A stretch of DNA of 64,000 nucleotides, taken from the NCBI GenBank assembly GCA_963969365.1, contig OZ017746.1:930001-994000 (forward strand), given 5' to 3'. Made by a program: the position numbers and the translations under genes. Every line of letters begins with the position of its first letter. Within the stretch, counting starts at the first letter, position 1. The notes beneath the pieces were generated by a model. It made no database searches. It saw only the letters and a list, made by a program, of their open reading frames with translations, and was not told the origin of the DNA. Positions 1 to 64,000 of the stretch are shown here, piece by piece. Source of the DNA: Asterochloris sp. CNOR1. Lineage: Eukaryota; Chlorophyta; Trebouxiophyceae; Trebouxiales; Trebouxiaceae.

Positions 1-1280
1 GGCACCCGCTGTCAAGGAGCCTGTTGCAGTGCAGCTGCTGATGTTGTGGTCAGTGTGGCCACTGACCATCTCAAGCTCTGTGGCAGCAGGGCTCCCGATC
101 CAGCTGAAGTTCTGCGTGGCCAGCCCGGAGCACAGCATGTCCCCCAGCAGGGCTGGGAAGCTGCTGTTGCAGGGGAAGTAGCCGAAGAAGTAGGGGGACT
201 GCCAGTGTGTGATGCCTGCACCAAGAGTCACGTTGAAGGACCGCCGCCTGTCCTGTCCTGCTGCAAGAGTCCTGCTGGCAGTTGCTGCCAGTGTTGCGGG
301 CACATTTGGCAGGCAGCTGTGTAGCCCATGCAGCCCTTCCGGAGACAGCCAATCAGAACAAAAGCACCAGTGCCGCCACATGCGGGGGCTGAAGCAGATC
401 TGAATGCAGAGGGGGCATCCAGCAAAATGGGCCTGTCAGCATGGCACTGTGTTGTTGTATCAGGAGCCTGGGGGCATACCTGGCATGATCTTCTGGCGAA
501 CATCTGACATGATGTCCTCCAGCAGCTCCCCTTCGATGGGTGCCTCCTCTGGCACCAGCTTGGCCAGGTAGCCTGGCTGCACGAGATCAGCAGCTCCTGT
601 CACAGAATTGCAACCTGGCAGGAATGGAGCAGCAGGCAGCAGGGATAAGCACTGCACAGGAAGGCATCCGTCCCCTTCAGCCATGCAGCTGTTTTGGTGC
701 AGGCAGCAGGCAGCAGGCAGCAGACTGCGTGCATAGCGGCTGCAGTGGTGACCGCCTCTGCCATGCAGACCGCAGGGTGCAGGCAGTAAGCCAGCTGGAC
801 AGCAAGGAGGGCATGTTCCTCAGTAGCACAGGCCCTGATTAGTCTTGCAGGCAGCTGCCTCAGTCTAGCTGTGTAAGAAAGCAGCTGTGAGCTCACCTCC
901 ACCGAGGACCTGACAGGCATCCCCTCCACATTGTTGTAGTAGTCACACACAAAATCCACCATGTTCTTTGCCTCCTTGCGAAACTGCACAGCATAACATG
1001 TTTATTGACGACAGGGCAGGAGACAGAGTCTGCAATGAAAGTGTCCCTGTTTCGACTGCCATCATGTCAAGCATGTCCTGCTGAGCAAATAGGATTCAGA
1101 GCAAGACTGCACATCTGCTGCACAGCAGCTGGCTCCTGCAGGACACCCTTTGCAACAAACGCTCAGCAGACTCACCTGCTCTACGTCCATGGGGTGCCCT
1201 CTATATGGAGAAGTGCCATTCTCTGCCAAACCGTTATGCTGCACACTATCATTTAGTCCGTTTGCGCTAGCGAGCTGCAT
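1..1280 (-). CDS. Aromatic-L-amino-acid decarboxylase-like protein, 5' part (runs off the left edge)
   Basis: PLP-dependent group II decarboxylase that would remove CO2 from tyrosine, DOPA, tryptophan or a similar substrate. Exons on the minus strand: 1280-1176, 983-897, 576-480, 215-67, then a GT donor and continuation outside the window. All junctions keep phase. The joined protein reads [21 protein letters not shown], then [13 protein letters not shown], then [19 protein letters not shown], then [10 protein letters not shown]. This is the characteristic N-terminal third of the AADC/tyrosine decarboxylase family: the PGYL segment, the HWQSP-x-FF-x-YFP segment and the SPAATELE segment are all present. 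The PLP-binding lysine lies in the missing part, so substrate and activity cannot be judged. The ATG at 1280 gives a 30-residue polar leader before the family core starts. It is divergent from the EF-hand gene. Confidence 0.9.
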
Positions 1281-2111
1281 GCTTGATCCAGCTATTCAGA
1301 TCCGTGACCTGCCGTGGTGACCCTATGTCTCAGACGCATATTGATCCAGTGAATTAGACATGCGGGCCCTGTCTTCAATGGACAGCTTGTGGCACAGCTT
1401 CAAGTAGGTCCTGACAGCTGCCGCAGCCAGCATGCTGTGGCTCCATGGTGCAAACACAAACTACCGCCAGCAGCACAGCTGATGCCCACTTGCGCCTCTC
1501 CTCAATCAAACATTGCCCCAGCTGCGTCAAGTTTCAGATGTGGAAGCTGATTTGATTTCAAACCAGTGGCCACCACTGTTGCTTTGCAGACTTGTCAAAA
1601 GTGCATCCAGCTTTTGCATGCCGGGGACTCCGTCGCAGTGCTGTCTACCAGCTCAAGAGGGCTGCCGCAAAGGCAGGGGAGCCTCTTTCCTGCATGCTGT
1701 CATCTTTGTGGCCATCTGAATGTTCACAGGCGGCAGCAACACGCCAGACGAGTGCACACCATTTGTAGCTGCATGTCTCAGCTGGTTAAAATGTTTTGGG
1801 CTTCTATAGCAGGCGAGACCAGCTGCATGACAGTGAGACACTGTGGTCCAGCTCTGCGTGCATGCTGTCCAGTGCATGCTGTGGTCCGGCTTGATGCATG
1901 CCTCCTGGTGGGCAGATGTCCCTCTGCATTGCATGACTGCACCTGGAAATGTCGCAATGGACAGCTGTGTGATCAGCCGAGTCATGCTCTGGCTGCACAC
2001 ATCATTCTGCTGCAAGGCTCCCACTTCGGGCTGTGACATAGCCGACTCTAGGTCAGGGGACAGGTGCGTTTGGCTCGGCCCACGGACGATGCGGGACCGC
2101 AAGCTGACAGC
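1281..2111. other. Intergenic region between two divergent genes
   Basis: No supported coding exon. The open frames here (for example 1566-2036) are short, lack family resemblance and have no matching splice partners. It separates the decarboxylase start (1280, minus) from the first EF-hand exon (2112, plus), so both promoters should lie here. No clear TATA box was seen. An undetected 5' exon of the EF-hand gene is possible. Confidence 0.5.
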
Positions 2112-5100
2112 ATGCAAGCAGAGTTGTCAGCTCTCAAGCAGGCAGCCCTTAACATCTTTGATGTGATCACTGCAGACGAGTCCAGCTGTACTGATGCTGT
2201 AACGCTGATATCACCACTGATGCTCTCAGTTCATGCAGGACATGGACAAGAGTGGTTTTGGCAAGCTGAGAAGGGCTGAAGTGGCAGACAACCTGCTGGA
2301 TCTCACGGTGGGGCACAGCTGCCTAATCGACCTTGATGTGAGGCTGGTACCTGCCATGCACAGGGCAGCTGCTGATCTGCAGGACTCAGCGCCGCACACC
2401 CGCGAGCTGATCAAGGGCATGCACCTAGACACAGAGGGTACCATGAGCAGGACACAGTTCGCCAAGCTGTACACGATGTACCACAGGCGAGTGCCTCTCC
2501 TGAGGCTGCGCAGCAGACTGAACAGCTGCCTGCACGATGATCTGCAGGCGTGGTGCTCGCGTGTGGCAGCAGTGTGTCAGCGTGTGCAGCAGCATCATCT
2601 GGCAGCTGGGCCAGGCATGATCTCAGACATGCACCTGTCCTGCACCAGACATACAGCAAGGGCCCAGTTCTAATAAGTGCAGTTCACCTGGACTGTCCAG
2701 CATATGCAGCTCGCAGCCCTGCAGCACATGCAGGACCGCATCCCACAACCTGCTGCATGAGGGTCTGGAACCCTGGCTTCAGAGGCAGGCCAGCACACAG
2801 CAGCAGGGCGCCTCTGCAGAGCACGGCCTTGACATTGAACGGTACAGCCGCATGCTGGGGGTGCCAGCACTGCAGCAGCCCCCATGATGCTTTGCCCAGC
2901 ACCTGTGGCTCTGCAGGGACCTGGCAGGAGAAGGCCCTGGTTCGAAGGGCGCACTGTTGGGCACCATGCGCCAGGCAGCAGCCGCCATAGAGGACAAGGC
3001 GCGGCGGCACCGGCGGCAGCAGTACCTGTGCATCAGGGGCTCCTCTGCGCTCAACTCTCTGTCGCACACAGAGGCCTTCAAGCTCAGCGTGGTCAGGTGG
3101 GCGTGCTGGCTCGTCCGTGGCACACAGACAGGGCATACTTGCCTTCACATCAGAGGCTCTGTTGAGCTCAGCTTGCTGTCCCACACAGAGGCCTTCAAGC
3201 TGAACCTGGTCAGGTGGGCTTACAAGTTGTTGTCAACGCAGGATCAGGGCACTAGTCCAAGATCTGGCCTCAGCTCTTAAGTTGCTGATCAACAACTGAG
3301 GTGTGCCAGCTCAACATTGTCAGGCGGGCCCACAAACAGGCAGGCTGCAGGCTGATGGCATTGCTCAGTGGATGAGCCTGCAGGCTGCATGCCATTGGCA
3401 AGGCCTCGTGTCGCATCCTGCGATGTGTGGCATTTGGCGCCAGCATCCGAGGTCCTGAGCTGCAGCACTCTAGACGCACCGCCTGCCAAAGCTGCCTGCA
3501 CAGCTTTGGCTGCCTGAGCTGCAGCTGCTTGGATGTGGGTGACCCCTTCCAGATGGCTGCAGCGCATCTGTGAGGTGATGCCCAGTTGCACCCGCAGCAG
3601 AGCAGCTTCAGCAGCCCTTTCCATATCAGGTGAACTGGCCAACAAGCCGCAGCAGCATCTGCAGCCCTTAGCGACCTCAGCAGACTTTGCCCCTGGCTGC
3701 AGGGTGAACAGTGCTCGGCGGCTGCGGCGGATCTATGAGGAGATGGATGCCGACCACGATGGGCGCATCAACTCAACAGACCTGAAGACATACCTGGAGG
3801 AAAGCTCGCGCAACCTGGCCAAGATGGCCACAGGCATCTTCAACAGCTACGATCGCGCGGGGAAGGGTTTCATGAGCTTCAGGGTGAGCAGGCGTGCTGG
3901 ACAAGACACTTGGAGTGAGAGCAGGGGCTTCTTGTGGGCAATCGGGACCCTCTGGCGGCATGTCTGTGTGGGGAGGCGAGAGCTTCTCAGGTGACATCTG
4001 GCGGAGCAGGGAGGGGCAGACCTTTGGACGGGGGCAGCTTGGATCTGTTTGTGTGGGAGTGCACTGCTCTGACACTGCTCCGGCCACGGGCACTGTCACC
4101 AGCTAAGGTGTGCAGGCATGTGTGGCAGCTGGGATCCCATAGGAGTGCGGGAACAGGCAGACACTGGGAGTGAGGGCAGAGGTCACCGTCTGGACAGCAT
4201 GCCTGCTCAGGGAGTGGACTGGGTTGACGTGGGTCCCCATGTGAGCCTCGGAGTGAGGTCTGACAGTGCAGGGGAAGCATCGTGGGCGCAAGGGCGCTGA
4301 TCTTGAACTTCCCTGGCCATGGCCACCTTCAACACCACCAGCCACAGGAGGGAATGAGCTTGCCAACAAGTGGCAAGAGTGCACTGGGCATGTGATGCAG
4401 GGGGCTGACCCTCACCTGCCTGGGGTGCTGCAGAGCACAGGCCCACTGCTGCTGCCGGCACAGAGCATGGCAGGGCTGGCTTCTCCAGCTCTGCAGGAGC
4501 AAAGTCTGATGCCGCCCATAGGTGGGCGCAGATGTAATCATGCTGACTGCTGCCGCCACTGCAAGGACTTTCTGAGGATGCTGTACCCCAGCGCTACCCG
4601 CTCTGACGTCACACGCCTGATCAAGATGGCTCAGGACCCCCAGCACCGCGCGCACATAAACTTCTCCATGCAGCGCAAACGCGAGATCGAGGCCATGTTC
4701 CTGTCCATCAACGGCAACGAGAACAACAGTGGGGCCATCAGCGAGGCTGACTTCCTGAGGGGCCTGCAGGCGCTGGGTGAGCCAGGGGTGTGTGCTGGGT
4801 ATGCAGTGCTGGTCTGCGGTAGTGTGAGAAGCAGATTGGTGGAGCGCAGCGCTGGCTCGGGCCCTCAGGGGCATGCAGGCACCGGGTGAGCTGGAGAGGA
4901 TGCTCTGTGGGACTGCAGTGCTGCGTGTGGGCGGTGCTGGTCTGCAGGCCCTGCCAGGCTGGTCCCCCGAGGCATGCAGACGCTGGCTGAGCCGGACCAT
5001 GATGGCGCTGGGTGAGGTTGAGTGTCTCAGCGTCAAGTAGGTGCTGGATTAGGGAACAGCTGCCAGGCGGGAATGTCTGATCAGCAGAAGCCAGGCGCCG

Positions 5101-5637
5101 GGGTGCACGGGATAGGCTGCTGTGCGGGGATGCAGTGGGTGAGCCTGATCTGGTGCTGTCGGGCAAGGCTGCTCCGTGGCAAGGCTGAAGCACAGCAATG
5201 AGGTTGACCCTGATGGCATCATTGTCTTGCACCAGAAGCCAAGGAGGCATCCTTTGAGGCAGCGATATGCGGTGGGCAGGTGCCTGCAGGTGTTGTAGTG
5301 GCACCAGGCCCAGCTTGGTTGCGTTGTGCCCGCCAAGATGCGCTGACACAACGCGGCTGCCTGCAGGGCACAGTGAGGAGGCTGCGCATGACATGTTTGC
5401 TGCTGTGGACACTGACAAATCTGGCACGGCCTCCATGGACGAGTTCCTGCTCTGGTAAGGCCCCTCCGGCGCTTGCTGCCAGCTGTGACCGCAGTCAGAA
5501 TGCTGAGCCACCTTGCATGCCTTGATGCTGGAGAAATTGCCTTCAGGTACGAATCAGAGCTGCAGGTTGCTCAGGGGCATGGCGACATGCTGGGTGCAGT
5601 ATTGGAGTCAGATTCAGATGATGAAGGTCCAGGCTGA
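2112..5637 (+). CDS. EF-hand calcium-binding protein, about 349 aa
   Basis: Predicted Ca2+-binding protein with four credible EF-hands plus one degenerate one. Exons: 2112-2162 (start tentative), 2239-2486, 2917-3096, 3703-3883, 4566-4776, 5367-5454, 5547-5637; total 1050 nt and every junction keeps phase. Loops seen: DMDKSGFGKLRR (degenerate, Arg at position 12), DADHDGRINSTD, DRAGKGFMSFRD (formed across the 3883/4566 junction), NENNSGAISEAD and DTDKSGTASMDE. Between hands 1 and 2 is a basic helical stretch (AIEDKARRHRRQQ). The protein ends in an acidic tail, ESDSDDEGPG. No kinase or membrane domain was found, so it looks like a sensor or adaptor rather than a CDPK. Intron 2 would use a GC donor (AG|GCGAGT). 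The third exon is followed by a tandem copy of its own 3' end (separate entry). The C-terminal four exons are firm; the first is weak (donor GTGATC). Confidence 0.78.
3030..3330 (+). repeat. Tandem copies of an exon 3' end with duplicated splice donors
   Basis: The end of EF-hand exon 3 encodes LSHTEAFKLSVVR and stops at AG|GTGGGC (3096/3097). An in-frame copy 117 bp (39 codons) downstream encodes LSHTEAFKLNLVR and ends at the same AG|GTGGGC (3213/3214). A third, more decayed copy ends near 3323 with AG|GCGGGC. Both first donors give phase 2 and join equally well to the next exon at 3703, so inclusion of the copy would simply add 39 residues. Confidence 0.8.
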
Positions 5638-5816
5638 GCATACAAGAAGCACATATGACACAGATCGAGTGCAGCATTGCTTCAGGTGCAGACCGCAGCT
5701 TCATTCCTTCAAGTCAAGATGGCATGATGTCACAGATGTGAAGTGAGGGAAGATCAGCGGGTTACAAAGCACGTGGCTGCAGACGGTGAGGGCAGCTGTC
5801 ACGGCCAGCCAGGGCA

Positions 5817-8800
5817 TCAGATCTCAAAAGATGGGTCATCCCTGATCTTGAAGCTGACGATGCCAAGCTTCTGCAAGCGCTTGATGAAAACCAGACCTAA
5901 AGCACTTGCAGGGGTCAGTACCCCGCCCTGCTTCAGACCAGCCTGTTTCAGCTCGTCCTCCTGCACAGCAGACATGTAAGAGAGCCTCCAAGGCATGTCA
6001 CAGCCCTTTGGTGCTCGCAGGCAGACTGCCCATGGCAGCATCATCATCATGATGTGCACATGCAAAGCGCTTCATCCTGTCCAGACCTCACCTGCAAGGC
6101 TAGGCACAAGCCAGCCTCCAACACCATCCTAGAAGTAGAGAGATAGCCAGGGTCACCAGCACCCTGCAGCCCTTGAGGCAGTGCTCAGCATGAAGCTTTT
6201 CACTGCAGTGGAGCAAACAGGCAGGAGGTGAAGCTTTCAACAACTGAGCCCCTCGCCTTCAAGTCCGCCAGCACAGTCTGCCCCTTGCCGCCGGCTTGCT
6301 CCTCTGTTTTGGCAACAGCCACATAATCCCAGTGCCCCTGCTCCATGGTTTTGCGGGATGGTCCTGCAGCACAATGTGAGCTGGGTCAGGCCCTCGGCAT
6401 GCATGCAGCACTTGGCTTGATGAGATGCTGTCCAGCTTGTGGCTGCAGGGCCAGCCAGCATAGTCGCTCATGTGCCAAAGGGTGGCAGCAGTGCTCACCC
6501 TCGCCAGCCTTGGGCAGCACCCTCCGCCAAAGAGGCCTCAGAGGCCACGCTGCTATCAAGGCGAAGCCCACAGCGCTGAAAAAGGTCACCGCGGCAGCGG
6601 CAAACATGTTGGGCATGCCCATGACCTCAGTATACTTGAAATTGTCACCTGCAGAGGGCATGAAGACAATACCATTCAGGACAGAGGGCATGACATAAAC
6701 ACCACATAGGACAGAAATTGCATACCCTGTACTGGCCCCGCTGTGCAGGACAGCCATGGGAGGTCACCAGGCTCAGACAGCCCCGCCCAAGGTGGTGCGA
6801 TGCACTGCAGTGCTGTCAGGCAGCGCTTCAGCTGGGCTGCTGCTGCTGCCCTCAGACAGGACAAGAAGCAAGGTGCCTGCCTGCAACCATTCTGCCAGTG
6901 GCAGCCATGTGCTCACCATACTGGTGCCCCAGCACCGCATTGCTGCGCCGCACCACGCGGGTGTTCACAGGGGCCATGATGAAGGGGGCCCCCCACATGC
7001 CCACAGGGTGCACGCTGTGAATGCCAAAGCCATCATGCCCGTCAGGTCCTCGCCTGCAGGAGCAGCATTTCAACTTGAACCCAACCTTACCTAGGACTAA
7101 GCAGGGTCCTCGTACATGCATCATCTAGACATTCTGATTGTGCTGATGTCAAGCCAGTGCAGCAGTTTGTGAGGAAATAGCCACTCGCAGGACTTGCTGA
7201 CATCTGCGATTCAACACATCTCCAGGTCAGGAGAGCGGTGGCAGGCTGCACAGCTGCAGGCTGCACAGCTGCAGAGCATCTTCAGCACTGCTTTGGCTGG
7301 AAATATGGGCTCACTTGCTGTCTGGTGGGTCGAGGCAGTATGGGTCTGCAGACTGCTTGCGTTCAGCAGACGACTCATCAAACAGGGCTCCGAAGAGGCT
7401 GGCCACCGTACCCCCCGAGACACCTCCTGTAATGTCATAGTGCACACCCTCCACAGAGGCAGCCGTCCTATAAATCATTCAAAACACTCCGTCACATCGC
7501 GCTTCAGGAGCTACACCAGCCTCAGGCTGGCTGTTGCAGCAGAGTACAGGCTCATTGAAAGCTGTGCTCAGCTTGCTGCAGGCCCCGCACAATGCAGTGC
7601 GCAGTGAGGGGCAGGCTCCCTGTCACGCCGCGCGCCCATTGAATGGCCCATGGCACTGGCTGACACATGAGGATCATGGCAGCTGCAGTGACCCCGCGCA
7701 CCTGCCAAGCTTCTTCTGCAAGTAGTGGGTGACGAACAGGGTGCCCAGGTCAGAGGGGATGCTGTCAAAGCCACAAAAGTTGCAGATCTTGACGCCCTTC
7801 TGTGCAGCCTGCCCCTCAAAGCGCTTGATGGTGCGCATCACCCAGGGCACCTCCCCTGCAAGCACCAGGGTGCTGCTGTGTCAAACTGGGCAGCTCAGGC
7901 CTGAGGCTAAACAAACCTTGTCAGAGTCTTGTCAAATAACGGCATGAGGCCGGAGTTGGCGCGAAATTAGAGTGATCAAGTGCTGTAATCAATGAAAGGG
8001 ACTGCCGAGGCAGCCTGGTCAGCATGTGAACAAGATGGCGTGCCGCATTTCTGGCGGTGAGCAGTGAGAGGCATGCAGGGTGGAGCACAGGCACAGAAGA
8101 GAAGGCGCTGTTCAGGTTGCAGGCTGGGAGCCAGCCAGCTGGGGTGGAAGGCAGATCGAGCCAGGCCCTTCTTGCCTGTAATGTCGCAATAGTGGGTGCC
8201 AGACGACACACAGGCCTCCACAACTGGGGTTCCCAGCTTGGCATAGGGGCCAGAGGTGGCAATCACGACCTTGGTTTGGGAAGCCACCTTGTTCAGGCTC
8301 GCCTGATCCCCAACCTCACCCTGCACCAGCCAGGGGCAGCGTGGCTCCAGGTTGGCTGCTGCACAGCAGGAGATTCACTGAAAAGGGCAACCAGCCGGTT
8401 CCCTTGTTAATTCGAGCTGATGGCTGCCTGCCAATGTAGAGGCCAGGGGGGCTCTGCTGGTCATGTTGCTTGCTGGGGTGCTGATCTGCTCCTGTGTTCC
8501 CATTGAGACGATGACTGGCTGAAGCCATTCATATTTGGCTGCCTGCAATGCAGCAGACCTCACCAGCAGGATAGCTGTGTCGTGCACAGCTGGGTTGATC
8601 TTTGCCAGGTTGGCCCGCAGGTCCTTCAGCTTGGCCTGATTACGGCCTGCCATGGCCCAGCGCACCTTGCCCTGGTAGTGCCTGGTCAGGTGCTCACACA
8701 CCAGGCGGCCAACAAAGCCTAGTAGGACAAAACTCAACAGATGTTGATGCTCCCCAAAGTGCACTGCACGGCAGATCGGGACAGCTCTATTGCTTCAATC

Positions 8801-8845
8801 ACCTGTGCTGCCCCACACCACCACTTGAAAGGGGCGCTCTGCCAT
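5817..8845 (-). CDS. SCCPDH: Saccharopine dehydrogenase-like oxidoreductase, 419 aa
   Basis: Member of the SCCPDH / trans-acting enoyl-reductase-like family: an NAD(P)-binding oxidoreductase of unclear substrate, usually membrane- or lipid-droplet-associated. Ten exons: 8845-8803, 8718-8564, 8320-8176, 7855-7702, 7467-7315, 7053-6917, 6648-6499, 6363-6257, 6163-6092, 5960-5817; 1260 nt including stop, all phases consistent; the human protein is about 429 aa. The N-terminus has the Rossmann motif VVVWGSTGFVGRLVCEHL (split by intron 1). Other family blocks are VVIATSGPYAKLG, THYCDITGEVPWV, CGFDSIPSDLG, GGVSGGTVAS, NTRVVRRSNAVLG, and near the C-terminus GAGDPGYLSTSRMVLEAG. A hydrophobic segment (MFAAAAVTFFSAVGFALIAA) fits a membrane anchor. 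Two introns use GC donors: 8175 (AG|GCAAGA) and 6256 (AAG|GCGAGG). It is tail to tail with the EF-hand gene, 179 bp apart. Confidence 0.95.
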
Positions 8846-11068
8846 GAGAGCTGTTGTCTGACAGCCACAGGTTGACTTTGGACAACCTCAACAAAGCTGA
8901 TCTGGAGTTCTGAAGCTGCCAAAGCTACAGGGACCTCGGCTGCCAGATGCAGATGCCCGAGAAGATGAGATTTAGAGCCAAGCTACTCCCTTTCCTGCAG
9001 TATGATCTGTCAGTGACCTATCAAGACTTCAACTTTGGAGGTGCACCACAAGAAGAGGAGTGCACTGAGACTACAGCAGCTGGAGCACTGTCAACATTGC
9101 TGCTTACAGAAGGACTTACCTGCAATTGGAAGCCTGATTACCAGCCCTGCACAGGGCATTAACTCAGCTGCAATGCACCAGTCAGCCCACAATAGGTGTT
9201 TTTTTTTAGGCCTGTGCCGATAGGGCTTCATGTCATGCGCTGAAAGAGTGATGTGCCAGACAAGCTTGCCATCCATCAACGCGTTTGAGTGCCCAGGTCA
9301 GGCTTGGAGCCACAGTTGCTGACCGCCGCATTCCTGTCTGCAGATTGTTTCACCATGGCTTTTGGGATGGGAGGCCACTGCTGTCAGCAGGGTCCCCTTC
9401 ACTGCCTGCAGTTGCACACCTCCAGCCTGGCAGAGCATGGGGGCATTTCCCATCACAGAGCAGATTCCAGAATGCCTTGGCAGCTTCACATGGCAGCTGC
9501 TCCTGCAGGGCAGTGTGACGGCAGCCTCTCTGTAAGTGCAGGCCCCCGCACTCGTGTGTGAGTGGCAGCTGTGGGTGCTGCACTAGCCATCAGAAGCATT
9601 GTCGGCCCTGAGTTGCGGCTTGCATTCTGCACTGGCTTCCTCAAGTCTGGCTCTGATCCGCATCAAGGCCTGTCAATCCACATGCAGGACTAGGAAAGCG
9701 TTCACAGCCTGTGTTCTGGCGCTCTGGCACTTTGCTGGAGAGTTAGGAGATCTTTGGTCAGCCAATGGACCCAGGGACGCTACAGCTCACGCTCCAGCTT
9801 GTAAGAAGAAGTGCGACGGCCACCACGCTGCATATTGTTCCAGGCAAATCCCGCTTCAAGGTGCTGTTGGATCATGGCTCTGAAAAGGTGCAAGCGTGGC
9901 TGCATGCGGGGGCTTGACGAGAAATGTGTCCTTCAATTTCATAAGTCAGCATGATGCCTGGGTGGCTGCCGCGCACCAGCTTCCCCCTCAGAGTAAGACC
10001 GAGGACAGCCCTCTGCGCCTCCTTGTCAGTCTTGCAGCCTGCCTCAATGCAGCAAGTGAGGCCGCAACTCTTGCATAGCAAAGCAGAGAACCAGCGTGAG
10101 GAGCATCAGCCCCAAGTCAGACATTGCGGTGGACCTCCTGGGCACTGCCCTGCTTGCAAACAGATTGCCAAAACTGTCAATGTAGCACCATGCTCCTCAC
10201 ATGAGTTACCTGGTCCCCAGACTTTCATGTGCCTCAGATAGTTCCCCTTGGAGCAGTAATCAATAGCTTCCTTTTTAGAGGCATGCACTTCAGAATGTGT
10301 GCGGCACACTGGACTCTGCTGACAAAGCATAAGCATTGCTGCTGGGTCCATTGCGAGTCTGCCCAGGCAACAGCAGCTCTCTAAGATTGCCAAGCTCACA
10401 ATGTTTGGTACAAACCTATGGGGAGTCCTGTCAGGTGGAGCTGCTCTGAGTGAGAGGACTGCAGATGTCCTCTCTATTGCAGCGCCACAAGCCTGAGCGA
10501 GGTGTCTGGCAGGTGCAGCACTTTTGTATGCAGTGGCCTGTTGACGCTGTCTCCTGCACCAATGTCCTGGATGGCTGCAGCCTGCGTGTGATCAGGGGGC
10601 CATTCACATACCCATACACCTACATTGACCAGCCACCTGCACAGGCGAGCTGACTGGTACAGGCGCCATCATTCTGCAGTGTTTCCAGGTGACAGTGCAC
10701 CTGCAGCACACTGCTCCCACCACCATGCAGAACTCCATTCACCACCCTGGCCTCTTAGACAGCCCAGTGCCCAGTGCCTGCTTCAAGCACATGTCAGCTG
10801 CCCACAGCGGTGTTGACTACAATGAGACACATTGTGTCAGCTCACCAACTGCAGATCATCACTTGATGAAATGAGTTGCCCAGCTCTGGCACACTATGCA
10901 TTCAGGGGTATTTGGGGTCATGTTTAGCATCAAAATACACAAAGCAGCAACATGTGTCATTCATAATTGCAGCAGCTTTAGCAGCTGATGCCTGGTGGAC
11001 AGTGTGTTCAGCCGTTCCGTCAGTTTCCAATCAACAGTTTGCCAAAGGCATGTATGCCCAGCTGAATG
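8846..11068. other. Gene-poor region, 2.2 kb
   Basis: No gene with family support. A poly-T run lies near 9200. Several minus-strand frames look slightly protein-like (9872-10081, 10106-10399, 10431-10619) but I could not join them into a consistent model. The 10106-10399 frame contains a Y-C-S-K segment discussed under findings. The region lies upstream of SCCPDH and downstream of the 11069-11972 gene, so it should hold a promoter for the former and the 3' end of the latter. Confidence 0.4.
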
Positions 11069-11972
11069 TCACAAGGCGTCTTTGTTCTTGCCCTTCTTGC
11101 CCTTTTGCTGCTGCTTCTGCTTGCCCTGGGGCAGGGACTTGGCCGTCCCTGGCCCCTTGCTGGCAGCAGCCAAGTCCTCCAGGCTCATGGACAGCGCCTG
11201 GGCGACAGGAACACCCCCCACGGTGCGGCCGCCAAGGCGTGCCTGCATGCTGGCGCTCAACTGCGCTGGCGGCGCCTTGGGCGTGGCCTGCCACGAATAC
11301 CTCTGCTGCTGGGGCTCCCCAGAGCTGCGGACGCCGCTGTCATCCCCCGCCGCCCCTGCCGGCGTGTGGCCCAGCCGCATTTGCAGCCTGTCCCAGACCC
11401 CAGCAGTGGATGCCGGCTGCTTGGGGAAGCCAATTGCCGCGTGCTTGCCCTTGGCGGTGGGGCCAGTCTTGGGCAATGTCAGCGTGCTGGTGCAATATGC
11501 CTCTGGGATGTCCCTCCCAGGGCCACGTGCAGGTGCCTGGGCGTAGGTGCGCGTCTTGGGATCATAGCCCTCAGGTAGGATCACAGTGTAGCGCTCGCCA
11601 GCCTGTGTGTCCCAAGCCTGCAATGGGGGGCATAGCGTGGGATGTTAGACATCGCTGCTGGGCACTGCAGACTCGCAGGAGACAGACCATGATGTTAGGG
11701 CTCATTGTGTGCTCAGTCGCTGATTGCAATCAAGTAGCCAAGGTCTGCTATGCTGCCGCCTGCTCAGCAACGTGCCAAGAAGCAAGATCATGGCCAGATG
11801 TCTGCGCTGTGCAATGCCAATGACTGATGAGCCCATTGCGCACCATGCGAGTGGGCTTTGCAGGCTCCTGGCTGCTGGACGCAGGGGCTGTGTAGACAAT
11901 GGGCTGGCGTTTGCGCTTGCCATTGCTGCCCTCCTGTGGCTCAGCGGCAGAGAATGCCGCGCTGGGGTCCAT
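11069..11972 (-). CDS. Unrecognised small basic protein, about 225 aa
   Basis: Two exons, 11972-11844 and 11617-11069, join in phase 0 (ATG|GTGCGC donor, ttgcag acceptor). The N-terminus is polar with a KRKRQP cluster that could be a nuclear signal. Exon 2 begins AWDTQAGERYTVILPEGYDP, the best-ordered and probably conserved part. It is followed by a Pro/Ala/Gln-rich linker with SASMQARLGGRTVGG and a short SLEDLAAASK helix, and ends in a Lys/Gln-rich tail (KQKQQQKGKKGKNKDAL). I do not recognise the family. Coding status rests on the long clean frame, the splice phase and the skewed composition. It is divergent from RIBA. A longer antisense frame (10876-11823, plus) covers it and is judged a shadow. 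Confidence 0.55.
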
Positions 11973-12353
11973 TGATGTGGTCCGTCAGGTGCTGCAGATA
12001 GTGTTGGCGGGGAGGCAAAAGCTTCCTGGGTCAAGGCTGGCCTGTGACATCCACACAGGCTGGGCTGCAGCGGATGGACTTAACAACTCGAGGGGTGGGA
12101 ATGTTTCATGCTGTGCGGGTCATGTAGTGACTAGTAGTCGCAGGGATGATAGGCAGACACTCTCAAGCTGGTGCAGGGTGCAAGCAGGCAGGACCAGTTG
12201 CTAGATGTGGCCGTGAACTTGAACGAAGCAGTGCTTTGCGTGAGCAAGTCGCGTGGCCAGCGCCCAAGACCGATTGATACACCGGCAGAGGGCAACATCA
12301 CTGGCAGGTCACCTGTGCAGGCAGACCTGCGGCAGCTTACCCCATACACACCC
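11973..12353. promoter_or_regulatory. Shared upstream region of the 11972 gene and RIBA
   Basis: The start codon of the minus-strand gene (11972) and the first in-frame ATG of RIBA (12354) are about 380 bp apart, head to head, so promoter elements for both should lie here. The RIBA frame stays open upstream to 12171 but without an ATG, so part of this may be RIBA 5' UTR. No TATA box or clear motif was identified. Confidence 0.4.
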
Positions 12354-15045
12354 ATGTACCAGCAATTCTCCCCTGAGGCGCGGCAACTACCTGCCAGTAC
12401 CAGTGGCAGAGGAGCCTGGCCAGCCACGCAGCCATGCTGCAACCAGCTGCGGCGGCACGCACACTGCCACGCCCATGTGGCAGCTCAGCAGCGCCAGAGG
12501 GGCCAGAAGCACAGGCATCATTCCAGCACCTCCCCATCAGCAGGAGGAGTCAATGCTGAGGTCCTGCGCAGCACATTCGCAGCTGAGCAGGGCGCCAGCC
12601 GGGACTGGGATGAGCCCGCTCAGGGCTTCAACAGCATCCCAGAGGCCCTGGATGACCTCAAGTCTGGGAAGTTTGTGGTGGTGTTAGACGACGAGAACAG
12701 GGAGAATGAGGGGGACCTCATCATGGCCGCTGAGCACATGACGCCAGAGGTAAACATTTTGCTGAACTCTGTGGGTCTGTCAGGCCAAGCTTCTTTGCAT
12801 GCAGGTCATTGTGGTGCAGGTGTAGCTGCAGGCCTCCCAGAACTGGTGTGAGGGATAGGTGCCTCAGGCCAGGCGCCTGTGTTGAACGTTGGGCCCAGAC
12901 TTGGCCGGTGGACATCCACACTGCTTGCCCTGCCTGCAGGCAATGCACTTCCTCATTCAGAAGAGCGGTGGCGTCGTCTGTGTCTGCATGGAGGACAGGT
13001 ACCTGCTCTGCTCTCCCTCCTCTTGGCTGCTGGCACTGACTGCTGTGCTGCGCTATGCGTGCGGCCGCTTCCCTTCCGCGTTCCTGCACCAGCCCCTCAG
13101 GCTTGCGCTGACCACCTGCCAGATGGGGCAGTCCAGGGCCTGCAAAGCAGACAGCACCTAGCAGCTGGTCCTGCCTGCAAGAGAATCCATTGCCTGCTGT
13201 GCAGCGCCTGCGACCGCTTGGACTTGCCCCTGATGGTGCCCACAAAAGAAAACATGGAGTCCATGTACACTGCTTTCACAGTCTCGGTGGACCTGCGGGA
13301 GGGGACCAGCACAGGCATCTCAGCCAACGACAGGAGCGCCACGGTGCGGGCGCTGGCTGACCGCAGCAGCAGCCCCGCTAGCCTGCGGAGACCAGGGCAC
13401 ATCTACCCCTTGCGCGCCAAGTGAGCTGGAGCCGCACCGTGCTGACAGAAGGGTGTCGTGTCACGCTGGGCTGTACCTGAGAGCTGCTGCCCCAAGGCAA
13501 TGGCATGGCGCTGGTGCTGTAGCCTCACTCCCAGCTATGGGCGAGCTGGCACAGTCTGTCTTGGAGGATGACAACTGGTACTGCTGTACAGACTAGCCAA
13601 GTTGCTGCAGTGTGGCTATGAGGTACACCTCGACCACTGCAGCTCCTGTGCTGCAGTCAAGTCCCCACTGGCTGCAGGGAGGGAGGTGTGCTGCGGCGCC
13701 CAGGCCACACAGAGGCAGCGGTGGACCTGGCCCGCCTGGCTGGCTGCGAGCCCGTGGGAGTCATCTCCGAGGTCATTGACCCCAAAGACAGCAACATGCT
13801 GCGGGGGCCTGAACTGCAAGCCTTTGCCCGCGAGCACGACCTCAAGTGCATCACCATTGCCGACCTTGTGCGCTTCAGGTGAGGGCCATGGACATGTGCA
13901 ACTGTGCACGCCGTGAAGGTACACCCCTCAGCATTGCCCCAACTAGTGTCAGGCACAGCACATTCTCCTTGAAATTGTACATGAGTCTGCATCCTTGCCA
14001 CGACTGAAGCGCATCCAATGTGTTGGCTGCTTCAAGAGCAGGTCAAGCCCTCAGGAGGTCAAGTTCAGAGTTGCTGGTACACCGGGTCAGCTGGAAGGCT
14101 CTGCAGCAGCAGCAATGCCAGCTGCTGCTCTCTTGTCTCTGCAGCATCAACAATGAGCCCTGCTGCAGGGTCAAGCACGAGCGGCTGGCCCAGCGAGTTG
14201 CCCAGCCCGAGCGCTTGGCCACCCGCCACGGCAGCTTCATGGTGCACACCTACCGCTCCCTCCTGGACGGGGGCCAGCACCTGGCGCTGGTGCACGGCAA
14301 CATCAGTGACAAGCAGCAGGTGAGCTGGCAAACATGACAGCAGTTCCTGGCAGGCAGCACACCTCCACACCGCCGTCCTTGTCCAGTTGTCGTTTCTGAG
14401 AGCAGCTCCTGATGTGTCTGCCTGGCTCCCCTATATGAGCCTGGCTGCTGTCTTGCAGAGTCCTGTCCAGGGCACCTTGACGATCCCCAAGCCTGCAGCA
14501 AACTGGCCCGTCTGCAGGTGTTGGTGCGGGTGCACACGGAGGACCTGCTGGCAGACGCCTTTGGCGGCAGCCGTGACGGCGGGCAGTCCCAGCTGGACCT
14601 GGCCATGGAGCACCTCAGCAGAGCAGGGGAGGGGGTGCTCATATACCTCTGCAACCAGCGAAAAGCAGATGCCGCGCTGCCCCGCTCGTGCAGTCCTGCA
14701 GATGCTGTGCATCCCAACCCAGGGCTGCCCCCGGTGGAAGCCGCAGGCAGCACGGGGGCACCCTATGCTGGCGACCTGCGGGATTATGGCATGGCAGCCT
14801 TCATGCTGCAAGAGCTAGGGGTGGCCTCCATCAGGCTGCTGGTGGACGATGGGGAGAGTTTCAGCACCCTGTACGGTCATGGCATCAGGATAGTCAGCGA
14901 GATGCCACTGCACTCTGATGGCCAGATCAGCAGCGGCAACGGCGTCAGCAACCATGAGCACTTTGCCAATGGCAGTGATGCTTCTTTGAAAAGCTGGTAC
15001 CCCTCACCCACAGGAGCGTCTGCAGTGGGTGCTGCCAGGACTTGA
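12354..15045 (+). CDS. RIBA: RIBA-type riboflavin biosynthesis protein: DHBP synthase with a degenerate GTP cyclohydrolase II domain, about 524 aa
   Basis: Exons 12354-12749, 12940-12998, 13205-13420, 13678-13878, 14145-14319, 14518-15045; phases all match. The N-terminal ~100 residues are Gln/His/Ser/Ala-rich, as expected for a chloroplast transit peptide; the ATG at 12354 is the first in frame but not proven. The first domain (RibB) makes 3,4-dihydroxy-2-butanone 4-phosphate from ribulose 5-phosphate. It keeps [45 protein letters not shown] and [17 protein letters not shown], so it should be active. The second domain (RibA) is recognisable by [20 protein letters not shown] and [17 protein letters not shown]. 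However, where the zinc cysteines belong it reads [17 protein letters not shown], with no cysteine, and the arginine-rich RQEGRGIG-type catalytic segment is replaced by an unrelated Pro/Ala stretch. It therefore resembles the land-plant RIBA3 paralogue, which is annotated as monofunctional. Its polyadenylation candidate is at 15112. Confidence 0.9.
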
Positions 15046-15111
15046 TGGCCAGCTGCAGCCAGTGAGCTGCTTGTGTCGGCAGTTGAGTTACACTGAACGG
15101 TGCCATCCTTC

Positions 15112-15117
15112 AATAAA
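15112..15117 (+). terminator. Candidate polyadenylation signal AATAAA for RIBA
   Basis: AATAAA lies 67 bp after the RIBA stop codon, in the 248-bp gap to the tail-to-tail MSH2 gene. Green algae often use TGTAA instead, so this is only a candidate. Confidence 0.3.
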
Positions 15118-15293
15118 TGTGCCAAGCATATGGCTTGTCAGCTGCAGTGTGGTATTTAAGTGACCAGCATGCCTTACGCAGGCAGCGCATTCCTATTCAT
15201 TTGAGCACACCATCACATTCTTGGGGGGGGTGATGTTCCCAATAGCAGCACAAGCAGAGAAGCAGTGTCACAAACAATTAAGTGGTCACATCC

Positions 15294-18200
15294 TCAGCCG
15301 ACTGTAGTCAGCAGTTGCTGCAGAGCCGGGAACTGCTCTGCCTCTGTGACAAGCTGCTGGTAGAGCGCCTTGGCCTGCTGGACGCCAGCGTCCTGCTGCA
15401 CAGGAAGGGCAGCAAACTCCTCGAGGAAGGCGCGCACCCGGGCTGTGGCCTCAGCAGCATCAGGGTCGACCTTCTGCCGCTTCGCAGCTGGCTCGGCGCC
15501 ATTCCCATTTGCCTGCTGCTGCAGCATGGTGCAGGCGTAGCGGGCCAGTCAGCAGACAGGGCTGCAACAAGATTGAGGAGCTGTGCTCACACAGTTTCAG
15601 ACGGGGTACCAGTTGTGCGTCACGGCATGCTCCTTGAGCCAGCTTCGCAGGATCCTGCCAGCCAGATGGCTGGTTCTGGCCTCTTTTTGGTACGTAGCGC
15701 TGGCAGCAGACTGTCAACGCAATGCAGGAAACTGGCCACAGAGGGGCCCAGCTTAGATGTCCTGCTGCATGAGGCCGTCAGGCAACTTCAGCAAAACCTG
15801 CTGAAGTAATCAGGCCTGTGACACAACCTCTTGTAAGTGAGCGACACGGGCAAAGAGGGCTGCTGCACCTGCAGGTCAGGCACATTGTGTGGCGCAGATC
15901 GACCTGCGGCAGAAGCCTGCCAATTGTTACCGGGCCCTGCCCGACTGATGCACAGGCGTGCCAAGCAACAGCAAGAGGACCCCGGCTTCAGGAGCAGCAT
16001 TCAGGTCTTCTGAATTGGCTGCATTTGGCCCGAGTGCCACCACAAGGCTGCCGCCAGCAGCAATGGGCCAGTCACCTTGCCGTACAAGGCACACCGTCAG
16101 TCAAAAGCATGAGCCCACCTGCTGCAGCTGCATGGGCTGCGAGAAGTCCTCCAGCTCAGCCGCCTTTGCCCGCGCGAGCGCGACCACCTCAACTGGAAAG
16201 TGCGCGAATTCGGCTACATGGATGCCAAAGGACTGATCGCAGGCGCCCGGGCTGACCTGGTACAGCATGGTCAGCTTACCTGTGGCCTCGTCAATGGCCG
16301 TCTCGACATGCAGGTTGGCCACCCCAACTGGCCCCTGCAGGGCAGGAGCGGTGCTGTGTGATGGGTGCCACAACAGGTGTCTGAAGACTGAGCAGGGCAG
16401 CAGCAAGGCCGTCAACTTCTGGGATGCCATGCCCGAGCCGCTGCCAAGCAACTGGTAAGGAGCGCATTCTGCCCTTGCACATCTGGCAGCAGGAGGAGGC
16501 ACAGCCAAGCGAGCGTGGCCGTACGCGTCACTATGCAGGGCCGCTCAAGGGACCCTGCCATGCAGGCCTTAGGGCCAAGCAGCTGCGCACCAGGAACGCA
16601 GAGCATACCTGCAGTGCTGTGAGCTCGTGGAAGTGGGTGGCAAACAGGGTAGGGCACCCAATCTCGGCCATCAGGTGCTCTGAGATGGCCCAGGCCAGGC
16701 CAAACCCGTCAAATGTGGAGGTGCCCCGCCCCAGCTCATCGATGATGACCAGCGAACGACTGGACGCGCCCTGCAGCAGCGCAGTCCAAATCCTCAGTAG
16801 GTGAAGCACCTGAGGCTGCAGGCTGCGTGAGCATTGCAGCAGCATAAAAAACTCAGCAACAGTGTATGCAAGCAGCAATGCAGCCTGGCCAGTACTGAAT
16901 GCCTCTACCTGAAAGGGTATGTGAGCTGCAGGGACAACTTTTTGACTGAGCTCAATCAGCTTCTCTGCCCTGGCACATAGGCTGCAGCACAAGAGGCAGG
17001 ATGCACGAAGCTTGCTGGCACGCTGCTGTCTCTCCACACCGGCTGGTTGATAAACACATAGTCCAGATGCAACAACGGGGGCTGAATACAGGAACCACAA
17101 TGCAGCACAGCATCCAGCATGCCAGCCCCAATCAGCTGGCCGCCAGCCCCTTGCCTTGAGAATGGCTGCGGTCTCCAGCATCTCGGCCATGAAGGTTGAC
17201 ACGCCGCGCAGCTGGCAGTCCCCCGCGCCAACGCGGGCAAAGATGCAGTCCCGCACTGCAATGCGCGCCTCGTCGCAGGGGACGAAGCAGCCCACCTGAG
17301 CCATCAGCACATTCACCCCCACCTGCAGGGGCAGGACCAGGCAGCGCTGTTGCTGGCATGCTCTCAGCGGGGCCATTTTGCACATGCGATGTTGATCTGA
17401 CCATCCCGCACAGTACCGGTGGGCTGCAGGCATCTGCTCAGCGTTCTGCGTCCCTTGAGGGAGGGTGTCACGACACAACCTAGCTGCAGAGCCCTCCTCG
17501 GGGTCACTCTGCTTGAGGCCGGCAGGCCAGTCAAGTCAGCCCATCCAGCAGCCAGAAGGCATGTATCAAAGATTGATCAGGCCCACCCACAGAAGGCACA
17601 GACCGCCCAGTCCGACCTGGCGGATGTAGGTGGACTTGCCCCCCATGTTGGGGCCTGTAATGATCTGAAACCAGCTCTCCCCCCGTGCCATGATGCAGTC
17701 ATTCTTGATGAACTCCACACCGTCCTGGGCCTCCACGCAGGGGTGTCGGCTGCCTTTCTGCACCACGAAAGTAAGTGTGCTGTCAGATTAAGTCTTCGTA
17801 GAGGGCAGGATGAGCAGAACAAGTTTGACACAGCCCGAATCACACAATGCCATTGAGCATATAGGATGCGGCATGTAGCACAGCCTGCATTGCAACCTTG
17901 CTGCATGCACAGGCAGCCCCTGCGCAAATGTGTGCCAACCACCACATAGTAGGATCTCACTCCCTGCACAGAGCGTGCAGAATGCCTCACCAGAACCAGC
18001 TCCCCGCCGTCTGCTGGCAGCATCTTTGGCCGCACATAAGGAGTGGGCGCACTGACAGACAGCTCTGCAAAGCCCAGCAGCACGTCCAGCTCTGCCAGCA
18101 GGGCGGCCACAGCCTGCCACACCTCCACAAAGGTGTGGGCCACACCCACAACCTGCAGGGCAGGCAGTGCCAGGGTGGAGCAGGCATGCTGGAGGGCAGA

Positions 18201-21200
18201 ATTGAGGTGGCGGTGGGCTCCCTGATGAGAGCCCCAGGGGCTGGACCCTGCTCACGCAAAGAAAGCAAGGCATCGCCTGATGCGCTCCCTGATGAGGGCA
18301 CCAGCATCATTTCCGTGATGCCTCAAGACTTGCCACCAAAGGTCCCAAATGAGGGCAGGACAGGATGCTTTCAACATCTCATTTGAGCTTGGCTGAGCAT
18401 GTTGAGATCTGTCTTGGTCTCAGGCGTGCAAGGACAGAGAAGTGGAATGTGTGCACCCCACCTGCTCCACCAGCTGCTTCTGCATGTCGTCATATTGCCC
18501 TGCCAGGCCCTGCAGGCGCTCAGCTGCCTCCTTCAGGCCCCGGTTCGTGAACTTGGTCCCATCCTTGCGCGTCTCCAGCGTCTGGTATTTGGCCTGCAGC
18601 TTCTTGCGTACCTGTAGGAAAGGGAGCATTGTGAGCAATACAGAAATTGGCCAGGGTGCCTCTGCTCACGGCACCTATCAAGCAGCCAGGGGCTGCACAC
18701 ATTATCACGACTTGCACATCTGCAAGAGTGGAAGCTCTATGAGCTGTAGACCTGCGTATGTGAGGAATGGCCCAGGTGCCACCTGTGCTTATGGCACAAG
18801 CCGCTGCAGCCAGAGGCACCTGGCAACCGGCCTCAAGCTGCTTGCGCACCTGCAGGAAGGGGGCAGCACTGTGAGCTGGAGGCCTTCTACCCACGAGGTC
18901 TGGCCAAGGTGCCTGTGCTCATGACTTTTTGGAGATGTCAGTGTCTGGTACTGGCCCTGCAGTTTCCTCTGCAACTGCACCCGGAATCCAGGGGCCAGCA
19001 GCTCAGAATGTGCTGTGCAGCAAGAGGTTGGCTGCAGAGGCCTGAAGTGCTGTGCAAGGGGCAGCTGGATCCCTGCCAACCAGGGGTGCAGCTCATGTCA
19101 ACATGGCTTTCGAAGCTGCATGCTGCACCACACGCAGTAGGCCTGCCCTGCGCCATGGCAGAGAAAAAGAAACCCGCCTTGTGCAGGACGGCACACGCCG
19201 TGGAGCCTTCATCGAGCCTGCAGCTCCCGCCTGCCCAGCAAAGCTGAGTAGGCTGCATCCTCCTTCAGTGAAAGGTTAGCTGGGGCCTCACAAAGAGGGC
19301 TGGGTTCCCAAACTGACCTGCTTCTCCTCTTTCTGTGTGATGCGCAGGCAGCGCGTGCGGCTGTTGTTGAGTCGGTGCCACTCCAGCTTGATCGTCTTGT
19401 TCATGATCAGGCCCAGGTCAGCTGCAGCAGCATGGGCAGTTCAGGGCCCATACCCAAATACAGAGAGTGCAAACTGCTGGAGGAGCATGGCTGTCTGGAC
19501 ATGAGCAGCAAACAGAAGTACTGCATCGCAAATTCACAGCCCGTAGGCATGCCCAGACATCTGGGCATTGGTGTGCCGAGCAGCACAGGTGGGCTGAACA
19601 GCGCAACGCTCTACAGGAGCCGGCTTGGCAGGAGCCTGGCTTGGCTGGCAGGCATGTTTCGTGGAATCAGCATGGCCTTGCGGGCTCGAGCAACAGGCAT
19701 GAGCTATGCAGCAGCCTTACATGCTGCCTGGGAAGCCAGCTGCTCAATCTGCTGCTCCACCCCAGTCTTCTCCTGGCGGACTTCCTGCACCAGGCAGGAG
19801 CACAAGGCTTCACAAGGCAGGCAGCAAGGGCGTGCCCCTCTGATTGAGAAGAGGGATGCACGCTGCCTGCCTGATGTGCAACAATACCAACAATAGCCAT
19901 GAAGGCATGGGGCACCTTGAAGGCACAGCGTCACTCAGCTGATGGATGCAGGCGGCCCAAATGGGCAAAGGCTTCAATCTGAGCCGGCTGTGGCAGGATG
20001 CGCAGCTGCCAGGGCAGGGCCTTGCCTGCAGGCCGGCATCGTAGGTGCTGCAGATGAGGTACTCGTCTGGGATCTTGTCCAGATCCACGGCCGCCTCCAG
20101 CAGCTCCTCAAACTTGGTCAGGTGCTCCGCATCATGGTATTCGCTCAGCGCTGCTGCAAATCTGCAAGGATCGTGTCTTTCAGCTGCACGACAGGCCTTC
20201 CTTGGCGGTCTCTCTCTTGTGCACATTGCCACTGCTTTGAGTGCGCAGGACAGCATTGCTGCCTGCCAGGAGGACAGCCCAGGTGCCCCAAGCTTTGCCT
20301 GGTAGGGATGCAAGAAGCGACAAGGACATGGCCGCCAGCTTTCTGGCAGATTGTGGGTGCCCCGCTGCAGCAGCCGCGCGCCCACGACTCTGCTGGTGGC
20401 ACTCTGTCACCTGCTGCGTAATAGCTCTGCGTGAGGCCCCTCGTGCGCCTGCAGCACGTCGACAATGGCTGGCAGCTTGCTGCTGGCGCGGTACAGCTGG
20501 CACAGATCCGCCAGCGAGCACCGCCGCCGCTCCAGCTTCCGGGTCAGGCGCTCCACGTCTGGCATGCCTGCAGCAAGGTAGCAGCAGCATGTCGGTGCTC
20601 TGCAACAATTGGCACCGTCCCTGCAGCAGGCGGCAGCTTGTGGCTGAGGGCCGCCACCTTCAGCATGTCTGCAGCACAGAAGCAGCATGTTAGTCCTGCG
20701 CAGCATGCTGCAGGGGTTTCTGTGCCTGCAGGACTCCGCGTGCGGCACACCTGCAGCATGACGGCCAATGTGTCAAGCATACAGCTGCCCTTGGCAGACT
20801 GTGTTGGGCAGGCCCAGAGCGGTGTAGCAGCATGCTGGTTGTGCACAGCAGGCTGCAGGCATACAACTGCTTGAGGCGCTGACGTATGCCTGCAGCAACT
20901 TGGTGGCAGACTGGTGCTGCGCTGAAGCAGGCTGCAGCCATGACACTCTGCAGCACAAGATGAGCCTTCTGCTGCACCATGGCTGGTCAATACATACTGA
21001 GAGGGCAGTGCTTTGTCATTCAACTGGGTATGGCAGGAAACTGCTGTGGCCAGAACAGGCTCTGCAGCATCATTGCCTGCAGGCTGAGGGGTCTCACCTC
21101 GCATGTGCTGGTCCCTGAGGCGCTCCCGCAAGTCAGGATCAGTGGCAAACGCGTCCACAATGTTGTGGCGTGTAGTGATCTCCTCCAGATTCGTCAAGGG

Positions 21201-24200
21201 CTGCTTCAACCAAACCTGAAGGTGCAGGAGCTGTGCTCAGAGCCCAGGGTGGGCACCCAAATCAGAGACTAATGTATGGCAGCAGATTGCATGGTGATTG
21301 TGCTGCAACAAAGGCATCAGCATACAGCAGGGCGGCCCAATTCCTCACAGGCAGCTCACTTTGCAACGGGAGTATGGCTGCAGCACACACCGAGCATGCA
21401 GCATGCCCGCCAAAGCAGGTTGGGTGTGATTTGACCTGCAGGGCGCTCGTGGGCAGCGCTGGTTGTGCTACATGCAAGCTGGCAGTAAAGGTGCCCTTGG
21501 CTAGAGAGTCGCAAGCTGCCTGCAGCAGGATATCCAAGGATGCCAACTAGGCCACCTCAACAGTACAACCTCAACAGTACAACGTACCCACCTTGCGCTG
21601 AAATCTGAGACGCAGCCAGATCTTGCAAGGCCCTTGCCTGGACAGGCCGAATGCCCCCATGATAAGGCAGCCTGTTGGTCCCACCTTGAGCAGCCACGCC
21701 CTCAGTCTGTGATGAACTGGAAGATGTCGCCTTCAGCAGCTAAGATGTCCAGTTGCCAAGCAATTCAGGGTGCTCAGGACCCTGCAGGTCCCACCTTGAG
21801 GAGGCGCTTGCCCATGGTCGTCCGCGCCCGGTTCATCAGCCCATACAGGCTGAAGCTGTCGTTGGCATCAAGCTTGGTCTTCATGACATTGAGCGCCCTC
21901 TGGGCAGCTGCGTCCAGCCGCATGTAGCGCCCCATGTCGTACAGCGACAGTGCAAATTTCCCATGGTTGTCTGCGTCTGCCAGGACCTCTGAAAATGCCA
22001 GCACAGCTGCAGCACAGGCAAAATAGAAGATACGACCCAGCAGTGAGGTGCACCTGCAGATGCGAGCACATACTGCAGAGCCAATCGAGATGTGGACCTA
22101 TCAGCAGGTTCGGTAGCCGCTTGGGAAAGCAGCTTCCAGCTGGTAAGAACATAAAAGCTTGCGGCCTGAGCGCAAAGCGAGGCTGAATGCAAGCAGGGCG
22201 GCATGCCCTGGCGCCAATGTTAAAAAGGAGGGAGGCCAGGTGCAAGGGAGCGCGTGCAGGACAGCGCAGCACTGCGCATTGGCTGTGGCCAGGACCCTTC
22301 ACAAACAGGCCGATGATGGGATGCATGTGAGCAGTGTCACCTGCCAGTGCCTGCTTGGCCACCTCGCGTTCTAGCACCTCACGATGCTGCTCGACGCTGC
22401 CGCCCTTGAGCAGGCGGGCCAGGTCCTGCAGACAGGCAATTCTAGGCTGACCGGGATGCGTGCCACAGGAGCAAAGCAGCAGAGCCAGCGAGCTCCAAGC
22501 AGCACGCGCTGAACCGCAGCTGGCTGGCGCCCAGGCAGCATGCACTGCTTTACACGGTGGGGCAGCCAAGGCTGCTCACAACACCATCTAGCATGTCTGT
22601 CCTGATATCTGTCTTGATTTTCCTGTGGACGCTAAGCCACTCCCTGACCTGCCGCGGCGCATCAGAGCAGGTGTGGCAGAGTTCTGAATGCCAAGCCTTT
22701 GCGCCACAGCATGCAGCTCATGACTCACAGAACCACGCAAGTGCGCAGCATTTCTGCCCATGGGCATGCCTGTGCAGGACAAAGCGGGGCAAGCTGACAG
22801 CATGGTGAGATGCCTATCTGTAGGGCTATCCCATCTGACAACCTTGCGGCAGTCTGAGGCATGCATGCCTGTGCATGGCAGTCTGGCCAAGCTGACAGCA
22901 TACTGCTGGCCCACCTGCTCCACATTCTTGTCTGAGAAGGTGGCCTTGGGCCGCTCTGAGGCCAGCGCGCCACACCGGCTCATCACGTCCCGCAAGCGCG
23001 CAGCATCTGTGCCACCTGTGGCTGTGTCCTTCTCCTGCAGCACGCTTCAGAGCTCAGAAGTGCATTCAAAACTTGCCTGCCGGGGGGCACAAGGGACAGT
23101 GGAAGATCTGCTCAGCAGCTTGCCCACTGAGCAGGGATGTCGGGACTGGCAGGGCATGAGGTGTGCACCAAGGAAGCCTTCACAGGCTGCACTACAATCC
23201 AGGGCGCTGAGGCCTGCCATGTTACAGTGCACAGCAGCTTCATGACTCTGCCCACCTCAACCAGCATGAAGCCTTTAGTAGCCCAGCTGCATCACCACAG
23301 AGACCCTAAGCGGGCAAACCCATATGCGAGTGGAGACCGTCCTATGCCCGGACCAGGACCTACTCCCCTGTGCAGGTGCAGCAACCAGCCCCTGAGGAGC
23401 CACCAGACTTCACCTTAACCAGCACGCACTCCATGGCCCTCTGTGCAGGCATGCCACCCAACAGGTCAAGCCATCCTTGATCAGCATGCTGTCCTCACGC
23501 ACCTGTACAGGCTCTTTACACCACTCCCAAATAAGTCACACCTGCCACGTTGCACTCCTTGGCACACAGATGCTTGGCACCACAGGAAGTCCTTACTAGG
23601 CCCGTCAGCAGGAACACCACATGTCTGCCTTGACCACTAAAAACCCCCCAGTGACACCTCGGCGTGCACTCAGGGCCCACTGCAGGTACGCTTTCTCAGC
23701 TGAACAGGCAGATGCCCACCTTGACCAGCACGCACTCCTTGGCCCCCAGCTGCACCACGACCGCCTCAAGGTTGCAGAAGTGCTCATCATCGGTGATCTC
23801 GCACATGCCCAGCTTACGCGAGGCGGCGTCACAGTACGCAATGCCTACTGTCCTGTGGCCCTCATGGGACGCAAGCATGACAGCCATCACCACAGGGACG
23901 TCCTGCATCTCTGTGTTACGGAAAAGCTCGTCATCGAAGCCACTCAGCTTGCCAGGGCTGGCCGTCCTGCAGGGCGAAGCAGCAATCTAGGCATCTGCGG
24001 CTGGAGGCAGCTGCAGCTGAGACAGTGCAGCACCTGGAGTGCATTGGATGCAGCGCTACCCTGCAGACGCAGGAGCGGGAAGGTCTCCGTTAGTTTGGCA
24101 CAGACATGGGAGAAATGGGAATGCATATGGAGCCGGCAGGATTGCAGGGGACAGAGCAGCACAGTGTGAAGAGAACATGAGGTGCGTCCTGGACACCATG

Positions 24201-24828
24201 CAGGGTTCAGGGACATCATCTCTGCATTGAGCACTGAGAGGGAGGCTGCGGCAGTTGGCAACCTGGTCCACCTGGGCTTGTGCAAAAGCTGCTGAGACTG
24301 GGCCCCCAGACATACGGACAGGGCCTGTTACAGCTCACTTGGCTTTGCGCCAGGAACACCCTGACCCTTCGTAGAGCTCCACAGAGTGCTCCGCAGACTC
24401 CAGCAGCAGTGAGCGCAGCACAGTCTCATACAGGCTGCGGTTGAGGGTGACACCTGCAGGCCAGCACGTCATTGAAACAGACCCTGATGCTAATCTGATG
24501 TCCTCCCCCATCTTCAATCCTGCATGGCTGCATCAGCAAGCACTTGCTGACTTTGTAGACCTCCCAGATTCTTCAGCACGCCCTCAGTCTTGTAGAATGT
24601 CCTGGCAATGAAGATAGCCGCATCTCCATGCACGGAGTAGAAGCCCTTCCTGTCAAAGAACCTGACAATGGAGGCCTCCTGCAGGCAGATGGTCAGCATA
24701 AGGCTGTGTCCAAGGCTTGCCTGGCGCTGAGCGGCAAAATCACCCACCTGCGGGAGCTGCTTGAACCAGGAAGCAAACTGTGTGGCTGCTTTGTCATTGA
24801 CTAGATCTGGCGTTGCCTCTGCTTCCAT
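15294..24828 (-). CDS. MSH2: DNA mismatch repair protein MSH2, 920 aa in 19 exons
   Basis: MutS homologue that pairs with MSH6 or MSH3 to bind mispairs and loops in the nucleus. Exons: 24828-24748, 24678-24561, 24453-24339, 23966-23720, 23034-22915, 22425-22341, 21988-21795, 21215-21098, 20567-20411, 20161-20026, 19784-19721, 19421-19318, 18611-18462, 18152-17991, 17757-17617, 17322-17155, 16770-16609, 16334-16119, 15518-15294. They total 2763 nt, all in phase; the human protein is 934 aa. Domain order: mismatch-binding N-terminus ([18 protein letters not shown]), connector, lever and clamp ([40 protein letters not shown]), then the ATPase with Walker [43 protein letters not shown], Walker [20 protein letters not shown] and the HFHELTAL switch. 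The tail has a KRQK cluster. All catalytic motifs are intact, so it is probably functional. Introns after 17155 and 20026 use GC donors (AAG|GCAAGG, CAG|GCAAGG). Several introns contain tandem exon-edge copies (separate entries). Confidence 0.97.
18600..18960 (-). repeat. Three tandem ~120-bp units at the edge of an MSH2 exon
   Basis: The segment covering the start of exon 13 (acceptor at 18612) and the intron before it recurs at about 18720 and 18840, giving three units near 120 bp. Shared blocks on the plus strand are the Lys-rich exon start plus acceptor (18600-18636 versus 18840-18876, where ...[25 protein letters not shown] is shared) and a g-c-c-(c/a)-aggtgcc-type block near 18650, 18769 and 18901. 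Only the first unit carries the exon body. Confidence 0.7.
20540..20760 (-). repeat. Decayed copy of an MSH2 exon start inside the preceding intron
   Basis: Exon 9 starts after a tgcag acceptor at 20568 with codons [14 protein letters not shown]. About 100 bp upstream in transcription (20620-20672) a second tgcag acceptor is followed by [14 protein letters not shown] in the equivalent register, and the intron sequence just before each acceptor (acatgctgctNcT...) is also shared. The copy is not needed for a full-length protein. Confidence 0.6.
22766..22903. repeat. 98-bp tandem duplication in an MSH2 intron
   Basis: Blocks 22766-22805 and 22864-22903 both read gcatgcctgtgca...gcaagctgacagcat with a few differences, in the intron next to the exon ending at 22915. 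The second copy abuts the donor of that exon. Confidence 0.6.
23252..23735 (-). repeat. Repeated copies of an MSH2 exon 3' end with decoy donors
   Basis: Exon 4 ends with [14 protein letters not shown] (23720). The following intron holds at least three further copies of this exon end on the same strand: [14 protein letters not shown] (about 23416), EDSMLIK (about 23480) and KGFMLVE|GTGGGC (about 23254). A fourth, weaker copy near 23636 reads GGFLVVK|GCAGAC. Spacing is irregular, from about 65 to 160 bp. Confidence 0.75.
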
Positions 24829-25922
24829 GTATCCTGTGCAATCGCCCTTAGTGTGCTGAACAGTTCAGGTCCTCTGAGCCGGCAGACAGATGTTGAACGT
24901 GAATCCTACCCTGGGGGTCGCTGGAAACGGGCCAAAGAATTGTTGTTGGGGATGCTGTGATTTGCTGAAGAACGACCCTAGAAATCTGAAGTTTGAAGTA
25001 GAGTGTGTTACTTGTTGGCGACTTGCACTGTCCTGTCCTTCAGCTGAGCAGTGCCAGGGCAAAGCTGACTTGGAGGACTCAAAGGTCATGTTTGACTACC
25101 ACCCCGCACATGCAGAGTTCATGCCACCTGCTGCAGCCACAAACTCAGCCAATACAGCAGCCGCATGCAGAATCAGTGCCCACCATGAAGCTTTGCAGCT
25201 TGTAGATCTGTCAAAGGCAGCCACCCCAGCAGATGAGCTGACGCCACAGCTGTTGAGGTTTCAAGAGGTCATCTTCCAACACACAGGCTTTGGAGGCAGC
25301 TGCAATCTTCTCTCAACTCCACAGCCAAGTGCAGGCTCATAGACTTATGAGGCTGCCATGTGGGCCCGCTTCTGCCTGCCTCGCGGCATGGCACAGCACT
25401 GCCACCATGGTGGTGCCTGGGGCCCATACCGCATGGCAAACTGCACAGCAATTGCTGCACCCCATCTGCAGCCCACTCTGTTACTTGTGATGTTAATGGT
25501 CAGAATGCGCTTCACACCCTCACATCCAGCCTGGCTGAACCTCATGCACAAAGCGTGCCCCACCTAGCCGGGCCACCACAGCCTTGACCATCAGGATGTC
25601 ACCAGGCACCGCAGCATCTCCTCCCCCAGGCATACTCTTTCTGCAGCCAAAGTGCTGTAGTTGACAGCAGTCCATGTCTTTCAGCACCAGCTGGTCAGGT
25701 CCCCAATCTTTGCGATATCGACATCTGGAGAGGATCTGGCCTTCCCGACGGCATGCCTCTGATCAAAACTGGAGCCCTTGAGCTGGCACTGGGATGAAAA
25801 GCAATAACTCTGCTTCAACTGACATCACTGACGTACAGAACGTGCTCAAGGTACAGCGTCTGGAGAAGGAGATGTCCCAGCTGGTGGTTCTGGTGGTCAG
25901 AGTCTGCATGGCAATGCATGCC
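24829..25922. other. Intergenic region, 1.1 kb
   Basis: Holds the MSH2 upstream region (start codon at 24828, minus) and the 3' end of the gene stopping at 25923. The open frame at 24890-25342 has no recognisable similarity or splice partners and is not called. No promoter motif was identified. Confidence 0.5.
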
Positions 25923-26905
25923 CTAAACTTTGTGGCCCTCCTTCTCATACTCATCCAGGGTTTTCAGCTTGGCATCTTCATTGGTGGGCTCATAGGCCTC
26001 CTTGAAATGCCGCTTCTCCATGCCTGCATTCTCTGGCTCGAGCTCCCTTTCAGCCCTGACCTGCACCAGCCAATGGTCAAGCCTAGCGCTTTTGAACAGG
26101 CTTTCGTAGAAAGCAGTGCTGGAAGCTTGCAGTCCTCAGGTCACCATGACCCTGCCTGTTGCCCCACAACAACATGGGGCCTAGCGCCAGCAGAGGCCTT
26201 TCAGGCAGGGCCAGCGCGGCCGCCAGCGCTGTCCCAGGGGCTGTTGATTGGCAGAGCCCAAGTGCTGACAGCCTCACCTTGGTCTCCGCGCTGGTCGCAG
26301 GCTGGTCGTCTGCAGGGTTGCCAGTGGACCAGTTGTGCCCGCCTGCCCCATGCTTCTTTTCGGTCTCAGCCGTGTGGGTCCTGCCTTTAGAGTGCTCATC
26401 ACCTGCAGATGTGTGGTCATGGAGTCAAAACTCACAGGTCTTAAGCTAAGCTCAGCCCAGCTACCTGTTGCTGAATACTGACAACCTGTTGTCTTACCTG
26501 AGATACGGTCACCATGATGAGGCCCAGAGTTTGCATAGGGGCCCCGATGCCTGCAGCAGCAAATACTGTGCTGTCAGCCCAGCTCATGTGCTTGCCACAC
26601 TCCAGCTGGGCCCCGCAACCAATCAGCTGCAAGCAAGCCCACCGGTGCTGATGATCATCGCCGGGGTTTTGCACTTTATACCTGCAGGTGTGTCAAGTCA
26701 GGTGTGTGCAAGAGGTAAGTGCACGCTGCAAGCAAGACGCATGACGGACGCAGTCAGCAGAACCCACTTGGCAGAGTCGTTCTGCTTCCAGTCAGCCTCA
26801 GGCACGATCTCTGCCGCCTGCACAGCCATGTCCCAAGGTCAGAGTGTCTTCCTGCATGGTCCATCCATCCACCCTGACGCTTACCTTGTCCTGCACCCTC
26901 GTCAT
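25923..26905 (-). CDS. Small HABP4/Stm1 (SERBP1)-like protein, 141 aa
   Basis: Six small exons: 26905-26885, 26817-26768, 26681-26643, 26550-26498, 26402-26278, 26060-25923; 426 nt, all in phase. The protein is very polar and disordered: NPGDDHQHRHRGPYANSG, then GDRISGDEHSKGRTHTAET, then EKKHGAGGHNWSTGNPADD, and a C-terminal NAGMEKRHFKEAYEPTNED followed by LKTLDEYEKEGHKV. The K-x-GAG-x-HNW block and the TLDEYE block resemble the HABP4/PAI-RBP1 (Stm1) family of ribosome- and mRNA-binding proteins, which occupy the mRNA channel of idle ribosomes. The assignment rests on those two motifs only, and the protein is much shorter than plant RGG proteins. The gene model itself is stronger than the name. 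The first exon (7 codons) is the least certain part. Confidence 0.6.
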
Positions 26906-27272
26906 GAGTGGTGGCGAGTCTCAACGTTCTGCATGGGCAGATTCTGGGGGTCAGAAAAGGTGACAAGGCAGGGCTTGAGGTGACATGCATGCATTGCATC
27001 CGGGGCAGCAGGTCTTAGAAAAGGGAGATCAGCACGCAACAGCAGCACGGCGATCAATGCCGACAAGTTCCTGCTGCAACACATTCACATGCCCACCTAA
27101 CGGCAAAGTTGCACAACTCACAGCAAGATCGCCACCTAGTACGGAATGGATTGTGTCCTGCGACAAAGTTTGGTGACACGAGCGTTTTCACTTGACAATT
27201 GACCCGGTCAAACTGCTTTTTGCTTCTCTCTTGCCTGAATCATTGCTGCCCCCGGGACAATTAATCTCTTTC

Positions 27273-29275
27273 TCATCGCAAGCTGTGCCATTTCACATGC
27301 CTTTCGCGATGCAAGGCTGCTTCAACACCATGCAGCACATGATCAACCACAATGTCTGCTGGGTCTCTGGGGTCATTGGTGTCTCCAGAGAACACACCTG
27401 TCCTGACCAGAATGGAAGTCCAGGGCGCCCCTGCAAATAGCCAGCTCAATGTATTGCAGCACAACAGGTGCAGGCGTCAATCATGCGCAGCTATGCTGGG
27501 AGTGTGGTGTAGCAGTCACCTGCATTGCGGGCTCCCCTCACGTCTGCAGCAGGGTTGTCCCCAAAAGCATAGATGTTGCAGAAAGGCAGGGGCTGACCAG
27601 GCTGGTCTTCGGCCTGAGGCAGGCCGAGGAGCTGCGCCTGCTGCAGCAGAAGCTTTTCAAGCAAGCGGTACTGGGGAGGGTGGGGTTTGCCAAAAAATAC
27701 ATGAGAGGGGATGTCCTGCCCAGTCACCTGCAGACACAAGGGGATCTAGTCAGCGATGCCAGCTATTTTGCCAGAAGGCTGGCGTTGCGTGCTGCAGGAG
27801 CCTTCCCAGTGCACAGGGTGGGCCCATGCTGTGTGCAGAACGCACACGCCTAAGCAGCTGCAGGCCAGCTTGAACGAGAGCAACGCACTGCGTTCTGCAC
27901 TGCCATCAGTGCTGCGGCAAAGGCGCCCTGCCCCAATCTAGGGGCGGAGAACTCGTTGCTGAAGACCACATCAGGATTGCTGAAAAACAGCTGCACTCCA
28001 GGGGCATCTGGGGGAGCCTGCAAGCGGCCAGGGACCCCACCTGCGGCAGGCATGCAGTCTTGGTGCATGTTGCACAGGAGGTGGGGTACACAGGTCAAGG
28101 CAGCGCCAACAACACATACACGGGGGATTCCCTACCTGAAGTGAGCACATCTGTCAGCAGCTGCAGATCTCTGTACCAGTCTGCTGGGTCGGTGAACAGT
28201 AGGCAGGCCTGGAACGGATCCTGCTCAGAGCCCCAGGCAGAGGGAGGCGCCTGACTCTGCTGCTGCTCCGGGCTGAGTTGCTCTGGCAAGAACAGGTCAG
28301 CAGTATGATATGATGAAGCCTGCTCCAACAGCAAAAAGAGCAGCAGGACAAGCCGGAACCTTTGAATGGCAGCGCGTGTGGGTGCCGGGCTTCAAGCTGA
28401 GCTGTGGTGACAGCCTTCCTGAAGCCATAGGCCTCTGCCACCTCAGGGGTCCTGCCCCTGCCACTGATAACGACAGGACTGTCGCCAAACTGCTTGGCCA
28501 GCTCACGGAAAGGGGTATGGGAAAGAACCACCTGCAGCATGAAGCTTGCAGGTCGAGCGCGCTGCTCTTTGGCAGGATGATGGCGCGAAACAGAAGCAGG
28601 GCTGGCACTTGCATGCCAGGATTGCCATGCGCAAAGAGCAGCAGGGCTGGCACGTAAGCAGATGCATGGCCAGCTCTGCACCACATATCACCCGGGCTGG
28701 CATGCACGCAGATGCCTGGACAGCTTTGCACCAGACAACAGCAGGACAGACAGGGAGGGCACAGCTTCGCACACCGAGCTGCAGTCTTGCCTGGTCCTCG
28801 CCCACGGACACATCCAGCCAGCTGGACAGCTGCTCTGCCTTCTGGGCTTCTGTGACGCCGCCCCCATTGGTCAGGAAACACACAGGGTACTTTGGCTCCG
28901 CACCTGCAGTCAGGGGTGCTTGCTGCCTTGCTCTCGGCATGGGCGCTATGCTGTCAGCACATCGAGGTGTTTACCACTTGATCTGTAGAGCATTGCCAGA
29001 GCCTTTCTGGCTTCTGGCAGCACATCCCCACCACGGATCAGGACACCATCAATGTCAAAGCAGAAAGCCGGGGGTTTGCCTTCTGACGTCACTGTGCTCA
29101 GACTGCGCAGCAGGCCGCAGTGCAATATTGCTGCTGTGGCATCTGTTGGAGTCAGGCATGACTGAGCAGCGTGCGCTGACAGGAGCTGGGAGGCCTACAC
29201 AAGATTAGCTTTGAGGGCATGCGTGTTTGCTGGAGCTATAATCAGAATCATTCGCAGCTTCACCTTGCGGAACAT
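27273..29275 (-). CDS. HAD-superfamily hydrolase, HDHD5/CECR5 type, 393 aa
   Basis: Predicted mitochondrial haloacid-dehalogenase-like phosphatase. Exons 29275-29264, 29194-28975, 28903-28791, 28531-28360, 28282-28136, 28040-27889, 27727-27520, 27430-27273; 1182 nt, phases consistent. The N-terminus MFRKASQLLSAHAAQSCL is Arg/Ala/Ser-rich and suits a mitochondrial presequence. HAD motifs in order: motif I FCFDIDGVLIRGGDVLPEA (nucleophile Asp and second Asp present), motif II CFLTNGGGVTEAQKAEQL, motif III Lys in HVFFGKPHPPQY, motif IV YAFGDNPAADVRGARNAG. Family-specific blocks VVLSHTPFRELA, LFFSNPDVVFSNEF and RLGQGAF also match CECR5. The intron after 28791 has a GC donor (CAG|GCAAGA), and a tandem repeat lies inside it. 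The first coding exon is only 12 nt and therefore tentative. It is divergent from the transporter gene. Confidence 0.92.
28597..28740. repeat. 51-bp tandem repeat in a HAD-gene intron
   Basis: Units 28643-28690 and 28694-28740 share gggctggca-(c/t)g..gcagatgc-(a/c)tgg-(c/a)-cagct-(c/t)-tgcacca with a handful of differences; a partial third copy of the gggctggcac start lies at 28599. All are inside the GC-AG intron 28790-28532. Confidence 0.7.
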
Positions 29276-29456
29276 GGCTTGCATCACACCCTGTCTGACA
29301 TATACTGTTCATCTGGTGCTGGTGGCGGCGGCCACCGCCAAGAAAGGGAGGGTCCACCGCCAAGAAAGGGAGGGTCCACCTAAGTCACCAAAGCTTACCT
29401 CCTGCAGCGCAGCTCATGCCAACTCACCAGGAGGGGGGCACAAGGCACAGTTCAGC
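29276..29456. promoter_or_regulatory. Compact bidirectional upstream region with a 22-bp direct repeat
   Basis: Only 181 bp separate the HAD start codon (29275, minus) from the transporter start (29457, plus). Two perfect head-to-tail 22-bp copies lie at 29332-29353 and 29354-29375, containing the core ccgccaagaaagggaggg. A promoter or binding-site role is inferred from position only. Confidence 0.5.
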
Positions 29457-32269
29457 ATGGGGATCTCTCCCACATCAGAGGCAGCAGCAGAGAGGACAGA
29501 GGCAGTGCCTGACCCTGACATTGAGGGGGCTGACAGCTCTCCTAGGCCTGGACAGGAGCTCTTGCAGGAGCGCCTACACATGGGAGAAACATCATTTGCA
29601 CTTGAGATGCCACAGACCGCAGCAGGAGCATCAACCCCAAAGCCAGGTGCAGACTCGTGCCATGCTGTCAACATGCAGTGGTCCTGGTCATCTGGCAAGC
29701 TCTGTGATCATGCCTTGCCGTAGGCTATGATGCGGCAGAGAAGGAGCCACACGGCAAATGGTACCATGCAGTCTACCACACTGTGACTGCTGTGGTAAGC
29801 GCTGATGGAGGCAACCCCAGCACCAACTTATCTGAGACTACACAGGAAGACAACTTGCTGCTGCTCCTGCGGCATGTGCAGCCCAGAGCAGTATATCAGC
29901 TCATCTACTGTGCAGGTCGGCGTGGGTGTGCTGGGCCTGCCCTATGCTTTTTCCTATCTGGGATGGACAGGCGGCCTCTTATTCCTGGGACTCTGCTTCA
30001 TGACATCGCTGTACACATCCTACCTGCTGGCAGCCCTTCATGAGGGCCCAGATGGCACTCGACGGAATCGCTACAAGGATCTGGGGCAGGCCATTCTTGG
30101 TGAGCTGCATGATAGGCAAACTCTATGCTTGAAAGTCAAAAGAAGGCCAGCGCAGCGTGATTGCAACCTTTCATTGGGATGTAGCATGCCTGCCTGTGGC
30201 CTCTGACCTGCAGAAGGCAGCGTGTTCCCACTGCAAACAGTGTACCACTGCAGGCCGTAAACTTGGACTGTGGCTCACAGCGCCATGCCAGTGGTCAGTG
30301 ATGTTTGGCCTGGCCATCACCTACACCGTGACCGCTGGTCAGAGCTTTCAAGTAGGCTCCTGCCTTCAGATCCTGCAGCTCAGTGCTGTTGCTACAGGCT
30401 GCAGCACATCCAGAAGTAGAGCAGGAACTGTGATGCTGCCTGTGGGGCAGAGTTCGCAGTCCTTGTGACAAGCGTCTGCCTTACATGCAAGCTCAGCGCC
30501 GAGGCAGTCTGCTCTGTGAGCTCACTTGGGGATTTGAGCCAGGCCTGCTATTTTTGCAGGGCATCCATGACCCCAGCTGCAGTGGGCACACAGAGGGCGC
30601 CCAGGACATTTCTTCACCAAATGACAAGTGCCACCTCCATCTCACTGGCTTCATCATTCTGTTTGGGGCCATCCAGGCCTGCTTGTCCCAGCTGAAGGAT
30701 TTTCATTCGCTATGGTAAGGGGCTCTGGTGATTGTCTGGCATCTGCTTGATCCCTCAGCCGCAGCTTGCAGTCCCTGTCTGCCCTGCTCCATGCTGGAAC
30801 CAGTTGCTTGCAGGTGGGCATCGCTGGTGGGGGCTGCTATGTCCATGATGTACTCGGCCATAGCCTTCTTCGCGTCAGCAGCAACACATCGAGACGGCGC
30901 TTCCTACAGTGCTCGACCAGGCACTCCAGCAGGTGGGCAGGTTGCTGGGCAGCAAGCCACTGCCTGAGCCACTGCCAGCAAGTGCACCTGCCAGCGACGC
31001 TGCCATCAGACTGATGCCTGGCCACCATGACCACCAGCACATAAGCAAACGTGCTGAGGGGCCTTATGCTGCTGCAGATCTGGCGTTTGGAGTTGCGAAC
31101 AGTCTTGGCACTATCATGTTTGCCTATGGTAAGCGGCAGGGACCTTGGTAGCGCCTGTGTCCTTCCCCGTCAAGCTGAACAACTCCTCAAGTAGGCTTGT
31201 GGCCCCTTTCTGGTCTGAGCTTCCCTGCTGCTCATGTGCAGGTGGCCAGGTTGTGCTGCTTGAGATCCAGGCAACGCTGGGCAGGCCCCCTTCCACAGCA
31301 GTCAGCATGATGAAGTCTGTCTACCTTGCCTACGTTGTTGTTCTGTTGGCCTACTTTCCTGTCGCCATCTCAGGTAGCTGCACTATGCAGCACAGCAAGC
31401 ATCTCCTGTCACTCCTGGTCAAGCCTTGATGGTGCTGCTTTCCAGCGCAGCAAGCGTTGCCTGCACTCGTCGCCACAGGCTGGCTGCAATGCTGCGATAT
31501 GCAGGGCAGCAGCCCGTTTTTGTCTACATTGCAGGCTATGGCGTCTTTGGAAACTCAGTCAACCCTGATGTGCTCTTGTCCATATCAAACCCCCGAGCCC
31601 TGATCAGCATTGCAAATTTCATGGTTGTTCTGCACCTGACAGCCAGTTACCAGGTAGGAAGTTGCCGGTGACTGGTGCCCATGAGCCCTGCCTTTGCCAT
31701 GCACGTCCGTTCTTTGCAAGTGCTGAGCAGAAAAGGCGTGCTGCAGGTCTTTGCCCAGCCCTTGTTTGAACTAGTAGAGAGTTTGTTTTACAAGAAACAA
31801 TGGCCCCTGTGGCAGCGCCCCCAAGTGTTGCGACTCATTGTCCGCACGTGCTATGTTATTCTGAGTACCGTGCTTGCAATTTGTCTGCCCTTCTTTGCTG
31901 GTGAGCCGTGCTTTGTCTTCTTGAGGTTGTGCTTCTGGCCTGACTGACAGCAGCCAGCGTCATCATGATCAATCTACCTGCTTGCAGATTTGATGGGCCT
32001 AATAGGTGCAGCAGGCTTTGTCCCTCTGTGTTTTGTGCTGCCAAGCGTTTTTTGGATCAAGGTGAGATCTCTGCAGCCTCACAGGCTTTTTCTGTTCAAA
32101 TCGGCGCAGTAGATGTCCTGGTTTGCTGCAGGAAAAACAGCCACGTGGTGTCGAACTAGCCTTGAACTTGGCCATTATAGTTGTGTTCGCCCTGCTTGGC
32201 ATTATCGCAGGCGTGGGCAGCATCAGACAGATCATTCTGCATTCCTCACAGTATGCCCTCTTTCATTGA
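29457..32269 (+). CDS. AAAP-family amino acid/auxin transporter, 494 aa
   Basis: Multi-pass membrane symporter of the amino acid/auxin permease family, likely at the plasma membrane. Twelve exons: 29457-29646, 29724-29794, 29916-30099, 30254-30351, 30560-30714, 30814-30932, 31078-31128, 31242-31373, 31535-31653, 31747-31900, 31988-32061, 32132-32269; 1485 nt, all in phase. After a ~65-residue acidic cytosolic N-terminus comes the family signature WYHAVYHTVTAVVGVGVLGL, then PYAFSYLGWTGG. Further blocks are FGLAITYTVTAGQSFQ, FIILFGAIQACLSQLKDF, DLAFGVANSLGTIMFAYGGQ, VVLLEIQATLGRPPS, and C-terminal helices including VPLCFVLPSVFWIK and ALNLAIIVVFALLGIIAGVG. This pattern is closest to plant lysine/histidine (LHT), proline (ProT) and auxin influx (AUX1/LAX) carriers; substrate cannot be read from sequence. 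It shares an upstream region with the HAD gene. Confidence 0.94.
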
Positions 32270-32465
32270 TGGTTGAAAGTAATTTCCATTGGAAGTAAAG
32301 AGATCTTTAGGGAGTAGTTGTCCATGCTCTCGCATTGACCGGGCCAGCAGTGCTCTCGTTAGACCATACAGGCTTTGCTGTGTCAGCTAGGAACCATCCA
32401 TTCTCAGAATGTTTTCCAGGACGTGGAAGCGCTGTCCATCATGATGACCCTCCAGAATCAAGCCG

Positions 32466-33351
32466 ATGCCAGCTCTGTTCGCCCTCTACATCATCAACAA
32501 GTCAGGAGGCTTGATCTACAACAAGGTTGGTGGCAACTGCCTAATCAGGCCTGCACAGGTCACGTGGCTTACTGGCATTGGTTTTCTGCAGGAGTTCCTG
32601 CCCATGGCGGGCTTGAATCTCAATGACACCTTGCGCTTAGCGAGCATCTGGTGAGCTCTCAGGCCATCTGCAAGTTGGCCACCTGCAGTGCCAGCAGTGC
32701 TTTCTGTTACTATGGTGCGGCTGCCTGCTGGCGCCATGTGTAGATAGCCGCAAGCTATCCAAGCTGGACTGAATGCCATGCCAGAGTGAGCCGCAACGCG
32801 TCACTATTGGCTGCGGCAATCATGCCTGGCCCATGCCGGACCGAGATGGCAAGCTTTTTGAAGCAGTTCAACAACTGCCCTCCCTGGTGCAGGCACTCCT
32901 TGCATGCCATCGCCTCACAGTTATCGCCAGTCCCAGACTGCACCGGCATGGAGCTCCTGCAGGCGGACAGCTTTGACCTGCACTGCTTCCAGACGCTGAC
33001 GGGCACCAAATTTCTCATGGTGGCCGAGCCCAATACCCCAGATGTGCGAGAGATGCTGCAGGATATGTAAGGACAGTGACCATGCTACAGGCTGTTGATT
33101 GGGCTAAAGCAAGTGCCTAGCTTGCAGACTTGGCAGCATGGTCTGCCAGCAGTTTGTACCTCCTCTGCCCTGTGCAGGCCTGCTGACAGGTTTGCTTAAT
33201 GCACCGCAGGGTCTACAACTTGTACACAGACTACGTCCTCAAAAATCCTTTTTATGAGGTTGAGATGCCCATTCGCTGCGAGCTGTTTGACACCAACCTC
33301 TTCACATCAGTGTCAAATGTGCACAGACGCTGGGGCCTCACAAGAATCTGA
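32466..33351 (+). CDS. TRAPPC4: TRAPP complex subunit 4 (Trs23), 144 aa
   Basis: Longin-fold subunit of the TRAPP tethering complex that activates Rab1/Ypt1 at the ER-Golgi interface. Exons 32466-32525, 32592-32650, 32893-33066, 33210-33351; phases match. Sequence: [60 protein letters not shown], then [20 protein letters not shown] followed by RCELFD. These are family hallmarks. The PDZ-like insertion present in animal and fungal homologues is absent, so this is the short plant-type form. The C-terminus ([12 protein letters not shown]) is lineage-specific. It starts 196 bp after the transporter stop on the same strand. Confidence 0.95.
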
Positions 33352-36300
33352 CGACTGTCACTGCCGAGTGAATGGAGGCTGCTCTGGTCGTCAAGACTTG
33401 TGCAAAAAGCCTAGCTTCTTGTGCACCCGCTTGCTCTGATCAGCGGCAATGCCAGAGTTGGGCTGTGCCAGCATCCTCTGAGGCTTGCTGTGGAACAAGC
33501 TGCTGACAGTGGCATATCTGGCAGCGTCCTTCAAATTTGGGTCACCCAGCCTGCATACAGCACGGGCATCACCGCCTTCAGTTCAAGCGCAATCCCTAAG
33601 ATACTCAAGAGCCCAAGAGCTCACTGCAAGCTGCTGGCCCTGTTGCGTGCTGCAAGGATGTGATGGGTCTTGAGCTCCGCTCTGTTGGGCAGCTTAGGGG
33701 CCTGCAAGGGCGGTGGCATGGTTTTGACGGGTGAACAGCAGCTGCAGAGCTACCGGCTGAGCTGCATTGCTGATTAGTTGTTGGCTGGCTGTTGAACGGC
33801 TGGGCATGGAGTGAATGCATACACTGGCCATGCTTTACCATCAGTGGCTTCCCTGGGATCTGCTGTGCCGAAATGGGGCAGCCATCCGTCCGAAACCTGA
33901 CCAACTTCTCGTCTACTGGCGTGAAGTCTGCCTTGCAGGCGCTGCATGCAGAACATCATGCTGTGCTGACTCAGCTGTGTGGACAATGCAGAAGCAAATC
34001 TGGGAGAGTGCTGTGGCTGGCCGTCACCTGACATACATCGACTTGTCAGCCCTGTGGCAGGGGTCTAGCTGATCCTGAAGCAGGGACAGAAGCTGGCCAC
34101 CTGTGGCAAGCTGAACAGGGACAAGCAGATCACTGTGCTTGGGGGAGCAGACCTTATAGCCTGAGGCCCTATGTGGGAATGGCACAGCCTGCATCTGGTT
34201 TTGGTAGATGCTGGGCCTGCTCATGCTCAGGTGCTGCCTTGCTCTGCTGCCTGCAGGTGGGATGTCAATCAAGTATGGCTGCCATACTTGCAGCAGCATT
34301 GGTGTCCACCTCACCTGTTGCTGGCACCAGAGGGCCAAGACAATGTCCGTCACTCCCTGGCGAAACTTTCTGGCCAGCGCGGAGCCATGCCCTGGCATCT
34401 ACATCGCTCTTTGAGGTCGGCATTGGGGGCTGCTCTGGCTTGTGACCTAAAAGGCTGCCGAATGGAGCGTGTGTGCCAGGCATGGGGCAAGCAGAGCTGG
34501 ACTTTGCGGCGGTCCTGGAAGCACGTGACAGATGTGCATCATGATGCCATGCGGAATGTTTTGCTGACCCAGGCTGGATTGGCCAAGGCCTGCAGGGAGC
34601 TTAGTTGCCCTGCAGCTTTGTAGTGGGGTTCAGGGCGGGCTGGCCAGTGATCGTGAGTGTCTGACCAGGCCGAGCCAGCACTGAGTGGGCTTAGGTGCTG
34701 AAGTGCAGCACCCTGAGAGATGTGCAATCCGCAGCTCAGGCTGAGCAGGGCTGAGGCTGAGCTGGCAGAAGCGCAGTGCCCTGGCAGCTTCTGGACCTGG
34801 GCGTGCAGAGAAGGCGTAAGAGCAGCACTCGGCCTTGGCCTCTGAGCACAGCGACCTGGTCGGTGCGCAGGACTCCCTGCAGCAGCTGGACAGGGCCTAG
34901 GCAGACAGGGCATGTGCTTGTGCGGTAGCACAGCTTTCATGTGCAGGCAGAGGCAGAGATGCAGGACAGCCTGGGCAGGGAGCACTAAGATCAGCTGTAG
35001 TCCTGCCAGGCACGAGGCGGGGATGCACCCCAGCGACAGTTTCTGTCGGTCAGTCTGCGTTGGCTGCTGCTGAGGCTGCTTCCAAGGCAGCTGCTGGCAC
35101 AGCAAGGTGAGGCACCCGGTAGTTGGTGGTCAGTTTGCAGCCTGGTCTCATGCATCCCAGAAGTATGGTGCCTGCAGGAGGGCCAGGAGAGCTTGCCATG
35201 CACAACCCCTAGCGTGGTCTGCTTGAAGGATGCTGGATCCAATGGCAGGGCTCTGTCTGGCACCCTGAGCTGCAACCAAAGATTATGATTGTGCCGACCA
35301 CCAGGGGTGCACCCACCTGCCCTGCAGCTGCAAGTTGAACTTACAGCGTGGCGGCAAGCCCAGCTGTGTCCACTGCCTGCAGGCATGTGAAGGCCGCTCC
35401 CTGGCGCTCCACAGCCACCGCAAGCTGCGCAGAGCAGCTAACAAAGGGGAGTGATGTGGGAAAACGGAGGGTCAGGCATGCTGTGCATCTGACCTTGTGC
35501 AAAGTTGCCATGACTGACCTCTGCACCTCACTGGCCGCCCTGGGAAGCTTCTTTGCCACCACATACTGCGCCAGCAGGGGTCAAGCAGGGACCAAGAGGA
35601 TACTGTGCCAGGCCCTGCCAAGGCAATTTGTATTGCTCACCGGGCATGCACGGGCCACGATTTTACTGTCTCAGGCAGTTGCTGGGCCTAGGCCTGGGCG
35701 GCATCCTGTTGCCTGCCAACACACCCTGCCAGCAGTGTGCAGCTGTTGGCGGCTGCCTGTCCTCGGCCTGGATGGCGCCTTGCACTTGCGTGCCTGTCTG
35801 CAAACAGGCAAGCCACTGAGTTGCCCTCCCTGTGCATCAAGCAGCGCACCGCCAGGCAGCCACAGGTAGGGTTTGGCAGCATGGTTAGCAGTTGCTAGTG
35901 TGCGAATATGCAAGCTTCAAACAAGGCCCCATGGGTTGGCGCTGCTGCAGGGAGCTCCCATGGCACTCGAGACATCCTTGACGCTTGCAACACTCCACAT
36001 TGTGGGCCAGGTCATCGAAACTGCCCCCTGCTGGCTTGTGCTGCTGGGTCTTGTGAACATGGAGCCCCAGAGCATTAAGGAGGTCTGCGCCGTGTGGATG
36101 CACGGGGTGCTGCACGTTGAGCTGCAAGAGTTGCAGGAGCGGGCAAACTGATTGTGGGGACTGCAGCATTTGGGTGCCATGCAACTGCCTGCAGCTGAGA
36201 CTGCAACAACCCCCCCCCCCCTGTGTAGATGCCACATGCTGCTGCTGGGAGTGAAGCAAGCTGCAGGCCAAGCTGCCCCTCACCAAATTGGATCTGCCAC

Positions 36301-36692
36301 AGGCGTGGCAGTGATTCCAAGCTCATGCTGACAGGCAGGAGACTTTGACGTGCATGCTGGCACAGCTTGCTCAGGCAGCCTGTGCATGCACTCAGGCAGC
36401 CTGTGCATATATGACACACCAAGACAACCAGCTTGCTGCAGCACTCTGTGTCAGGTAGCCGTGACATGGTCAGCTCCCAGCCAATCATCTAACCAAAGCA
36501 TACGAAATCACCCAAAAGTACCAGTATCCACCTCTCTGAGCGAAGTGACACATACAATCAAAAGTGACAAAGCATCAGCAATATTGAAGGTGTTCCATGG
36601 GCAATGAAAGGTCAGCAGGTAAGCGATTATCAGGCATCCCTGAGAGTCCCGAAATTCTAATCTTATGACCAGCCCTCTCATATTTGGGGCAG
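33352..36692. other. Gene-poor region, 3.3 kb
   Basis: No gene with family support except the weak minus-strand candidate at 35341-35565. Frames such as 34171-34623 (plus) and 34539-35105 (minus) are long enough to be listed but have no recognisable content. A 19-bp direct repeat (caggcagcctgtgcat core) is near 36374 and 36394, and a 13-bp poly-C run is near 36210. Upstream exons of the MRS2-like gene may be hidden at the right end. Confidence 0.4.
35341..35565 (-). CDS. Candidate 3' end of an unrecognised gene (two exons)
   Basis: Exon 35565-35494 encodes YVVAKKLPRAASEVQRSVMA and four more residues, with a gcgcag acceptor before it and an AAG|GTCAGA donor after it. It joins in phase 0 to 35424-35341 (acceptor tgcgcag), which encodes LAVAVERQGAAFTCLQAVDT and ends at TAA. 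The smooth alpha-helical composition and matching phase suggest real coding sequence, but no upstream exon was found and no family is recognised. Confidence 0.3.
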   Translation of the reverse strand, partial: YVVAKKLPRAASEVQRSVMATLHKVRCTACLTLRFPTSLPFVSCSAQLAVAVERQGAAFTCLQAVDTAGLAATL

Positions 36693-38541
36693 GGCGGTCA
36701 TGCTAAGTCGGACATGAACTTCGTCCTCAACGGGCTGCGCACTTGTGTGAAGCGGCAGGACAAGAAAACTAAACACAAATGGAGTCCAATTCAAGTGAGC
36801 TGCCATCAATCCCAGAAGGACCTGGAAGTGAAGACTGGACAGCCAGCGCAAACTTGGCAATGGCTGATGGCAGATGGCAAGGGCACCCTGACTGCTGTTC
36901 CGGTGAGGAACCTGGCAGTTGGCATCGGCAGCAAGGAGCACGTCCTGCCTTATGCAGCTGTGCAAATTCTGACTGAACATGTCATCTCAGCTGGCACGCA
37001 CCCTTCTTGGCAGATCTTTGTGGCATGGGCACCGCATGTGCTTGAGGTTTCAGATGCAATTCATTGGTGGCTGGGCAAGCCATAGGGATCTGGGGGGGGG
37101 GGGGTGTGGGGGCTGCCAGACCTTTGTGATCTGTGGGGGGATACACTGAAGCAAGGTCATTGACCTGCTGCCTGCAGACTGACCCTTCTGACCTGGCCAT
37201 CCAGTGTGGGCTAGCGCAGCGGGACCTGCAGCTCCTTGAACCCCATGTGAGTGCTTCCTTCGAGCTGGGCATATGATGCCCATGAGAACCAGTGAAGTGA
37301 TGGCCTTCCATCAGCGATCTGCACAATCAGCCAAAATCCAAGCCCCAGCCGCACACTTCCTCAGCCTTTGGCTTCTGTGCATTCCAAGTCTCGAAAGCTG
37401 GTGACCTCAGCTCAAGGTTTTGGTGTTCCTTGCAGGCTGTGTTCCCCTGCAGCATGTTGGTGCTGGTGCGCAAACAGGCCCTTCTGCTGGCCTTGGACGG
37501 CTTACACATGGTCATATGCTGTGACCACCTGTACATTGTGTCTGCCCCCGACCCAGCACAACCCGCCAAGCACCAGGCGCCAACTTCTGATAACTTCGCC
37601 GTCAGAGCTCTTCTGAAGCAGCTGCGGTGCTGGGCATCCAGGTGGGTGGCAGTAAGCATGCTCACCTCCAAAGCCCCAAAGTCCCAGGAAAGATGCTGGC
37701 AATACGTGCGATGCCCAAAATGATGCCATTAGTCATGAATGCTGCCTTCATGGGTGAAACTATCTTGTGCCTCTAAGAGCTCTCCTCTCAGGCTAGTAGC
37801 ACAAGATCATCGCTCACCGTCAGCAACATAGCAGTTGCCTGGTGCAAGCCCACACTGCTCAGCAGTGTGGCTCTGCAAAGAATGCAGGCAGCTGTGCGTC
37901 ACGACAGCTCCCAACCTCTCAAGCCTCGTCTGCTCGTCTGCAGGGTAGCTGCCTCCACCACAGCTGATGAGCAGAGTGTGCAGGATCCTGAATCCCTCCC
38001 CTTTGAGCTGCACATGCTGGAGGCAGCTTTAGAGCTTGCCTTTGGCTGGCTGGCAGCAGAGGCAGCTGTGCTGGAACGCTCAGCACAGCCTCTGATCACC
38101 GGCCTAGCCAGCAAGGTCACGCATGAGGGGCTCAGGGCCCTGCACCACCTCAAGCTGAGCCTGAGCGGCCTGACAGCGCGTGTGGCCAAGCTGCAGCAGG
38201 CCCTGGAGGGCCTGCGGCATGACAGGCGCGCTCTGGCCGCGCTCTGTATGCTGGGGGCGCCTGTAAGCCGCAACCGCACAAGTGTCCAAAGGATGTCTGG
38301 AGCCCGCCCTGGGCATGGACCGACAGGCTCGCCGACTCCAGCAAAGCCAGTGCAGCAGGCACAGGCTTGTGGGGGTGGCACCTCTAGCCCAACACTGGCT
38401 CAGTCGCTGGGCAGCAGTCCAGGGGGAAGGCAGGGCCAGCTGGGCTCCCCACCTGGCAGCCCTCAGAGGCAGGCATCACAGCAACTGGATGTCAAGCTGG
38501 TAGACGCCTGCAGGGCGCTGCTGGAGTGCTACAGTCTGCAG
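36693..38541 (+). CDS. MRS2/CorA-like magnesium transporter homologue, 3' end unresolved
   Basis: Exons 36693-36794 (possible ATG at 36714), 37178-37246, 37436-37641, 37944-38541, in phase. Recognisable MRS2 blocks: DPSDLAIQCGLAQRDLQLLEPH (matches the 'ARDLRLLDP' strand), then VFPCSMLVLVRKQALLLALD, then LHMVICCDHLYIV, then LPFELHMLEAALE followed by a long alpha-helical stretch (GLRALHHLKLSLSGLTARVA), and near the end VDACRALLECYSLQ, which matches the 'ELEMLLEAYFMQ' helix. The usual DDD-type acidic stretch is replaced by LEGLRHDRRALAALCM, and a ~60-residue Gly/Ser/Pro/Gln-rich insertion follows. After 38541 I could not find the two C-terminal membrane helices or the GMN pore motif. The gene may continue to about 38900 (frame with METRLLALTSLW), be divergent, or be decaying. 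Confidence 0.6.
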
Positions 38542-39121
38542 GTCAGGACTGAGTTGACCCCCTGGTTGATGCTTGCTGTATGGGAGCCACGCAGGTTGCA
38601 GCTGCAAGCGAGAGCTTGCAGGGACCCAGTGCCTTTGACGTTGCGGCTGGTGTCTGTGGAAGCCTGCTGGCAGCCCATACCCTGCAGCAGCAAGCCTTTT
38701 CTGGTCTGCTTAGGATGCTGCTAATGACAAATGACTTGCCTGCACATGTCGCACCACATGGTTGCCTCGCAATCAATGATAGTGCTTGCTCCTGTTCGAT
38801 ATGGAGACGCGCCTGCTGGCCTTGACATCCCTGTGGAAAGCCATGCTGGTTCCGCTGCAGGCAGCGAGGATGCATCAAAGCCTGGGGCTGATGCGTCAGG
38901 CAGCCTCAGATGGCAATCAAACACTTAGACAGCAGGCCCGCCTGCAGCCTTGTTCCCGGTACAGCCACGCTCATCTCCGACTGTGATTGCTGAACCATTT
39001 GGCAGTTCACCATAGCTCGCAGCAGTGCCCAAAACAGATCTAGCTCTGCCTGCAACCCCTTCCAGCTTGCCTTCCCGTGCTTCTCTGAGCTTTTTGTCTT
39101 CTAATTTGCACTGCTGCAGCA

Positions 39122-39127
39122 AATAAA
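39122..39127 (+). terminator. Candidate polyadenylation signal AATAAA, plus strand
   Basis: AATAAA downstream of the MRS2-like gene, in the convergent gap before the TrpRS gene. Confidence 0.3.
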
Positions 39128-39194
39128 GCTGTATCTGGCCGACACTCAATGCATGCCTGGTAGGCAGGACTAGCAGTGAAAGGTGTACATCCTG

Positions 39195-39200
39195 TTTATT
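39195..39200 (-). terminator. Candidate polyadenylation signal AATAAA for TrpRS
   Basis: TTTATT on the plus strand, i.e. AATAAA on the TrpRS strand, 98 bp beyond the TrpRS stop codon. Confidence 0.35.
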
Positions 39201-39297
39201 TTGTGTTGTTGTACCAGTGCTGCGGCAGCTACCAGTGAATCACAAAGGAAGGCGATGTGTTCATGTAATGAAAGCAATTGCAATGAATAGATGAGTG

Positions 39298-42200
39298 TTA
39301 TTGCAGCGGTTGGCGGGGAACAAAGCCCATTGCCTGCCGGCAATTGTTGAGGGTCCAGTTGGCGCTCTTTTCAGCTTCTGCAGCACCCTTGGCAAGCACC
39401 TGTACAGGGCAAAGTATGTGTTGCCAGCTGCAATAGCAGCCAAACAGGCCATCTGGTCTGGAGGGACGCAAACTTCTAAATGCTGGGTGCAAACCACTGG
39501 AGGCGGGTCTCACCTGATCCAGATAAGTAGTATCCTGTATGACTGCATGATACCTCTCCTGGATGGGCTGCAGATGTGCCACCACAGCATCTGCTAGTGC
39601 AGACTTGAACTGCCCCCAGCGCATGCTGCTCACCTCCTGCAGTGCTACGTCCTGCACAACAGTAGGCTCTGCACTTGTACAATGGCACAATGTAATGCAA
39701 GCCTGCCTTTAGTAGAAAAGCTCGGCACACCCCAAGCACTGCCTGGCAGATGCTAGCAGCTTATTGGCGCAGAGCTTTGCGCAGAGCTTGACCCCCAGAC
39801 AGAGTCTGTCCATGACGTCCATAGCAGCCTGCTGCTGACCTGGACTTGTCATCTGCAGCAGCTTCACTCAGTTCAGGACCGCTCACCACAGTGACTCCTG
39901 TGCAGAGGCTGTAGATGGTAATAAGGTTGGTGGCCTCAGGCCGCTCTGGGTTCCCAAACTCAAGGCCCTCATATGAGTCTGTTTTGCAGCGCTTGAGCTT
40001 GTCCTGGATGGTCATGGGGTCATCCAGAAGGTTTATGCGGGACAGGTCTGACTCGGCAGACTTGGACATTTTGGATGTGCCGTCCTGCACAGCACAGAGC
40101 AGCTGCTGTGCAGGGCTGCCTGTGGTGCAGCCTGAGATGCGTATTGCCATTGCCAGGACCAGCATGGCAGTGCTGCACGTTGCATGCTCAGACAACGAGC
40201 GTATACATCCCAGATTGAGGCTCTTGGGTCCTGCACTGCTTGAGTCAGGCAGCTTGACAATCAGGCCGGCAGATGGGGCTGGGCTCATCAAACACCCAGT
40301 GCCTGCTTTGTATCATGACTTTGATCGTCCGCTGGTACTCATGCAGTCTACAGGCCAAGCAGGGGCACAGCGAGCAGCTTACAGTGAGGCTCATCACTCG
40401 CGCTCCTGCAGGGGGAATGAAGGGCTCAGGCAATTTGAAGATCTTGCCACCTCGGCCCCCCAGCTTTTTCCATTTGTTCCCGCCATAGAGACGGTTCATG
40501 CGCTCTGCGATGTCGCGTGCAATTTCGAGGTGCTGCATCTACAGCAGCAGGCGGAGCAGTGAGCTGTCCAGCAACCAGTGCTGCCGTGGTGACCGGCAGA
40601 TACACCTGCACAGTCGATGAACGCAGGGCCAGGGACCTGTTCCCCAGATGAGGGGTGCACGGGGTGGGCGCCAGAGCACGCAGCGTGCTCAAGGCATCTG
40701 CTGAGGCTGTGAGAGCCCCCTCCTGCTCTCACAGGAGGGGGCAGCCACAGCATGGCAGTCTGCAGCACTTACCTGATCGTTGCCGACCGGCACCACATCT
40801 GTCTGCAGCGCAGCAGGCACCAGCTTCAGCAGCCGCACACCAGGTGCAGGGCAGCAGCAGAGACACGCCAGGCTGGTGCTGTGCATGCAAGCTGCCTCTA
40901 GTGCAGAAAGCAGGCTGCCAGTCGACATTGTGACAGGTGGCCATTGCTGCAGGACAGAGGAGCTGCCAGGCCTGCACCTGATAAAGGAGGATGTCAGCCG
41001 CCATGAGGACAGGGTAGGTGAGAAGGCCTGTGCCGACCTCTTCTGCATTCTGTAGGCAGGGGACGGCAGGTGGGGTGGCTGCATGCAGAAGACATGCAAT
41101 GCCAGCTAGCAGGGCGGCCAATAGCCATGGGAGCGCCCACCCACAATCGCCGACTGCAGGGTCAAAGACACATGCGAAGTCCCAGGTGATGCCGGCGTCC
41201 TGTGCTGGCTGACACAGGACAAGGGCACAAGAAGCACGGCTTACGCCCTGCGGCATGCATTGTATGGCGCCAAGCACTTGACCTGGGGCCTTTGACGAAG
41301 GCCTGCCCTTGGAAGCAGTCCAACCCTCTGCCCTGCATGTGCAGCTCCCAGCCAACACTTACTCGGCTCTTGCTTTTCTCCTTGAACTGCACCATCTTTC
41401 GCAGCCACCCAATGGGTGTCTGGCAACTAAGCAGCCAGCTCAGCTCAGCGTGGGCCGGTACGTGGCTCTGCACAAAAACATTGGCCCGCTCAGGGTCCAC
41501 CCCGCAGGCCAGGTACAGGGCCGCGGAGTTCCGCGTCGCGTCCCTCAGGTCTGCGGGGTTGTGGGGAAGGGTGATGGCGTGCAGGTCCACCACACAGAAG
41601 TAGGTGTCTGCAGGCAGCAGTTGCAGGTTTCAGCAAGTTGGCAAGCAAGGGCTTGGCCACCCCCATGATTGCTGCTGAGCAAATGTGACCTGCCCCCATA
41701 GGTCAGGAGCTGTGTGCCTAGCAGTGGTTGTGCCCCCACCAGAGGGCGCAATGCAGGCCAGTGGCAGATCACTCCAGGTCTGTGCCCTGGGTCTCTGGGC
41801 CACACATCATGCCAGCATGAGGTCCTGGACTTCGCAGCTGCCGATGCCTGCAGGTCTAGGAGCGAGCTCACCATACAGCTCCTGCAGCTTGACCCAGTTG
41901 CGGATTGCTCCCAGGTAGTTGCCCAGGTGCAGGCTGCCTGTGGGCTGCACCCCGGATAGTATGCGTTTCCTGCAGTCCAAACGGTGCTGCTGAAAGACGG
42001 GGTTGACCCTGAGGAGCCATGGCCTCCATTGAATCTCCCAGCAAGGCCCTGCTGTGCAGAAGTTTGACCTCACCGTCTTGCTGCTGCAGGTTGCTGGGTT
42101 GGCATCTGCTGGGCCTGCTGTGGCGCCTGCTGAGGCTGCTCTGTGGCAACGCTGGCACTGCAGCTGCAGTGACGGGCGCCACTGCCTGATCTGGTGTACC

Positions 42201-42309
42201 ATCCTTGACCTTGCCTGTTGCTGAAGGGGCCAGCCAGTAAGCATTGCTTGGGGAGTCGTTTGCAGCAGTGCAACAAGCCTGAGGCTGAGTCTGTTGGAAG
42301 CACCCTCAT
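39298..42309 (-). CDS. WARS2: Organellar tryptophanyl-tRNA synthetase, 422 aa
   Basis: Class I aminoacyl-tRNA synthetase charging tRNA-Trp in plastid and/or mitochondrion. Nine exons: 42309-42074, 41969-41872, 41607-41363, 41049-40978, 40802-40773, 40532-40383, 40084-39887, 39651-39514, 39399-39298; 1269 nt, all in phase. The first exon encodes a Ser/Gln/Ala/Arg-rich leader ([20 protein letters not shown] start) suited to organelle import. The catalytic core follows: [20 protein letters not shown] (HIGH-type motif HLGN), [91 protein letters not shown] (KMSKS motif) and a C-terminal [14 protein letters not shown]. The WKKLGGRGG insertion is typical of cyanobacterial and plastid enzymes. Exon 5 is a 30-nt microexon ([10 protein letters not shown]). 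Confidence 0.96.
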
Positions 42310-43366
42310 GAACGGGGAGAGGCTTTGGCCACAACGTCTGGTCAGGGCCAAAATCGAAATACTTGCTGATGGATGATATGCTGGCTTCAGGGAGCAGTAC
42401 AGGTGTCCAGCAACAGGGAACGAGAGGCTGCGGTCAACATGCATGGTCAAAGTCCCAGAGAGAAAAAGCTTTCATCCACCATGCTGGCGGCGTCTGCCCG
42501 CGCACTGGCCCGAGATGCAGTGGAAGGGACCCTCATCAACTGAGCAAATGATGCGCTACATGCAGATTTTGCTTCCATATATGCTTTGCACTGCAGACCG
42601 TGCCCAACATTGCAGGCAGTGTTGTACACAAGCAACATAGCCAGGACTCCTGCCTGCTACCTGCAGTTTACTGTAGAGCATTGTGCAAGTCATGGCTCTT
42701 ATCTGTGCCATTCAGCTGCTGAACAAGCAGCTGAAGCCTGGCCGCGACACCACCACGGCTCAGCGCTCGTGCCCTGCAGCGCAAACCGTCTGGGTTACCT
42801 GCTCATGCAACGCAGGGGCCCTTGGCAGTCTGTGTAGAGCCGGCACAGCTGCTTGGCCTGGAGGCCGGTCCTCGTCACACCACAACGTCAAGCATTCATA
42901 CCTCAGCATTCAGCTTTGTGGCAGCTCTTGCTGCATTCAGCCCCAGCCTGCCACTTGCAAGGGAGTTCAAGGCGCATGAGTTCTTCATGTCTCAATTTAT
43001 AAGGGCTCAACACCCTGCGACCATGTGCCACTGGTCTGACAAGGGGGTGTAAACGCCTCCACCTGCAGGGTTCTGGCCCCACGCATGCACCTCACCAGCA
43101 GCGTGATGCCGCTGCGCAGGCGCTGCGTCATGAGGGCCTGTGTTCTGAGGGCTGGCCTGGCTCGAGCAGTCCCCATGCTGGCCAGGTGAGGCTGGTGTGT
43201 TGGGTCTGGTCGGTGCGCTGCTGATGGAGGCTGATGGGCAGCCGCAGCCTGCAGACAATCGCCAGCCAAATAGGAAGCTTCCAGCTATGGCATGCACTGC
43301 CAAAACGCCATGCAGCACAGCCTGAGCGGTGTGCCTGGCAGGGTAGCCAACTTATGCAGACTGCAC
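42310..43366. other. Intergenic region with possible 3' exons of the neighbouring minus-strand gene
   Basis: Contains the TrpRS upstream region at its left end. A minus-strand stretch around 43090-43140 (encoding MTQRLRSGITLL before a GTGAGG) may be a further exon of the small membrane-protein gene, but the link was not established. Nothing else is supported. Confidence 0.35.
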
Positions 43367-44033
43367 CTGAGTGCATCTCGGGTGAGGCCAGCTGTGCATT
43401 GACGACTACTGCAGTCAGAGTGCTGCTTGTTTTCATGGGCGGTGGTGGACCCTCTGGTGTCGCCACTTCAATGTAGTCATCTGGCATTACCTGCAGAGCA
43501 GGGTGGCGCTTGCGGCACACCACGCTTCAGGCAGGCTGCTGAGAGGTCTGCAGCACTGAAGACTCACCACGATGGCAGGAGGCTGTGCATAGTGCACAGG
43601 AGCCTCTGGCTCAAGGCAGGGCAGGGATGAAGCTGTACCTGCAGCCAGCACTGCAACTCATCACCAGCAATGCAGCACGTGTCCACACCAGCTATCACAT
43701 GGTATCCATGCAACAGCTAGGCAGCAGCATGCAGCCCCGCTGTACGCTAACAACCGTACCATCCACAGGCACGCTTGGCTCTGCAGAGGTCTGTGGTGGC
43801 CTTGTCGCAGGCCGGAGTGGCAGTCTTACAGACAGGCAGCGCAGGCAGGAGGTGAACATCATGGACATGATGATGAGGGCTGCCAGCCCCAGGGTGCCGG
43901 CAGCAATCAGGACACCTGCACGTTTGGGGTGTCTCTTGAGGGCTCCCTCATGCACAGGCTTTGCAGCTCTTTGGGGCAGTTGCCTGTCAGCACTACCACC
44001 TCCACCATCCTCCTGCTGCCATTGAAGTCTCAA
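43367..44033 (-). CDS. Putative single-pass membrane protein, partial model
   Basis: Two exons join in phase. Exon 44015-43830 (an upstream start is not found; the frame is open to 44033) encodes a Gly/Asp/Gln-rich and then basic segment (ALKRHPKRAG), followed by one clear transmembrane helix, VLIAAGTLGLAALIIMSMMF, and CLRCLS. Exon 43490-43367 encodes VMPDDYIEVATPEGPPPP and STLTAVVVNAQLASPE. The first and last exons are unknown, as is the family. A positive patch before the helix suggests that the N-terminus faces the cytosol. Confidence 0.4.
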
Positions 44034-44326
44034 AACTGGTCTGAAGTACCTTGCCTACATTGCTACTGGTCAACTCCAGGTGACAAGGTCTTTTGACCTA
44101 ACATATTATACAGCAGGGGCAGAATGTTTTCACACATGTGTTGCTGGGGCAAGGCAGAACTGGAATAGTGAGATGGGTTATAGCCCTAGACGGCATATGG
44201 GGTTCTTCTTGATGAGCTGAAGGCTAACCTGCAGCGGCAGGGCCAGCTGACACAATCTGCCCCCTGACACAATCTGGGTTTCTCGAATTAGTGGCCAGTC
44301 CACTGCTACTGTGTCAATCAACCATT

Positions 44327-47300
44327 TCAGGAGCTCACCTTGTGACCAAACAGGTCTCTAATGTTGTCAATGCCATACAGAATCATGGTGGGCCTACAGA
44401 CAAACAGGGTTGCAACCTCTGCTTTTGGGAAACAAGGGTAGGACAGACTTGATCTCTGGAAGCATGGCGTTGGCTGGCCACCTGCTGGAGCTGAGCAGAC
44501 AGGTCACTGACTGCCCTCACCTTTCTAGGCTCAAGCCCCAGGCGATGACATTGACATCCTCAGGGAGGCCCATAGGCTGCAGCATCTCTGGGCGAAACAT
44601 GCCGCTGTTGCCCACCTCAATCCACTTGCCCAGCTCTTCAGAATAGCTGCAGGCAACAGAAGGGATTTCAGAGCCCTGATATGTGCATGACAATTGACAG
44701 CAGGACCTTGCATGCAAAGCCCGACTGCTGAGGAAGCATGCGGCTGCGTGTCAAGAAGCCCACCTAGCCTCAAGGGCCGCAAAGGTGATAAGCCACAAGG
44801 CACATGCTGACCAGAAGCTCTTTGTGCTGGGGTTGTGTAGGGGTCAGGAGTAGGGGTGTCAAGAAGCACGGAGACTGTCTTCCTGCCCAGACAGCAGCAG
44901 AACCAACATGTTGCCCTGGGTGGACCATTGTCATCTCAACATGAGGTGTCTTGGGAAGCTGCTGACCTGAAGATCTCCATGCTGGGCTCTGTATAGGGAT
45001 TGTACGCTGGTTTGAAGCGCAGCTTTTTGAGCCCTAGGCGCTGGAAGAACTGGTGCAAGGTACCAATCAGGTTGGCGAGCGTCAACCCCTTGTCACAGAC
45101 CAGACCTGGAGCACGGCAGACCCTGACAGGGCCATTGCAGCACATCCTGCTTGACAAGTGTGGTGATCAGCATGCAGGCCACATTGTTTGCAAGGGGCCA
45201 CCTTGTACCCACAGCGCTGCTGCAGGGCATGAAAATCCAGTGCGCTCCTTTGTCAACAACCCCACAGCAGGACACACTGACATTCACTCTGAAGCTCAGC
45301 CAGGTGAGCCGTGCTTGCAGCCTCACCACCAAATGGTCGAGGCTTTTCCAGCAAGGAAACATGAATTCCGCGAAGAGTGCCCCCTTGGACCCAGACCCTC
45401 AGCCGTATACAGCACCCAGGTTGCTGCAATGCATGCAGGCCCCTGCAAGCATCGTGCTGACACCCTGTGGCTGGGCACCCCACTCACCTTCTATCTGGTG
45501 AAACTCAGCCAGGTGGGTCCTGTCCACGGCCTCATTCCTGAAGACGCGGTCAATGGAGAAATACTTGGCTGGCCTGAAGCCCTCCTGCGCCAGCTTGTAC
45601 AGCATGCGGCTGGACACTGCTGTGGTGTGCGTGCGCAGGACGTTCTTCTCTGCCTCGGCGACCTTCCAGCTGTAGCGGTATCTGGGCAGCCCAGAAGGGA
45701 GGCTTGTCAGCACACAGCCACCTCACTTTGCCAGCCTGCCCCTGGTGTGGCCGGCACATCAGCAGCCCAAAGTGTCTGTCAGCAGGCAGGTGCCCAAAGG
45801 TGGCCTGCCGATGCTTACTGGCTGGGCAGCTAGCTCACTGGCAGCTGGCAGGCGCCAGGAGGTGGTGTGGCAGCGCACAACAAGGCGTAAACATGGGCAC
45901 CCAACAGGCTGCTGCAGCTGGCGGTAGGAGGCAGGGGGGGGCATCCCCAAATGGCCAGGATGGCATGCCGCCTGGTTGTGCAAGGCGCAAGTACAGGCAA
46001 CACCGAGCACTGGGAGGCAAGCAATGAATCTGCCGAGGCCCAGGAGGGCTAAACATCCTGTGCTATTGCAGGTAGGCGTGACGTGCTGTGAGGCTACAAA
46101 CTGCAGAGGCACCCTGAAGGTGCCCATCAGCTGGTTATGTCTTGCTGCCTCACCCTGTGGACCCATAGCCTCCCTGCTCATGCACTGCCCTCACTCGCTG
46201 CAGGTAGTCCTGAGGGAAGCGCTCAGCTGGCGTCCTTGCAGGGTCTGCAGGGTCAGCAGACATGAGAGGTTCATGTACTTGCTCATTCAGGGATCCGCAA
46301 AACAGAGGTGCAGCTCAAATGCCCATGCTACAGCACGCACGTTGCCCATGCCGTCTTGGCTGCAAAGCGTCATCGCAGCACCGGTGAGTGTTTATACAGC
46401 CTGCTCTGCCCTTACTTGTCAAGAAGAAGGTGTCGTGAGCATCCCTGGCTGGGTGCTGCTGGGGCTGGAACAGTGCATCAAAGTTCCAGAAGCTGCACAA
46501 GAAAGAAGGAATCGAAATGAAGCTGCAAAGTCCGGACCAGCCAGATGCATTACAACAAAATGGCTTGCAGCATGGCGCTGCAGCTGGCCGCAGCGTAGGA
46601 TCAAGGCAGCACCAGTGCTTGGAGAGTTCTTACCAGCTCTCCACATAGTTGTTGGTAGGCATTTCCTCAAAGCCCATGGCAACAAAAATCTTGCGGAACT
46701 GTGTGCGCACCTGCAGGGCAGGATGCACAGGCAGGATGTACAGAAAGCAGCCTGCTGCTTGACCCTCACAGGCTTGACAGAAAGCAAGAGATAGAGCCTA
46801 GGTGCAGGTGCATGCAAGCATGCACAGTGAGCATGCCTGCGCCCTGTCTGAGAGGCACATACAGCTCCTCGGTCCAATAGTCACGGTAGGCACCAGCAGA
46901 ACTGACCTTCATCAAAGGATGGAGGTGGCCCCCTTGTAGGTTGAGTCCCAAAGCCTGGAAGTTGTAAGGCTTGAAGTCTGCATCCTGCCAGCTCCCACTA
47001 CAGGCAGCCAGCCAGCCGGGGCAGTGTCAGGCAGAGAATGATACCACAGCAAGATAGACAGGAGGGTCCTGTTATTGTCAGCAGCTCAGACAAGGCTGAA
47101 GTGTATCATCAATGTGCGTGTGCACGTCAGAATTTGATGGTACTGAGTGGTCATCACAGCAGCTTGCAGACACCAGCAGCCCTCTTTTGCAGGGGCCAAA
47201 AACACTTGTCAAACCATTGCAGGCTACCAAACTGACTGCAATGCTGACCAGGCAGTTCTTCCGGCAGGACCAACACCCGTGACTCCCAGCATCTGTCAGT

Positions 47301-48984
47301 ACAGCAGGCTTATAGACAGGCTTCCCTGCATGCCACGGCCTACCTGAACTCTTAAGCAGCTCAGACAAGGCTAGAGTGCCTCATCCATTTGCATTTGCTT
47401 CAGGATTTGATGGTGCTCAGTGGTCATCACTGCCGCTTGCAGACAACAGCACAGTCCACCAGCAAGCCACAGCTTGCTCAAGCAGCTTGCTGTCAATGTT
47501 GCCCCAGCATCAGAGAAGATGTGAGCCTTGTGTGAGTTATCAGCCCTGAGAAGGGTAGGGGTCCATGTATTCCAGATAGGGCTGTGCTGCGTGTATCAGC
47601 CTACCTGGCTTTTTTGAACGGCTCCGACAAGGCTGAAGTGTATCACTGAGGTGCAACTGCAATATAGCATTTGATTGTGCTTGATGGCCAGAGCAGCACA
47701 GCAGGATTGCATGCTTCAGTGATGTCTAGGCATCAATCCTGCAGGCAGCCTTAAGCCTCCGAACAAACTCTAACTGATGTGCTGTCCCTGAGCCCCAGGT
47801 AGGACTTGATGCAGGGCACTGCCTACCTCTGAAGCATCTCAAAGGTGAGGTCAGTGTGCTGCTTGCGCCGCTGCAGCGCAAACTTGGGCCCCTTGGCGAG
47901 GCTGTAGGATGTCCACGTGCTCACAGCCACCAGCTTGCGCTTCCTGAGGTCATCAGCAGTGGCCTTAGGGACCTCCTGTGAGCAGCAGCCAGGGGTTCAC
48001 CATCATATCACAGGCTCGAGACGTTTCTGTCCTGCAATGGCGGCACACACGTGTTAACCCTGTGAGCAGCAGGCATGCATCGGTGAGCCAAGCTCTATTG
48101 CTGCAAGTCTTGGTTGGCAAGCAACGCCTACACTATAACAATGGCTTGGGATGTGGTTATACTCATGGAGCTCTACTTCTTGAGGAAGCATGAAGCACAG
48201 ACCCATGCAAATCAAGGCTCAGCAACTCCTCACCTGGCCTTGCTGAATATGAAGCAGGGCGGCCTTGCCCTCATCCTGAAAAGCAGATCCGGCAGCCTGC
48301 AGCATGCAGAGATTTGGGCTCACGAAAGGTGCAGGGTCACCCAGTCTGTTGTGAGATATGCGATAAGCAGAGCAGAGGCAGTGGTGCATCATGGAATCAC
48401 CGAGCAGATTGCAGACTTACCTGCATCTTCAGGACAGGCTTGCCTGAGCCCTTGTCCAGGGACAACAGCTTCCGCTTTAGAGCCTGGCCAAGTCCAATCT
48501 TAGCTATTGGCCCTAGGCTTTGCTGCATGCCAAATGAGGAATCTGGACAGCTGGCCACCAGCCTGGGGCGGCAGCATGCAAAGAGATGGCAGCCAAGTCA
48601 ATTCATGTGCGGATCACCTGAAGCTCATCCTGCGGGATGCCTGCTGCGCCTGCCTGAGCTACCCTGTGCAGGATCTGGGCCTCAGGCATGCCATTTTCTG
48701 CATATTGAGCGCCCTCCTCAGTCAGGGAAAGCTTGCTGCACTTGTGTTCCTGCATGAAATGATGATTTGTCCAGCATTGAGTGCAGAAATGTTGAGCACA
48801 GCTAGGGCCGGGCATGGGGGACTCTTCCCACCTGTGCCTCCACCATGTCGGCTGCCAGCAGACTTTTGATCTGCCCAACCACTGCATCGTGGTTCAGCTG
48901 GTGCTTGATGGCAAATTCAGCTGAGTCTGCTACTCTGCCTGCACTGTTCACCTCCTGCAGCAGGAGTCTCTCCAGCTCTGCCAT
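44327..48984 (-). CDS. FARSA: Phenylalanyl-tRNA synthetase alpha subunit, cytosolic, 465 aa
   Basis: Catalytic alpha chain of the (alpha-beta)2 class II synthetase that charges cytosolic tRNA-Phe. Twelve exons: 48984-48832, 48749-48618, 48522-48421, 47975-47827, 46997-46907, 46710-46634, 46492-46416, 46244-46154, 45681-45488, 45105-44967, 44646-44521, 44393-44327; 1398 nt, all in phase. Winged-helix N-terminal domains ([12 protein letters not shown]..., [14 protein letters not shown]) precede the catalytic core: [58 protein letters not shown] (motif 1/2 region), [75 protein letters not shown] and [20 protein letters not shown] (motif 3). The tail after GHKVSS is shorter than in animals. It is head to head with the DedA gene. 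One 829-bp intron contains a tandem repeat. Confidence 0.97.
47060..47700 (-). repeat. Tandem ~220-270-bp repeat in a PheRS intron, carrying copies of an exon end and its donor
   Basis: Intron 47826-46998 holds three related blocks anchored by gctcagacaaggctgaagtg-type sequence near 47090, 47363 and 47628, with downstream shared blocks such as gatggt(a/g)ct(g/c)agtggtcatca at 47137 and 47407. Two of the blocks carry a donor-like GTAGGC on the gene strand (at 47343 and 47604), as does the real exon end (47826). The first copy reads [12 protein letters not shown] before its GTAGGC where the true exon reads TDLTFEMLQ. Confidence 0.75.
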
Positions 48985-49112
48985 GGCTGCTGATTGGCAC
49001 GGGATCACAAGTTGTCACCAACGCTGCCTAGGCCTTGGCCTTCTCTGGCGGCGGTACTGGTTGTGTTCTTGCTGGCATTTCATGATCTGAAGTCAAGCAT
49101 GACCTATGTCAC
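48985..49112. promoter_or_regulatory. 128-bp bidirectional upstream region, PheRS alpha / DedA
   Basis: The two start codons (48984 minus, 49113 plus) are 128 bp apart head to head. A CCAAT box in reverse orientation (attgg, 48993-48997) lies next to the PheRS start. No TATA box was seen. The region must hold both 5' UTRs and both core promoters unless transcripts overlap. Confidence 0.55.
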
Positions 49113-50402
49113 ATGCTTCCGTTGACTCTGAGCAAAATGCAGGCCCTTCGAGCAGCAGCATGCCAGGCGTGTCCCTGTAACATCCATCCAATACGGCCCC
49201 AAGCCTGGCAGCAGCAAGCTCCTCAGGCACCTGTGCCAAGGGGGGTAGGGAGAACGCGTAACCAGCACATCACTCTATGCACCAGCTCAGCAAGGAGGGT
49301 TGCCCATCCCAAGGCAGCACATGTTGGCACCCGTCTGAGTTCCAGGGGTGTCTTGGCACTTGCCATTGCTGTGCTGGTGGGATCCCTTGTTATTGCTCCT
49401 GCAGCGCTGGCCATCGGCACAGGGAGCTCCAGGGGTGGGGCCTTGAGCTTTGTCAAGGGTGAGTGCTGGGATTCAGCATCATTAAGCTGTCAGCTTGCCT
49501 GAATGTGCCCTTTCCTCTCATTCAGGCCTCATGGATTTCATTTTGCACCTGGACCACCACCTGGGTGAGCACTGATGGCAGCAGACTGTACCAATGTCAT
49601 GGCCGCCACCATGCACCCTTGACCCTGCTGCTTCTCTGCTCCAGGCCAAATCATTGCCAGGAACGGCAATGCCACCTATGCCATCCTTTTCGGCATCGTG
49701 TTTGCTGAAACAGGACTCGTCTTGACACCGTTCCTGCCAGGCGAGGTTGCCTTGGCACAGCACCCTTTCTTGCTGCCAAAAGTGAGCAGCTTTGAGCTTT
49801 GCTTCTGGCTGCAGGTGATTCTTTACTCTTTGCAGCTGGAGCCTTTGCTGCTCTGGGCAAGCTGGCCATGCTGCCACTGATCACAATCTTTATGACAGCA
49901 GCAATCCTGGGCGATGCAGTCAACTATGCTGCAGGCAGCTACTTTGGTGAGGGCTGCACAACCTCTTCGAGTTTGTGCTCTGTATCCAGGCTTTGCACAG
50001 ACATCTCTGGTTCTGCTGGCTTCAGGCGAAAAGGCGCTGCAGTCCCAGCTACTCAACCCAGGTGCCATCAAGAAGACGCAGGCCTTCTACAGGAAGCATG
50101 GCGGCCGGGCCATTGTCCTGGCTCGCTTTGTGCCCATCATCAGGACGTTTGCCCCATTTGTGGCTGGCATAGGCTCAATGCCATACAGAGAATTTGCAGC
50201 CTTCAATGTGGGCGGCGCTGTGGTGTGGGTCAGCCTGTTCTGCGGAGCAGGCTTCCTGTTTGGCAATATGCCATGGGTGCAGTCCAACTTTACACTGCTC
50301 ATCCTGGGCATTGTGGCCATCTCTGTACTGCCTGTGTTCTATGAGGTGTGGCAGGCACGCCGAGAGCAGACTCCCTTATCGCCTGGCAGTGGCGATGCTT
50401 AA
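49113..50402 (+). CDS. DedA (VTT/SNARE-associated) family membrane protein, 329 aa, probably plastid
   Basis: Exons 49113-49458, 49526-49564, 49645-49740, 49815-49946, 50026-50402; phases match. The N-terminal ~80 residues are rich in Ala, Gln, Arg and Ser, like a chloroplast transit peptide, and are followed by a hydrophobic segment ([20 protein letters not shown]). The DedA core follows: [113 protein letters not shown]. The acidic residue in FAETGL and the R-x-x-P-x-x-R-T-x-x-P motif are intact. The family is linked to membrane lipid scrambling/flipping and proton-dependent homeostasis. The intron after 49740 uses a GC donor (CCAG|GCGAGG). Start at 49113 or the next Met (49137) cannot be distinguished. 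Confidence 0.93.
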
Positions 50403-50517
50403 GATCAGGTACTAGTGTGAACGTTGATTGAGGGACTCGCATGGAACAAGACTCGGGCATGCAACCTCTGAGCCTATGTGACATTCATAAATCCATTTGG
50501 ACAGATCGCGGCTTGCC

Positions 50518-50915
50518 ATGGGCTGGAGCCGGCTGCCAACGTATTTTGCCAACATTCCTCTCAAGCTGATGCCCTTCTCTGAGGCACAGCAGAAAGCATA
50601 CGAGGCCACCGGCTTTGTGAAGCAGATTGCCTTCCAGACTGTGCCATCTGTCAACAAGGTACAGGCAGATTGCATTGGCACTTTCCTTGCTGACTGATGT
50701 GCAGCAATGGCTTGACCGTGCACTTGAAGCTGCCTTGCTCCCTGCAGGTGGAGCTCAAACAGTACCTTGAGAAGGTGTATGGGCTGCGCGTGAAGAAGGT
50801 GAACACGCTGAACTATGAGGGCAAGAAGAAGCGCAGCAGCAAGGGCTTTTACACCCGTACCGACTACAAGAAGGCCTACGTCACACTGAAGGACCCTCCC
50901 AAGACCAGCGCTTGA
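50518..50915 (+). CDS. MRPL23: Mitochondrial ribosomal protein uL23m, 102 aa
   Basis: Large-subunit protein near the polypeptide exit tunnel of the mitochondrial ribosome. Exons 50518-50658 and 50748-50915 join in phase 0. Sequence blocks: MGWSRLPTYFANIPLKLMPF, KQIAFQTVPSVNK, VELKQYLEKVYGLRVKKVNT, LNYEGKKKRSSKGFYTRTDY, KKAYVTLKDPPKTSA. The 'FANIPLKL', 'VYGL.V.KVNT.NYEGKKK' and 'DYKKAYVTL' blocks match plant mitochondrial L23. The ATG at 50518 is chosen because homologues also start just before a short basic segment. It lies 115 bp after the DedA stop on the same strand. Confidence 0.93.
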
Positions 50916-51215
50916 TCAGCGCGCCATGCATCAGGCAAGAGTTTGTCTCCAGCTTGTGCTCCCCAAGGGGATATCACAGTGCAGCTTGAGGCAACCTCTC
51001 AGTTTGCTGCACTCGGCAAAGAAGAGAGAGCTGAACAAGAGGGAGCTGCACAAGACTCCCTGCACAATGCAATAGCAAAAAGAAGAAGACTTGCCAGGCT
51101 CACAGCACACTGCTGATCTGGAAGTCAATCAGTCCACCTGCGGAGGCTGACCACATGTCTGCAGGCAAGCCACCCGCACCCTGCGCAGTTTGGCAGCCAG
51201 GCTGCAGGCACTGCC

Positions 51216-54200
51216 ATGCCTGAGGGCCCAGCTCAGGCTGTGGCAATGCCAGTGGCGCGCCTGCCCGGCCCAGGCGACCCCGTTCAGTCAGCAGGAGCCC
51301 TGTCAGCAACCCCTGCAGAGCGCAAGCCCTCGCCCGGCCCCGTGCTGCAGATGCGGCCTGCCCTGCTTCCTGGTGGCAGCAATGTTGTCTCCCGACCATC
51401 TGCACACCCACCTTCAGCAGCAGGAGGAGTACCGGCGAGCGCCAGCACCTCCCGACCAGGCAGCGGCGCCCCCAGTGCCAGCAGGCCAGAGCTCCGTTTT
51501 GCAGCCAGCAGGTGACCCGCTGCTTGCTGCATGCAGTATGCCAGCCAAGAGGTGGGCCTATACGCTGCAGCACACATGACAACCCTTATGTTGCTCTTTC
51601 TGGCTGTGGTGATGCTGACCCTGGCTTGCCCTGCCTGCTGTATCGTGATATGCACTGACCCTGTCTCCATTTGCTTTGCCAACGTGTGCTGAGCTGACCG
51701 GCACCCCTGCCATTGCTTTGTCTGTTGTTCTGAAGCTGCATAATCATGCTGGATTAGCTGCTGCACTGAGCCATGGCAATGCCGCCGCCTGCACAGATCT
51801 GAGCAGTGAGTGGCTGCTGCGCAAGGCTGAGGCAGTGTACCAACCTCCACAACATCGAGGTCAGGTGGCTGCATTTGTGCTGCCCAGACGTGAGCAGCAG
51901 CCGGCTGCTGTACCTGACTATAGCACTGTCCCTGTCGCACAGGCGTGAGGAGGTGCTGCGCAGCGATGGCCGCCAGGAGGTGCGCTGGTTCCTGTCAGAC
52001 CCGCATGGCACCTCTTGGCTGGCCGTGGCGGGCCTGAAAGGGGACCAGGCAGGCGCAGCAGCCCCAGGGCAGGCATTCATCGCCCAGGGCTCCTTTGTCA
52101 CACGAACGCCCTTCAGCAGCGCGACAGAGGCTGGGGTGGAGGCCTTCTTGCAGCAGATTCTGCGGGCCACTGGCAAGCCGCTGCTGCAGCAGCGGACTGG
52201 TGGTGAGCACCAGCTGCCACCCTGCATCGCATGCCTGGCCTTGCCCAGCGCTGCCTTGCTTACACATCACACAACCTGCAGGTGACTGCCCAGTGTGATG
52301 TGCATGCAGAGGGTGCAGGCATGCAGCTGTGAAGCATGCCGGTTTGCTGCTCTGTTGTCGCACCGCTTGCTATGTCAGCACACAAAGGTCGCAGCTCGAC
52401 ACCAAAATGAGGTGTCTGCAGATGCTGCTGCAGCGCCAAGCAGCACGCATGCGGCACGGGCGCCTCCGCGGCCAGCCTCAGGGAGTCAAATGACTGCCCC
52501 GGCAGGGCCGGCTGGAGTTGGGCCAGCACCAGCTGCTGACCAAGTCATCAAGCCGGCGCCCACTGCACCAGAGAAGGTGCCTGTGCAGGTGCTAGCAGAC
52601 ATCAACCTGGAGAAGCATCTGCAGCAGGTGAGCTGCCCTGGGAGTCTCCTCGCTGCTCTGCATTTCAAGTTTTGCAGGAGGGCCCAAGTCCGGGTCCAGG
52701 TTTACATAACTGCCTGAGACAGCAGGCCTATGGCTCCATGCCCGTCCTGCCCATTGTATCTGGAATGTGCGAGGCAAGCACCTCGACCCTACACCATGCC
52801 AGTCAAGCTGCCTACCCCACAAACAAGACGATGCTGTGCTGGTCCCTCACTGTGCAGGAGCGTGACGCTGTGGAGCTGGCAGCCCGCGAAGCCGTCATCG
52901 TGGAGCTCCAGAGCCGGGCTGCTGACGAGGCTGCCCGCAGAGCCACGGCCGTGAAGGCTGCGCTGCAGTGGGTGCGCGCACCGGTAGACCCCTCAGAGTT
53001 GGAGTATGTGGAGATCCAGCTGCAGAACATCAAGGGCCTGCTGGCCGAGTATGAAAAGCAGGTGGGGCCAGGGGCATTGGCCTATCATAGTTTCTGCACT
53101 GCAGCGTGCAACATCATGTCCTGATGAGAAGCAGCAGCAGGTGATTGACCAAAGGTGGCTGTGAGAAATGCACTAAAATCCGGTGATTGAATGATCATGG
53201 CAATGCTGGCGAGGTTTTGCTCCTCTCAGTATCCACCGCAGTTTTCTGGAGTTGTGGGCAGATGCCACTTTACACAACATCACTGTCTGCACTGCCCGGC
53301 ACCATGCTCAGCAAATATCCTTCACATGCAGGTGCACCCGCCAGAGCCCGAGCCCGAGCCCGAGCAGCCCAAGGGGGCAGGGCAGGGCGAGGAGGGTGAG
53401 GCAGCTCAGGTTGAGGGAGGACAGGCAGGCAAGGGCGGCAAGTCTTTGCCCAAGAAGGGGAAGCGGCGGGCCAAGCCTCGTCCACGCACCAAGGAGGCAC
53501 GCTCCAGGGCCAAGCAGTCCATGGCTGCTGCAGCTGCAGCGGCAGCTGCAGGCATGGCTGCTTCTGGCGCTGCAGGGCCGCCTGAGGCTGCAGCAGTTGA
53601 GGCAGCCTCTGCTGCCCCCCCGGCAGCTGCTGTCGCACAGGGCAAGGCCGCAGCAGAGCAGGCTGCCAATGGAGAGGCCCGTGCTGCCAAGTCTGGGGCC
53701 CACATGGCTCAGGCGAGCCCCAGCGTGCAGGCCAGGGGTCTGGTGGACTACCCATCCGACTCAGACGCGTCTGTTGACACCGTGCGAAGCAAGGGGCGGG
53801 ACAAGTCCGTCCCAGCAGGGGAGCCCCGACGTCGGGCCCCCCTGCGCACAGCCTCTGCTGCGGGCAAGGCCGGTGGCAAGGGCACACCAGCCGCTGCCAC
53901 CCCAGCGCAGCCGATTGACCTCACGCCGCCAGAGGCGGCAGCCGCTCAGCCCAAGCTGGAGTCTGAGGCTGGGCCTAAGCAGGAGCCTGGTGCTGAGGCT
54001 AACCAAGTGGCCCCACCTGCGGAGGGGGACAACGAGAGGGGGCTTGCTCAACAGCAGGGCAGGCAGAGGGAGGCTGCCGCCGCGCGGCTGGCTCCAGCGC
54101 CCGGCAAGGCCTCCAAGCTGTACGGGATGGTCCTGAGCGACCTCCTGGACGCGCTGCGGGAGCTGGCTTCCACCCACATGAGCCTGCGCATCATGATGGC

Positions 54201-57200
54201 CACCAACGTGATGGCTTTTGTGCAGCCGCTGCGGGACCATGAGGTGGGCACCAGGCATGGAGGTATTGCTGGGAATGTCCTGTTCACTCATCCTCTGCTG
54301 TGGCAGGCAGCAGCATCACATGTGCATGCGCAGGAAGAGGCTACTCAACCGCCATCACCTTGATGGCCATCATGTTGCACTGTGGGCCATGGGCTGGACA
54401 GCAGACACTTTTTATGGCATTTAAGGTCAGAGATGTGGGCTGGCTCATGCATACTAGGACAGGGGCACTGTGTGCTATGGCAGGGCCTGAGGCGGCAAGC
54501 AGCACTGCGTGCTCAAGATGGGAGTGTGCTGCGTGAAGTAGCTGTGGCTGTTGTGAGCCGCCGCCAAGTAGCTCATAGCGGCATTCCCTGTGCAGGAGCT
54601 CATTGCACAAGGCCTGTGCAGCCATCTCAGGTCATCTGGATTGAAGCAACAGCTGCACCTCATTGTGCTGCTCCTGCCTGCAGGACTGGGCCATCCGCAC
54701 CATGGCGCGGAACTGCACGGACCAGTGGCGGCGCAGCATGGCTGCCCACCTTGGCACGCTGGCACAGCCGCGCTTTGTGCAGGACCCCTTGCGCGACGCC
54801 GACAGGCTGCTCGCCTCCCGGGCTGCCCAGCTGGATGCAGCCCTCCAGCCTCCAGGTGACCTGGGTGTCCAGGCTGTGGTGCAATAGGAAATGAATGAGG
54901 TCTGGTCAGTGCACTCCCGACAGAGCACACACTGCTGCTGAGCCCAGAGCTGGTGCAAGGGACATGCTGCCTTGTACCAGGCAGCTTGCGCTCACCAACC
55001 ATCTGGTGCCTGCTGGTCTTGAGCAGCCCACCGTCATGCACAGCGGCACGGAATTTTCCTCACAGCAGTCGCTGCTGGGTGTGTCAACCTGGTGTGGAGA
55101 AGCAACAGGGCTGTTGCAGTGCTGAAGAGCGAGTACATCTACTTACTGGGCGCAGGTGCCAGGGGCGCCAGCGCAGCGCCTGGGGAACGTAGGGGCAAGG
55201 GCGGCAGCGTACCTCGTACCGATGTTGTTGCGGCTCTCCAGGCTGCTGCAGCCAGGACCCCTCCGCCGCCCAGCCAGGTGGGCATGCCTGGCATGCCTGC
55301 TGCCCCAGCTCCTGGCGGTGCCAAGCCAAGCCAGGCTGCTGCCTCAGTGTCAGTGGGAAGCGTTTCTGCCAATGCAGCAGTCCCTGGTGAATGAGGGACA
55401 TGCAGGATGCGCTGGGCCGTTCATGTGATGAGGTGACCGGCGGTGATGATTGCTGTTCATTACTGATCGCGTCAGCTGCCAGCACAACATTTTCCTGCTG
55501 TCAGGGAGGGGCTGGCCACCTTGATTTTGCTGTCTGAACAAGCAAGGCATGCCTGAGGGGCTGAAGCAGGCACTGCACCATGCAGGCTCCAGGTATTGGA
55601 GTGGCAAAGCCACTTCCACATGCTCCCATGGCCACTGAAGGTGACACTGCAGCAGCAGCCCAGGAGGTGAAGACTGCCCCTGCTGCACCTGGCACAACGC
55701 TGCCCCTGGTCAGACAGCCTGAGGCTGCCCAGCCTGTACCTGGGGCAAGGCAGCCTGGCAAGGAGCCGCCTGTTGCTGCGGCCACTGGAGCTGTGGAGTC
55801 GGCAGAGGCAGCACCAGGGCCCAGAGTGCACGAGAATTCGCCCAGAGGAGGAGTGCAGGGGATGGCAGGTCTCATGCCTGTGGCTGCGCTGCCCGACCTG
55901 CAGGCAACTCAGGCCTCAGCAAAAGGAACTGTGCAGCAGCAGCAGCCTGAGCAGCTGGCGAGAACTTGTCTGGCGCCAGGCACTGCTGCTGCTGCTGCCA
56001 CTGCTGCAAGCCCCCCCAGCCAGCAGAGGCCACAATCCCCTGTGAGCAATGCAGTGGGGCCTGTCATGGGTTCTGCTGTTGGGCAGCAGCAGAGGCGACA
56101 GCAGGCCCATCACCTGCAACATCCCGGAGCCCTGCATCACGGCCAGGATCCGCCCAGCAGAAGGGCCTGGCCTCTCCGCCGGCAGCTGTGCCCATGCGCC
56201 CCAGCATGCCTGCCCAACAGGTGCCTGCCAGCATGATCACTGTGCCAGCCCAGCTGCCTCAGACAATGGGGTCTGGGCAGGCCAGTGTGACCCCGCAGCA
56301 GCTGTGGGCGCAGCAGGGACAGTTTGGGCAGCGGACAGGCGCACCGCATCTGGCGCAGCACTTCAGGTGGGAGCTCCATGTGTCTGCTTACATGCATAGT
56401 TGCAGATGCTGAGAGCGCCTTTTAGTCCTCATTCTGAGAGATGCTGCATGATTGGCAGTGCAGTCAGTCCTCATCCTGAAAGATGGTGCACGATCAGCAG
56501 AGAAGCAAGACTGATGTAAGTGTCCCACGCGCTGGGTGTGTTGCCCCTGAACCACTGTTCTGCCGCAGACCTGGGCTGCTCCAGCAGCCTAGACCAGGCT
56601 TGGCGGGGGCAGCAGCAGGGCAGCCGCAGCGGCAGCCGCAGCGTCTCCTGCCAGCCAGGTAGGCCTGTGTGTCTGGGGTCTGGAGAGCAGCATTTGACAC
56701 GCATCACAGTTGCAGGCTCAATGTAACGCTGATCAATGCACACAAGGTACTCACTGCCTGCGTGTGACGCCCGACTCACAATGCTGCATACCGTCACCCC
56801 TGGCGTGAATTTACAGCTGCACTGCTCACCACTAGGCTTTCGGCAATCTGCAGCAGACTTCTCACCCCTGCAGGCAGGGCGCCCTCAGACTGGGGATACT
56901 TCCCGCCCAGGCTCTGCCGGTGCACTGGGGCAGCCGACGGCCAAGGCAGTCGTCCCACCACCGCGTGTCATTGTGGGGAAGGCGCCCTCCCCATCTCTTC
57001 TGCTCCCCCTCCACCCACGCAGCTGCCAACTGCGCAGGCCCCAGCTGACCCTGGCGCTCTGGCCCCGATACTGGCAGCGTCCAAGCCGCCCGCGCCAGAC
57101 TCGGTTCCGCCTGCTGCCACCTCGCCGCAGGCTGGAGCGGCAGTGCCCCCGCCTCCCCAAGCAGCAGCTGCCCAGGCAGAACCAGCAAAGGGCGCCTCCG

Positions 57201-60200
57201 AGGCAAGCAGGGCTGCCCTGCCTGCCCCTGCAAGTGCTGCCGCTGGGCAGGCGCCAACCAGGCAGGCTGGGGCTGGCGCCACCAAGACAGCTCAGGACCG
57301 AGCTGGGATCCTAGCGGTGTTCCAGAGCTTGGGGAGCGAGAGTCAGGGGAATGCTGAGGAGCCCTCCAAGGCGGCCACAGGTGAGGGCTGCCACCTCAGA
57401 TACTTTGTCTAGGTCCCTTGACCATGTGGGAGCATGAATGTACATGGACGGCTGGGAGCTGCCTCCTGGGGTGTGCACACACCCAAACCCAATGGTGCGC
57501 AGAGGGGCAGCTGCAGGGTTGCCTGTCTTTGTGAAGCAGGTGACTGAGGCAGAGCCTCTGGTTGTGGTCGTGCAGGGATGGCTCTGCCTGTGTCTGGGGC
57601 TTGCTTGACTGGGACCATGGCTGTGGGAGCTGCTGCCATGGCTGACAGCCAGCACAACCCCTGCTGAGTGTCATGAGGCGCCTGCCGTTGGTACAGATGA
57701 GAGGGAGGAGTCAGAGGAGAGCGGTGATGGGGGTGCTGACAAGGGCAGTGGTGATGAGGCAAGGGCACAGGACGACGGGAATGACCTTTATGCCTCAGAG
57801 CTGTCGGACTCAGAGTCGGTTGAGGGCCAGGGCCCCAGTCCCGCCCGTACGCCTGCTGGGGGCATCAGGTGAGCAAAGGAGGCTGTCAGCCCCGCCTGGG
57901 CAGTGTGCTGCTGCCCAGTGTAGCTGCATGCTTTTCAGATGGAGTCTGGGAGAGGCTGGCAATCACGCACTGAGATTCCCAGCTCTGCGATGCTATGCTG
58001 GCAACATGCTGCACAGCTCAGCACCCCATGCATTGCAGCGTTGCCTTGCTCACGCTGCAGCTTTGCGTGCCAGTAGGGCTGACCTCTCTCAGCCCCAGTC
58101 AGCTGGGGCAATCACGTCCTCTTTGCTGACCCCTGTCATTGCCCTTCTGCCCAAGCAGGCGCTCCAATCGCAGCCGCCACCAGCCTAGCTGGACGCAGCT
58201 CAACGAGTCTGGGACAGACCCCTCCTCAAGTGGGCCCCCTGCCCGTGTGGCCGTGCTGCGCAGCCGCCGCCGCCCCCAAGCACTGGAGGACCAGGCCACT
58301 GACAGTCAGGTGGGGGCGCTGATAGTTGTTGCTAGTGTGTGGGGCATGAGTTGGTCAGTGGCTGGCTAGGAGACATGGAGACATGCTCAGGGACCCCCCA
58401 AGATGCTGCCACTGGTGATGCAGGTCCAGGGTGCGCATGGCTCCACGGCCCACTTCTGCACGTACCTGCTGTGTGGGCTCCTTCAGGGTCCGGTGCCATC
58501 CAGGTCAGGGTGCAGCTCCCGTTGCCATGCACGTGATCAGTGCTGTGTGGTATGCAGGTGGAGGCAGCTGGGGCCGGCACTCCATCGCGCCTGCGCACCA
58601 CATCTGCTCGTGATGAGGACTCTGCAGCTGGGACCAATGAGGAGGGGCCCTCAGGGCAGTCAGAGGCAGATGGAGAGCAGTCACTCTCCCTGGAGGGTGA
58701 CGAGGCAGACGGCGATGAGGCTGAGCAGGTAGTTGAGCTGTTTCGCACACCGGTCTCACGCCTAAAGCTTGAGGCCATGGCCTGCCATTCTGCCCGTTCA
58801 ACAGGTGGCTGCCCCGGAGAAGTGCAGCCCACATGGATGGCTGTCACAGGGACCCGGGCCTGCTTTTGAACCCTGCCACACAACCACCCCTGGTACATGC
58901 AAGCCCATGTGGGTGACCAAGCAGAGGCACAGGTCACGCTGAGTGCCCCTCACCTGACTGCCCATGGTGCATGAGTCTTTGAGGGTGACCTTGCAGGGTG
59001 GATCAGAGCTGCGGCGGGGGACCAGAGCACGGCGCAAGACAGCTGCAGTCCTGGAGGCAGAGGCTGCCCAGCGCAAGACGATGCAGACACGGCGGCGGCG
59101 CCCACCACGGCCCCAAGCCACGCCGCGTGCCAGAGGGCACACAGGCTCTGGACAAGGTGTGCAGACATTGTGCCCTTGCTTGACACTGCAGCTTGGGCCA
59201 CGCCGTGTGCGAGGAGGCGCACCTGCTGCAGGCTGTGTGCAGATGTTGTGCTCTTGCTCGACACTGCAGCTTGAGCCATGCTGTGTGTCAGGCGCAGAAG
59301 GTACACACAACTTCCCTCACTGGACAACGTAACACAGGCCACGCAGTGTGTCAGGGGCCTGCCAGCCCTGAAGGCAGTGTGCAGGCGCAGGCTGCGCGCC
59401 CTCCAGCTCGCTGTGCTTCTGTTGGCTGCCAATTATCAGTCAGCCCACACCCACCTAGCAGCTGAGACGGCTTGAATGGGCAGGCTGTGTTCGGCAAGTC
59501 CTGCTGTTCTGACTCCACAGGAGGCTGTAGTGCTGGCCAGCTGTCAGCTTAAAGTCAGAATGTCACCTGCCAGTGCCTGACAGGTGCCAGCACGAATCCC
59601 ACTCCCCAACTACACCATCGATGATGCAGAGCTGTGGATGCTGCTGCAGAGTCTGAGGGCGAGCAGCAGACGAGGGAGTCTGACGCGCAGTCGCAGTCTA
59701 CTGATGCCTCACAGGCTGAGGATGGGCCAAGGAGCGTCGTGGCCACCCTGGCTCTGATGCTGGCAGCCCGACAGGGCCCTCAGAGGCTGAGGAAGATGCA
59801 GGCAGTGATGGGGACTCCGAGGTGCGCCTCCCGCTCTTCTTGTGTGGGCTGCTGTCAGCATGTGCCTGCTGCAACAGCTAGGCGCAGTCAATGGTCGGCA
59901 GGCAGGCTATGGAGATTTGCCGTGAGCTGTGGAGGGAAGCGTCAGGCAATCTGCGTGTGGCGGCTCAGAGAGCTGGGCTGGTGGCACGGCAGACTCAACC
60001 AAGACACCTTGCAGCACTGAAGTTTGACACACCCATCAAGCCATGCGCGGGACAACCCAATTCTGAAGTCCTGGTGCAGGCTGAGGGTGCCACCTCAGGT
60101 GAAGATGCAGCCCAAGAATCTGCCAAGGATACAGCAGCAGCGGTGCCAGCTGAGGCCGCCAAGCTCCGCCAGCCTGTGGCTGTACCGCGTGGGGGTGCAG

Positions 60201-62067
60201 CAGCGCAGCGGCCGGTCAAGTCAGCAGCCGGCCAAAAGCGCCAGCGCGGTCGGACAACGGCAGGCCAGGGTGCACAAAAAGCTGCTAAGCAGCAGCGCGG
60301 GCCTGCAGCGGCCGCGACTGCTGCAGCGGCGGCCGCTGCAGCAGCTGCAGCGGGTGGTGGTGGGGACACTGACTCGGCATCAGTTCTCAAGGTGTGCAGC
60401 CTGGTTGTGATACAGCTGCCAGGCCTTCACAAGGAGCAAGTACCAGCTGCTTGGCTTTAAGCCTGTTGGGAATGACTGTGTATTCTCGCAGCTCACTATC
60501 TTCGGTGTTTTCCAGCACTTTTTCGCTCTTTTTGTCCTTTTGCCATGTCTGAGAGATCGCTGCAGGTGCATCGGCGACCGCGCACTGGTGGACGCAAGCG
60601 CAAGTCGATGGATGCAGCAGCACGCTTGAGCATGCCCCCGGCCGAGCCGGCAGCTGCAGCAGAGCCCCCGCAAAAGCGGAAACGCAAGTCTGCCCCTGCC
60701 GCCAAGGCTGCTGCTGCTGGCAAAGGTGCACAGCAAACTTTGTTGAGGGGTACCACGGGTGATTGTCAGCTGCAAGCAGAGCTTTGTGACCTGGGGGATC
60801 TTTGTTGCAGCCTTTACTGCCTGTACCTCGGACCTTGTAGAGCTTACTGACTTGCCACGAGCAGGCTTGTCATACAACACATGCACAACATATGAAACCC
60901 TGACAGGCTGGTTGGTATCATTGAGTGCCAGCCACCAACTTGAGCCGGCTTGGCCTTGAGCTGGTGCGGATGTGCTGAATGGCTGGCACGCTGACTTGCT
61001 GTGGTCTCTGTAGATGAGGACCCTCAGCCGTCAAGCCGCAAGGCCGCCAGCAAGCGGGCTGGAGCAGCTGTGGTGACCAGTGCGACAAAGAAGGGCAAGG
61101 ATGCACAGCCCCGGTCAGCCACCCCAGCAGGCTCAGAGGCAGAGGCAGCCATTCCAGGTGGGCTGCATGTCAGTGTTCTGCAGACCTTTGCCCAGTGCGC
61201 AGCTTTTTCAGGTACGGCAGCCTGTGCTGGCTCAAAGTTGGTGCAATCCCTGAACCCAGCTAGAGCTCAGCCGCCACTGCATGTCCTGCAGACGAGGAGA
61301 GCTGGGACAAGGCTCTGCTGCGCAAGCTGCAGACTGCCCCTCCGGGGGCTGATGCTCCTGACATGGCACCCGCGGGTGAGCTACCATGGCAATTGCACAT
61401 GGTTGCAGTCTTCAGGGGCCCTCTGTGTTGCTGCACATGCCTGGCTTGGCACAGCTGCTTTTTGCAGAGAATTGTCCGCTGCGCCGGAGCGCTGCTGTTA
61501 TGTTTGCTGGGCAGCATCCTGGCACACATCCCCGCTGCATTGTCGATGCAATCCACCAGAGACAGCTACATGCTTGTCCTGCAGCCCAAGCTCTATGCTA
61601 CCTGGAGTGGTTTGGCAAGCCCCTCAAGAGCAGCCGCTTCATCCAAATTGGCCCTCTCGTCACCTCAGCCAACAAGGGCGTCTTTCTGCGGCTGCGCCGG
61701 GATCCTGACTGGCGGGACAACTCACGTGGCGCCAAGTGAGTCCTTCAGGACACCACTGCCGGGAAGGCGGCACACTGAGCCAGGGACTCATCAGTCACGC
61801 CTGCATTTGTTGCGCCCCAACACCACAGGTCACCTGATTCATACTCGGTGAGAACTGTTGAAGCATATAAGTCACCTGCGCAAGCTTGACGTGCTGTCTC
61901 TGCTTTGCTGCAGGAAGGTTGCCACTGCCAGCAAACACGTGCAGGATGCAGCTGCCAAAATAAGGCAGGGTCGCCCCTTTCATGCCAACAACAAGTCTAA
62001 GCAAGCCCTCCTGAATGCATTTGACAGACTCATTGCCATGGTGGCTGAGCTGGTCTCCAATGAATGA
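51216..62067 (+). CDS. Large low-complexity nuclear protein with a TFIIS N-terminal-like domain
   Basis: Phase-consistent exons: 51216-51511, 51943-52202, 52422-52627, 52858-53061, 53332-54243, 54684-54855, 55156-55386, 55593-56041, 56158-56366, 56569-56658, then (less certain) about 56880-57380, 57697-57868, 58159-58309, 58558-58728, 58997-59156, about 59630-59820, about 59900-60391, 60566-60725, 61014-61157, 61292-61375, 61585-61735, 61914-62067. Ordered parts: REEVLRSDGRQEVRWFLSDP domain (unrecognised); a helical ELEYVEIQLQNIKGLLAEYE segment; a TFIIS-N/LEDGF-type helical bundle (LSDLLDALRELASTHMSLRI, VQPLRDHEDWAIRTMARNCT, QWRRSM) made across the 54243/54684 junction; and a C-terminal YLEWFGKPLKSSRFIQIGPL and KKVATASKHVQDAAAKIRQG domain. 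The rest is Ala/Pro/Gln-rich, acidic (EESEESGDGGADKGSGDE) or basic (KRRAKPRPRTK, KRKRK), typical of chromatin or transcription-elongation factors. Two frame-switch points (about 57000 and 59740) are unresolved. Two adjacent genes instead of one cannot be excluded. Confidence 0.6.
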
Positions 62068-63120
62068 ATCATGTGTCACAAGAGCGTCTGTCACTTCGAG
62101 ATTGTTCCTGTTGGTCGCCCCGTGGTCTAGTCATTCAAGTGCAAGATGTTGTCAGACCAGTCTAAGCCTGGTCGTCGGCTGGATGCTGCGTAAGGTGTGC
62201 TCGGTCATCCTCCTGGTCATCCCTGGGCCGCCCCTGGAAGGCCTGCAGGTCAGGCACAAACGTTTTCACCACTGCACAGCGGCAACAGCAGCGGCTGCCA
62301 GCACCTGCCTTTCATGATGCCCACTGCCAGCCAGTACTCAGCAGCCTCATTAGAGAGCTACCAGAATGAATGCAACCTCCCACCTCTATTCCGTGTGGGT
62401 CCAAACCAAAGTCATCCTCTATCTTGTGGAACAGCTTCTCCTGCAAGCAGGCCAGGGCAATGGTTGTTTGAGGCAATCAGCTGCTGCGAAACGGTGCATG
62501 GTCACGTGCTGCCAGGAGCACGTCGCCTCAGAATGTAGTACGCCATACAGGCCCATGCTGATGTGGTGATGCTGCTTACACGTTGTACAGCGCGGCCAGC
62601 AGCCAGCAGTGACCAGCGCCTGAGCCTTTTCAGGCTGTTGCCGATGGATATGCTGCATGGCTGACAGCTGCTGTGCTGCTGTGGCTTCAGACTACTGCTC
62701 TTGGGCAGTCACGGAGCCATTGACAGCGCCATCAGAATGGCATGCAGCTCAGCAGCCCCTTCAACCATCCACCGCATCTGCCTGCGGCCAGGTGCTGCAT
62801 GGCTGGCAGCTGGTGGGGTACCAGCTGCAGGCCCTCTGCTCCTACCTTGCTGGTGTACGGGGCGTGTACCAGGAGGCCCACCTCTGCATGCATTGGCTGC
62901 CTGCCACAGCGCCCCTCCGTGCCTTGCCCCATGGCTGGCCTCATATCTGCTGCAGCAGCCACAATGCGGGCCCTCCACCTTGGCTACTTGCCATGGCAGG
63001 CCTGCGCCCTTTCGTGTCATCCTCTGGCAGCCCCTGAGCTGCATGGCTCACAGCCAGCCTGGCAGGGCCGTCCACTCATGCAGGCTCCTGTGCCAATCTG
63101 GCAGGTCTTCAAGTCCTCAC
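62068..63120. other. 3' flank of the large gene and unresolved sequence
   Basis: No supported gene. A minus-strand stretch near 62850-62890 (VGLLVHAPYTSK before GTAGGA, after a tgcag acceptor) could be an exon of the gene entering from the right, but phase with the 63121 exon was not established. Nothing else was recognised. Confidence 0.35.
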
Positions 63121-64000
63121 CTTGGCCCGCTTGTCCTTCATCTGAACCACAGTGGGGAAGCGCTCCGCGATGGGAGGCCGTGTCGAGAGTCCGACTGCCG
63201 CAGAGTCCTCCCCTTCGTTGAAGGGGTCCCCCTCCTCCATGTGCACGTCCACCTGGAACTCGTTGGGGCGCTCGCGGGCCAGGTAGTGCTCCCGGACACA
63301 CTCGTCCAGTATGACTGCAGGGCGACACCAAATCTGGGGCTGGAGTTTCAGTGAAGCGTCTGTCTCGATACAGAGCACTGTGCTGGAGTGAACTGTCCAC
63401 CATACTTACACGAGGCGCGCCGCAGCCGCTGTTCCAGCACACACTAGTCCAGGACGACTGCAGGGGTGGCACAGGGACTGGGATTGCAGGCGGTGTATGA
63501 AGCACTGCTCAGGGAATTTTTGGCAGATACTGGTCCAGGACAACTGCAAGCACACAACACTTTGCAGAGTGAACGCAACACTGTGCAATGTGGGTGGCTG
63601 CCCCTGCACAACCTCGTCCAGGACAAGTGTGGGCAGCACCGTCCAGAGTCTGGAACGAGAAGCTTTGTGCAGGAGCGTGCTGGCTGCAGCATACACACTC
63701 AAAGCAGAAGTTGCACGCAGCTGGAAATGTTTTGCCCACAGCTTGTCCATGGCTGCCAAAACGGTGCCCACCTGCAATCTACATCTGCCCTCGACTGCAC
63801 CAGCAACACGTCTGCCCCAGTGACACCAGATGCAACTGGTGCCTGCTGCCTGCATGCCAGGTACAGGCCTGGCCTGCAGCCCCGAGCTCACCAATGGTGG
63901 AGAGGCCCAGCTTGTGGCCCTGGCCCAGCCTGGAGACCCAGCCTCAACAGTGTGCTGGCGGCACCCCCAGCCTCACCAATGTACAGGCCCAGCGCGAAGT
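63121..64000 (-). CDS. Part of an unrecognised gene entering from the right edge
   Basis: One firm exon, 63314-63121 (tgcag acceptor, AAG|GTGAGG donor, 64 codons plus 2 nt). It encodes ILDECVREHYLARERPNEFQ, VDVHMEEGDPFNEGEDSAAV and PPIAERFPTVVQMKDKRAK. The mix of charged helix, acidic loop and a Pro-Ile-Ala-Glu-Arg block looks like an ordered, conserved protein, but I do not recognise the family. Upstream (63840-64000), two similar exon ends precede GTGAGC and GTGAGG (HKLGLSTI and ALGLYI before Gly-GT), so at least one more exon lies there. Confidence 0.55.
63296..63640 (-). repeat. Four copies of an exon start and acceptor
   Basis: The real exon start (tgcag|TCATACTGGACGAG on the minus strand, 63315) recurs as tgcag TCGTCCTGGACTAG near 63458, tgcag TTGTCCTGGACCAG near 63545 and a copy without the tgcag, TTGTCCTGGACGAG, near 63622. 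Spacing is about 143, 87 and 80 bp. The copies would encode VVLD-type starts, but the first copy is closed by TAG. Confidence 0.75.

Follow-up and report, generated by a model that had tools for sequence, protein, structure and literature searches.

Decayed local direct duplications, some spanning exon edges, in introns of the green alga Asterochloris sp. CNOR1

INTRODUCTION

Local tandem duplication is itself a well-known type of mutation. One paper, to judge by its title, reportedly ties duplications inside genes to new introns; in the genome considered here, introns instead seem to lengthen, without the in-register signature of intron birth. Several better described systems come close to our observations.

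Passages of PMC5730883 and PMC8355091 describe short tandem duplications produced by the repair of staggered breaks in mouse cells, and cite rice, Arabidopsis and human. Local direct duplications are common to these cases and to ours. However, the class described in those passages is shorter than 100 bp, whereas our offsets are about 50-300 bp and nearly all copies appear to be old, with junctions too decayed for microhomology, filler or exact adjacency to be read as a break-repair signature. Tandem duplication of AGGT segments is treated as a mechanism of intron gain in passages of PMC3443670 and PMC4974935. It likewise yields extra splice-like sites, but there the duplicate is the intron, and here it is not. 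Introner elements in Micromonas and introner-like elements in fungi, as presented in part of PMC3443670, resemble our case in being recurrent repeats in the introns of many genes; unlike them, which are near-identical and dispersed, the two units that we searched for are private to their locus. Finally, the passages of PMC8226300 that concern Chlamydomonas portray a compact green-algal genome with long introns, the reason for which they leave open. As here, the median intron is near 200 bp or more and the genome is compact; tandem duplication in introns is not discussed in those passages. We consider such duplication a testable contributor to long algal introns.

SEQUENCES AND GENE MODELS

The window is a 64,000-nucleotide stretch of contig OZ017746.1 which, together with two other sampled regions, makes up 314 kb of the 56.4 Mb genome. 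Exon edges are predictions of a gene finder trained for this analysis. Ten of the 21 window models, the 59 kb model not among them, were submitted to Pfam and seven matched, the matches being MSH2, PheRS (two halves), TrpRS, HAD, EF-hand and a decarboxylase fragment. The right-edge gene model had no Pfam match, and the donor of the EF-hand gene at 3097 falls outside the Pfam-matched domain. The MSH2 model is additionally supported by phmmer (E 1.2e-162 to PDB Msh2).

Strict alignment scoring was adopted; lenient scoring let some alignments extend over hundreds to thousands of bases. For counts by category, pairs with an offset under 40 were removed (reducing 131 pairs to 120 at a score of at least 17) and exons under 30 bp contributed no edges. 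Intron tests used modelled introns picked by length and flanking exon size, 411 for edge copies and 265 for probes. The age test set comprised 79 pairs with at least 40 bp aligned and an offset of at least 40.

RESULTS AND DISCUSSION

Duplicate copies in six genes of the window

A preliminary description of the window had reported tandem duplicates in introns of five genes. All five carry duplicates where it had placed them, and so does a sixth, the 59 kb gene. The further claim that the copies include exon edges holds for the EF-hand and right-edge genes, the PheRS alpha donor and two MSH2 introns; in the other two MSH2 introns the duplicates are intron-only. On the forward strand, the end of the EF-hand exon 2917-3096 with its donor (3031-3102, from the gene model and alignment) is repeated within the intron at 3148-3219, where the aligned copy is 83% identical and keeps the GT. 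In the 59 kb gene, also on the forward strand (59117-59292), alignment pairs the exon end and donor at 59117-59214 with an intron copy at 59197-59292, at an offset of 80. The remaining features lie on the reverse strand. For the right-edge gene, the acceptor and exon start at 63287-63322 (in a gene model without Pfam support) align with an intron copy at 63430-63465 that is 83% identical and keeps the AG.

The PheRS alpha exon end and donor (44960-44998, donor at 44967), placed by the gene model, Pfam and alignment, have an aligned intron copy at 44805-44842. The scan also revealed a three-copy repeat in this gene at 47080-47698 (47080-47178, 47355-47451 and 47621-47698), within which no exon edge was seen; it would sit in a long intron between the exons of the PheRS DNA-binding domain and the catalytic exons, and the gene model leaves it unassigned. 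As previously noted, the HAD-hydrolase repeat has no clear exon edge: by scan and alignment it is wholly intronic (28588-28752), with an offset of about 44-45.

MSH2 has duplicates in four introns, of which only two include an exon edge at the threshold used. The acceptor and start of exon 18462-18611 (18591-18660; gene model, phmmer and alignment) align with an intron copy at 18829-18900 that keeps the AG, and the acceptor region of this exon with a second, more decayed intron copy at 18699-18800. The acceptor and start of exon 20411-20567 (20533-20607; gene model and alignment) recur in the intron at 20634-20705 by alignment. The two aligned pairs without an exon edge are a 24-bp pair at 18214-18304 (18214-18237 and 18281-18304) and a 40-bp pair at 22764-22901 (22764-22803 and 22863-22901).

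Duplications are local, direct and recurrent

Across the window and the two other sampled regions, we found 131 local direct duplicate pairs at a score of at least 17, against 0-2 pairs per region at four far offsets; the window alone had 21, and none at each of its four far offsets. Offsets between duplicates are mostly 50-300 bp, and their density is about 4 pairs per 10 kb. In 14 prokaryotic PheRS loci (90 kb) used as a control, only one pair had an offset of at least 40, compared with 120 in the 314 kb. Chance similarity in DNA of biased composition has something to recommend it, in that CTGCAG is the commonest hexamer, CpG stands at 0.38-0.39 of expectation and local matches in inverted orientation are slightly more frequent than in the far controls. 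Nevertheless, twelve dinucleotide shuffles of all 314 kb in 60 or 120 bp blocks gave only 0-4 pairs against the 131 observed. Moreover, the gene's own donor region is copied in 18 of 411 introns and its own acceptor region in 19, where length-matched intron swaps predict 0.6 and 1.6, respectively. The chance explanation, which the preliminary description had named as a possible objection, is thus refuted for high scores and hardly credible overall, and it accounts for some pairs at scores 13-15.

Among local matches, direct ones greatly outnumber inverted ones (13 versus 1 at a score of at least 20, in adjacent 600 bp blocks of the window and C2). When two units were searched in the whole 56.4 Mb genome, in a search that skips very common words, both matched only themselves. 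A dispersed element was rejected on this ground and on that of the nearly empty far offsets. In being direct, local (from the pair scans) and undispersed (for the two units searched genome-wide), the copies resemble short tandem duplications. Duplication recurs in unrelated genes and in all three sampled regions, in keeping with the earlier idea of a common process; its supposed specific action at exon-intron borders appears unlikely.

In our opinion, the copies are probably the remains of ordinary short tandem (segmental) duplications of about 50-300 bp, gathered in gene bodies during a past episode, with exon edges trapped in lengthening introns. Where a duplicated unit straddled a junction between exon and intron, splicing would presumably have gone on using the outermost donor or acceptor; the additional copy, together with the exon edge and splice site that it carries, would lie within the intron and leave the protein unchanged. 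The trapped copy would lengthen the intron and then drift. The origin may be of the repair type, through fill-in of staggered breaks rather than slippage. In 70 real pairs the ratio of aligned length to offset has a median of 0.57, compared with 0.96 in 775 simulated pairs of like identity range. With aligned lengths so far below the offsets, either the units are more eroded than the neutral model predicts or they were never fully adjacent.

Placement relative to exon-intron junctions

An alternative is that duplication is directed preferentially at exon-intron junctions, for instance through breaks linked to splicing or R-loops, or through slippage at the junction. This is suggested by the 37 edge-plus-intron clusters against 15.1 under random placement, a 2.4-fold excess; over four gene-finder settings 31-37 were observed and 12.8-15.1 expected, and in no setting did any of 600 permutations reach the observed count. 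The first count, on earlier gene models and less sequence and with neither the offset nor the short-exon filter, had given 21 pairs against 14.7. Edge-exon clusters number 4 against 9.1 expected; that copies lie mainly in introns and seldom in exons favours the reading of trapped exon edges given above. Intergenic clusters also fall below random placement (7 versus 19.7), a depletion favourable to junction targeting and unexpected under a wholly generic process, unless turnover is faster for intergenic copies or genes that went unpredicted were scored as intergenic. Junction-spanning probes find copies in 13-17 of 265 introns, against 6-14 for intronic probes. On the other hand, intronic probes 10 or 20 bases from the junction (7, 6, 7 and 6 introns) show no excess over deeper ones at 45 or 60 bases (9, 14, 11 and 9). 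The edge excess is absent at scores 13-15 (11 versus 10.4), a range in which chance pairs are also numerous, and of the 37 edge-intron pairs 26 are better conserved on the exon side (8 on the intron side). Selection that does no more than preserve a recognisable exonic copy would produce such asymmetry, which also fits pairs remaining detectable for longer when one copy is constrained. Above score 15 the excess is 1.9- to 2.9-fold and does not rise steadily with score, which speaks for targeting; this lack of a trend counts against the detectability reading. Taken together, targeting of junctions by the duplication process is not shown, and we regard it as unlikely. At least 12 bases are aligned on both sides of the junction in 23 of the 37 edge-plus-intron pairs; similarity that crosses junctions indicates that DNA, not mRNA, was copied.

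It is also conceivable that AGGT segments of exons gave rise to the introns themselves through tandem duplication, a route of intron gain demonstrated according to part of PMC3443670. However, the donor and acceptor of one intron are no more alike in register than those of swapped introns (mean 12.25 versus 12.41 of 40), and we consider this origin extremely improbable. Most introns show no sign of such birth, though isolated or very ancient instances may exist.

State and age of the intron copies

The preliminary description saw in the copies potential alternative exons and decoy splice sites. Were they functional in either way, they should be under selection, and indeed the exon parts are open and in frame in 24 of 46 copies, and the splice dinucleotide is retained in 28 of 38. 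Yet the mismatches between intron copies and exons, distributed over codon positions as 0.21, 0.20 and 0.27, lack the strong third-position bias of two coding copies, and 22 of the 46 have a frameshift or stop, the pattern of a constrained copy paired with a free one. Retention (13 of 19 GT, 13 of 17 AG and 2 of 2 GC copies) is barely above the controls of 46%, 66% and 71% (Fisher p 0.047, 0.26 and 0.50), so that splice-site copies do occur in introns but no clear selection for decoy sites is seen. A laxer count in favour of such selection (31 of 36 versus 22.7 expected) faded with cleaner gene models. Furthermore, median identity is similar with or without an exon edge: 0.76 in 28 edge-intron, 0.76 in 14 intron-only and 0.74 in 8 intergenic pairs. 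Judging from these sequence comparisons, intron copies look to evolve neutrally, the proposal of alternative exons finds no support, and function under selection is highly unlikely.

Young copies are scarce. Only one of 79 pairs reaches at least 90% identity and three at least 85%, whereas simulated constant-rate duplication gives 28% (about 22 of 79) and 44%, respectively, figures that become 26% and 42% when the age range is widened. The copies therefore appear to be old, and the notion that the process is ongoing is contradicted, since young copies of this size are almost absent. Seven alignments shorter than 40 bp do reach at least 90% identity, bringing the total to 8 among 120 pairs, and a 38 bp unit stands at 94%; accordingly, there are events that are small or in part young. 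That copies above 85% identity are so sharply lacking could also be accounted for if duplicates arose at a constant rate and were hypermutated while young in a RIP-like manner that hides them, and CpG is depleted. But differences between copies are not transition-only (733 transitions versus 862 transversions, with CpG in one copy involved in 200 of the 733 transitions), making this scenario very improbable. If the copies are indeed remains of ordinary duplication, the episode may since have ended.

Intron length and implications

Introns overlapping a detected duplicate (72 of 507) have a median of 388 bp compared with 221 bp for those without, so that the intron growth suggested earlier is plausible, but longer introns also offer more room for duplicates. 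It is tempting to go further and speculate, tentatively, that an ended, gene-body-biased burst was combined with splicing as a one-way ratchet: duplications that span a junction could be retained nowhere but within introns, and hence introns grew and exons did not. This more elaborate scheme is possible but doubtful. It could help to explain long introns in compact green-algal genomes; if it is true, trapped exon edges become datable markers of intron growth, and those long introns become testable through sister species. If the burst is real, the deficit of young copies would mean that short tandem duplication can change its rate sharply within one lineage.

Under the modest reading alone, that of ordinary duplications, the results serve as a warning for annotation, since intron copies mimic exons. 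The gene finder called 18820-18849, part of an MSH2 intron copy, an exon; in this stretch PDB Msh2 has a 12-residue gap. One MSH2-like locus, at 60% identity, was found in a scan of viral contigs.

Local direct duplications

All rates reported here are based on 314 kb of the Asterochloris sp. CNOR1 genome (56.4 Mb in total, 21 contigs): the window and two other regions, C2:1,000,001-1,200,000 and C5:1,000,001-1,050,000. Using strict self-alignment (match 1, mismatch -1.3, gap 4+1; spacing between copies, or offset, of 25-624; score of at least 17), we identified 131 pairs of similar stretches, 21 in the window, 86 in C2 and 24 in C5. Four far-offset controls gave only 0-2 pairs per region and twelve block shuffles of the whole sample 0-4, so the local duplicates noticed in the preliminary description are real. 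At offsets of at least 40, the sample contains 120 pairs, compared with a single pair in 14 prokaryote loci (90 kb). Direct matches outnumber inverted ones 13 to 1 at scores of at least 20 (adjacent 600 bp blocks, window and C2), and two units searched genome-wide matched only themselves in a search that skips very common words. Taken together, the controls, the orientation and the genome-wide search indicate that the copies are local and in direct orientation and, judging from the two units searched, confined to their own locus.

Exon edges in introns

Exons and introns were modelled with a small gene finder self-trained on the sampled sequence (78 genes, 617 introns, median intron 209 bp). 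Probing introns with their own junctions (donor probe of 20 exon and 30 intron bases, match at a score of at least 13) gave matches for the donor region in 18 of 411 introns and for the acceptor region in 19, against 0.6 and 1.6 in length-matched swapped introns. We also shifted the 92 pair clusters randomly, counting one cluster in several classes where appropriate. Clusters in which an exon edge and its splice junction have a copy inside the neighbouring intron numbered 37, against 15.1 +/- 3.4 expected; the corresponding values were 23 and 19.9 for intron-intron, 4 and 9.1 for edge-exon and 7 and 19.7 for intergenic clusters. Three other gene-finder settings yielded 31-37 edge-intron clusters against 12.8-15.1, and the first gene models (264 kb) a weaker excess, 21 pairs against 14.7.

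It had been proposed that the underlying process acts at exon-intron borders. Our results give this no clear support. Wholly intronic probes adjacent to the junction showed no surplus of copies over deeper ones among 265 introns: on the donor side, probes at +10 and +20 found copies in 7 and 6 introns, and those at +45 and +60 in 9 and 14; on the acceptor side, near-junction probes found 7 and 6, and deeper ones 11 and 9. Eight junction-crossing probes found copies in 13-17 introns, and one of the deep intronic probes, with 14, falls within that range. Moreover, at scores 13-15, a range rich in chance pairs, the edge class shows no excess (11 versus 10.4); above 15 the excess is 1.9- to 2.9-fold per bin with no steady rise. 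In 45-base windows anchored at the junction, 0.68 of positions are kept on the exon side and 0.55 on the intron side, the exon side being higher in 26 of 37 pairs and lower in 8. Such a pattern is expected if duplications fell at random positions within genes and pairs stayed detectable longer where selection constrains one of the two copies. The constraint argument depends on the anchored windows, since exon and intron portions are nearly equal (0.774 and 0.769) in the aligned parts as found, and the intergenic shortage (7 versus 19.7) falls outside this account.

Proposed trapping of copies and intron length

The best supported explanation combines tandem duplication, use of the outer splice sites and trapping. 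A short stretch of genomic DNA would first be duplicated in tandem; the outermost splice sites would stay in use, and the extra copy, thereby trapped in the intron, would then drift. Genomic DNA rather than mRNA was copied, because 23 of the 37 edge-intron pairs have 12 or more aligned bases on each side of the junction. Outer-site trapping fits the 37 edge-intron versus 4 edge-exon clusters. It also fits the greater length of the 72 of 507 introns that overlap a duplicate (median 388 bp versus 221 bp for the rest), although longer introns offer more room. The median ratio of aligned length to offset, 0.57 in real pairs and 0.96 in simulated pairs of like identity, fits simple full-unit tandem duplication less well, the units being either over-eroded relative to the model or never fully adjacent. 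Most introns show no sign of birth via AGGT duplication.

Intron gain through tandem duplication is already known. Among the papers listed by full-text literature searches, with Gao and Lynch and most subscription journals outside their scope, we found no mention of intron lengthening via trapped exon-edge copies in titles or abstract openings; within that scope, this lengthening is the apparently new part and tandem duplication itself is known. Short tandem duplications have been described in other organisms (PMC5730883 and PMC8355091), and by analogy with these, the duplications might have originated in break repair.

Compared with the exon, intron copies carry mismatches at 0.21, 0.20 and 0.27 of the sites in codon positions 1, 2 and 3, respectively. 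Among 46 exon parts with at least 18 aligned bases, 24 are open and in frame and 22 have a frameshift, a stop or both. Of the splice dinucleotides, GT is retained in 13 of 19 copies (control 46%, p 0.047), AG in 13 of 17 (66%, p 0.26) and GC in 2 of 2 (71%, p 0.50). Canonical sites and similar peptides do persist in many copies, as originally noted, but not clearly above what neutral decay would leave. One decoy copy in MSH2, at 18820-18849, was called an exon by the gene finder, and in the alignment known Msh2 has a 12-residue gap there.

Age of the duplicates

Among the 79 pairs that align over 40 bases or more and have an offset of at least 40, identity was 65-70% in 6, 70-75% in 20, 75-80% in 31, 80-85% in 19, 85-90% in 2, 90-95% in 1 and above 95% in none. 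Constant-rate neutral duplication, simulated through the same pipeline, places 28% of pairs at 90% identity or more and 44% at 85% or more (26% and 42% with a wider age range). Median identity is 0.76 for intron-only (n=14), 0.76 for edge-intron (n=28) and 0.74 for intergenic pairs (n=8). Older copies thus outnumber young ones, and since no loss process gives this under constant births, duplication births were commoner formerly, unless divergence is abnormally rapid in young copies. The spectrum of substitutions between copies (733 transitions, 862 transversions) shows no sign of RIP.

Among all 120 pairs, 8 have at least 90% identity, 7 of them aligning over just 17-29 bases. In C5, a tandem-repeat program found units of 49 bp (90% identity) and 38 bp (94%), and the window holds a perfectly repeated unit of 22 bp at 29332-29380. 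The existence of such high-identity short units means that small duplications still arise; duplicates longer than 40 bp are nearly all old within this sample.

Gene models, splice sites and composition

Window genes are intron-rich and GC content is 55-63% (per 4 kb); for the lichen alga Asterochloris, PMC6652019 gives 56 Mb, 56-62% GC over 98% of the genome and 9 introns per gene. The spliced MSH2 model matches PDB Msh2 (2o8b and others) with E 1.2e-162. Ten of the 21 window models were submitted to Pfam; seven had matches (MSH2, PheRS in two halves, TrpRS, HAD hydrolase, the EF-hand gene and a decarboxylase fragment), and three, including the right-edge gene, had none. PheRS alpha (44178-48984) appears to be split by an intron of ~800 bp containing a three-copy repeat, where gene finders may cut the gene in two, as the self-trained one did. 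The single model at 51216-62067, a low-complexity Ala/Glu/Lys-rich protein of ~1770 residues, may fuse more than one gene. An MSH2-like protein is also encoded at 1915-2235 of L034, an IMG/VR contig (57.8 kb; giant virus or eukaryotic), with 60% identity to window MSH2 over ~105 residues and apparently no introns there.

The 3' splice site is almost invariantly TGCAG: T and G occupy positions -5 and -4 in 93-94% of the introns modelled, and the motif is present in 18 of the 20 MSH2-model introns. The next base is G in 69% of modelled introns, and GC donors make up ~10% (window, C2 and C5). Self-training may inflate all these splice-site values. In the window and C2, CpG is at 0.38-0.39 of expectation and TpG and CpA rise to about 1.7, a composition that suggests CpG methylation; the most frequent hexamer is CTGCAG.
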